From: a virus | DNA: 31,279 nucleotides | Strand: one strand, 5' to 3' | Virus record (IMG/VR): IMGVR_UViG_3300020202_000183 | Coordinates: 1-31,279 of that record | Shown here: in pieces, positions 1 through 31,279 of the stretch | How positions within the stretch are numbered: position 1 is the first letter of the stretch | How the letters are laid out: every line of letters starts with the position of its first letter | The notes under the pieces: model-generated | What the model saw: the letters and a program-made list of their open reading frames with translations, nothing else | Database searches by the model: none | Told to the model about the DNA's origin: nothing | Program-made: the position numbers and the translations under genes

Positions 1-617
1 TGTCCGGGCGCGAGCGCCTGCGCCGTGTTGTAGTCGGACGACTTGATCTCGGTGGTGTTGAGCAGCACCGTGATGTCCTTGGCCGGGCAGGCGATGAAGC
101 GCGGCTCGTCCGGATCGTTCTCGGCGGCGTCGAGGATCTCCTTCGCCGAGAGCAGCTTGGCGAGCGTGAGGCCGGAGGCGCTGAGCGGGACCTTCTGCGC
201 CGAGGGCAAGGTGACGCTGGTCGAGCCGGTCTTGCCGGTCTTCGCCGTGCCGTTGGCGGCGGCGACGATGACATCGTCCATCGCCCGACCCATGGCGTTG
301 GCCGCGGCGATCGCATATTCCGAGGTCGGGTCGATCAGCATGCGGACCTTGTCCTGGTTGTCGACCAGGTCGGCATATTCGTAGTCGTCGAGGCTCCAGT
401 AGCGCCGGGCGTGCGGCGTCTCGGTGAACGGCGTGTCGGCGTGCCGCGCGGTGCGCTTCATCGCGGTGCCGGCGCCGATCTGATCCCAGAAGCCGCTTTC
501 GCCGCGCACCATCTCGACGGTGACGGCATCGCGCAGGCGGGAACCCTTCTGCTGCACCAGATGCTGGACGTTGGCCTTGTACTGCTGGACGAAGGCGGTG
601 GTGATTTGCGTGCTCAT
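1..617 (-). CDS. Phage major capsid protein, C-terminus cut by window edge
   Basis: This is the N-terminal 205 residues of a major capsid protein; the rest lies beyond the left edge. The start ATG at 617 gives MSTQITTAFVQQYKANVQHL, which resembles the beginning of capsid proteins in BPP-1-like podoviruses. Further features typical of that family are the AMGRAMDD segment, the stretch around residues 135-150 (TGSTSVTLPS) and PRFIACPAKDITVLL near the edge. A GGAG sequence precedes the start. It is the last gene visible in the leftward late operon, after scaffold and an unknown protein, which is the usual position for the coat gene. About 170 bp of structured spacer lies upstream. The family call rests on recognised sequence pattern and on gene order. 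Confidence 0.85.
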   Translation of the reverse strand, partial: MSTQITTAFVQQYKANVQHLVQQKGSRLRDAVTVEMVRGESGFWDQIGAGTAMKRTARHADTPFTETPHARRYWSLDDYEYADLVDNQDKVRMLIDPTSEYAIAAANAMGRAMDDVIVAAANGTAKTGKTGSTSVTLPSAQKVPLSASGLTLAKLLSAKEILDAAENDPDEPRFIACPAKDITVLLNTTEIKSSDYNTAQALAPG

Positions 618-786
618 GACGAGCGCTCCAATTCATCAAGTGGCGATGGATCGGAGGGCTGCCCGCTTTCACGGACCCTTTCCTTGCCGGTGTCGCCCGG
701 CCTGGCGGGGTCCTTTCACCCTGTCAGCCGGACGCGAGGGCGCTCCCCGGCTGCCTTGCGCGGCGGCTCGCCGCGAAGCCCGAAAC
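618..786 (-). promoter_or_regulatory. Structured spacer upstream of the capsid gene
   Basis: This is the longest gap within the head module and contains three inverted repeats. They are CGCGGCG/CGCCGCG with a 3-nt loop (759-775), AGCCGG/CCGGCT with a 15-nt loop (726-752), and GGACCC/GGGTCC (673-713) enclosing GCCGG/CCGGC (686-701). None is followed by a T-run on the minus strand, so a classical intrinsic terminator is not evident. It may hold an RNA processing or stability element, or a capsid promoter. Confidence 0.4.
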
Positions 787-1266
787 TCAAGCGGCCGGCT
801 CGGCCGGCCATTCCGGCTGCCGGGCCATGTCGGCGGCCATCAGTGCGTCGTAGCTGAACTTGCCGATGCGCTCGGCGACACGCACCGCGGCAGCGTCGAT
901 CGCGCCGAGCCGTGCGCCGAGCGCCTGCACCTCGGCGATCGCGTCCTTGTCGGCCGCGGTGCGCTTGTCCTCCGGCCGGCCGACGGCGACCAGGCCGTTC
1001 AGCAGCACCTGCATCAGGTCGTGCGGCGCGATCACGTTCTCGCGCCGGCGCACCCGCTCGGCCTCGAGCTCCGCCAGCTTCTTCGCCTGCAGCGGCGGCA
1101 GCGGCTGAAAGCGCGCCAGCACGGCGCGCGCCTTGTCGTAGTCGTTGACCACCGGCCGGCCCATCTCGGTGCCGACCTTGACGCCGGCCGCCACGATCGC
1201 GGCGAGCTTCTCCCGGTGCAGGTCCTTGCCGAGCTCGTTGTCGATGGTGTGCCAGAGGTCCGACAT
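787..1266 (-). CDS. Hypothetical head-module protein
   Basis: A 159-residue protein with no recognised domain. It begins MSDLWHTIDNELGKDLHREK and is rich in charged helical segments, for example LQAKKLAELEAERVRRRENV at about residues 60-80. No signal peptide or membrane segment is visible. It lies between the scaffold gene (stop at 1268) and the capsid gene, with almost no spacing upstream, so it is co-translated with scaffold. Its position suggests a role in head assembly or stabilisation, but that is inference from neighbours only. The reading frame is supported by its fit between flanking stops and starts and by normal amino-acid composition. Confidence 0.75.
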   Translation of the reverse strand: MSDLWHTIDNELGKDLHREKLAAIVAAGVKVGTEMGRPVVNDYDKARAVLARFQPLPPLQAKKLAELEAERVRRRENVIAPHDLMQVLLNGLVAVGRPEDKRTAADKDAIAEVQALGARLGAIDAAAVRVAERIGKFSYDALMAADMARQPEWPAEPAA

Positions 1267-1267
1267 G

Positions 1268-2176
1268 TCACTGCTCCGGGTAGGCGATGCTGTAGAGGCG
1301 GTTGCGCTTGCCGATCAGCGCCGGGCGCTCCGGGTGGAACTTGTCGTTGCTGATCTTCCGGTACTCGTCCGACGCCTCGAGCTTGGCGATCTCCGCCTTG
1401 GCCTGCTCCGGAGTGAGCTGGCCGAAGTTCGCGCCGCGGATCTCGTCGGGCAGCGCGCCGGGCTCGGCCAGGCCGGATCCGATGCGGTGGAACAGCTTGG
1501 CCATGCCGGGATGGTCGAACAGCAGGCGGCCGTCCGAGGTGCGGATCTCCAGCAGGTCTTTCAGGTCGTCGCCGGCGAAGTGCCGCAGCGTGTTGTTGGC
1601 GATCGCCATGTTCTGCTTGTGCGCGTCGCCCCAGGCGGTTTTCAGCGCGGTCTCGCCCTCGGCGACGCGCTGCTTGTCGGCCGCCTCCAGCGCGGTGAAG
1701 GCGCCGCCCTGCAGCTCGAAATACTTGGCCAGCAGGTGCTTGGCCTGGCTGTTGTTGAGGCCGGCCTTGTGCATCTCCGCCAGCATCGACTTCTGCACGT
1801 TGGCATCGACCGGCAGGCCCTCCGGCACCTTGATGTCCTTGAGCTCGTACTTGTCCGGGCTCTCCGGCCGGCCGAGCCGGTTCCACACGACGTCCCAGTC
1901 CTCGGGCTTGGCGTCCTTGCCCGGCAGCGGCAGCTTCTCGCGGCCGATCAGCTTCTGCGCGTTGAGGTGCTCCTTCGCCAGGTCCTCGACGCCCTTCATG
2001 TTGGCGAACAGCGGATCGGCGCGCATCGCCTCGGGCAGCCAGGCGCGATCGGCGCCGGGCTGGGGCGCCGGCGCCGGAGCAGGGGCGGGTGCAGGTGCAG
2101 GAGCAGGTGCCGGCGCCGGCGCGGGATCGCCCTCGGGCGCGCGAAGGAACCGCTCGAGCCAGTTATTCGTCCGCAT
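1268..2176 (-). CDS. Putative capsid scaffolding protein
   Basis: A 302-residue acidic and helical protein placed directly before the capsid genes, where podovirus scaffolds are usually found. Residues 18-38 are an uninterrupted Pro-Ala alternation. After this come an NMKGVEDLAKEHLNAQKLIG segment (about 59-78) and a LPLPGKDAKPEDWDVVWNRLG segment. Both patterns occur in phage proteins annotated as scaffold or capsid assembly proteins. The rest is mostly predicted helix. The start ATG at 2176 overlaps the end of the Bbp19-like gene by 14 bp. The scaffold call is family pattern plus gene order; a protease or other assembly role cannot be excluded. Confidence 0.7.
   Translation of the reverse strand: MRTNNWLERFLRAPEGDPAPAPAPAPAPAPAPAPAPAPQPGADRAWLPEAMRADPLFANMKGVEDLAKEHLNAQKLIGREKLPLPGKDAKPEDWDVVWNRLGRPESPDKYELKDIKVPEGLPVDANVQKSMLAEMHKAGLNNSQAKHLLAKYFELQGGAFTALEAADKQRVAEGETALKTAWGDAHKQNMAIANNTLRHFAGDDLKDLLEIRTSDGRLLFDHPGMAKLFHRIGSGLAEPGALPDEIRGANFGQLTPEQAKAEIAKLEASDEYRKISNDKFHPERPALIGKRNRLYSIAYPEQ
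2063..2125 (-). repeat. Pro-Ala coding microsatellite in the scaffold gene
   Basis: This GC-rich stretch codes for 10.5 Pro-Ala units (residues 18-38) in hexamer-like DNA repeats such as GCAGGTGCAGGA on the plus strand. Such tracts form stiff linkers and can change length by slippage. Confidence 0.85.
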
Positions 2177-2432
2177 GCTGGGCCTCCCGGGCGCGCTCGA
2201 TCATGGCGCGGTCGTCAAGCATCAGGTGCCCGGCGACATGCTGCGCCACGCGGAAGCGGCCGATGTTGTAGTGGGTGTGGTGCGGATCGCCGGGCACCAT
2301 CAGCTCGCGGCCGGCGCCGCAGAACTTCATCAGGTCGGCCAGCACCCGCTTGCCGGCCTCGGAGCCGAACACCTGCGCGTAGTCGCGGCGCAGCTGCTGG
2401 CGGCGCAGGCGGGCGGCGAGCTCACTGACCAT
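2163..2432 (-). CDS. Bbp19-like small phage protein
   Basis: An 89-residue protein similar in pattern to Bbp19 of Bordetella phage BPP-1. The central YAQVFGSEAGKRVLADLMKF followed by C and then DPHHTHYNIGRFRVAQHV is characteristic of that family. Its molecular role is not established to my knowledge. It sits between a small unknown gene and scaffold, with overlaps at both ends (11 bp upstream, 14 bp downstream), as in related head modules. It is soluble, with no signal or membrane segments visible. Confidence 0.75.
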   Translation of the reverse strand: MVSELAARLRRQQLRRDYAQVFGSEAGKRVLADLMKFCGAGRELMVPGDPHHTHYNIGRFRVAQHVAGHLMLDDRAMIERAREAQHADE

Positions 2433-2718
2433 TGCCGAGCCTCGCGCTAGTGTCGGCGACGATCGCCGGCGGCTCCTGCGCCGGATCGATGCCCTTCACC
2501 TCGAGGGTGGCGGCGAGCTCCTCGCGGCCGAGCTTCAGCAGGTCGATCAGGTGCTCGCGCAGCACCGGCACGTGCTGGCCGGCGATCGGGATCTCGATGA
2601 ACAGGCCGGGCGTCGGGTCGCTCAAGGCGGCGATCGCGCTCTCGACTTTGCGATGCGCATGGATCAAGTGAAGCGCGTCGCGCGCCACCTGCTCGGTGAT
2701 CTTGCCCTCACGCGGCAC
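2422..2718 (-). CDS. Hypothetical protein between portal and Bbp19-like gene
   Basis: A 98-residue protein of unknown function that begins MPREGKITEQVARDALHLIH. It contains a predicted helical N-terminal half and a possible beta segment around PGLFIEIPIAGQHVPVL (residues 37-53). It overlaps the portal gene end by 11 bp and the next gene start by 11 bp, so all three are translationally coupled. The composition is that of a normal soluble protein. No function can be assigned; its constant neighbours suggest a virion assembly context. Confidence 0.75.
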   Translation of the reverse strand: MPREGKITEQVARDALHLIHAHRKVESAIAALSDPTPGLFIEIPIAGQHVPVLREHLIDLLKLGREELAATLEVKGIDPAQEPPAIVADTSARLGNGQ

Positions 2719-4432
2719 GGCGGGCGCCCTCCTCGGCGTTTGGCAGCATGCCCGCGGTCTTCAGCGCGCCGGCCAGCGCCGCGGCGCCTTGCGCGCCGGA
2801 TTGCAGCGCGCCGGCCTGCTCGGCTGCCAGCGCGGTCTCGTTCGCCGCGCGCTGCGCCTCGGCGCGGGCCTGGCGGATCTGCGCCACCTTGCGCTCGTCG
2901 CGGATGACGCGCCGCGGCAGCGCCAGCCCGTCGGCCACCACGTCGGCGGCGGCATCCTCGTCGAACTTGTCCATCACCTCGGGCTTGATGTTGGCGAGCG
3001 GCACCATGACGTCGAGGAACTGCGACACCGCGCGCACCTCGCCGAGGCGCTGCGCCTTGCCCTGCATGCCCTCGTAGTCGACCTGCACCTCGCGGCCGCG
3101 CAGCTGCGGCGGCGGCGCGCCATAGACGCCGGCGCGCAGCCGGATCATGAACAGCCGCCAGATCAGCGGCGCCACGCCCTCGAGCTGGGCGCGGCCGAAG
3201 AACGGCCCGAGGATGGTGGCGGTCTCCTCCTCGAGCTTGAGGATGTGGGTCGCCGGCATGCGCGGGTCGCGCGGCAGCAGCAGCAGGTCCTTGTAGTAGC
3301 GGGCGTCGATGCGCGCCCGCACGCGGTCCATGAACTCCTCGCCGATGTCGAGCCGGCCGGTGAACTCCATCTGCCGCACCGGGCTGGCGGTGCCGGTCAT
3401 CAGGTCGGGCTGCACGTAGATGTTGCTGCCCGGGTTGATCCGCATCGGGCCGATGATGCCGTCGTCGGCGATCAGGTTGGGCGGATCGACGGATTTCTCG
3501 ACGCCGCGGATCTGCGTGCGCATGGCGCGCTGCAGCATCTTCACGTCGGCCAGCGCCTTAATGCCCGGGCCGCGGCCGTAGACCTCGCCGGCGCGCACCT
3601 GCCAGCGCGGCACGATGTAGGGCAGCTCCTCGAAGCCGTTGCGCTCGACGATGCATTTGCCCTTGGTGCTCAGCCAGAAGCTGGCGAAGGGCTTGCGGCC
3701 GTAGAGCCCGCGCGGCGCGAGCCGCGCCGGCAGCTCGTCGGCCGGCCAGACGCAGTGCCAGAACTCGAGCAGATCCTCCGGCTTCTTCTCGGCGTGCGCG
3801 TGCAGCTCGGCCGGCAGGCCTGACTTGAACTTCTGCACCGCCTGGCGCGCGGTCATCGACGGGTTGCGGAACACCGTGTCGATGCGACCGTCCTGGCCCT
3901 CGGCCAGGTAGAGCTCGGCCAGCGGCCGCGCCTGGATCAGCGGCGCGCGCGCCGGCCGCTCGGCGACGTAGAGGCCCGAGGTGCCAAAATCCACCAGCTC
4001 GCCGAGCCAGCTCTCGGCATGGCTGGAGAAGCTGGTGTCGGGCGACTGCAGCAGCGCGGCGATGTCCTTCACCGCCATCTCCAGCCAGGCCATCACGTCG
4101 CCATCGCGGCGCAGCAGGTCATCGACAGGCTTCAGGCCGAAGAACTTGGTGGCGGGGTTCATCACCCGGCCGTAGATCGCGTTGACCAGGATGTCGGAGG
4201 CGCCCTCGCCGGAGCTGTCGAGGATCTCCTGGCGGTTCTTCGTGCCGGGCTGATCCTGGCCGAGCGGGCCCGAGGTTGCCTTCTGCGCGATCGGGCGGAT
4301 GAAGCGCTGCACCTCGTCGAGGTGCGAATTGACGACGTTCTTGCGCGACTTCAGCTCCTCGGCCCGGGCAAGCAGCCAGCGCACGAGCTCGTCCTCGTCG
4401 CGTCGTTCCGCCTTCCCATCCGCGTCAGCCAT
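2708..4432 (-). CDS. Portal protein (podovirus head-to-tail connector)
   Basis: A 574-residue portal protein, the dodecameric ring at the head vertex through which DNA enters and leaves and to which the tail attaches. The N-terminal part (LKSRKNVVNSHLDEVQRFI, then SSGEGASDILVNAIYGRVMN) and the later VPRWQVRAGEVYGRGPG and ALADVKMLQRAMRTQI segments match the podovirus head-to-tail connecting protein family, which is usually 500-700 residues. The C-terminus is Ala-rich and helical (about 510-565). The start ATG at 4432 gives MADADGKAERRDEDELVRWL. It is followed by small overlapping genes and then scaffold and capsid, as in BPP-1-like phages. Confidence 0.92.
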   Translation of the reverse strand: MADADGKAERRDEDELVRWLLARAEELKSRKNVVNSHLDEVQRFIRPIAQKATSGPLGQDQPGTKNRQEILDSSGEGASDILVNAIYGRVMNPATKFFGLKPVDDLLRRDGDVMAWLEMAVKDIAALLQSPDTSFSSHAESWLGELVDFGTSGLYVAERPARAPLIQARPLAELYLAEGQDGRIDTVFRNPSMTARQAVQKFKSGLPAELHAHAEKKPEDLLEFWHCVWPADELPARLAPRGLYGRKPFASFWLSTKGKCIVERNGFEELPYIVPRWQVRAGEVYGRGPGIKALADVKMLQRAMRTQIRGVEKSVDPPNLIADDGIIGPMRINPGSNIYVQPDLMTGTASPVRQMEFTGRLDIGEEFMDRVRARIDARYYKDLLLLPRDPRMPATHILKLEEETATILGPFFGRAQLEGVAPLIWRLFMIRLRAGVYGAPPPQLRGREVQVDYEGMQGKAQRLGEVRAVSQFLDVMVPLANIKPEVMDKFDEDAAADVVADGLALPRRVIRDERKVAQIRQARAEAQRAANETALAAEQAGALQSGAQGAAALAGALKTAGMLPNAEEGARRAA

Positions 4433-4473
4433 GGAGACGGACTTTCAACCCGCCGCCCCCCGGGCCGTCCAGA

Positions 4474-4496
4474 ACTAAAACCGGAAGTGTTTTAGT
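4474..4496. repeat. AT-rich inverted repeat at a gene end
   Basis: A perfect inverted repeat, ACTAAAAC / GTTTTAGT, with a 7-nt centre CGGAAGT. It overlaps the TAA stop of the gene that ends at 4492 and lies upstream of the portal gene. It is strikingly AT-rich for this genome. The inner 16 bases (4478-4493) recur exactly at 8170-8185. On the minus strand the arm is followed by TCTGG rather than a T-run, so a terminator is uncertain; a protein-binding site is an alternative. Confidence 0.7.
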
Positions 4497-4905
4497 CCTT
4501 GGGCGTGTCCGTCATGCCGCGCACCAGGGCGCGGGTGAGGCTTTGCACCATCGCCCAGGAGAACCCGGCGGCCGCGGCGACGCCGGTCACCGTGACGCCG
4601 CTCGCGATCACCAGCTGCAGCACGCCGGCAGTGGCGATGCTGATGACGTGATCCACCGCCACCGCAAGCCCGGACGCCGCCGCGAGCACCAGGGCGCCAG
4701 GCGTGCCGATCGGACCCGATACCTGCACCGCCAGGCCAGGCGCCGCGGCCAGCGTCAGCGCGCCGGGCGTGACGAGCGTGAGCGTGGTGCCGCCGCTGGT
4801 GACTTGCCGCTGAGCCGCGCCAATATCGACGTAGCTGCGATTGGCGCCACTGCCCCCGCTGCCGCGCTGGACGGCGCCGATGTCAACGTAGGATCGCGTG
4901 CCCAT
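4492..4905 (-). CDS. Detached C-terminal part of the tailspike (SYVDIGA protein)
   Basis: A 137-residue product with two copies of a short motif near its N-terminus (RSYVDIGAVQR and RSYVDIGAAQR, about residues 4-34). The rest alternates hydrophobic beta-like strands of Gly, Ala, Val and Thr. DIGA-type motifs usually occur at the C-terminal end of right-handed beta-helix proteins. The upstream beta-helix gene ends with a TGA only two codons before this ATG, in the same reading frame. This product is therefore likely the separated C-terminal part of one ancestral tailspike, or a product made after stop-codon readthrough. It may still be translated by reinitiation. Confidence 0.65.
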   Translation of the reverse strand: MGTRSYVDIGAVQRGSGGSGANRSYVDIGAAQRQVTSGGTTLTLVTPGALTLAAAPGLAVQVSGPIGTPGALVLAAASGLAVAVDHVISIATAGVLQLVIASGVTVTGVAAAAGFSWAMVQSLTRALVRGMTDTPKD

Positions 4906-4908
4906 GGG

Positions 4909-6231
4909 TCAGGGAGCGTTGCCGATGTTGAAATCGGGGAAGCCGAGGCCCTGCGTCACGCCGGAGCTTTGGGTGAAATCGCCGGCGGCCGCGTTGGCGT
5001 AGCCGGGATCGTAGGTCTGGTTATCTTCGCCCGCGCCAGTCGTGGAGATCGTGCCTGAGCCGTTCGCCAGCAGCCCGGTGCCGAAGTTGTTGTTCCTGAT
5101 CTGGGCGATGCTGGCGGCGATCAGAGTGGCACCGTCAAGGTCAACGCCCCATCCGGTGTTTCCAGTCACGTTGTTGTTGAGCAAAGCGCCCTGGGCCAAA
5201 GGAACGGCAAGAACACCGATCTTGATCCCCGCGCCGCCGTTTCCGTGACTGGTGTTGTTCTTGATCGCCCACGCCTGCTGACCGCTGCCGGAGACCAGTT
5301 CGATCCCATGGCTGGTGTTGCCATAAGCGATGCAGTTTTCAACCCGCGGTCCCATGGCATTGGCCGTGGCTGCGCCTGTCTGGATACCAACTGTGCAGCC
5401 ACGCGCAACGCAGGCAACGATTACACCCCTGGAGCTGCCAATGATGCCTTCGTTTGTGCAATCGACGGCTTCGCAGCCTTCGATCCAACTGCCGCTTCCC
5501 GGGTTCGCCAGGGTCCGCAGCTTGTTCGTGCCGTTGGATTTGAGGTTGATGCAGCGGTTCGAGCCGGCCCCGCCGAACTCAGCTCCTACACCATAGGCAT
5601 TGGTCTTGGTCGCGTTCGAGCATTCGAGCTCCAGATCGCGGGTCTCGATGAGCGATGAGTTGCTGATGTGGATCACGCGCGCGTTCGCCGTCTGCGTGAT
5701 CTTCGCCCTGGTCGTGAAGCCGGGCTTGGTGCCGATGACGATATGCCCGTCCGTGGTGTTGCCGCTGCGGTTCATCGTCCACTGCGACGAAATGCTGTCG
5801 GTGGAGCCATCGACGTAATAGAGCTTCCAGCCCGGCAGGGCGTCGCCGCCACCGGTCTGATTGCCGAGCTTGCGGCTCGCCGTGGTGCCGATGCCGGCGC
5901 GCTTGCCGCCGATCGCCCAGCTCTTGCCGCTCTGCGAAGCGCCAAAAGCGTTCGCCACCGTCACGGTGAAAGCCACCGGGTCTTTGTTGGTGATCTTGCT
6001 GAAGTTCCGCGCGCCGGCCGTCGCGTCGGCGAGATAAATGACGTGGCTGCCGTCCGTCGCAACGTTGGTCAGATCGGGCGAGCCGTCGAGCGTGACGATA
6101 AGCCCGGTGCCATCGGTACTAGCATTCGAGCCGGTGAGCACGCTGCCTGCAGTCGTGCCATCGCCAGGCCCGGCGCCCGAATGAGCGTCGTTGCCGGCAG
6201 CAGGATCGAAGATGATCGCAGGGAAGGCCAC
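4909..6231 (-). CDS. Right-handed beta-helix tailspike-like protein
   Basis: A 440-residue protein rich in Gly, Asn, Thr and Ser. It shows the repeated short turns of a right-handed parallel beta-helix: HISNSSLIETRDLELECSNA, SRGVIVACVARGCTVGIQTG, PRVENCIAYGNTSHGIELVS, AIKNNTSHGNGGAGIKIGVL and ALLNNNVTGNTGWGVDLDG (about residues 190-370). The N-terminal region (1-90) would be the virion-binding part. Such folds are typical of tailspikes that bind or degrade surface polysaccharide, but no catalytic residues can be assigned here. The protein ends ...NIGNAP, followed by TGA and, in the same frame, the SYVDIGA gene. This suggests a truncated form of a longer spike. Confidence 0.75.
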   Translation of the reverse strand: MAFPAIIFDPAAGNDAHSGAGPGDGTTAGSVLTGSNASTDGTGLIVTLDGSPDLTNVATDGSHVIYLADATAGARNFSKITNKDPVAFTVTVANAFGASQSGKSWAIGGKRAGIGTTASRKLGNQTGGGDALPGWKLYYVDGSTDSISSQWTMNRSGNTTDGHIVIGTKPGFTTRAKITQTANARVIHISNSSLIETRDLELECSNATKTNAYGVGAEFGGAGSNRCINLKSNGTNKLRTLANPGSGSWIEGCEAVDCTNEGIIGSSRGVIVACVARGCTVGIQTGAATANAMGPRVENCIAYGNTSHGIELVSGSGQQAWAIKNNTSHGNGGAGIKIGVLAVPLAQGALLNNNVTGNTGWGVDLDGATLIAASIAQIRNNNFGTGLLANGSGTISTTGAGEDNQTYDPGYANAAAGDFTQSSGVTQGLGFPDFNIGNAP

Positions 6232-6234
6232 GGC

Positions 6235-6543
6235 TTACCCCAGCGCCGGCCGCACACACCCCTGTTGCACCACAGCCCAATCGGCATGGCCCTCGATGAA
6301 GGCAATGGCGGCGGTGATGAATGCATTGTAGGCGAGCACGTCGGCCGGCGTCAGCAGATAGGGAGGGCCATCGCTGCGCTGGTCCGTCCAGGTCGCGTTC
6401 TGCGGCGGATCCAGCGCATCATACACGTCGTCGATCGCCGCCTTATCGTCCTTCATCGCGAGAAGGACGGCGCGCAACTGCTCGGCGCGCACGCGGACGC
6501 GCTCGTTCACGAACTGCTGCACCTGTTGGTCGCTGGCCGCCAT
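6235..6543 (-). CDS. Conserved small phage structural-module protein
   Basis: A 102-residue protein starting MAASDQQVQQFVNERVRVRA. It has a helical N-terminal part, a central DKAAIDDVYDALDPPQNATW and the segment LLTPADVLAYNAFITAAIAF. I recognise this pattern from hypothetical proteins in phage structural regions, but no biochemical role is known to me. It is separated by 3 bp from the tailspike gene downstream and by 12 bp from the gene upstream, so it is part of the same late transcript. Confidence 0.75.
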   Translation of the reverse strand: MAASDQQVQQFVNERVRVRAEQLRAVLLAMKDDKAAIDDVYDALDPPQNATWTDQRSDGPPYLLTPADVLAYNAFITAAIAFIEGHADWAVVQQGCVRPALG

Positions 6544-6555
6544 GGCAACTTCCTC

Positions 6556-6984
6556 CTACTGCAGCTCGAACAGGCCGTTCGGCGTCTGCAGCGCGACGTC
6601 GAAGCCGGCCGGCGCCGAGGCATCGCCGCCGAGGTCGAACAGCGCCAGCAGCTCGGTGTCGGTGTCGTTGGTGCGGCCGGTGTAGTCGACCAGCGCGTAC
6701 TTGCCGAAGGTGAGCGTGCCGCCGCTGGCGGTCTGGTTGATGTCGTCGCAGTCGAAGCGGCCGTTGTTGCCGCTGAGCGCCCAGCTCTCGCCGGTGAGCG
6801 CCTTGCGCGTCGCGCCGTTGGTGGTGACCTCCGAGGCCGCGATGTCGTCGAGGAAGTCGTGCGCCTGGTTGAACGCCAGCGCCGTCGGCATCGGCACCAT
6901 GCGCAGGTCGGCGGTGTTCAGGTTGAGCGCGCCGTCGCCGAGATAGTCCTTGGCGCTCTTGTAGAACTGGACGGTCACCGCCAT
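6556..6984 (-). CDS. Hypothetical virion protein
   Basis: A 142-residue protein with a beta-rich composition: MAVTVQFYKSAKDYLGDGAL at the N-terminus, then GESWALSGNNGRFDCDDINQ and GGTLTFGKYALVDYTGRTND. No enzyme motif, signal peptide or membrane helix is visible. Phage proteins with this kind of sequence are often tail or head surface components, so a structural role is a reasonable guess from position among late genes. A short spacing to both neighbours indicates one operon. Confidence 0.72.
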   Translation of the reverse strand: MAVTVQFYKSAKDYLGDGALNLNTADLRMVPMPTALAFNQAHDFLDDIAASEVTTNGATRKALTGESWALSGNNGRFDCDDINQTASGGTLTFGKYALVDYTGRTNDTDTELLALFDLGGDASAPAGFDVALQTPNGLFELQ

Positions 6985-6987
6985 GGC

Positions 6988-7278
6988 TCAGAGCCCCGCG
7001 AAGTCGGCCTTGAGGGAGGTCAGGTGCTGCTCGAGCTCGGCCTCCATCCTGCGCTGCTTGCGCACCATGGTCAGCGCCGCCGCGGCGCCCTGCTTGCGCT
7101 CGATGCGCGCCACCTTGGCCGGCCACAGCTCCAAGAGCTCGCGCAGCCGCTTCACCCGCGCCATGCGGCGGTCGATCGACGGCATGGTGTTCGCCGGCAC
7201 GATCGCGACCTTCGCCGGCACCGGCACCGGCTGGGCCGGGCCCACCTTGCGGAACAGCCGGGCGAGGTGGGCAAACAT
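6988..7278 (-). CDS. Hypothetical basic protein
   Basis: A 96-residue, Arg/Lys-rich protein starting MFAHLARLFRKVGPAQPVPV. I chose the ATG at 7278 because it overlaps the TGA of the upstream gene (ATGA), the standard coupling in this operon; a longer reading would run into that gene. The second half (RRMARVKRLRELLELWPAKV, then EAELEQHLTSLKADFAGL) is likely helical or coiled coil. No domain is recognised. Confidence 0.68.
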   Translation of the reverse strand: MFAHLARLFRKVGPAQPVPVPAKVAIVPANTMPSIDRRMARVKRLRELLELWPAKVARIERKQGAAAALTMVRKQRRMEAELEQHLTSLKADFAGL

Positions 7279-7580
7279 CAGATCTGCGCCAGGCGCAGCA
7301 GGCCGGCGGTGGCGCTGGTGAAGGCGGTGCATTTCAGCTTGAACAGCGCGGCGGGATCGTAGTTCTCGCCGACCTTCACCGTCTGCTCGGTGTAGCTCTC
7401 CACCGTGTACCAGGTGACGCCGCCATCGACGGAGATCTGCAGCGCGACGGTGGCGTCCAGCGCGTCGTCGCTGTCCACCGCCATGATGTTGAACTTGCCG
7501 ATCAGGGCGACGGCCGCGGTCTCGTCGTTCTGCGCGGTGAAGACCTTGGACGCGAGCGCCTTCGGGGTGGTGCCGGGCAT
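7278..7580 (-). CDS. Hypothetical small virion protein
   Basis: A 100-residue, beta-rich protein. After MPGTTPKALASKVFTAQNDE it contains alternating strands with the segment ATVALQISVDGGVTWYTVES, a layout common in small tail or head decoration proteins with an immunoglobulin-like or jelly-roll fold. That fold is inference only. It is preceded by GGAGG 7 nt before the ATG; this Shine-Dalgarno sequence lies inside the last codons of the upstream gene. It overlaps the next gene by ATGA. Confidence 0.72.
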   Translation of the reverse strand: MPGTTPKALASKVFTAQNDETAAVALIGKFNIMAVDSDDALDATVALQISVDGGVTWYTVESYTEQTVKVGENYDPAALFKLKCTAFTSATAGLLRLAQI

Positions 7581-7583
7581 GTC

Positions 7584-7847
7584 CTAGCCTCCGAGCAGGG
7601 TCTTGCGGCCGAGCGTGGGCTGCGAGGTGTCGCCCATGGCGCCGGTCAGGATGGTGGAGCTGCGCCCCTTCACCTTGCGGGCGAGCTCGAGCTCGCGCTC
7701 GCGCGCCGAGGCGACCGCCGGATCCTCGCGCGTCACCGGCGCCGGCGCCGGCGCGGTGTCGGCCGGCGGCGGCGGCGCGGGCGGCGGCGCCGGGATGGTG
7801 ATGATCTGCGTCGGCTGCGGCCGCGGCGAGGAGAACATCTGCGTCAT
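7584..7847 (-). CDS. Conserved phage protein ending in KTLLGG
   Basis: An 87-residue protein starting MTQMFSSPRPQPTQIITIPA. It has a Pro-rich region (residues 19-38) and then a conserved C-terminal half, ARKVKGRSSTILTGAMGDTS and GRKTLLGG. This GR.(S/A)TILTG...KTLLG pattern is common in a small protein near portal and terminase genes in many phages, and its function is unknown to me. The ATG at 7847 has GGAGG 9 nt upstream, located in the end of the preceding gene. A much longer reading upstream would overlap that gene and was rejected. Confidence 0.75.
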   Translation of the reverse strand: MTQMFSSPRPQPTQIITIPAPPPAPPPPADTAPAPAPVTREDPAVASARERELELARKVKGRSSTILTGAMGDTSQPTLGRKTLLGG

Positions 7848-7852
7848 CTCGC

Positions 7853-8335
7853 TCAGCCTCCGAGCAGCGTGGCGCGCGCCGCCGGCAGGGCGCGCGGGTT
7901 GATCAGTCCGGCATAGCGGGCGCGGAACGCGTCGACGACGCTGCCGCCGCCGCCGTCGTTGGTCTCGGCCAGGTCGCGCTTGACCTCGGCCGGCAGGCTC
8001 TGGCTGGCGGCCGGTTGCGCCGGGGCCGGCGGCGCGGCGCGCAGGCGATCGAGGCTCGCGCGCGCCGGCGCGGTCTGCGCCGCGGCGAAGGCGGAGACGA
8101 CGGCACTGCGGGTGGTTTGCGCGTGCATGGCGAAGGCTTCCTCCGCCGCCGCCGATGTGTCCACAACAGAAACCGGAAGTGTTTTCGCGGCCGCCGCCTC
8201 GCGGGCGAGCGCCAGCCGCATGCCGCGCTCGCTGGCGCCGAGCTGGTGCTCGATCACCTTCCACAGCACGCCGGCGGCGCGCAGCGCGCGCACCGCCTGC
8301 GTGTCGATCTCCGGCTTGGGACCGCGCAGGCCCAT
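7853..8335 (-). CDS. Hypothetical protein with terminase-small-like N-terminus
   Basis: A 160-residue protein that begins MGLRGPKPEIDTQAVRALRA. The RGPKP opening resembles the start of several phage small terminase subunits, and residues 13-45 could form a helix-turn-helix (LRAAGVLWKVIEHQLGASER). The middle is Ala/Pro-rich and probably flexible. It ends ATLLGG, like the next gene. The start overlaps the previous stop (ATGA). The TerS-like candidate next to TerL is a separate protein, so this one is left as hypothetical with possible DNA binding. Confidence 0.68.
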   Translation of the reverse strand: MGLRGPKPEIDTQAVRALRAAGVLWKVIEHQLGASERGMRLALAREAAAAKTLPVSVVDTSAAAEEAFAMHAQTTRSAVVSAFAAAQTAPARASLDRLRAAPPAPAQPAASQSLPAEVKRDLAETNDGGGGSVVDAFRARYAGLINPRALPAARATLLGG

Positions 8336-8679
8336 CAGCGCTTGCGCTTGGTTGCGGCAGGCTTCACGGCGGTCGCCTGCTCGAGGATAAGCCCCTCCAG
8401 GTGCTTGATCCGCTCGGCCTGCTTGGCGATCAGCTCATCGCCGGCGCGGGCGTGCTTCTCGACCTCCAGCAGCTTTTCGCGCGTCCGCCAGTGCGCGTTG
8501 CGCTCGGCTTCCATGTCGGCCGAGCGCTCGATCGCCAGGCGCTGCGTCTCGAGCAGCTGCCTGTGCCATGCCTCGGCGATGTGCATTTGCCGATAGCAGC
8601 GCCGCTCCCAATCCACGGAGACGGTCATTGCCTCGCCGCCTGGCGCGCGCTTCGCATCGTCCTGATCCTGGTTCTGCAT
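8335..8679 (-). CDS. Hypothetical coiled-coil protein
   Basis: A 114-residue charged protein, mostly helix. The segment from about residue 25 to 95 (WERRCYRQMHIAEAWHRQLL, then RTREKLLEVEKHARAGDELI) has heptad-like spacing of hydrophobics typical of coiled coils. It ends with a basic tail, KPAATKRKR. An internal Met at residue 18 could be the true start. It lies just downstream of TerL and overlaps the next gene by ATGA. No function is assigned. Confidence 0.7.
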   Translation of the reverse strand: MQNQDQDDAKRAPGGEAMTVSVDWERRCYRQMHIAEAWHRQLLETQRLAIERSADMEAERNAHWRTREKLLEVEKHARAGDELIAKQAERIKHLEGLILEQATAVKPAATKRKR

Positions 8680-8700
8680 GTTCGTCCTCCTCCTGAAGCG

Positions 8701-10116
8701 TCAATCCATCTCCGCCGTCGCCGGGCGCGCGCGGTTCTCGGTGCGGCGCTTGCGGCCGGTGAGCTCGACGTGCACGCCCAAGCCCAACACCGCGTATTGC
8801 AGGGCGTCGTGCGGGTGGCTGTACTCGTTCTTCTCCGGGGTGTCGTCGTAGGCGGCGCTGCCCGGCACCTTCCTGCGGCGGAAGCGGTAGCCGCTGTTGA
8901 AGCCCTTGCGCAGCACCTTGCATTTCGGGCTCAAGAGCAGCATCGGCGCGCCCTCGATCACCTTCTGCAGCTGGGTGCGCACCGCCTCGAGGCGGAGCTC
9001 GATCTCGTTGTTGCCGGGCGCGGCGCGCACCCGCGCCTTGATCTCGTGCCCGACGATCTGCGCCCAGGCGCGTTCATCCTGGTCGCCGGCGATGTGGCTC
9101 GCCGGGTCGCTGAACAGCTTGAACTCGAAGCCCTTGAACTTCTCCGCCAGCAGGCGGGCGATGCGCTCGCCGAAGCGCTTGGCGCCCATGTCGCTCTCGA
9201 CCAGCTCGTCGAGCACGCGGATCTGGCCGTTCGGCATCTCCTGCAGCACGACGGCCGAGGGCGTGCGGCCGGCATCCATGCCCAGCGTGAGCGGCAGGCC
9301 CTTCACCGGGAGCAGCTCCTGGCTGGCGACGTGGATGGCGTCGCTGAAATCGCTGTAGACCGGCTTGCCCTCGCGGCTGTAGCCGAACTCGTTCTTGATG
9401 AAGCGGCGGACGTACCACTCGTCCTTGCCGGCCATCTGGCGCTGGTAGTAGCCGGCCACCAGGTTGGCCAGGTTCTCGGCGTTGGCGGCGAGGCCGGAGG
9501 GCTGGCGGAAGAAGCGCCAGCCCTCCGGCAGCTCCTCGACGAATTTCTTGTAGACGTAGTTCTCGTCGTCGGGCGCGTTGAGATCGCCGGTGACGCCGTA
9601 CCAGGTGGCGCCGCCATGCACCGCGCCCGGGTAGCGGCCGACGCGGCCGGTGCAGTAGTCGAGCACCTCGGGCGGCAGTAGGTCCATCTCGTTGAGGTAG
9701 AACTGGGTCGCCTCCTTGCCGCGCAGCACGTCCTCGACGCGGTGCTCGCCGATCGCCAGGAACTCCGCCTCGAAGTGCACGCGGCCGAGGCCTTTCACCT
9801 CGAACTCGATCTCATGGCTCGGGGGCGAGGCGGCGTTCCACTTGCCCATGGTCGGCGGGAACCACTGCTGCCAGCTAGGGATCGTGGTCGACCACAGGTT
9901 CGGATAGGTGTCGCGCACTGCGACGAAGCGATAGCGGCGCACGCCGTCGATCGGCGAGGGCGCCTGGCGCATCGCGCGGTAGACCGGATCGACCATGCAC
10001 ACGCTGGTCTTGCCGCTGCCGATCGGCCCCATGATCGCGCGCACGAAGGCGTTCGACTGCAGGAACCCCGCCCCGACCGGGCCGGGCGGCTTGTAGCGCA
10101 GCTCGAGCGCGCTCAT
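8701..10116 (-). CDS. Terminase large subunit (TerL)
   Basis: A 471-residue DNA-packaging motor with ATPase and nuclease activities that pumps phage DNA through the portal. I chose the ATG at 10116 (MSALELRYKPPGPVGAGFLQ) because the alternative start lies 60 bases upstream within a perfect palindrome. Walker A is GPIGSGKT (30-37) and Walker B is FYLNEMD (139-145). The C-terminal RNase-H-like nuclease shows GMDAG (D281), FSDPAS (D337) and HPHD (434-437). The length is typical for podovirus TerL. It follows a TerS-like gene after a 286-bp gap with unusual structure, and leads the string of head and tail genes. Confidence 0.93.
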   Translation of the reverse strand: MSALELRYKPPGPVGAGFLQSNAFVRAIMGPIGSGKTSVCMVDPVYRAMRQAPSPIDGVRRYRFVAVRDTYPNLWSTTIPSWQQWFPPTMGKWNAASPPSHEIEFEVKGLGRVHFEAEFLAIGEHRVEDVLRGKEATQFYLNEMDLLPPEVLDYCTGRVGRYPGAVHGGATWYGVTGDLNAPDDENYVYKKFVEELPEGWRFFRQPSGLAANAENLANLVAGYYQRQMAGKDEWYVRRFIKNEFGYSREGKPVYSDFSDAIHVASQELLPVKGLPLTLGMDAGRTPSAVVLQEMPNGQIRVLDELVESDMGAKRFGERIARLLAEKFKGFEFKLFSDPASHIAGDQDERAWAQIVGHEIKARVRAAPGNNEIELRLEAVRTQLQKVIEGAPMLLLSPKCKVLRKGFNSGYRFRRRKVPGSAAYDDTPEKNEYSHPHDALQYAVLGLGVHVELTGRKRRTENRARPATAEMD

Positions 10117-10127
10117 CGGCTGCGCCC

Positions 10128-10151
10128 CGCAGCCGAGACGTCTCGGCTGCG
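10128..10151. repeat. 24-bp perfect palindrome, copy 1, upstream of terL
   Basis: A perfect 24-bp palindrome with core CCGAGACGTCTCGG and outer CGCAG/CTGCG arms. It ends 11 nt before the TerL start codon on the minus strand. Two more copies lie at 19023-19046 and 25518-25541. No T-run follows on either strand. Confidence 0.95.
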
Positions 10152-10402
10152 CAATGATCGCCCAGCCCCGCGGCAAGGGTCGGGAATTTTTCGGTGCCGC
10201 CCCCGGCCCGCGATCGCGTCAATCTGACTTCCGCGGCAAAAATTGCGCGGGCCTGGGGGGCAGGCAGGGCGGGTGCGGCCGCGGGGGGGCCCCCCGGGGG
10301 TCGCGATAGGGGGGTGGGTCGGCGCCGCGCCGGCTGATCGGCGATCAGCGGCGGAAGCGGAAAAGCCCTTTGGTTTCCAAGTGCTGGGGAACATGCGCTG
10401 TC
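10152..10402. other. Non-coding, G-tract-rich region between TerS-like gene and TerL
   Basis: No convincing gene is seen here; readings that cross it are Arg/Pro-rich and lack ribosome binding sites. Positions 10283-10318 contain long homopolymer tracts in the order G7, C6, G5, then G6 and G3, which can form strong hairpins or a G-quadruplex. The nine bases CCGCGGCAA occur twice in the left part. Its position between packaging genes makes a cos or pac site a possibility, but this is unproven. Confidence 0.5.
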
Positions 10403-10873
10403 TCACTCGCCTTCGCCGGGGACGATTTCCCCAATGATTTCAATGGTGCCGTCCTCGGCCAGCGCCTGGTCGGCTTTCGGCGCCTCGAGCACCAGGTGCA
10501 CGACCTTGCCGTCCAGGTTGATGGCGATCGGCCGCCGCTCGGCGACGTAGGGCAGCACCGCCGTCGCCGCGTGGCGCTTCTCCTGCAGCGCCTCGAGCGG
10601 CGTGCAGCCGAACTCGGCCGCCAGGTCGAACGGATTGGCCTCGGCGATCTCGAGCAGCACCTCGCGCGGATCCCGGTGCTTGCCGAGCAGCCAGGCCACC
10701 GTGCGCTCCGTCCGCTTGTTGCGCGCGCCAGGCGGCCGGCCCCGCCCGCGCCGCGCGCCCTGCATGACGCGGCCGAGCTCGGTCTGCGCCGGCTCGAACA
10801 GGCCGAGCTGCTCCGGCTCCTCGTCGCCGAGCTGGTCGAGCGCGACCTGCAGCGCTGCCCGCTCGCCACTCAC
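10403..10873 (-). CDS. Putative small terminase-like, AT-hook-type protein
   Basis: A 156-residue acidic protein with a basic AT-hook-like motif (RRGRGRPPGARNKRT, residues 41-55). After this come a helical segment (VAWLLGKHRDPREVLLEIAE) and GCTPLEALQEKRHAATAVLP, and the protein ends with a beta-rich acidic tail. This architecture is common in phage genes placed just before TerL, where they probably serve as the DNA-recognising small terminase or an accessory. The gene is the first of the leftward late operon and starts right beside the iteron-like region, which could carry its promoter or its binding sites. The TerS role is inference from position and motif. Confidence 0.6.
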   Translation of the reverse strand: MSGERAALQVALDQLGDEEPEQLGLFEPAQTELGRVMQGARRGRGRPPGARNKRTERTVAWLLGKHRDPREVLLEIAEANPFDLAAEFGCTPLEALQEKRHAATAVLPYVAERRPIAINLDGKVVHLVLEAPKADQALAEDGTIEIIGEIVPGEGE

Positions 10874-11362
10874 CGAATATCACCCCAATAAACAAAGGCC
10901 TGTAACGGTGCGTTACGGCACCGTCGCAGCAAGATCGGGAGACAAAGGCCTGAACTCATTACCTATTCCTCTGTCTGTAACGATTGCGACACTTGCGACA
11001 CCACATCGCCCTCCGCATGCGCGCGCGCGTGCGCGTTACGCGAGGCCGTCTAGCGTCGCAACTGTCGCAGGTCGTGTAAGGCCTTGGCCGGCCTAGGCAA
11101 TCGCTGCCACATCAGGTGTCGCAGCGGTGTCGCAAGCGTCGCACCCCCTGACCCAATACGGCACACAAGCCCGCGCCGCTGCGGCTTGCTCGATGCCCAT
11201 GGGTCGGGGCGCCGGGCCGGCCGAGGGTATGGACGCGTGCTGAGCGGCATCGTCGGTCCGGCGGTTAGAGGATGAAGCGGCCGCGCGCTGGCGCGCGCGA
11301 CAGTGGTTTGCCAGTGGCGGCTTCGCCGCCGCAGCGGCCTGGCCCGCGTGCCATCGGCCGGC
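10874..11362. promoter_or_regulatory. Iteron-like non-coding region (origin, late control or pac candidate)
   Basis: About 490 bp without a credible gene between the helicase and TerS-like genes. Eight GTCGCA motifs lie at 10923, 11055, 11064, 11118, 11129 and 11138 on plus, and 10985 and 10994 on minus. Successive members of the clusters are mostly 9 bp apart. Also present are GTAACG-GTG-CGTTAC (10902-10916), a direct repeat ACAAAGGCCTG (10892-10902 and 10942-10952), a 23-bp alternating purine-pyrimidine tract (11014-11036), and a GGCGGC/GCCGCC hairpin (11316-11330) just after the helicase stop. Iterons plus a replication gene nearby suggest an origin; late-promoter or packaging sites are alternatives. 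Confidence 0.6.
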
Positions 11363-13210
11363 TCACGCCTGCGCCTCGCCATGCTCGGCCCGCGATCCGA
11401 GCATACGGTCGATCGGCACCAGCGTGGCCCGCGCGGAAACGCCGGCGAAGCGCAGCGGGCTGGCGGGCAGGATGTGCCCCGGCACGCGCCGCAAGGCCTG
11501 CACCCACACGCCGATCGCGCCCGATCGCCCGGCCCAATGGGTGCCGGCGAACAGCACGGCCAGGCCCTGGTGGTTGTTCGCCACCGCGACGTAGGCCTTG
11601 CCATCGTCCCAGGTCACCACCTTGACGCCGAAGGCGCCGAGCGTCTTCTGCGCGCCGGCGGTGTCGGTCGCATCCTCCGGCGTCTCGCGCAGCCCCGCGG
11701 CCTCGGCGATCACCGTGCCCAGCGTCTGGCGCAAGCCGCCGCGGAACGCGTCGATCGGCACCGAGCGCAGGTGCTCGAGGCATCGCTCATGGTCCGGCGC
11801 GTCGTCGCTCACCTCGTGCAGGCCGCCGAGCGCCAGGCGCTCCGCCCAGTTGGCGAGCTCGTCGCCGTCCGGCTCCGACCAGTCGTTTAGCGCCAGGTCG
11901 GCGCAGGCGAGCAGCGTGCCCCACTGGTCGGCCTGGCGCCCGCTATGCCCGCCCTTGGCCAGCGCCTGGCGGAACAGCTCGAGCGTGCGGCCGTAGCGCG
12001 GCCACTGGTCGAGCAGGCGCCGGCGCAATTCGCGGCCCATCTTCTGAACGTCGGCCGGCACCAGCGATGGCGGCGTGGTGCCGCGGCCCAAGGGGTCGAG
12101 CTCGAGGATCGCCATGCGCTGCCGATCGGCCGAGCGCAGCGGCGGGATCAGGATCGAGGTGAACAGAAAGCAGTTGCGCGCCGAGAACTCGGTCGCGCCA
12201 TGGTCGGATCCGCCGCGCAGGATCACGCCGCCCGACGCCGCAAGCCGCGCCAGCTTGATCACCGCCTGCTGCTTGCGGTCGTCGGCATCCGCCTCGAGCT
12301 CGTCCACCGCAACCGGCTGCGAGCTCTGCTTCACCGACTGCCACAGGCCCGCGGCCGAGGTATCGACCACGTCGAGCAAGCCCTGCGGCGCGCCGAGGAT
12401 CTCCTTCAGCCAGTCATGCAACGTCGATTTGCCGGTGCCGGCATCGCCGGTGGTCCACACCATCGGCCGCCACTTGAGCGCCGCGCCGAGCATGCCGGCG
12501 ACCGTCCAGCCTAGGAGCAGATGCGCGTCGCACTCCCGCCGCCAGTTCCAGGTGCCGAACACGCGCAGCAGCTTGGCGCCCGGCCCATCCTCGCCGCCCT
12601 CGACGCGTTGCTCGGCCGGCCTGGGTGCGGGCGCGGCCGCCGGATAGACGAAGCGACCGAGCTGCCCCGGCTGCCGCGGCACCGGGTCGCCGGCGATCGG
12701 CGGCAGGCTGGTCGCCGGCGGCGCCGAGCGGTAGATCGCATCGCCGCAATGCAGCACCAGCTCGCCGAGCTCGCCGAGCCAGCCGCCGGTGCCGCGCACC
12801 CGGTTGACCACGTCCCAGATCCCGGCGCGCGCGCAGGCGCCCATCAGCGTCTCGGCCACCAGCTCCGGCCGCCAGCCGACGATCGCCCGCTCGCCGCCGC
12901 GGCTCTCCTTGCCGAGCCTGGGCCAGAACCGATACAGCAGCGCCTCGTTGCCGCACATCAAGCCGAGCAGATGCAACCGCCCATGCTCCTGCGCGGTCAG
13001 CGGCTCGAGCTCGCGCATGGCGTTGAGGTACCAGTAGGTCTTGCCGCTCTTGCCGAGGGGCTGCACCGGGAACGCCGGCGGCAGGCCTTCGCCGCTCCAG
13101 CCGCCGCCATCGCCGCCGTGCCGATCGTCGGCATCGTCCTCGAAGCGCGGCGCGATCTCCTCGCGGCCCTCCACGACCAGGCGCACGACGTTGTCGCTCG
13201 GCTCGGTCAT
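11363..13210 (-). CDS. Phage replication P-loop ATPase/helicase
   Basis: A 615-residue protein with an AAA+/superfamily-3-like ATPase core. Walker A is GDAGTGKST (255-263) and a Walker-B-like VAVDE is at 300-304. The sensor-like strand NCFLFTS (346-352) and an Arg-rich element (RSADRQR, 359-365) follow in the usual order. The first 250 residues may carry primase-associated or adaptor functions, as in phage helicase-primase pairs, and the C-terminal 200 residues could be DNA binding. I chose ATG 13210 (MTEPSDNVVRLVVEGREEIA), which overlaps the methyltransferase stop (ATGA); a longer reading runs through that gene. Together with the upstream Toprim protein it probably forms the replication module. 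Confidence 0.78.
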   Translation of the reverse strand: MTEPSDNVVRLVVEGREEIAPRFEDDADDRHGGDGGGWSGEGLPPAFPVQPLGKSGKTYWYLNAMRELEPLTAQEHGRLHLLGLMCGNEALLYRFWPRLGKESRGGERAIVGWRPELVAETLMGACARAGIWDVVNRVRGTGGWLGELGELVLHCGDAIYRSAPPATSLPPIAGDPVPRQPGQLGRFVYPAAAPAPRPAEQRVEGGEDGPGAKLLRVFGTWNWRRECDAHLLLGWTVAGMLGAALKWRPMVWTTGDAGTGKSTLHDWLKEILGAPQGLLDVVDTSAAGLWQSVKQSSQPVAVDELEADADDRKQQAVIKLARLAASGGVILRGGSDHGATEFSARNCFLFTSILIPPLRSADRQRMAILELDPLGRGTTPPSLVPADVQKMGRELRRRLLDQWPRYGRTLELFRQALAKGGHSGRQADQWGTLLACADLALNDWSEPDGDELANWAERLALGGLHEVSDDAPDHERCLEHLRSVPIDAFRGGLRQTLGTVIAEAAGLRETPEDATDTAGAQKTLGAFGVKVVTWDDGKAYVAVANNHQGLAVLFAGTHWAGRSGAIGVWVQALRRVPGHILPASPLRFAGVSARATLVPIDRMLGSRAEHGEAQA

Positions 13211-13869
13211 GCCGCCGCCCCGCGCGCGCCGAGCCGCGCGATCGCCGCACGGCCGATGAACTCGGCATAGGCCGGCGGGATGGCGTTCTTGATCTCGCGG
13301 CCGATCATCCAGTCGATGCCCATGGCGTCGCGCCATTGAGCGATCAGCCCGTGCGGCATCCGCCGGCCTCGGCCGTCCTTCATTCGCCACGATGTGCCGC
13401 CTGGTCGCCCTACCACGGTCACCGAGCCAGGCCGGCTGATCGGCCCGAACCTGCGGTTGGGCGGCGGAGCGAGGCAGAAGAAGTTCAGCTCGAAGTGCCG
13501 TCTGCGATGCGTGTTGAGGCCGAACATGTCGCCGTCGAGCACCAGATCCGGACGCACCGGCGACCTGGCGATGTTCTCGATGCACCACAGCCGCGCGCGC
13601 TTGAGCAGCTGCCGCGTCGGCTCCAGCAGATCGCCCGGCTTCAGCTTGCTCTGGGGGATGTACTCCTGGCACGGCGGCGACGCCCACACGAAGTCGAAGC
13701 GCGCCAGGTCGAACGGCGGGTTGAGCGCGTCAGCCTGCACGAAGCGCCCCCCCCTGTGCCGCGGCTGCGGCCGGATATCGACGCCGATCACCTCGAAGCC
13801 GGCGCGCTCGAGCCCGACGGAGACGCCGCCGGCGCCGCAGAACAGGTCGAGCGCGAGCGGCCGGCTCAC
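13207..13869 (-). CDS. Short DNA cytosine-C5 methyltransferase
   Basis: A 220-residue enzyme that would transfer a methyl group from S-adenosylmethionine to C5 of cytosine. Motif I is DLFCGAGGVSVGLERAGF (8-25). The catalytic PPC is in ASPPCQEY (C67). The IENI element (98-101) fills the place of the ENV motif. RRRHFELNF (122-130) matches the QxRxR region, and REIKNAIPPAYAEFIG (191-206) matches motifs IX/X. It is much shorter than typical 5-mC enzymes (300-450), so the target-recognition domain must be reduced. The GTG start at 13869 overlaps the preceding TGA. The likely role is protection of phage DNA from host restriction. Confidence 0.85.
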   Translation of the reverse strand: MSRPLALDLFCGAGGVSVGLERAGFEVIGVDIRPQPRHRGGRFVQADALNPPFDLARFDFVWASPPCQEYIPQSKLKPGDLLEPTRQLLKRARLWCIENIARSPVRPDLVLDGDMFGLNTHRRRHFELNFFCLAPPPNRRFGPISRPGSVTVVGRPGGTSWRMKDGRGRRMPHGLIAQWRDAMGIDWMIGREIKNAIPPAYAEFIGRAAIARLGARGAAA

Positions 13870-14144
13870 TCCAGCACCCCCGCGCGGCGGGCGACCAGCA
13901 GGGCGAACTGCGCGTCGGCGGCCGAGGGCTCGCCGCGCAGCGCCACGCCGCGCGCGATGCAGGCCGCGGCGGCGAGCCGGCCGCGCTGGTAGTTGAGCTG
14001 CTCGGTGACGCCGGCCGCCTCGTACTCGGTGCGCGGCGGCCGTCGCCACGTGCCGTCGATCAACCCCTCGATCAGCGCGCGCCGCGCCGCCTCCGGCGCC
14101 AGGTGCCAGACGCTGTCCGGCTCAATCACGCGCGCCGTGCTCAT
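13866..14144 (-). CDS. Hypothetical protein in replication operon
   Basis: A 92-residue helical protein starting MSTARVIEPDSVWHLAPEAA. It contains LNYQRGRLAAAACIARGVAL and a C-terminal FALLVARRAGVLE, and no known domain is visible. It overlaps the Toprim gene upstream (ATGA) and the methyltransferase downstream (GTGA), so all three are made together. A partner or regulator of the replication or methylation proteins is possible but cannot be shown. Confidence 0.72.
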   Translation of the reverse strand: MSTARVIEPDSVWHLAPEAARRALIEGLIDGTWRRPPRTEYEAAGVTEQLNYQRGRLAAAACIARGVALRGEPSAADAQFALLVARRAGVLE

Positions 14145-15232
14145 GCCGCCGCTCCTCCGCGAATGAGATCGTTGACGTCCTTCACCTCGGCCGGCGGCTT
14201 CGCCACGAACACCCGCCGCCGGTCGGCCAGGAACCGGCGCACCGCGCGGTCGAGCGCGGCGATCGCCTCGGGCTCCTTGTCGTTCTGCGCCACGATGGTG
14301 ACGCGCTCGATCTGCGCCGGCAGGTGGATCGCCGCGAGATTGCCGAGGCTCACCGCCGCGACCACGCGATGCAGCGGGCAGGCGATCGCCACCGTGAGCG
14401 CGTCCTCGATGCCCTCGGTGATGAACAGCTCGGATCCGGCCGGCGCCTCGCGCAGGCTCTTGCCGCTCGCGCCGCGCCAGATCGGGATCAGCCCGCCGGC
14501 ATAGGGGCCGAAGGTCTTCTTCGGCTCGGCGACGCGCGCCTTGCGCCAGGCGCCGTCATAGTGCTCGAGCCAGGTGCGATGCACCGTGAGCTGCGGCCCC
14601 TCCGGCGAGTTCACCGCGGCGATCAGCGCCGGGAACCGCTCCTCGAGCTTCACCTCGCCGGTCGCCTTGTCCCATTCGATGTACTTGAGCGCCGGGTGGA
14701 AGCGCAGCGCGCGCGGCTGCCGGCCGAGCCGGCCGAGGTCGAGCCCGCGCGCCTTGAGGTAGAGATCCGCCGGCGTGCCCTTGAGGCTCGACTGCGCGCC
14801 GACGAACAGCGCGAAGGCGGCGCGGCGCTTCCTCTCGCGCTCGGCCCGGTCGGCGCGCTGCGCCGCGGCGGCGTTCGCTGCCGCCTCGGCCCGCGCGCGC
14901 TCGAGCGTCAACGGGTCGGCCTGGTCGAGGCCGAGCCAGGCGCGCGCCCATTTCACCGCCGCCTTCTTGTCGCCGTTGGTGGCGAGATAGGCGACCAGGT
15001 CGAGCGCATCGCCGGCCCGATCGGCGGCGAAATGCTTCCACACGCCGGCGCGGGCGCCGACCAGGTGCACCCGCATGCTGTCGCCGAGCCCGCCGTCCTT
15101 GCGCCGCGCCTCGATCCACTCGGCGCCCTCGCGATGCCCCGCCGGCAGCAGCCGCTGGCACAGCGCCACGACGCGATCGGCCAGCATCTGCACGAGCTGG
15201 TCGAGCGGGATGGCGGGACGGGGCGCGGTCAT
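14141..15232 (-). CDS. Toprim-domain primase-like protein
   Basis: A 363-residue protein of the phage/plasmid Toprim primase type, acting in DNA replication. The N-terminal part carries a GVWKHFAADRAGDALDLVAY segment (63-82), as seen in primases that bind DNA through this region. A charged linker follows (about 108-140). The Toprim domain is C-terminal, with LFITEGIEDALTVAIA (269-284) containing the catalytic Glu and IVAQNDKE (313-320) at the metal site. No zinc-finger cysteines are evident at the N-terminus. ATG 15232 was chosen because it couples to the small membrane gene; the longer reading continues into that gene's frame. It works with the downstream helicase. Confidence 0.82.
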   Translation of the reverse strand: MTAPRPAIPLDQLVQMLADRVVALCQRLLPAGHREGAEWIEARRKDGGLGDSMRVHLVGARAGVWKHFAADRAGDALDLVAYLATNGDKKAAVKWARAWLGLDQADPLTLERARAEAAANAAAAQRADRAERERKRRAAFALFVGAQSSLKGTPADLYLKARGLDLGRLGRQPRALRFHPALKYIEWDKATGEVKLEERFPALIAAVNSPEGPQLTVHRTWLEHYDGAWRKARVAEPKKTFGPYAGGLIPIWRGASGKSLREAPAGSELFITEGIEDALTVAIACPLHRVVAAVSLGNLAAIHLPAQIERVTIVAQNDKEPEAIAALDRAVRRFLADRRRVFVAKPPAEVKDVNDLIRGGAAA

Positions 15233-15435
15233 TGGATGACGACCCGACCCGCGAGCAAAAGGCAGAGGAAGTAACCGAACCCGACGATCGACAGCCAGAG
15301 CACCGCCGCCGCCAAGACGCAGAACGGCACCACGATAACCCATGTCATCAATCGGCCGGCGAGATCCTCGCGCAGGCGCGCGCCATAGGTGTCGTTGGTG
15401 CAGAGGTCGCGCAGGTATCTCGCGATCGCGATCAT
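15229..15435 (-). CDS. Small membrane protein
   Basis: A 68-residue protein starting MIAIARYLRDLCTNDTYGAR. After a charged N-terminal part it has one or two transmembrane segments (about 30-64: TWVIVVPFCVLAAAVLWLSI, then VGFGYFLCLLLAGRVVI). It overlaps both neighbours by ATGA-type junctions. Membrane proteins in early operons can alter host envelope or exclusion, but nothing specific is visible. Confidence 0.7.
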   Translation of the reverse strand: MIAIARYLRDLCTNDTYGARLREDLAGRLMTWVIVVPFCVLAAAVLWLSIVGFGYFLCLLLAGRVVIQ

Positions 15436-15659
15436 GCCGCACCCCGCATCGCCGGCGTCGCCACGCGCTCGGTCTCGAACCAGCCGCGATCGGTGCGGCG
15501 CCAGCATTCGCCGGTCTTCAGGTGATAGACCCGCGCCGCGCCGGGCCGGTGCTTGAAGGTCGGGTCGCGGTCGATCACGTTCATCGCCGCCGGCCGGTTC
15601 GGCTTGCGCCCGAGCTCCACCCCGTTGCGCTCGCAGATCCAGTACGGCGCCGCGGCCAT
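15432..15659 (-). CDS. Hypothetical small protein
   Basis: A 75-residue protein starting MAAAPYWICERNGVELGRKP. It contains the WRRTDRGWFETERVATP segment near the C-terminus. I chose ATG 15659, which comes 2 nt after the TAG of the 35-residue gene upstream, over a longer Arg-rich reading. The many Trp, Tyr and Arg residues suggest a compact beta fold. Function unknown. Confidence 0.68.
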   Translation of the reverse strand: MAAAPYWICERNGVELGRKPNRPAAMNVIDRDPTFKHRPGAARVYHLKTGECWRRTDRGWFETERVATPAMRGAA

Positions 15660-15661
15660 AG

Positions 15662-15769
15662 CTATGCGGCCCCGACCAGGCCGAGGCGCAGCGCCGCCAC
15701 GTCGGCCGGCGCGCCCTCGATCTCCCAATGCTCGCCTTCGCCGATCACCAGCCGCGCGATCACGCTCAT
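15662..15769 (-). CDS. 35-residue hypothetical protein
   Basis: A very short gene, MSVIARLVIGEGEHWEIEGA and 15 further residues, ending in LRLGLVGAA. It has a good ribosome binding site (AGAGGT, 5 nt before ATG) and lies directly before the 75-residue gene, ending 2 nt from that start. The balanced composition and the spacing support it as real. It is the first gene of the downstream part of the leftward early operon. Confidence 0.6.
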   Translation of the reverse strand: MSVIARLVIGEGEHWEIEGAPADVAALRLGLVGAA

Positions 15770-15811
15770 AGGGCACCTCTGCTAGGCTTGGTCGGGCAGG
15801 GGAGGACAGGG

Positions 15812-16081
15812 ATGGCCGAGCGCGAACCGGTGACGCCGGAGGATTTCGACGACCTGGCCGGGCGCATCGTCGCGCTGCAGGCGCTGGTGAACGCGCTCAT
15901 CCTGGCGCACCCCGACGGCGCCGCCATGCCGGCAACCGTGCGATCAGCCGAGCAAGGCGTGCTTGCCAAGTTCGAGGCGATGGCTGTGAGCGAAGCGTTC
16001 CTTGCTGCGGCACGTGAGGTGCTTGATGGCGCGCGACCAGCCGCCGAAGCCGCGGCGGCAAGGTCAACCCAGCGGCGATGA
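15812..16081 (+). CDS. Hypothetical acidic helical protein, opposite to its operon
   Basis: An 89-residue protein starting MAEREPVTPEDFDDLAGRIV, almost all predicted helix with amphipathic spacing (ALQALVNALILAHPDG). GGAGG lies 7 nt before the ATG. Third codon positions are G/C-rich in this frame, whereas the opposite-strand reading is Arg/Pro-rich. It therefore appears to be a real rightward gene lodged between the Cro-like gene and the rest of the leftward early operon, so the leftward transcript would be antisense to it. Function unknown. Confidence 0.62.
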   Translation: MAEREPVTPEDFDDLAGRIVALQALVNALILAHPDGAAMPATVRSAEQGVLAKFEAMAVSEAFLAAAREVLDGARPAAEAAAARSTQRR

Positions 16082-16093
16082 CGCGCGCGTCGC

Positions 16094-16405
16094 TCATGCC
16101 GCCTCGCTTTCCGCCAGAGCCACCGCAACCGGCGGCGCGGCCGCGGGGACCGCGCCGCCGGCCGAGCCGCCACCCCCAGCCGCGGCCAGGGGCTCAGCCC
16201 CCCCAAGCGCTCGCTCAGGCAGCTCGAGAAAATCGTTGGGCTGCACCTGCTCGCCCGACCACAGCAGGATGCGATGCAGCAGGCGGGTGCGCGGCTGGCG
16301 CCGGCCAAGCTCGATCTTCGCCAGGGCCGCCTGGCTGATCTGCAGCTCGCGCGCCGCCTCGGCCTGGGTCTTCCCCTGGCGGATGCGGAATTCACGTAGC
16401 CGCAT
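16094..16405 (-). CDS. Cro-like helix-turn-helix regulator
   Basis: A 103-residue protein with an N-terminal XRE-type helix-turn-helix (about 5-40: REFRIRQGKTQAEAARELQI followed by SQAALAKIELG). After this comes an Ala/Gly/Pro-rich tail with no known domain. It is divergent from the CI-like repressor across a shared control region, the classical Cro position, and is the first gene of the leftward early operon. I chose ATG 16405; a TTG at 16408 in the same frame is an alternative. It probably represses lysogenic functions or autoregulates early transcription. Confidence 0.78.
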   Translation of the reverse strand: MRLREFRIRQGKTQAEAARELQISQAALAKIELGRRQPRTRLLHRILLWSGEQVQPNDFLELPERALGGAEPLAAAGGGGSAGGAVPAAAPPVAVALAESEAA

Positions 16406-16563
16406 CAACGGCTAGTCCAATTTGTCATCACGATCTGGTGGCCCCTCAGCCTAGCCATACGAGATGTGGTAGTGCGTTTTAGTCCTATGCGGATTACAAT
16501 GTCAAGGTGTTACCGGCCATTAACGATGGAGGGTTTCAGGCCGGACGCGCCTATGCAGTTCGC
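16406..16563. promoter_or_regulatory. Divergent repressor/Cro control region with operator
   Basis: This AT-richer region separates the two regulators. A leftward promoter is clear: TTGACA (16505-16500), 18-bp spacing, TAAAAC (16481-16476). A rightward -10, TACAAT (16495-16500), overlaps it but has a weak -35, as expected for an autoregulated repressor promoter. An imperfect dyad TAGTCC-N5-GGATTA (16480-16496) lies across both. A second half-site, TAGTCC, occurs at 16413-16418 near the Cro start. The same dyad type occurs at 18361-18377. Confidence 0.65.
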
Positions 16564-17322
16564 ATGGGTCGTCCGCTCTCGACGCCGAAGCCAGGCATCA
16601 AATACCCTAACCGCCTGCGGGAGCTGCGCTCGCTGCGCGGCCTGTCGCAGGAGGAGCTCGCCGCACAGGTCGGCATCAGCCAGACCGAGGTCGGCAAGCT
16701 GGAAACCGGCAAGCACCAGCTGAAGGTCGAGCAGCTCAAGCGGTTCGCCGGCGCGCTGGAGGTTCCAACGGGGGCGATCTTGGGCGAGCAGGACATGCCA
16801 ATCCCGATCCGCTACCGCATCGCCGCCTTCGGCGGACCGGTGGACAGCGACGAGCTCGAGCCGCGGAAGCCGCTCGGCTACATGCGCCCCGCCCGCCCGG
16901 TGGCCGAGCCGGAGCAGTGCTTCGGCGCGCTGGTCGCCGACGACAGCGCCGACTTGATCTATCCGCCGGGCACCGTGCTGATGGCGCGCCGCACCGAGCA
17001 TCTCGGCGGCGAGCTGCCGGTTGACGGCCGCACCAAGTTCATCGTCAAGATCTTCTCAACGAACCTGGCGGCCGGTGACCTGCAGGAGATCCTGGTCGGT
17101 CTGCTCGACCAGGCGGTCGATGGCTCCTTGACGCTGGTCACCCGCACGCGCAACCGGCACATCCGCCACGGCGTGGCGCTGCGCCGGCCCATGGTGTCTG
17201 CCGACTTTCACGAGATCCAGCAGGACCTGGCGCCGCGCGACCGGCCGGTGCAATACCGCTCCGACGCCGCCGATCTCGGCCTTATCCTGGGCCGGGTCGA
17301 ACGGGCGGAGCGGCCGGAATAG
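16564..17322 (+). CDS. CI-like repressor (XRE HTH with LexA/S24-like C-terminus)
   Basis: A 252-residue lysogeny repressor. The N-terminal XRE domain spans about 15-65 (LRSLRGLSQEELAAQVGISQ, then TEVGKLETGKHQLKVEQLKR). The C-terminal part has CFGALVADDSADLIYPPGTVL (about 118-138), which takes the place of the S24/LexA GDSM element and keeps a Ser, and then KFIVKIF as a possible lysine strand. Self-cleavage is therefore possible but the motif is atypical. I prefer ATG 16564; a GTG at 16507, seven bases after the TACAAT -10, would add 19 residues and make the mRNA leaderless. Its last 41 bases overlap a convergent gene. Confidence 0.8.
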   Translation: MGRPLSTPKPGIKYPNRLRELRSLRGLSQEELAAQVGISQTEVGKLETGKHQLKVEQLKRFAGALEVPTGAILGEQDMPIPIRYRIAAFGGPVDSDELEPRKPLGYMRPARPVAEPEQCFGALVADDSADLIYPPGTVLMARRTEHLGGELPVDGRTKFIVKIFSTNLAAGDLQEILVGLLDQAVDGSLTLVTRTRNRHIRHGVALRRPMVSADFHEIQQDLAPRDRPVQYRSDAADLGLILGRVERAERPE

Positions 17323-17926
17323 GCAGGACGAGCCCGGCGGTTACGAGCATGCCGCGCACATGCGCGACGATCGTCGGCGGCGCAGCGTCGGCCAGCACGT
17401 TGCGGGCGCCAGTGAGCTGCGCAACCATGATCGCGGCGAGCATGTCCGCGATCTCCTCTCGGCTCAGACCGGGTTCACCAGCATCCGCCCTTCGCTCGAC
17501 CACCGCGCCGATCGCAGCCAGAACTGGCTCGGTGAACTTCCAGCTGTCGACCCCGTGCCGGGCGATCGCCCGCTTGAGCAGCAGCTTGCCGCTCGGCGCG
17601 TCGGGGTTGCTCCGGATCACGCCGTGGCGGCGAAGGATGTTCAGCACGTGTTGTGCGGGCGGGTCTTCCATCGACAGCCTGCCCAGCGCGTGTGCCACCC
17701 AGCTCGCGGTGACGTCGAGACCCGTGGTTAGCTGGCCGCGCCAGCTTCCATTGCTCAGCTCGGCGACAAGCTTCTCCGAGCGCACAGCTTCGTCCGCAAG
17801 TTCCTGCAGGCATGGGCGTGGCAAGCGGATGTCGTAGCTCATCAGCGCCCGCTCGAGGTAAACGCGCGTTGTCGTGCTCAACGGAGTGACGGCATAAGCA
17901 AGCAGGCCGGCAAGAAACCGGATCAC
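17282..17926 (-). CDS. Hypothetical protein downstream of the nuclease
   Basis: A 214-residue helical protein starting MIRFLAGLLAYAVTPLSTTT, where the hydrophobic first part may associate with the membrane. The rest has no recognised domain; LRRHGVIRSNPDAPSGKLLL (about 110-130) is a possible DNA- or RNA-contact region. The GTG start at 17926 overlaps the nuclease stop and has GGGAGG upstream. The gene ends inside the last codons of the convergent repressor. Made together with a secreted nuclease within the lysogeny region, it may be expressed in the lysogen, but this is inference. Confidence 0.7.
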   Translation of the reverse strand: MIRFLAGLLAYAVTPLSTTTRVYLERALMSYDIRLPRPCLQELADEAVRSEKLVAELSNGSWRGQLTTGLDVTASWVAHALGRLSMEDPPAQHVLNILRRHGVIRSNPDAPSGKLLLKRAIARHGVDSWKFTEPVLAAIGAVVERRADAGEPGLSREEIADMLAAIMVAQLTGARNVLADAAPPTIVAHVRGMLVTAGLVLPIPAAPPVRPGPG

Positions 17927-18261
17927 CGGCGCCTCCCGCGCTTCTCCGCCAGCCCGGCCGCCACCATGGTGTGGCCGAGATCCCGCTCGCCGATCGAGCA
18001 GCGCGCCACCATGCGGGCATAGCGGTCGCGGGCGCGGGCTTCGCACACCACCAGCTGCTCGACGACCAATGCCTTGAGCGCGGCGGTGGCCTCGCTGCCG
18101 CCCGGCTCGCCACGCTCGGGGGCATGCGCGTTCTGCAATCGCACGCGCTGCTTGCCGATCAGCAGCGTGTCGCCGTCGATCACCCGGGCCGGGCCGCTGA
18201 TGGTGTCCGCGGCCGCCGCGGCGGACAGCAGCAGCCCGGCGGCAACCGTCAATGCGCGCAT
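17923..18261 (-). CDS. Secreted staphylococcal-nuclease-like protein
   Basis: A 112-residue thermonuclease-family protein. Residues 1-18 are a signal peptide (MRALTVAAGLLLSAAAAA), so the product is exported, probably to the periplasm. Key positions are RVIDGDTL (D29, D31), VRL (R41), APE (E49) and RYARMVA (R83), which match the catalytic Arg-Glu-Arg set. The usual Asp before APE is His46, and that residue normally helps bind calcium. It is shorter than S. aureus nuclease but close to other minimal members. Transcribed towards the repressor from the second control region, it may act against incoming DNA, as a lysogenic-conversion gene. Confidence 0.82.
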   Translation of the reverse strand: MRALTVAAGLLLSAAAAADTISGPARVIDGDTLLIGKQRVRLQNAHAPERGEPGGSEATAALKALVVEQLVVCEARARDRYARMVARCSIGERDLGHTMVAAGLAEKRGRRR

Positions 18262-18555
18262 TTGCCCAATCCTCGCGGCGTGCAACTGCTTGTCCCAAAT
18301 CGAATTTCGCCTGTTACACATTCGGGACATCAACCGGCGCATAAATGTGGCTTGCTGTTTCAGTCCGAAATGGATTAGGATGCGCCCCGCTCACCCCTGG
18401 CTGGGGGAGGGGCCGAGACGCCGGGCCGCGACAGTGCCCGACAAGACCCCGGGCCGGCGGTTCGCGCGGCGAGCTCGCGAGACCCCCCGCGGCAGTGCTG
18501 CCCTGCCGCCGGCCCTCAACGGTCCCGCTGTTGCTGGCGGGCCAGGGGTTCACAC
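18262..18555. promoter_or_regulatory. Second divergent control region and long leader of the rightward operon
   Basis: A rightward promoter is visible: TTGCTG (18352-18357), 18-bp spacing, TAGGAT (18376-18381). The dyad CAGTCC-N5-GGATTA (18361-18377), of the same type as in the repressor region, lies in its spacer. TGTCCC/GGGACA arms lie further left, towards the nuclease. The transcript would have a leader of about 165 nt holding a 10-bp inverted repeat, GGGCCGGCGG/CCGCCGGCCC (18451-18460 and 18506-18515), with smaller hairpins in the loop. That leader might serve attenuation or antitermination. Confidence 0.6.
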
Positions 18556-18732
18556 ATGAGCCTGCTCGTCGTGATCGGGCACACCCACCAGGCGCGCCGC
18601 CGCCGGCTGGTGCGCCTGCGAAACCGCGTCCGGTTCTACCTGCTGCCGACCCTCGGCGGCCTGCTCGGCGCCGGCCTCGTCGCGCTCGGCTACGCCTGGG
18701 CGCTCGACGCGATCGACTGGTTTCGGCCGTGA
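18556..18732 (+). CDS. Small membrane protein, first gene of rightward operon
   Basis: A 58-residue protein starting MSLLVVIGHTHQARRRRLVR. The basic N-terminal half is followed by one membrane segment (about 28-51: FYLLPTLGGLLGAGLVALGY), ending DAIDWFRP. AGGGG precedes the ATG by 7 nt. Its last codon and stop overlap the GTG of the next gene. Charges suggest the N-terminus stays in the cytoplasm. Function unknown. Confidence 0.7.
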   Translation: MSLLVVIGHTHQARRRRLVRLRNRVRFYLLPTLGGLLGAGLVALGYAWALDAIDWFRP

Positions 18733-19064
18733 AGCCGCGCCAGGCGCCCCAGGGCGATGCGCTGCAGCAGCGCATCAACCACCTCTGCGGCCGGGTGTCG
18801 CACCTGCGCGGCAGCATCCGCCACCTGATCGGCCACATCCGGCGCTGGCAGCGCAGCCTGACGCTGCCCGCCTCCGGCAGCACGCTCGACCCCTGGCTGC
18901 GCCAGCGCGCCAGGCAGCGGATCGAGCGCGATCTCGCCACCCTGCGCAGCCACCGCGCCCGCTACCGCCGCGACTGGCGCGAGCTCCTCGACCTGCGCGC
19001 GCTGCGCGCCCAGCTGCGTGTCGCCAGTCGAGACGTCTCGACTGGCCAAGAGGCGGCGGCATGA
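18729..19064 (+). CDS. Hypothetical basic helical protein
   Basis: A 111-residue, Arg/His-rich protein starting at GTG 18729 (MKPRQAPQGDALQQRINHLC), coupled to the preceding gene by GTGA. Most of it is helix with a coiled-coil-like RLRG/HLIGHIRRW region and a long ARQRIERDLATLRSHRARYR segment. The C-terminal codons (VASRDVSTGQ) are made by the 24-bp palindrome at 19023-19046. It may bind nucleic acid given its charge, but no motif is recognised. Confidence 0.65.
   Translation: MKPRQAPQGDALQQRINHLCGRVSHLRGSIRHLIGHIRRWQRSLTLPASGSTLDPWLRQRARQRIERDLATLRSHRARYRRDWRELLDLRALRAQLRVASRDVSTGQEAAA
19023..19046. repeat. 24-bp perfect palindrome, copy 2, before an early gene
   Basis: A perfect 24-bp palindrome with core AGTCGAGACGTCTCGACT. 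It lies inside the last codons of one gene and ends 14 nt before the ATG of the next. It shares its core with copies at 10128-10151 and 25518-25541. Confidence 0.95.
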
Positions 19065-19346
19065 GCGCCTTTCCGCTCACGCCCGAGCAGCTCGCCGACA
19101 CCCTCCGCGCGATGCCGGAGGATTTCGAGCTGCACCCGCTCCACGCCTGCCTCTGCCCGATCGCCTGTGCATTGCGCGAGCGTGGCCATGTCGATGTCCG
19201 CGTGCATTCCGAGATCGCCGAGTTCGACGGGGACGCGGTCTTTCCTGCCGAACTGGGCGCAATCCTATGTCGACCAGGTCGACGGCATCCGCGGCACGAT
19301 CTCGCCCCTCGAGGCGCTGCGCCTGCTGGAGCAGGTGCTGGCATGA
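19061..19346 (+). pseudogene. Frameshifted early gene (hypothetical)
   Basis: The gene starts MSAFPLTPEQLADTLRAMPE and codes well up to EIAEFDG (around 19230). The frame in use then turns Arg/Pro-rich, while the plus-one frame gives a natural continuation, TRSFLPNWAQSYVDQVDGIR..., ending LEALRLLEQVLA with TGA at 19344-19346 coupled to the next ATG. Removing one base of the GGGG run (19229-19232) would join the two parts into a product of about 94 residues. As it stands, translation runs in frame into the next gene and makes a 184-residue fusion. It could be a real mutation, a sequencing error, or programmed frameshifting. No domain is recognised. Confidence 0.7.
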
Positions 19347-19615
19347 AGCCGCGCACCCTCGCCGCGCTCGAGGACGCGGCGCTGCCGTCGGGCCTGTGGC
19401 GCGGCCACAACGGCCGCTGGCACGGCAACGCCGGGCCGCACCACGCCAACGCCGTGATGGCGCTGGTCGGCGCCGGCTACCTCGCCATCGTGCCCGCCGG
19501 CGACCGCGCGGGCATCACCGCCGCGGGCCTCGCCGCGCTGGCCGAGTTCCATGGGCCCGACCCGCTCACGCCCGCCGAGGCGCTGACGATGCTCGCCGAG
19601 GTGCCGGCATCATGA
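19343..19615 (+). CDS. Hypothetical protein, paralogue copy A
   Basis: A 90-residue protein starting MKPRTLAALEDAALPSGLWR. Its first 62 residues are almost identical to the gene at 19860. The pattern (GLWRGHNGRWHG, then HHANAVMALVGAGYLAIVPA) looks like a small winged-helix fold: the final strand pair DRAGITAAGLAAL is typical of wing regions. The tail PDPLTPAEALTMLAEVPAS differs from copy B. Coupled by ATGA to both neighbours. A DNA-binding role is a guess. Confidence 0.7.
   Translation: MKPRTLAALEDAALPSGLWRGHNGRWHGNAGPHHANAVMALVGAGYLAIVPAGDRAGITAAGLAALAEFHGPDPLTPAEALTMLAEVPAS
19344..19533 (+). repeat. 190-bp direct repeat, copy A
   Basis: Matches 19861-20050 over 190 bp with two mismatches (at 19510 and 19528). 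The repeat covers the start and most of the coding part of two paralogous genes 517 bp apart. Such high identity at third codon positions points to recent duplication or gene conversion. Confidence 0.95.
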
Positions 19616-19863
19616 CGCGCACGCAGCGCCTGTGGATGCACCGGGCTTACATGGCTGGCGGCCTGGAAAGGACGCGCTTCGGGCTGTGGCGGCCCTGCGG
19701 CATTTCGTTCGGCGAGGGCTGTGCCCCGCGCACCGTCGAGACCTTGGCGCGCGCCGGCCTGGTCACCCTCGATCACGAAGTCGCCAGCAAGGCGAAGCGG
19801 GCGTGGCCGACCGTCGAAGGCGTTCACGCCGCGCGACGGATCGAGCGTGAGGGCTGGCTGTGA
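19612..19863 (+). CDS. Hypothetical protein between the duplicated genes
   Basis: An 83-residue protein starting MTRTQRLWMHRAYMAGGLER. The part CAPRTVETLARAGLVTLDHE followed by VASKAKRAWPTVEGVHAARR reads like a winged-helix: helix, helix, then a beta wing. This resembles the general layout of its two neighbours, so all three may be distant relatives. Coupled on both sides (ATGA and GTGA). Function unknown. Confidence 0.68.
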   Translation: MTRTQRLWMHRAYMAGGLERTRFGLWRPCGISFGEGCAPRTVETLARAGLVTLDHEVASKAKRAWPTVEGVHAARRIEREGWL

Positions 19864-20114
19864 AGCCGCGCACCCTCGCCGCGCTCGAGGACGCGGCGCT
19901 GCCGTCGGGCCTGTGGCGCGGCCACAACGGCCGCTGGCACGGCAACGCCGGGCCGCACCACGCCAACGCCGTGATGGCGCTGGTCGGCGCCGGCTACCTC
20001 GCCATCGTGCCCGCCGGCGACCGCGCCGGCATCACCGCCGCGGGGCTCGCCGAGCTCGCGCGCCATCACGGCCTCGGCGTGCTCGAGCAGCAGAAGGCGC
20101 CGGCGCATGGCTGA
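19860..20114 (+). CDS. Hypothetical protein, paralogue copy B
   Basis: An 84-residue protein that starts at GTG 19860 (MKPRTLAALEDAALPSGLWR), while copy A starts with ATG; the duplicated DNA begins at the second base of the start codon. Residues 1-62 equal copy A and the C-terminus is unrelated (ARHHGLGVLEQQKAPAHG). It overlaps the next gene by 8 bp. A small winged-helix DNA-binding protein is possible. Confidence 0.7.
   Translation: MKPRTLAALEDAALPSGLWRGHNGRWHGNAGPHHANAVMALVGAGYLAIVPAGDRAGITAAGLAELARHHGLGVLEQQKAPAHG
19861..20050 (+). repeat. 190-bp direct repeat, copy B
   Basis: Second copy of the 19344-19533 repeat, with differences at 20027 and 20045. It includes the start region of the second paralogue. 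Confidence 0.95.
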
Positions 20115-20301
20115 GGTGGTCGCCTTCCGCCACGCCAACGGCGTCGCCGAGTTCACCTGCCAGAGCTGCGGTTTCGACATGATGGTGTTCCAGCTGCCGG
20201 ATCCCGCGCCGCTCTGCCTCACCTGCCGCTTCATCGAAACCGAGGTGCCGGCCGAGGACCGCGAAGCGGTGCGCGCCTACCTGCGCAAGGCGAAGCCATG
20301 A
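20107..20301 (+). CDS. Small zinc-ribbon protein
   Basis: A 64-residue protein with two Cys pairs, FTCQSCGF and LCLTCRF (about residues 16-40), a likely zinc ribbon. After this comes a helical tail rich in Glu and Arg (AEDREAVRAYLRKAKP). It starts MAEVVAFRHANGVAEFTCQS. Zinc ribbons in phage early genes often contact nucleic acid or other proteins. It overlaps both neighbours. Confidence 0.72.
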   Translation: MAEVVAFRHANGVAEFTCQSCGFDMMVFQLPDPAPLCLTCRFIETEVPAEDREAVRAYLRKAKP

Positions 20302-20492
20302 TCGCCGAGTGGGAGGCGCGCTCGATCGCCGCCGCGCACGGCTTCACGCTGGCGGAGTTCAAGGAGCTCGACGCCCGCACCGCCGAGGCCTGGCTGCATC
20401 GCCGCAAGCGCCGCGTGCAGCTAGCCGCCGTCGATCCCGCCAGCTTCCGCGCGCTCGTCGCCGCCATCGCCAAGGAGCCGGACATCCTATGA
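20298..20492 (+). CDS. Hypothetical helical protein
   Basis: A 64-residue protein starting MIAEWEARSIAAAHGFTLAE. It is helical with a basic patch (AWLHRRKRRVQL). Coupled by ATGA on each side. No domain recognised. Confidence 0.65.
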   Translation: MIAEWEARSIAAAHGFTLAEFKELDARTAEAWLHRRKRRVQLAAVDPASFRALVAAIAKEPDIL

Positions 20493-20743
20493 GCACCGAA
20501 GCCGAGCAGCTCGACGCGCTGAAAGACTTGGCGCTCGATCAGACCGACCGCCTCACAGTCACGTTCACGCGCTGGCAGTGGTGGCTGATCTTCTCCAACC
20601 TGCAACTTGCCCTGCGCCACCCGCACAACAAGGGCGCCGGGGCCGTCACTGCCCGGCAGATCGCCACGGCGATCCAGTACGAGATTGCGCCGGCCGGCTC
20701 GCCGCTCGGCGACCTGGCCGAGCGCGGATGGAGCGGCGAGTGA
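20489..20743 (+). CDS. Hypothetical protein
   Basis: An 84-residue protein starting MSTEAEQLDALKDLALDQTD. The centre TFTRWQWWLIFSNLQLALRH is unusually rich in Trp and may bind a partner or membrane surface; it is too short and polar at the edges for a clear transmembrane helix. I chose ATG 20489, coupled to the previous stop; a longer frame would overlap the preceding gene. Confidence 0.65.
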   Translation: MSTEAEQLDALKDLALDQTDRLTVTFTRWQWWLIFSNLQLALRHPHNKGAGAVTARQIATAIQYEIAPAGSPLGDLAERGWSGE

Positions 20744-21027
20744 ACTACACCGTCAAGGACCTGGCGCCGAAGCTGCGCCGCACCTGCGACTGGATCTACA
20801 ACAACCGCGACCTGCTCGCGGCGAAGGGCTTCCCGGCGCCGTTGCCGCTGCCCGGCCGGCCGATGGTGTGGCCGGCCGACAAGGTCGAGGCCTTCCTGCG
20901 CGGCGAGCAGACCGCCCCGCCGCCGGCCGCCGGCGAGGATCCGGAGCTCGTCGCGCGCCGCGAGCGCCGGCGCCAGCGCGCCAAGCAGATCGCCGAACGC
21001 CAGCAGGGGGTTGCCAATGACCGATGA
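20740..21027 (+). CDS. AlpA/excisionase-like DNA-binding protein
   Basis: A 95-residue protein starting at GTG 20740 (MNYTVKDLAPKLRRTCDWIY), overlapping the previous stop. The alternative ATG at 20728 would add MERR. The YTVKDLAPKL...WIYNNRDLLAAKGFPAPLPL and MVWPADKVEAFLRG pattern (residues 3-57) is the AlpA/MerR-like winged helix found in excisionases and prophage regulators. The C-terminus is basic (ARRERRRQRAKQIAERQQG). Lying one gene from the integrase, it is a good candidate for Xis, the directionality factor, or for an integrase regulator. Confidence 0.65.
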   Translation: MNYTVKDLAPKLRRTCDWIYNNRDLLAAKGFPAPLPLPGRPMVWPADKVEAFLRGEQTAPPPAAGEDPELVARRERRRQRAKQIAERQQGVANDR

Positions 21028-21346
21028 GAGCAAGAGCATCGCCGACCATCTCGGCGACAAGATCTACCCGGCCTGCAACATCTTCTCCGTCTACACCTGC
21101 GGCAGCAGCGAGCAGCTGCGCAAGGCGATCGCCGAGGTTCAGGCGCTCGGCGTTGACCAGGCGACCGCGCTCAACCTCGCGCTCGGCGCCGTTGCCGGCG
21201 TCCTTGCCGAGCTGCTGCATCACTTCGATCCGGCGCAACGCGTCGAGCTGCTTCGCGCCGCCGGCGAGCATGCAATCCGCGCTTCACTGCATCTCGACCG
21301 CATCGCCGACCAGGTTGACCCGCCAGCCGCGCCCGGCGTTCACTGA
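21017..21346 (+). CDS. Hypothetical protein before the integrase
   Basis: A 109-residue, mostly helical protein starting MTDESKSIADHLGDKIYPAC. It contains an apolar stretch (ATALNLALGAVAGVLAELLH, about 50-70) that could be an amphipathic or membrane helix. It overlaps the preceding gene by 11 bp and ends 19 bp before the integrase ATG. No function can be given. Confidence 0.65.
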   Translation: MTDESKSIADHLGDKIYPACNIFSVYTCGSSEQLRKAIAEVQALGVDQATALNLALGAVAGVLAELLHHFDPAQRVELLRAAGEHAIRASLHLDRIADQVDPPAAPGVH

Positions 21347-21365
21347 CCCCAGCGGGAGGCGGCAC

Positions 21366-22589
21366 ATGCGGAACGTGGGGCAGCTCGACCTGAGGTTCCT
21401 CAACATCAAGCCCGGGCGCGGCGGCAAGCGCTATTTCTGGAAGCCGACGCCGGCGCTCCAGGCCGCCGGCTGGCGCTCGCAGCGGCTCGACGGCGCGGAG
21501 GCCGATCCGGCGGCGCGCGAGCTCGCCGCCTTCCGCGCCTGCGACGCGCGCAACAAGGAGCTCGAGCAGTGGCGCCGCGGCGCCGCGCCCGGCCACGCGC
21601 CGGCAAGGCTCAAGGGCGCGCAGCCCGGCACCGTCGCGGCGCTGATATCAGCCTATCGCAAGTCGCGTTTCTTCCGCGACCTGGCGGCGAAGACCCGGCG
21701 CGACTACGAGCAGTGCCTGGCGCTGATCGAGGAATGGGCCGGCGAGGATCCGGCGGCGTCGATCGACGCGCAGGACGCCGAGGAATTCTACAGCGAGATG
21801 CGCCCGGCCAAGCCGGCCATGGCCGCCGCGGTGATCCGCGTCGCCCGCCTGGTGTGGAACTGGGCGCCGCGCCTGCCCGGCGCGCCGAAGCTCGAGAAGA
21901 ACCCGTTCGAGAAGCCGGGCATCCGCTCGAACCGGCCGCGGCCGCGCATCTGGTCGCGCCAGGCGGTCGATGCCATGGTCGCCGCGGCCGACGCGCTCGG
22001 CTGGCACTCGATCGGCACGGCGATCGTGCTGAACGAATGGCTCGGCCAGCGCGAGGGCGACATTCTCAAGCTGCCGCGCGAGCTCGATCTGGTCGGCGAC
22101 CTGATCGTCGAGCAGAACAAGACCGGCGCGGTGGCGCCGCTCCCCATCTCCGTCGTGCCGGCGCTGATGGCGCGCCGCGGCGAGGAGATCGCCCGGCAGC
22201 TCGGCCGCCAGGCCGCCGCGAAGGTGGCGCCGATCGCGCTGCCGCCGGAGCTGGTGCTGCACGAGCTCACCGGCAAGCCGTGGAACGAGCACACCTTCCG
22301 CCACATGCTGGCCGAGCTGCGGTTCTACGCCGTCGTCGCCGCGGCGAACGCCGGCCAGGTCGAGCTCGCCCGCGAGCTCGACACCCTGCAGTTCAAGCAC
22401 CTGCGCCACACCGCGGTGACCCGCCTGGCCGAGGCCAACGTCAACGTCGAGCGCATCGCCGCGATCACCGGCCACAGCCTTGCGACAGTCAACCAGATCC
22501 TGGAGCATTACCTCCTGCGCACCAGGAAGCTCGCCCGCGGCGCCTTCGAGCAGCGCCTGGCGGCGGAAGCGAAGGAGCAGAATTCCTGA
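21366..22589 (+). CDS. int: Tyrosine integrase
   Basis: A 407-residue tyrosine recombinase that would insert the phage at attB and, with Xis, remove it. The C-terminal catalytic domain has R229 (WLGQREGDIL), H345 and R347 (KHLRHTAVT), H370 (TGHS) and the nucleophile Y382 (LEHYLLR). The N-terminal domain (about 85-165) contains the SAM-like core-binding part (LISAYRKSRFFRDLAAKTRR). ATG 21366 has GGGAGG upstream. The coding strand points to the att site 1.5 kb away. The terminal LAAEAKE is repeated at the end of the next gene. Confidence 0.93.
   Translation: MRNVGQLDLRFLNIKPGRGGKRYFWKPTPALQAAGWRSQRLDGAEADPAARELAAFRACDARNKELEQWRRGAAPGHAPARLKGAQPGTVAALISAYRKSRFFRDLAAKTRRDYEQCLALIEEWAGEDPAASIDAQDAEEFYSEMRPAKPAMAAAVIRVARLVWNWAPRLPGAPKLEKNPFEKPGIRSNRPRPRIWSRQAVDAMVAAADALGWHSIGTAIVLNEWLGQREGDILKLPRELDLVGDLIVEQNKTGAVAPLPISVVPALMARRGEEIARQLGRQAAAKVAPIALPPELVLHELTGKPWNEHTFRHMLAELRFYAVVAAANAGQVELARELDTLQFKHLRHTAVTRLAEANVNVERIAAITGHSLATVNQILEHYLLRTRKLARGAFEQRLAAEAKEQNS
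22553..22576 (+). repeat. 24-bp direct repeat, copy in integrase end
   Basis: An exact 24-bp sequence that encodes RLAAEAKE and ends in a ribosome-binding-type GAAGGA. The second copy is at 22924-22947, at the end of the following gene. In each case it stands shortly before the next start codon. Confidence 0.9.
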
Positions 22590-22963
22590 TGTCAGAACCG
22601 GCTTCGCTGACGGCGCTGATCGAGATGCTGGAGAAGGCAACGGGTCCGGCGTATGCCCTCGACTGCGAGATTGAAGACTGGCGCTACGCGCTGCTCGGGT
22701 GGGGAAAGCCGCTAGGGCAGCGCATCACGCCGCCAGCTTACACCGCCAGCATCGACGCGGCGCTGACGTTAGTGCCGGAGGGGGACGGCTGGCACCTGGA
22801 CACGGCGCGCATGGCCGACGGAACAGTCTATCGCTGTGTCGTGGGGCCGAGCATGGCGGCATGGGCCAAAACGCCCGCTCTCGCGCTATGCGTCGCGGCG
22901 CTGAATGCTTACCGCATCAAGGAGCGCCTGGCGGCGGAAGCGAAGGAAGGCGGGCAGGGATGA
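22589..22963 (+). CDS. Phage ABA-sandwich-like protein
   Basis: A 124-residue protein starting MSEPASLTALIEMLEKATGP. The segments YALDCEIEDWRYALLGWGKP, YTASIDAALTLVPEGDGWHL and MAAWAKTPALALCVAALNAY match the pattern of small phage proteins with an alpha-beta-alpha sandwich domain, whose function is not known. It starts on the last base of the integrase stop. It ends ERLAAEAKE, coded by 24 bases identical to the end of the integrase. Confidence 0.72.
   Translation: MSEPASLTALIEMLEKATGPAYALDCEIEDWRYALLGWGKPLGQRITPPAYTASIDAALTLVPEGDGWHLDTARMADGTVYRCVVGPSMAAWAKTPALALCVAALNAYRIKERLAAEAKEGGQG
22924..22947 (+). repeat. 24-bp direct repeat, copy in ABA-sandwich gene end
   Basis: Second exact copy of 22553-22576, 371 bp further on; it provides the GAAGGAAGG ribosome binding site for the GIY-YIG gene. 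Confidence 0.9.
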
Positions 22964-23469
22964 GCTCCCTTTGCTACTTGCCTGATGAGGCGGTTGCGCG
23001 CGCTGGCATGACGTTGGACGAGCTTATTAAGCTTGGCGCTCCGGTTATCCGATTAGGTAGAGCGAAGCGCTTTCCGAAGCTAGCGTTTGATCATTGGTTG
23101 GCTGGCGGCCCCACGCCGGCGCAGGGAGTGTCGAACTTGGAGTTGGCTCCGCATCCGGCGCTTCCGACGCCGTCAGAAGCTGCGCCACTTTCCGCGTCTT
23201 TCCGCCCTGGCGTGTATGTGATCACCGGCGGGAACCTCCAGAAGATCGGTGTTGCTGACCATCCGGATAGGCGCTTGCGAGCGTTGCAAACCGCGAACGG
23301 CGTGAGGCTCGTCTTGGTCTTTTTCCTCCGAACTCATCGCCGTGCTTTGGACGTTGAGCGGCAAGCACATAAAAGCTTGGACGCCTGGCGCCGAGAGGGC
23401 GAATGGTTCGAGGTTACAGCTGACGTAGCGGTGGCGACAGTGCTCAATGCGGCCGGCAAGCAGGGATGA
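22960..23469 (+). CDS. GIY-YIG-type (T5orf172-like) protein with N-terminal DNA-binding part
   Basis: A 169-residue protein. Residues 1-50 (MSSLCYLPDEAVARAGMTLD, then IRLGRAKRFPKLAFDHWLAG) look like an AlpA-type helix-turn-helix. Residues 83-155 form a GIY-YIG-family domain of the T5orf172/MUG113 type: GVYVITG (84-90), LQKIGVADHPDRRLRAL (93-109), E133 in DVERQAH, and GEWFEV (147-152). The canonical second YIG tyrosine is replaced by KIG, as is usual in this subfamily. The gene is noticeably richer in A/T, including codons such as TTG, ATT and GTT, than its neighbours, which suggests separate acquisition. It is coupled by ATGA upstream. Confidence 0.78.
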   Translation: MSSLCYLPDEAVARAGMTLDELIKLGAPVIRLGRAKRFPKLAFDHWLAGGPTPAQGVSNLELAPHPALPTPSEAAPLSASFRPGVYVITGGNLQKIGVADHPDRRLRALQTANGVRLVLVFFLRTHRRALDVERQAHKSLDAWRREGEWFEVTADVAVATVLNAAGKQG

Positions 23470-23834
23470 GCGACGAGATCGCGATCGGCGACTGGGTTGC
23501 ACTCAAGGACGGCAGCCCGCCCATGCAGGTTACCGGGCTATTCGATCACCCGTTGACGCCGATCAAGGCCGAGTGGACCGACGCGGCCGGCACCCGGCTG
23601 GCCGGACGCTTCGCGTTCGCAGCGTTGCGCAAGGTCGACCCGGCCGACTTTCCCCCTCCGCGCGCGCCCGACACCGGCTTTGACGCTCGCTACTGGCGCT
23701 TCGTCGCCGAGCTCCCCGCTGGCGCCACCTGGCGCACGCTCGACGACGAGCACCTGCTGGTCGTCGCGCCGGGTCAAGAGCCGTACACGATCCACCTCGG
23801 CACCGGCGAGCGCACGGTCATCAAGCCGACGTGA
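23466..23834 (+). CDS. YodC/DUF2158-like protein
   Basis: A 122-residue protein. The N-terminal MSDEIAIGDWVALKDGSPPM followed by QVTG and AEWTD resembles the small SH3-like DUF2158 (YodC) fold, in which a GD.V.LKSGGP.M element is followed by a Trp-containing strand. The second half (YWRFVAELPAGATWRTLDDE) has no known domain. Coupled on both sides (ATGA, GTGA). Function unknown. Confidence 0.65.
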   Translation: MSDEIAIGDWVALKDGSPPMQVTGLFDHPLTPIKAEWTDAAGTRLAGRFAFAALRKVDPADFPPPRAPDTGFDARYWRFVAELPAGATWRTLDDEHLLVVAPGQEPYTIHLGTGERTVIKPT

Positions 23835-24040
23835 CCAACACCTGCCCGCGCCGCGGCCACGGCGGCTGCAACCTGGCCGAGCTCGGCGATCCCCTCTGTC
23901 TCCGCGAACCTGGCGGCTGCGCTCACCTGACCGCCCAGCAGAAGGAACGGCGCATGTTCCGCCTGCTCGCTGCGCGGTGCCGCGAAGCGCGCGCCAGCAA
24001 CCCGCTCTGGAACGAAAAAGCACGCAAAGTTCCCCAGTGA
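23831..24040 (+). CDS. Small Cys-rich protein, last gene of rightward operon
   Basis: A 69-residue protein starting at GTG 23831 (MTNTCPRRGHGGCNLAELGD). Four cysteines with a histidine in the first half (CPRRGHGGC, PLCLRE, GGCAH) may bind zinc. The C-terminal half is basic (QKERRMFRLLAARCREARAS). Its last codons overlap an inverted repeat that probably forms the operon terminator. Confidence 0.62.
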   Translation: MTNTCPRRGHGGCNLAELGDPLCLREPGGCAHLTAQQKERRMFRLLAARCREARASNPLWNEKARKVPQ

Positions 24041-24076
24041 TTTCCACTGTCGCACTTGTTCGCTCTGCGTGCTTTT
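24016..24076 (+). terminator. Hairpin at the end of the rightward operon
   Basis: An 11-bp perfect inverted repeat, AAAAGCACGCA (24016-24026) and TGCGTGCTTTT (24066-24076), encloses a second hairpin, CAGTG/CACTG (24035-24048). It begins within the last gene and ends in TTTT before CGTCC, so it could stop rightward transcription, and leftward as well. It also contains one candidate integrase arm site. Confidence 0.55.
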
Positions 24077-24243
24077 CGTCCGGATCGAGGAAATACCTGC
24101 CGCACAAGGACAAGTATGGTGGGCCGTGAAGGACTCGAACCTTCGACCCGCTGATTAAGAGATCGCGGGCGGCCCAGTGATTTCAATTTGCTGTCTCACT
24201 TCCGTGTCTACTAAGTCCTTGATCACCGCGTCAAGTGAGACAG
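24033..24243. other. Phage attachment site (attP) with candidate arm-type sites
   Basis: The core is the tRNA-Lys 3' fragment (24117-24161). On each side lies CCCAGTGATTTC (24033-24044 and 24173-24184), followed by CTGTCGCACTT (24047-24057) and CTGTCTCACTT (24191-24201). An inverted copy, AAGTGAGACAG, is at 24233-24243. This order of core plus repeated arm sites on both sides is typical of attP in tyrosine-integrase phages. The integrase gene is 1.5 kb to the left. Confidence 0.75.
24117..24175 (-). tRNA. Partial tRNA-Lys(CTT): 3' part, tRNA-like fold without D-arm
   Basis: Read on the minus strand, the anticodon-loop bases CTCTTAA and TCAGC are followed by a complete T-arm (GAAGG-TTCGAGT-CCTTC), acceptor strand CGGCCC and ACCA. 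This is the 3' part of a tRNA-Lys with anticodon CTT. The normal 5' half and D-arm are absent. However, the upstream bases GGGCCG can pair with CGGCCC, and CCCGC with GCGGG, giving a 59-nt tRNA-like shape. Most likely it is the attP copy of the target tRNA gene and not a working tRNA. Confidence 0.8.
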
Positions 24244-24324
24244 TTGGGGCGACCGGCGCGGCGGGCGTCGTCGATTGTTTCACGTGAAAGGTCAAATGCC
24301 CCTAGGACCGCATTAGGAGCGTTT
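24244..24324. other. Short non-coding stretch between attP and ligase gene
   Basis: AT-richer than the flanks; contains TTTCACGTGAAA (a perfect 12-bp palindrome at 24279-24290). It lies between the leftward ligase gene and the attP arms. No gene is visible. Confidence 0.5.
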
Positions 24325-24954
24325 CTAGAGGGTCTCGCTGATAGCCGCCCTACGGTAGCCCGGGCACTTCACCTTGCGCCAGTCGCGGCCTTTGCCGGAG
24401 ACGTAGGGCCTATCGGAGCGCTTGGCGATGATCCCCTCGGCGCCGATCGCGCAGAGCGTGGCGAATACCCGCTCGCCATCGCCGGCGCTGTGGCTGGCGT
24501 AGAGCAGCGGCAGGCCGGATCCGGCCGGCTCGACTAGGCGGCGCAGCCGGTCCTTGCGCTCGATGAGCGGCAGCGCCCGGATGTCGCGGCCGCGCTCCAC
24601 CAGCAGGTCGAACACCACGTAGACCAGGCCGCGGCCGCGCGCCGCCTGTAGCGCCGGGAAGGAGCTGCGGCCGTGCGCGTCGAGCACGCAGATCTCGCCG
24701 TCGATCAGCGTGCCGGCGAGCCGGAGCGCGGCCAGCGCCCGCGGCACGTCGCCGAGGCGCTTGGTCCAGTCCTGGCCGGTGCGGGTGTAGAGCCTGGCCT
24801 GGTCGCCGCGCGTCGCGGCGATGCAGCGGTAGCCGTCGTACTTCACCTCGTAGATCCAGCTGTCGCCCAGCGGCACGCGATCGGCGAGCTGGGCAAGCTG
24901 CGGCGCGATGAAGGGCGGGAGCTCGGCGGGCTTCGGGCTGGCGGCGCGCGGCAT
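24325..24954 (-). CDS. Minimal ATP-dependent DNA ligase (adenylation domain only)
   Basis: A 209-residue protein of the LigD-type ligase family. Motif I EVKYDGYR (36-43) has the AMP-accepting K38. Other motifs are TRTGQDWT (57-64), IDGEICV (84-90), FDLL (115-118), EGIIAKR (173-179) and WRKVK (192-196). The protein ends 13 residues after motif V, so the OB-fold domain of usual ligases (about 100 more residues) is missing. It would seal nicks weakly, or with a separate partner, or serve as a nucleotidyltransferase. It is the last gene of the right-hand leftward block, next to attP. Confidence 0.82.
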   Translation of the reverse strand: MPRAASPKPAELPPFIAPQLAQLADRVPLGDSWIYEVKYDGYRCIAATRGDQARLYTRTGQDWTKRLGDVPRALAALRLAGTLIDGEICVLDAHGRSSFPALQAARGRGLVYVVFDLLVERGRDIRALPLIERKDRLRRLVEPAGSGLPLLYASHSAGDGERVFATLCAIGAEGIIAKRSDRPYVSGKGRDWRKVKCPGYRRAAISETL

Positions 24955-24973
24955 ACGCCGCCAGCATAGCGCG

Positions 24974-25498
24974 CTATTTGGTGAGGCTGGCTAGGATCTG
25001 ATCCTTGTCCTTGCTCGACCGGCTCGAGCCGAACTCGAAGCTGAAGGCGTCCTTGAGGCAGGCGCCGAAGATGCCGGCCACGGTGCTGATCAGGCCGACC
25101 GCCTCGGGCGGCATCTGGTTGCGGAAGTTCATGATCGCCAGGATGCAGGCGATCAGCCCGCCGGCGGCCGACAGCACCATGATGTCGGCGCGCCAGTTGC
25201 GGCGGCCGGCCTGGGCGAGCGCCACGTCACGCCGACGCGCATCCTGCCGGTCGGCAAGGTAGGCCCGTTCGGTCTCCAGCTCGATCGCCGCCATGTCCTG
25301 GCGGAAGCGCCAGAGCATCTCGGGGTTGGCGCGCAGCGCCTCGGCCGCCTCGCTCTCGCTCGACGTGCCGGTGACGCGCCTCGCCGTGTCGATCACCTGG
25401 CCGGCGACGTCGGCCGCCCTGTCGCCGGCGAACAGCCGGATCATCGACGGCGCGAACTCCGCCGCCAGGCTCAACGCGATCGGAATGAGCGGTGCCAT
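24974..25498 (-). CDS. Holin of the GTA 3TM type
   Basis: A 174-residue protein with three hydrophobic segments: 4-20, 105-124 (DIMVLSAAGGLIACILAIMN) and 132-150 (EAVGLISTVAGIFGACLKDA). It ends FEFGSSRSSKDKDQILASLT, characteristic of the three-transmembrane holins found in gene transfer agents and alphaproteobacterial phages. A charged helical loop (50-100) separates TM1 and TM2. It would form the membrane lesion that lets the endolysin out. A 24-bp palindrome lies 19 nt before the ATG. Confidence 0.8.
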   Translation of the reverse strand: MAPLIPIALSLAAEFAPSMIRLFAGDRAADVAGQVIDTARRVTGTSSESEAAEALRANPEMLWRFRQDMAAIELETERAYLADRQDARRRDVALAQAGRRNWRADIMVLSAAGGLIACILAIMNFRNQMPPEAVGLISTVAGIFGACLKDAFSFEFGSSRSSKDKDQILASLTK

Positions 25499-25517
25499 GT
25501 GATTTCCCTCAGCATTG

Positions 25518-25541
25518 CGCAGTCGAGACGTCTCGACTGCG
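25518..25541. repeat. 24-bp perfect palindrome, copy 3, upstream of the holin
   Basis: A perfect 24-bp palindrome with core AGTCGAGACGTCTCGACT. It sits between the endolysin stop (25544) and the holin start (25498). Same core as 10128-10151 and 19023-19046. Confidence 0.95.
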
Positions 25542-25543
25542 GG

Positions 25544-25957
25544 CTAGTAGCCGAACAGTCCCTGCGGCAGGCCGTGGTCGGCGCGCCGGTCGAGGTGCAG
25601 GAAGCTCTTGTTGACGCCGACCGACCAGCCCTCGGCGATCGCCAGGCGGGCCAGGTCGAGCGCGTAGCGGATGTCCGGCGTGGCGATGTCGATCGCGCAG
25701 GCGCCGGCGATGCCGTGCGGCGAGCTGTCGTAGATGTGCAAGCTGCGCGGATGGCCGCCGACCAGGTTGTTGCGCCGGAGCGTGCGGCAGCAGCTGTTGA
25801 CTTTCATCGGCCGGCCGAAGCTGATCCTGAGCATGGCGAGCGCCTGGGCGAAGCCGGGCGCGAGCCGCCCTTCGCGGGTGTCGCGGTCGGCGATCTCGAG
25901 GTGGGTGAACAGCACCTCGCTGCCGTCCGGCCGCCGGATGGTGAGATCGCCGTTCAT
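25544..25957 (-). CDS. M15-family peptidase (endolysin)
   Basis: A 137-residue peptidase that cuts peptide bonds in peptidoglycan to release phage. Zinc ligands can be assigned as H74 (RSLHIYD), D90 (ACAIDIA) and H121 (FLHLD), and the latter is next to D123. The VNSCCRTLRRNN segment (53-64) is the usual substrate-side element. No signal peptide is present, in line with release through the holin. ATG 25957 couples with the upstream membrane protein (ATGA); a longer reading adds Arg-rich sequence and was rejected. It is followed by the holin, forming a lysis cassette. Confidence 0.85.
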   Translation of the reverse strand: MNGDLTIRRPDGSEVLFTHLEIADRDTREGRLAPGFAQALAMLRISFGRPMKVNSCCRTLRRNNLVGGHPRSLHIYDSSPHGIAGACAIDIATPDIRYALDLARLAIAEGWSVGVNKSFLHLDRRADHGLPQGLFGY

Positions 25958-26217
25958 CGGCCGACCCCGCCGGGGCCGAGCAGGCCCCACAGCGCCTGCA
26001 CCTTCTCCCTTGCGGTCACCAGCTCCTGCTGCTGCGCCGCCAGCGTCTTCTCGTGCTGGTCGAGCCGCCAGTCATGATGCGCTACCTTGGCGCCGATCAC
26101 CTTCACGTCGCCGCGGATCTCGTTGCCGATCCACAGCACGCCGGCAACCAACGAGGCCAGCGCGGCGCGATAGACCCAGGTCGGCAGGTCGCCGTTCTTG
26201 CCGTTCCCTTCCGCCAT
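25954..26217 (-). CDS. Membrane-anchored coiled-coil protein, possible spanin or antiholin
   Basis: An 87-residue protein with one transmembrane segment (about 14-32: WVYRAALASLVAGVLWIGNE) and then a coiled-coil part (HHDWRLDQHEKTLAAQQQEL, about 47-66). A short cytoplasmic N-terminus, one membrane helix and a periplasmic coiled coil resemble an inner-membrane spanin (Rz-like). No overlapping outer-membrane partner gene was found, so this is tentative. It lies directly before the endolysin. Confidence 0.62.
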   Translation of the reverse strand: MAEGNGKNGDLPTWVYRAALASLVAGVLWIGNEIRGDVKVIGAKVAHHDWRLDQHEKTLAAQQQELVTAREKVQALWGLLGPGGVGR

Positions 26218-26236
26218 GCTCAGCCCCCCCCTTTTG

Positions 26237-26746
26237 CTAAGAGATCTCGATCGGCTGCAGTGGCCAGTCCGCCGGCTGTCCCGCGAGTTTCAAGCCGAGC
26301 GCCTGCTCGATGTCGAAGGCGAAATCCCGCATGGCGCCGGCAAGCGCCTTGATCTCATCGGCGCTGAACAGATGCACCGTGCCGTCGAGCTCGGCATAGG
26401 GCACCGTGTTGGCGCCCTTCGGCAGGCCGAGCCCGTTCGCCAACCCGCTCAGGATCCCGCCGATGCGGCGCTCGGCCTCGGCATCCATCGGATAGATGCC
26501 GTCAAGCCCCGGGTTCGCGGCAAATACGACCAGCACGCCGGCCGCCAGCAGCGCGGCCGCCTCACCCGGCGCGGGGTTCGGTGCCGGCGGTGGCTCGAGC
26601 AAGTCGCCGTTGAGCGTCCAGCCCTCGCGCACCTCGTTGGCGACCTCGCGGAACTGCGCGGCGATGTCGGGGTGAAAGGGCGGCAGCGTGTCGGCGAGCA
26701 GGATCTCGCGAACCTCGCCACCCTGGATGCGGGCAAAGCGCGCCAT
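26237..26746 (-). CDS. Tail fibre partner with DUF4376-like C-terminus
   Basis: A 169-residue protein starting MARFARIQGGEVREILLADT. The N-terminal part (about 1-50) has the form seen in short tail-fibre assembly proteins. The C-terminal half matches the DUF4376 pattern: ERRIGGILSGLANGLGLPKG, then VPYAELDGTVHLFSADEIKA. The ATG overlaps the fibre stop (ATGA); the longer reading belongs to a different frame of the fibre gene. Probably helps fold or attach the adhesin. Confidence 0.7.
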   Translation of the reverse strand: MARFARIQGGEVREILLADTLPPFHPDIAAQFREVANEVREGWTLNGDLLEPPPAPNPAPGEAAALLAAGVLVVFAANPGLDGIYPMDAEAERRIGGILSGLANGLGLPKGANTVPYAELDGTVHLFSADEIKALAGAMRDFAFDIEQALGLKLAGQPADWPLQPIEIS

Positions 26747-27921
26747 CACTTGTACTCCTTCACGATGACCAGGCCGGCCGAGCCGGCGCCGCCGGGCTGG
26801 TTGGTGCCATCGTTCTCGCCGCCGGCGCCGCCAGAGCCGTAGTTGCCCGCGGCATTGCCGGCGCCGTTGTTGGCGCCGACGCCACCGCCGCCGAACTGCG
26901 ACGAGCCGCCCATGCCGCCGCGATCGGCCGCGCCGTTGGTGCCGGGCGCGCCGCGCATGTTGAGCGTGCCGCCGGAGCCGTCGCCGCCGACGCCGCCAAG
27001 CGCCGTGGCTGCGGTGCCCTTGCCGCCGCCGCCGCCGGTCGCCGAGCAGTGCGCGCCGAAGCTCGACGTGCCGCCGGCATTGCCATCGCCGCCAGCCGCC
27101 GCGCCAGCGGCGCCGGCGGCGCCGATCGTCACCGTCTCGGTCGCCCCCAGGCCTGCGGTGATGCGCTTGTAGGAAGTGCCGCCGGCACCGCCGCCGCCGC
27201 CGCCGAGCGCGCTGATGTTCGAGCCGCCGCCGCCGGCGCCGCCGCCGACCACCCAAACCTCGACCGCGGTGCAGCCGGCCGGCTTGTTCCAGGTGCCGGA
27301 GGCGGTGAACACCTGCACGCCCATCAGGACGCCGCCGGTGAGGCCGAGATTGGCCAGTGTGATCTCGAGCGTCGCCCGCGCGGTCGCCGCATCCGGATCG
27401 TCGAGCAGCGTGGCCATGAAGCCGGAGACCGGCTCGAGGTCGGCCGAGGTGCCGGCGGCGGCGATCGGATTGCCGTCGGCGTCATAGGCGGCGAACATCG
27501 AGGCGCGGTCGGCTTTCGCCGGCAGCTCGTCGATGTCCGCCGCGTCGCTGTCCGGCTGGCGCAGCGTGCGGCCGACCCGGGCCAGCGCCTGCTGCACCAC
27601 CACCATCAGCTTGTCGAGCGCGGCGTTCACCACCTCGGCCGGGAAGGCGTCGCCGTCGGCCAGCGCAGCCAGCTGCTTCGCCGGCACGTCGCGCACGATC
27701 ACCACCTCGGTATCGACCGCCGGCGGGGTCAGGAAGGTGACCTCGCCGCCGTCCGCGTCATCGACGCCGCTCACGGTGTAGTGCGTGGTCAGCGTCTTCA
27801 GCGTGCCGTCGACGTAGACCAGCAGATCGGTGTCGGCGAAGATCCGGTTGTCGTAGGTGAACGCCGCCGTCACCCCGTTGCCGATATAGCTCCACCGTGA
27901 GGTGGTCACCTCGACTGTCAT
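26746..27921 (-). CDS. Tail fibre/adhesin with Gly-rich C-terminus
   Basis: A 391-residue receptor-binding fibre. The N-terminus (about 1-140: SRWSYIGNGVTAAFTYDNRI, then VDGTLKTLTTHYTVSGVDDA) resembles the virion-binding domain of T7 gp17-like fibres. The C-terminal half, from VFTASGTWNKPAGCTAVEVW (about 204-223) on, is a glycine-rich repeat region (GGGG, GGAGG and GNAGG motifs) ending AGLVIVKEYK. Such regions form stacked polyglycine-II sheets in phage adhesins. The GGAGG ribosome site is 6 nt before the ATG. The upstream gap (27922-28006) holds a GCGCCGC/GCGGCGC hairpin (27933-27959). Confidence 0.8.
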   Translation of the reverse strand: MTVEVTTSRWSYIGNGVTAAFTYDNRIFADTDLLVYVDGTLKTLTTHYTVSGVDDADGGEVTFLTPPAVDTEVVIVRDVPAKQLAALADGDAFPAEVVNAALDKLMVVVQQALARVGRTLRQPDSDAADIDELPAKADRASMFAAYDADGNPIAAAGTSADLEPVSGFMATLLDDPDAATARATLEITLANLGLTGGVLMGVQVFTASGTWNKPAGCTAVEVWVVGGGAGGGGSNISALGGGGGGAGGTSYKRITAGLGATETVTIGAAGAAGAAAGGDGNAGGTSSFGAHCSATGGGGGKGTAATALGGVGGDGSGGTLNMRGAPGTNGAADRGGMGGSSQFGGGGVGANNGAGNAAGNYGSGGAGGENDGTNQPGGAGSAGLVIVKEYK

Positions 27922-28006
27922 CTTTGACCTCCGCGCCGCTCCGCGGCTTGGTGCGGCGCTGGCCCCGCCGGCGCCTGGATTGAACTCCGGGAAGCGCGCG
28001 CCGCGA

Positions 28007-30547
28007 TCACCGCACGACCTCGCTCGGGCGCAGCCAGAACGTCTGCGCGTTTTCCTTCTCGATGCGCCGCTCCATGCGGCGCAGGAAGCCGGGGTTGAGC
28101 GCCTCCTGCACCTGGTACAGCACCAGGTAGTCGAGCGCGGCGCGGGTGTAGAACAGGTTGGCGAAGGGGGTGTTGCCGACCGCCCACTTCAGGAACTGCG
28201 CGCGCGGATCGTCGCCCGATCGCGCGCGGTTGTAGAGCTCGGCGATGTCATCGACCTGGCCGAACACCGGCCCGGCAAGCGAGGCGAGCGCCGAGCGGCC
28301 GAAGCGGGAGTATTCGCCGAACAGGTAGTCGCCATAGATGCCGGCACCGCCGCCCTGCGCCAGCGCCGCGAGCCAGGTCTTGGGGTCGGCCGGATCGCGC
28401 GGCGTGCGGCCCTTGGCCAGGTCCTTCGCCGCCATCGACACGTAGCCCATGGCGGCGCCGGCGACGATCAGGTGCACGATGCCGGCGATCGCGCCGTAGC
28501 CGTCCTGGCCGTGGATCTGCCGCGCCCACACCTTGGTCACCACCGCGACCGGAAACGCCTTGAACTGGCCGACGAAGCGCAAGGCCTCGCCGAGCACGGT
28601 GCCGGGCTGGGTGCCGCGGCGCAGGATCGCCCGCTCGTTGGCGCCGGGCTGCAGCACCGCCGCCTCGCCGACATCGGCGATATAGGCGTGCAGCTTCAGC
28701 GCCAGGTCCTCGCGCAACCGGTCGCGATCGGCCGGCCGGATCTCCCGCTGCTCGCCGGGCTGGCCCGCCTCGAGGCGCAGCAGGTGATCGGTCTGCTCGT
28801 CGCTCAACCGCGTCGCCGCATCCGGCGTCAGGTAGGCGCGGCCGTCGGCCTGCTTCCATTCGACCTGCCGCAGCGCGTTCCATTCCTCAGGCCCGATGCC
28901 GAAGGCCTGCAGGTTGCGGCTGAGCTCCGGCGGCAGCGCCGCCCCGTCGATCGCCTGATGCTTGCCGAGGTGCCGCGCCAGCACGAGCTCGGCGCCGGCG
29001 CGCTGCGCGTCGGTCCAGTAGGTCAGCCCGGTTAGCTTGAAGAAGGTGTTGGCGATTTTGCTCAAGGTGCCCGGCGCGGTGTCGCCTGGGTCGAAGCGCG
29101 CGGCGATCGAGCGGCTCATGCCCTCGCCGCCGGCGCGCAGCAGATCCATGATCTCCCGCGTCTCGCCGTTGCCGCGGCCGCGGCCGATCGCCTGCAGGCC
29201 GTCGGCATAGCCCTCGAGGAAGCCGACGCCGTGCAGCTTCAGCTCCGACGCCTTCAGCACGGTGTCGTTGATCGAGCTCAGCAGCACGCCGCCGAGCTTC
29301 GCCATGCTCTCGACCGTGCGGATGCCGCTGGAGATCCGCGCGCCGAGGCGGTTGACCGGCATCATCGCCGTGCCGTCGAGCTCGGCGAAGCGGTTCATGA
29401 TGCCGTTGCGCTGGCCGTCGAGCCGGATCACCCCCTCGGGATCGGTGTCGCGGAACCGCTCGCCGAGCCACTTCAGGTCCGCCTCGAGCTCGGCCCTGGG
29501 GTTGGTGCCGAACTGCCGCATCAGCGCGGTGTTGCGCGCCGCCTGGGTCAGCTGCTGCAGAATGCTCTCGATCAGCGTGCCCTGGCCGAACTTCGCCTGG
29601 TAATCCATCCAGCTCTCGGCCGACTTGAAGTGCAGGACGCGCCCCTGGCTCAGCCGCTCGGCCAGGTTGCCCGGGCCGGTGAAGGCCGGATCCTTGAAGC
29701 CCTGCATGCCCTCGGGCGTGAAGTGCCGGCCGGTGATCAGCGCGTTGTAGACGCCGCGCAGGAACTTCTCCGGATCCGCCACCTCGGCCAGCGTGCGCTC
29801 CTGGTCGAGAGTGGCGAGCATGCTCTCGCGCCAGGCCGCGAAGCCCGCCCGGCGGATCTTGTCCGGGTCATGCGCGGTGCGGCTGACATAGCCGTCATAG
29901 CTGCCGATCCAGGCGCCGGCGTCGTTCAGCCGATCGACGCTCAAGCGCTGGTAACGGTGCAGCGCCTGGGCGATCTCCAGCACCTGCGGGTTGCCGGTGA
30001 CGCCCGGCTTGCCGTTCTCCCCGCGGCTGAGCTCGAACAGCTCGCGCGCGATCGCGCGGTCGACCGTGCCGGAGCGCACCGTTTCGAACAGCCCGGCGCG
30101 CTCGAGATCCGTGACCAGGCCGACGACATAGTCGCGGGTCAGCGCGCGGCCCTCGGCCTCGACGCTGAGGCGCGAGCCAGCGAACAGGCGCGCCGAGCCG
30201 ACCAGCTTGGCATAGAGCCCGACCACATAGCCGGGATCCTTGCCCGCCGCCGGCGCCGCCTCGTAGAACGCGCGCCGGCTGATGCGCCGGTTCAGGTTGA
30301 GGTAGGCGTTGCGCCGCTCGATCAGCGCCGCCTGCGCCGCTTCCTCGGCGAGCTCGCCGGCGGCCTCGGCCGCGCGCGCCTCGGCCGCCTTGAACGCCGC
30401 CGCGCCCTTCTTCAGGCGGAGCCGCGTGTCGATCGCCTCGAGCACGCGCAACGCCTCGGCGTCGGTCATCTCCCGCCCGCCGACGCCCTTCGCCGTGCGC
30501 TTGACGTCGCCGAGGCAGTCCTTGAGGGAGCGGTGACGGATGGCCAT
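28007..30547 (-). CDS. Large virion protein, probably internal/ejected
   Basis: An 846-residue protein starting MAIRHRSLKDCLGDVKRTAK. It is mostly helical. A hydrophobic segment near the C-terminus (GAIAGIVHLIVAGAAMGYVS) is flanked by AKDLAKGRTPRDPADPKTWL and by GGGAGIYGDYLFGEYSRFGR. Long proteins of this pattern occur near the tail genes of podovirus-like phages and are thought to be internal proteins ejected with DNA; that role is inference. ATG 30547 overlaps the stop of the upstream gene (ATGA). No enzyme motif is seen. Confidence 0.68.
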   Translation of the reverse strand: MAIRHRSLKDCLGDVKRTAKGVGGREMTDAEALRVLEAIDTRLRLKKGAAAFKAAEARAAEAAGELAEEAAQAALIERRNAYLNLNRRISRRAFYEAAPAAGKDPGYVVGLYAKLVGSARLFAGSRLSVEAEGRALTRDYVVGLVTDLERAGLFETVRSGTVDRAIARELFELSRGENGKPGVTGNPQVLEIAQALHRYQRLSVDRLNDAGAWIGSYDGYVSRTAHDPDKIRRAGFAAWRESMLATLDQERTLAEVADPEKFLRGVYNALITGRHFTPEGMQGFKDPAFTGPGNLAERLSQGRVLHFKSAESWMDYQAKFGQGTLIESILQQLTQAARNTALMRQFGTNPRAELEADLKWLGERFRDTDPEGVIRLDGQRNGIMNRFAELDGTAMMPVNRLGARISSGIRTVESMAKLGGVLLSSINDTVLKASELKLHGVGFLEGYADGLQAIGRGRGNGETREIMDLLRAGGEGMSRSIAARFDPGDTAPGTLSKIANTFFKLTGLTYWTDAQRAGAELVLARHLGKHQAIDGAALPPELSRNLQAFGIGPEEWNALRQVEWKQADGRAYLTPDAATRLSDEQTDHLLRLEAGQPGEQREIRPADRDRLREDLALKLHAYIADVGEAAVLQPGANERAILRRGTQPGTVLGEALRFVGQFKAFPVAVVTKVWARQIHGQDGYGAIAGIVHLIVAGAAMGYVSMAAKDLAKGRTPRDPADPKTWLAALAQGGGAGIYGDYLFGEYSRFGRSALASLAGPVFGQVDDIAELYNRARSGDDPRAQFLKWAVGNTPFANLFYTRAALDYLVLYQVQEALNPGFLRRMERRIEKENAQTFWLRPSEVVR

Positions 30548-30942
30548 CAATCGTCCTCCACCAGGCGCGGCATGACGCTGAGGTCGATGTAGGGGCCGCC
30601 GCCGAGGTGGTATGACCACACGAGGCGGCCATGCGGCTTGGCGCCGGGACAGCCATTAAGGAAGTAGTCTGGGTTCGCTGCGCCTTTGGTGTCGCGGATG
30701 TAGGCGCAGGGCACGACCTGCTCGGCCGCCGCCTTGATCGCATCGGCAAGCTCGCGCGCTGGCACAGCGTCGCGCGTCCAGGGAACGGCTATCACGTCGA
30801 AGTCACGCCGCAAGCTGCCATGCACGCCCAGCGCATAGCCGCACTTGCGTGCCGCCTCGCGGATCCTTGGCTCCAGCTCCGGCCAGAGTTTCGCTGAGCG
30901 CTCCAGCCAGCGCACATCAGGTTGAGGGTCGGTCGCAGCCAT
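30547..30942 (-). CDS. Conserved phage protein with nucleotidyltransferase-like GS...D.D signature
   Basis: A 131-residue protein. VHGSLRRDFDVIAVPWTRDA (about 40-59) resembles the GS...D.D element of nucleotidyltransferase folds. The C-terminal part contains YFLNGCPGAKPHGRLVWSYH and GPYIDLSVMPRL. I know this pattern from phage hypotheticals in tail/virion regions. Catalysis is not shown; the fold may be inactive. Coupled to both neighbours by ATGA junctions. Confidence 0.65.
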   Translation of the reverse strand: MAATDPQPDVRWLERSAKLWPELEPRIREAARKCGYALGVHGSLRRDFDVIAVPWTRDAVPARELADAIKAAAEQVVPCAYIRDTKGAANPDYFLNGCPGAKPHGRLVWSYHLGGGPYIDLSVMPRLVEDD

Positions 30943-31279
30943 CAGGCGCCCCCTCCATTCACGATGCAGACCGCCGCCGCCTGGTAGGCCTGGCCGAGCC
31001 CCGCAGCCTCGGCGTCGATCGCGTCGAGCCGCTCGAGCTCGGCGCGGATCTCCGGGTCGGCTTCGGCCGCGGCGGCCAGGCGCGGGCGCAGCGCCGCTGT
31101 CTCCTGAGCTAAGGCATCCCCGGCTGATGCATCCCTGGGCGGGGAGACAGGCGCGGCCGGTTCCTTCGGCGCCGGCAGGATGCTGGCCATGCCCTGCTCG
31201 AGCTGGGCGACCTGGTCGGCCAGCGCCTCGGCCGGCGCCTTCACCTCGGCCGCGGCGCGCGCCGCATCCTCGGCGATCT
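30942..31279 (-). CDS. C-terminal end of a protein cut by the right edge
   Basis: The frame is open through the right edge, so about 112 residues of a longer protein are seen. The sequence is Ala/Glu-rich and helical (DAARAAAEVKAPAEALADQV), with a Pro-rich linker (LPAPKEPAAPVSPPRD) and a further helix (ALRPRLAAAAEADPEIRAEL). It ends YQAAAVCIVNGGGA. It resembles virion-associated helical proteins, but the visible part does not allow a call. It overlaps the next gene by ATGA. Confidence 0.65.
   Translation of the reverse strand, partial: IAEDAARAAAEVKAPAEALADQVAQLEQGMASILPAPKEPAAPVSPPRDASAGDALAQETAALRPRLAAAAEADPEIRAELERLDAIDAEAAGLGQAYQAAAVCIVNGGGA

Follow-up and report, generated by a model that had tools for sequence, protein, structure and literature searches.

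What is the role of a sequence that appears three times in one phage genome, each time as a perfect 24-bp palindrome and each time just ahead of a start codon? A preliminary description of this DNA had pointed out the three copies and offered operators, translation-controlling hairpins or mobile palindromic elements as answers. The analysis presented here covers the whole of IMG/VR record IMGVR_UViG_3300020202_000183 (31,279 bases, 70% GC; hereafter, the window).

Gene content and setting of the palindromes

Family scans recognized terL and the genes for a protease, a major head protein, a portal/head-tail adaptor (phrog_332, 5e-109), a tail fibre, an internal virion protein (phrog_684, 2e-178), an endolysin, a holin-like protein, a DNA ligase, a primase, helicase-like proteins and a tyrosine integrase, as well as for two regulators, namely a repressor of the CI type and a divergent HTH protein resembling Cro. 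Judged from these gene families, the phage is temperate, with a T7-like virion. Base 1 of the record truncates the head-protein gene, the gene for the internal virion protein is at the opposite end and tail-tube genes are absent (terminal intervals 1-632 and 30942-31279). Judged by gene order, this arrangement suggests that the contig is circularly permuted or incomplete, with part of the structural operon missing.

The palindromes and the genes adjoining them are listed in Table 1. The gene downstream from copy 3 had been described as the holin. This identity is plausible, as the gene follows the endolysin just as its relative in locus L094 does, but phrog_1544 is a family of unknown function, and the gene is called holin-like here.

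Table 1. Features discussed in the text, with their coordinates in the window
Feature	Coordinates	Strand	Remarks
Palindrome copy 1, CGCAGCCGAGACGTCTCGGCTGCG	10128..10151	-	11 nt 5' of terL ATG (10116, -)
Palindrome copy 2, GCCAGTCGAGACGTCTCGACTGGC	19023..19046	+	14 nt 5' of ATG at 19061 (+)
Palindrome copy 3, CGCAGTCGAGACGTCTCGACTGCG	25518..25541	-	19 nt 5' of holin-like ATG (25498, -); 2 nt past endolysin stop
Third arm, CGCAGCCGA	10116..10124	-	repeats left arm of copy 1; reaches into terL start codon
terL	8701..10116	-	phrog_2, 6e-14; 44-46% identical along its length to the terL genes in L097, L098 and L100; downstream of copy 1
Probable small terminase subunit (terS)	10403..10873	-	upstream of terL; assigned by position; relatives upstream of terL in L097, L098 and L100
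Early-region gene	19061..19615	+	downstream of copy 2; no match in family scans
Holin-like gene	24974..25498	-	downstream of copy 3; phrog_1544, 1e-25; 46% identity to L094 gene beside endolysin
Endolysin	25544..25990	-	upstream of copy 3; phrog_894 and Peptidase_M15_3
CI-like repressor	16507..17322	+	HTH_3
Divergent Cro/CI-like HTH protein	16094..16405	-	family scan
Putative CI/Cro operator, AGTCCTATGCGGATTA	16481..16496	+	differs from the palindromes
Second putative CI/Cro operator, AGTCCGAAATGGATTA	18362..18377	+	at presumed early promoter

The interval between the probable terS gene and terL contains, at about 10330-10352 on the minus strand, the stretch GCCGCTGATnnCCnATCAGCCGG followed by a G/C run. 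This stretch is conserved in the terS-terL gaps of relatives L098 and L100 and represents a candidate packaging (cos/pac) site. Inside terL, a 15-bp perfect inverted repeat with a 7-nt spacer (9493-9529) falls within a conserved PEGWRFFRQPSG motif, and a 10-bp perfect hairpin at 24937-24965 carries the ligase start codon (24954) in its loop. Just past copy 2, the early region harbors a 199-nt direct duplication (19344-19542 and 19861-20059; 98% identical, 517 nt apart). The gene that follows copy 2 seems to switch frame near position 19250, the other frame of the 19061-19347 interval continuing NWAQSYVDQVDG...EQVLA and stopping at 19347; the apparent change seems to be a frameshift, a pseudogene or a sequencing error.

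Symmetry and placement of the three copies

Both the coordinates and the perfect symmetry of the copies were exactly as described. Symmetry ends at 24 bp in all three, the 13th pair being mismatched in each, and a 20-bp core, CAGYCGAGACGTCTCGRCTG, is common to them. Order-3 Markov simulations of the window gave about 0.03 perfect 24-bp palindromes per genome; three palindromes with a common core are far beyond chance. The source is a single incomplete IMG/VR record, a circumstance in which an artefact might be suspected. However, in the face of this expectation, and with copies that differ from one another and lie in normal gene surroundings, rather than resembling adaptor or chimera artefacts, chance or misassembly is scarcely credible as an explanation.

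Nine of the 12 half-site positions are invariant across copies. Variation had been thought to affect a single position; in fact, three positions (1, 2 and 6) differ. The companion claim, that symmetry is kept by a matching change on the other arm, turned out stronger than originally put, the change being mirrored at all three variable positions. The outer two pairs match in every copy despite their unfixed sequence (CG versus GC), an outcome with a chance probability of approximately 6e-4 given the base composition. Matched changes at three positions thus fit either pairing between the arms or self-templated repair. The next-best match to the core in the window has six mismatches, and no intact half-site (0 mismatches) occurs elsewhere in it. 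A CAA trinucleotide adjoins every copy (10152..10154 and 19047-19049 on the plus strand; 25515-25517 on the minus strand), constituting a weak asymmetric extension. Apart from CAA, the flanks have nothing in common and display no target duplication, which rules out a longer mobile element. The number of GAGACG sites does not deviate clearly from the Markov expectation, which gives no indication that the site is depleted or avoided.

The distances separating the palindromes from the starts of terL, the early gene and the holin-like gene likewise agreed with those first given (Table 1). Sequences lying within 25 nt on the 5' side of a called start make up 3.6% of all 24-mers and 15% of the wholly non-coding ones, so that the placement of all three copies near starts has p of about 5e-5 overall and about 0.004 among non-coding 24-mers. 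Gene calls were made with a simple codon-composition caller, which returned 45 genes, left about 8% of 24-mers non-coding and scored all three palindromes as non-coding. The association with starts exceeds a mere preference for gaps, though not overwhelmingly. Copy 2 had been placed within coding sequence, and this holds only if the ORF at 18345-19064 is real, in which case the palindrome encodes ASRDVSTG in frame near the C-terminus; the gene caller puts the copy in non-coding DNA, and the ORF has poor codon composition and no match in family scans. Copy 2 is located about 650 nt into the early region, downstream from a putative early operator (see below), and copy 3 sits between two genes of one operon.

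Distribution in other genomes

A REP-like host element, with hundreds of copies, had been fixed beforehand as the contrary outcome. A search of 84,980 species genomes with the 20-mer core, two positions being left free, yielded three unrelated matches, one per genome. Since the core was never repeated within a searched genome, a host REP-like repeat is ruled out among sequenced species. One match, in Paenibacillus (locus L008), has the form A7-stem-T7 and resembles an intrinsic two-way terminator; another, in Alicyclobacillus (L009), lies just past a stop codon; the third belongs to an Actinomycetes MAG. The same pattern had no match in 2.9 million IMG/VR contigs. A looser 16-mer core pattern gave 23 matches in IMG/VR, each single in the DNA fetched and none part of a palindrome longer than 18 bp. 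BLAST returned nothing significant when copies 1 and 3 with their flanks were compared with phages, or copy 3 with plasmids, although close kin that carry the palindrome could exist among records very near the window.

The Paenibacillus and Alicyclobacillus matches bear on whether the palindromes could separate genes of an operon as intrinsic terminators or attenuators, as might the location of copy 3 directly past a stop codon. This explanation is very unlikely: on neither strand is any of the stems followed by a T-tract, a terminator scan omits all of them, and the palindromes immediately precede genes that need to be expressed.

Relatives were collected by alignment, with terL and the internal virion protein as queries, each of which returned 80 loci (about 160). 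All were distant (56% identity at most), and scanning with single proteins (the portal and the helicase-like proteins) brought up no close relatives either. The fetched loci contained no comparable family of repeated long palindromes, and CGAGACGTCTCG was absent from 32 full contigs of relatives. In about two dozen relatives the region upstream of terL contained no palindrome, and none was found at the holin position, the relatives being in both cases distant (mostly 40-47% identity); in L094, the endolysin and holin genes abut without a spacer. Absence at orthologous positions in close relatives had been the other contrary outcome fixed beforehand; absence from the present relatives may reflect either recent gain or plain divergence, the kin being too distant to gauge conservation. 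One locus, L137, contains TGGATACCGGTATCCA and AGGATACCGGTATCCT in the interval 1636-1794, 143 nt apart and with a matched change in the outer pairs. This repeated palindrome (GGATACCGGTATCC twice) was set aside as a parallel: it belongs to a local cluster of similar repeats and its association with starts is not clear. From its sequence and distribution, the palindrome of the present phage is probably a phage-private gene-control signal, either a hairpin or a protein-binding site.

Possible functions and comparison with known systems

The reading that we favor, tentatively and with a probability of roughly 0.38, is that of a phage-private cis element in transcribed leaders, read in the RNA as a stem-loop immediately 5' of the ribosome site. 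As RNA, each palindrome is predicted to form a stem of 10 bp capped by an ACGU loop, with predicted energies for the hairpins alone of -19.5, -18.3 and -17.4 kcal/mol; Rfam has no match for it. In their contexts, copies 2 and 3 are predicted to fold as isolated stems, while the best predicted fold of the copy 1 leader uses the third arm, which can compete for the right arm. Deleting or scrambling the palindrome did not consistently alter the predicted accessibility of the ribosome site. A hairpin that by itself exposes or hides this site is therefore not supported by predicted accessibility at copies 2 and 3, and the hairpin model would call for a protein or nuclease as partner. The palindrome would then be a signal shared by three leaders, those of the late operon headed by terL, of the early operon and of the segment with holin and ligase, and the transcript hairpin would set the translation of the downstream gene, or the processing or stability of its mRNA, with the help of a trans-acting partner, which might be an RNA-binding protein of the phage or a nuclease of the RNase III type from the host. 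At terL, the third arm could form an alternative hairpin covering the start codon.

Consistent with a stem-loop, all three copies lie on the 5' side of a start, pairing is always kept where arm positions vary, including the outer pairs, which have no conserved sequence, and one of the three core matches in genomes is the stem of a terminator-like structure (L008). On the other hand, the palindrome has no unpaired center, a property unneeded by an RNA hairpin but typical of a DNA dyad, and the copies are few (n=3). Furthermore, template switching is documented to perfect inverted repeats and quasipalindromes (PMC7202029, PMC3820800), and such correction could match the arms without selection on RNA. 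The more ambitious proposal that a single palindromic stem-loop defines a phage post-transcriptional regulon, timing the early gene, packaging (terL) and lysis (holin) via one phage or host factor, with arms maintained by pairing, is quite improbable.

Alternatively, a homodimeric phage regulator might bind the 24-bp dyad in DNA, blocking or modulating transcription into the three genes. The even length, the fully symmetric center and the nine invariant half-site positions all suit such a site; so does the spread of copies over the two strands and over early as well as late regions, reminiscent of dispersed phage operators (stoperators, PMC9283540), and a position just ahead of genes would be appropriate for a roadblock. 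However, another sequence occupies the positions expected for the CI operator. The partial dyad AGTCC-N5-GGATTA, a motif defined from its own two sites, is found exactly at 16481, upstream from cI, and at 18362, in the early region upstream from copy 2, with no other exact match. The motif, unrelated to the palindromes, is supported by these positions as the natural CI/Cro operator candidate and renders the palindrome disfavored as an immunity operator. No sigma-70-like promoter was detected between 9800 and 26500, a weak test in a GC-rich phage as only 0.6 matches were expected. The lack of promoter-like sequence, together with the location inside operons, points to action on the transcript or as a roadblock rather than to a classical promoter operator. 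The initial list of operators, hairpins and mobile palindromes is borne out in part, its classical operator being weakened by the separate motif at CI/Cro and by the missing promoter-like site. Also at odds with DNA binding are the lack of degenerate sites (next best, six mismatches), although operator families usually grade; the symmetric change at non-conserved outer positions, unexpected for a dimer site; and the finding of no DNA-binding regulator beyond CI/Cro among the proteins scanned. We regard the DNA-dyad reading as unlikely on balance, yet nearly as likely as the RNA stem-loop.

A third explanation, which we consider rather improbable, is that a fold-back or mobile palindrome spread recently to three gene junctions, where it is merely tolerated, and stays perfect by serving as its own template in hairpin synthesis. 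The copies are nearly the same, the window has no decayed versions of them, and they are absent from all relatives searched, all of them distant. Copying of one arm from the other, through the template switching already documented (see above), would yield symmetric differences between copies; a stray third arm adjoins copy 1; and 24 nt correspond to eight codons, in frame in copy 2. Yet there are only three copies, other genomes, plasmids and phages searched having yielded nothing beyond unrelated singles; no mobilizing gene was identified and the flanks lack a target duplication. Moreover, all three copies lie within 19 nt of a start, above what tolerance at junctions would give (0.15 per copy).

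Among known elements, the intercistronic RNase III sites of phage T7 are stem-loops situated just upstream of genes in polycistronic mRNA, which vary in sequence and have internal loops. The placement of the predicted stem is similar; the difference lies in one conserved perfect palindrome being used here. REP and REPIN sequences are short palindromes at gene boundaries, of which host chromosomes carry tens to hundreds, whereas the core of the phage palindrome occurs at most once in any genome searched. The SAS/ESAS elements of cluster K mycobacteriophages are repeated inverted repeats just 5' of the start codons of a subset of genes (PMC3203893, Pope et al. 2011; PMC12699233). Their function has been open since 2011, translation initiation being suspected (PMC3203893). 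Cluster K genomes carry 11-19 SAS, in the non-structural half, and the ESAS are imperfect 17-bp inverted repeats with a spacer of mostly 4-13 bp, usually beside the 13-bp GGGATAGGAGCCC (PMC3203893; PMC12699233). The present palindromes are also inverted repeats directly 5' of starts, at 11-19 nt in all three cases, but they have perfect 12-bp arms, no spacer and no adjacent SAS-like 13-mer, number three, and precede early as well as late genes. The L5-type stoperators of cluster A mycobacteriophages are asymmetric 13-mers, over 20 per genome, bound by the immunity repressor and oriented with respect to transcription (PMC9283540). Like them, the palindromes are short sites dispersed in intergenic gaps of a temperate phage genome; unlike them, they are symmetric 24-mers in three copies, and the probable operator of the repressor is another sequence. 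ESAS and stoperators are the nearest analogues of the palindrome, which is comparable to them in place and, by sequence comparison, is a member of neither group.

If functional, the palindrome would provide a temperate phage with a compact signal common to its early, packaging and lysis genes, and would offer a simple case in which start-associated inverted repeats can be tested. Should it instead be self-templated, it would show how new symmetric sites can arise at phage gene junctions.

Follow-up and report, generated by a model that had tools for sequence, protein, structure and literature searches.

The 31,279-nucleotide stretch analyzed here (the window), which is the whole of virus record IMGVR_UViG_3300020202_000183, very probably contains the attachment site (attP) by which a temperate podovirus-like phage would integrate at tRNA-Lys(CTT), with a tyrosine integrase encoded nearby, putative arms for integrase binding, and a putative IHF bend site. 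The comparisons described below give good support to the view that this is an ordinary, well-known kind of phage attachment site in a well-preserved state. A literature search retrieved no paper on the phage itself. The record is linear and the genome is incomplete, with tail genes missing.

The common core of attP lies on the minus strand at positions 24117 to 24161 and consists of the 3′ half of tRNA-Lys(CTT), beginning with the first base of the anticodon loop and ending with CCA. An exact-match search found the 45-nt core in eight stretches of GTDB genomes, and the same 45-mer had no exact match in other viral contigs. The tRNA-Lys(CTT) 3′ part noticed in a preliminary description of this DNA is present letter for letter, and the search for bacterial genes with the same 3′ end that had been proposed there yielded seven whole ones, since ARAGORN reported a complete tRNA-Lys(ctt) in seven of the eight stretches. 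Identity to the bacterial tRNA 3′ part extends through CCA over all 45 nt, as is usual for an attP in a tRNA gene, and ARAGORN predicted no whole tRNA in the window. The eighth stretch (L006, from the Armatimonadetes MAG UBA8783) contains the same 3′ half at about positions 2051 to 2095, without the 5′ part of the tRNA and behind a foreign 5′ flank. The same MAG also carries a whole tRNA-Lys(ctt) in another stretch (L009), so the half site in L006 is probably the far end of an element integrated in that phylum.

The integrase gene is on the plus strand at positions 21366 to 22589 and encodes a predicted tyrosine integrase of 407 amino acids, with the likely start near 21366 having been set by alignment to the integrases of relatives. 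The protein matched a PHROG integrase family with an E value of 2.3e-20, and its match to Pfam PF00589 was below the cut-off (24.1 versus 27.1 bits). Residues Arg231, Lys254, Arg349, His372, and Tyr384 (numbered by the first row of the alignment) are invariant in 13 sequences, and a tyrosine integrase with its catalytic residues is therefore encoded close to the core. In the HxxR box, the first His is replaced by Lys in the window and mostly by Met in the relatives. A T5orf172/MUG113-type, GIY-YIG-like protein is encoded at positions 22960 to 23469, between the integrase and attP. In locus L053, too, the integrase and the tRNA-Lys half site have a homolog with 39% identity between them.

Single-sequence scans with the integrase (in genomes and viral contigs) and the portal protein (in viral contigs) recovered no close relatives. 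More distant ones were reached with the pattern of the tRNA-Lys(CTT) 3′ half, followed by a scan with the integrase alignment. Among the matches listed, homologs of the window integrase adjoin tRNA-Lys(CTT) in 33 viral entries, near-duplicates included; identity to it is about 40%, and about 42% for the best by tblastn. The integrase gene points to the 3′ end of the tRNA in 29 of these 33 listed entries, as it does in the window. Late virion genes on the 5′ side of the tRNA and the integrase on the other side, which is also the arrangement of the window, were found in 9 of the 33 listed entries (L024, L079, L131, L087, L038, L096, L089, L026, and L092). These nine carry homologs of the fibre and/or the internal virion protein, and PHROG confirmed the virion protein in all four of the nine that were scanned.

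The best 80 of the 298 relatives found with the integrase alignment were used to survey target sites. A tRNA-type site with CCA was present within 4 kb in 51 of these 80 loci, including 26 at Lys(CTT), 8 at Thr(CGT), 5 at Thr(TGT), 4 at Lys(TTT), and eight at others. The targets were counted by hand with duplicate records kept, and the 29 loci without a site include ones that end just past the integrase. A pattern search gave 105 half sites and 46 sites with a D arm among the matches listed, duplicates and the window included; the simple D-arm pattern misses some D arms and flags some half sites as full. For example, ARAGORN (run on L232) showed that the sites in L097/L179 are half sites despite the call made with the simple pattern.

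Three exact copies of CTGTCnCACTT surround the core and are candidate arm-type integrase sites. One is on the integrase side at positions 24047 to 24057 on the plus strand (+104, counted from the start of the core in the direction of the tRNA), and the other two are on the late-gene side, at positions 24191 to 24201 on the plus strand (−40) and 24233 to 24243 on the minus strand (−80). The three sites, two direct and one inverted, had been pointed out in the preliminary description, and all of them have 0 mismatches. With at most one mismatch allowed, four sites occur in the window, compared with a mean of 1.03 in shuffled sequences. Leaving aside GC-simple sequences, no other 11-mer with a single free position has three copies within 200 bp anywhere in the window, and such triples occurred in local shuffles with a mean of 0.33.

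Arm-like sites were also found at comparable places in the relatives. Sites that match the pattern GTNNNACTT and share the orientation of the window’s site at 24047 to 24057 lie at +102 to +107, and L190 has an arm-like site at −40 whose orientation agrees with that of 24191 to 24201. L154, L178, L211, and L024 have one at −81 that is oriented like 24233 to 24243. The orientations of all three sites in the window are those seen at the corresponding places in relatives. A pattern-free repeat search in the relatives revealed clusters near −81, −40, +91, +105, and +115, several of which resemble the window’s site. The GTNNNACTT pattern, which was derived from the repeats of the relatives after these had been seen, occurs 27 times in 34 attP regions of the family, where the remainder of these loci would predict 1.33 occurrences. 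Its peaks in these regions are at −81, +92, +104 to +107, and +115, the window’s own sites being at −80, −40, and +104, and only 10 of the 34 regions contain at least two such sites. The assignment of the repeats as putative arm-type sites is thus supported mainly by the enrichment of a pattern picked post hoc and by the matching positions and orientations. Judged by sequence and position, repeated candidate arm-type sites occur on both sides of the core, as in attachment sites of the lambda type. The earlier reading of the region as an attP with arm-type sites likewise gains support from the integrase family, the tRNA, the arm-site positions, and the similar site sequences of the relatives.

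The same description had listed two direct repeats. These are an exact pair of CCCAGTGATTTC on the plus strand, with one copy at positions 24033 to 24044, adjoining the arm site at 24047, and the other at 24173 to 24184, close to the arm site at 24191. The pair exists as described but says little by itself, since chance alone yields such pairs in a GC-rich window of 31 kb; 33 similar 12-mer pairs, mostly GCC repeats, occur in the window, and locally shuffled windows gave a mean of 2.7. A 14-bp inverted repeat with T runs encloses one of the arm sites (24016 to 24076) and may possibly form a two-way terminator between convergent transcripts. It was not reported by a terminator scan with a loop limit of 8, and a short-loop terminator at 24016 to 24076 was rejected, being absent from the scan output.

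An IHF-like site, YAANNNNTTGATW, is located on the minus strand at positions 24181 to 24193, which is −32 to −20 from the anticodon loop, and matches the consensus at 7 of 9 positions. Its position is conserved in relatives, as judged from 99 half sites, the window among them, that remained after 104 half sites at tRNAs of all kinds with CCA were thinned. The tetramer TTGA, the end of the IHF-like consensus, has its first base exactly 25 nt ahead of the anticodon loop in 30 of the 99 half sites; no other position has it in more than 6. Against this consensus, 23 of the 99, including the window, score at least 7/9 at this fixed place, and at most 1 of 99 did so at five control offsets (−60 to −12). 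A second IHF-like site directly past CCA scores at least 8 in 29 of the 99 half sites, compared with 1 at a control offset; directly downstream of CCA in the window this site of the relatives is absent, and the best score is 4/9. On the two sides of the window’s core, the IHF-like scores are thus 7/9 at −32 to −20 and 4/9 just past CCA. Another IHF-like match with one mismatch, GATCAAGGACTTA, lies on the minus strand at positions 24212 to 24224 and is not significant alone, because the window has two such matches. The tRNAs whose anticodon loop is occupied by members of the integrase family vary (Lys, Thr, Arg, and Met), and the IHF-like TTGA is often 25 nt away, which suggests that retargeting between tRNAs may occur under a fixed att layout.

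In the proposed scheme, the integrase encoded at 21366 to 22589 would catalyze recombination between the host gene and the 3′ half of tRNA-Lys(CTT) carried by the phage. The crossover is placed in the anticodon loop because identity to the host gene starts there. Through the 45-bp identity, a whole tRNA-Lys would be restored where the prophage ends on the integrase side, and the displaced 3′ half would come to lie at the opposite prophage end. The three CTGTCnCACTT sites may be bound by the N-terminal domain of the integrase as arm-type sites, and the site at −20 to −32 may serve as the IHF bend site. Sequence identity, positions, conservation, and the existence of integrated and free relatives are observed; protein binding, the exact crossover, the host, and the activity of this copy are inferred.

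Integrated relatives occupy the same tRNA gene. In each of G245, G246, and G247, one whole tRNA-Lys(ctt) is accompanied by a single 3′ half that points the same way, at distances of 37,765, 37,652, and 45,359 bp, respectively, and TTGA is found 25 nt upstream of the half in all three. RodA/FtsW and penicillin-binding transpeptidase genes, which are bacterial by family and have no PHROG matches, adjoin the whole tRNA in G245 (locus L152), and in L157, at tRNA-Lys(TTT), genes for gyrase A and two cyclophilins are in the corresponding place. Two tRNA bases differ between the 3′ halves at the prophage ends of G245 (L233 and L240), which indicates that phage-borne and host-borne halves are not always identical. 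In G234, the first and last 119 bp are identical and contain a half site with phage flanks on both sides, with the tail genes before attP and the integrase after it. Members of the integrase family therefore occur both integrated in tRNA-Lys and as a self-closing genome. An integrase search found no integrated copy of the phage itself in six genomes bearing the exact 45-mer.

The window has phage genes on both sides of attP, as had been stated before. The terminase, portal, protease-like, and head protein genes follow each other on the minus strand, and the last of these, the major head protein gene (3 to 617, by PHROG), is truncated by the left end of the record. From the right end, the minus strand encodes an internal virion structural protein (phrog_684, 28007 to 30619), a tail fibre (26746 to 27921, by PHROG), an endolysin of the peptidase M15 type (25544 to 25990, by PHROG and Pfam), and an ATP-dependent DNA ligase (24325 to 24954, by Pfam), which is the nearest gene on the late side; attP and then the plus-strand integrase follow. 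Of the late genes named earlier on the right, the ligase, endolysin, and fibre are borne out, and the internal virion protein joins them. The holin was not confirmed, as the protein at 24974 to 25498 matched only PHROG families of unknown function and that at 25954 to 26217 had no Pfam match. The ligase is very short (209 amino acids), and its Pfam match is limited to the central adenylation domain. Two observations concern the early region. A 199-nt direct duplication with 98% identity (19344 to 19542 and 19861 to 20059, 517 bp apart) covers parts of two small neighboring ORFs and is likely a recent gene duplication, and a staphylococcal-nuclease-like protein (PF00565) is encoded on the minus strand at 17923 to 18342.

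Because an intact attP is flanked by phage genes on both sides, the sequenced DNA is not a single integrated prophage, which agrees with the earlier reading; virion DNA, a circle, a concatemer, or a tandem prophage would fit. The overlap of the contig ends that had been suggested as a check was not found, as the 31,279-base record has no terminal repeat. The two ends of the window would fit a circle of about 38 kb from which the tail and internal virion part is missing, because Pseudomonas phage vB_PaeP_Tr60_Ab31 has 8.4 kb of tail and internal virion genes in the corresponding gap, between the head protein gene and the gene of the virion protein that is 41% identical to that of the window. 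As prophages, the relatives G245 and G246 measure 37.8 and 37.7 kb, respectively.

It is rather improbable that the site joins two tandem prophages of a lysogen instead of belonging to a free genome. According to the recombination scheme, a second phage integrating at an attL or attR already present would leave a joint identical to attP, and a linear, incomplete record is compatible with such an origin. However, no bacterial gene was recognized among the window proteins scanned, the order of late genes, attP, and integrase recurs in nine related entries among the matches listed, and the relative G234 closes on itself across attP. Free genomes are the simpler explanation of this gene order and of the closure of G234.

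An additional role of the core and its flank as RNA or as a folded single strand has very little probability. The 15-nt phage flank TGGGCCGCCCGCGAT and the tRNA half together (24117 to 24176, minus strand) can form a D-arm-less tRNA-like fold with a 7-bp acceptor stem, a free CCA, and the anticodon and T arms (−28.5 kcal/mol, z score of −3.95), which might, besides acting as attP, be transcribed as a tRNA-like RNA or serve as a folded single-strand signal. When the half was kept fixed, an equal fold arose with only 3 of 5,000 random 15-mers from the window and 7 of 5,000 shuffles, and GGGCCG is the 5′ end of real tRNA-Lys genes. However, 733 of 5,000 flanks of 30 nt folded equally well, and 84 distinct half sites among the matches listed had a median p of 0.57, so the fold is no family trait. 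The window, at about 0.0006 to 0.0014, is the best of these 84 listed half sites, which is near chance expectation. The Rfam tRNA model matched the T arm only, with 13.2 bits against a cut-off of 29, ARAGORN found no tRNA, and no sigma-70-like promoter was found. With no tendency across the 84 listed half sites, the fold was rejected as a general attP feature, and in the window it is probably a product of chance in GC-rich DNA, because the relatives lack it. It is equally doubtful that the phage-side flank has been shaped to form, with the tRNA half, a D-arm-less tRNA mimic that has an acceptor stem and leaves the CCA free; if it were so, integration would put the mimic and the rebuilt true tRNA at opposite ends of the prophage, and the mimic might regulate transcription or act as a competitor for tRNA enzymes. 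Least probable of all is an attR-like or degraded leftover, a tRNA fragment remaining from an earlier integration and no longer used. Partial, non-functional tRNA genes are often present in prokaryotic gene sets, according to an excerpt of PMC9897764, but here the 45-nt core is perfect, the integrase frame is open with its catalytic residues, the arm-like and IHF-like sites are at the places typical of the family, and phage genes lie on both sides.

The exact 45-mer occurs in two gammaproteobacterial MAGs, one Magnetococcales MAG, and five stretches of Fimbriimonadales/Armatimonadetes MAGs. Integrase searches in the genomes of two orders gave no match in 109 genomes of one and a single weak match (36%) in 113 genomes of the other. 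The IHF-like site gives a weak hint of a proteobacterial host.

With the window, a clean attP becomes available for an integrase family whose layout, across the viral records compared, stays the same at different tRNA genes. Identity begins at the anticodon loop, an IHF-like site lies about 25 nt away, and arm-like sites stand at fixed distances. In the best 80 of 298 relatives, the targets are mostly Lys(CTT), with Thr(CGT), Thr(TGT), Lys(TTT), and a few others. Because the layout is constant while the tRNA targets differ, the family is useful for predicting which hosts and attachment sites uncultured phages use and for studies of target change by integrases.

In attP of the lambda type, a tyrosine integrase acts on a site with a core, arm-type sites, and IHF sites. 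The window resembles lambda in having arm-like repeats on both sides of the core, an IHF-like site at a fixed place, and a tyrosine integrase gene nearby, a likeness drawn from sequence comparison. Unlike in lambda, the core is a tRNA 3′ half, the arm sites differ in sequence, and the integrase gene ends 1.5 kb from the core. As described in an excerpt of PMC10865867, attP and attB of the tRNA type usually share 30 to 45 bp, including the tRNA 3′ half, and have putative arm-type sites, with exceptions in which a 10-bp core is accompanied by a phage tRNA. The same excerpt gives mycobacteriophage Boilgate a 43-bp core at tRNA-Lys-TTT with an Int-Y attP. The window is similar to this type, with a tRNA-Lys 3′ half in the 30- to 45-bp range as its core, a tRNA that would be rebuilt, and putative arm-type sites, but it differs from Boilgate, as far as that excerpt describes it, in the tRNA-Lys isoacceptor and the phage group. 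It shares with Fionnbharth, an example of tRNA-dependent lysogeny, an attB in a tRNA-Lys gene; according to the excerpt (PMC10865867), Fionnbharth has a core of about 10 bp and a whole phage tRNA, whereas here a 45-bp core is found in a record without a tRNA gene. With a core of 45 bp, not about 10, and no tRNA gene in the (incomplete) record, tRNA-dependent lysogeny was rejected for the window because of the long core.

Among sequenced phages, Burkholderia phage BcepC6B (NC_005887) has the terminase closest to that of the window (40.5%). Pseudomonas phage vB_PaeP_Tr60_Ab31 (NC_023575) encodes an internal virion protein 41% identical to the window’s and shares the order terminase, portal, protease, head protein, tail, internal virion, fibre, and integrase, but the window integrase matched 10 records, and Ab31 is not among them.
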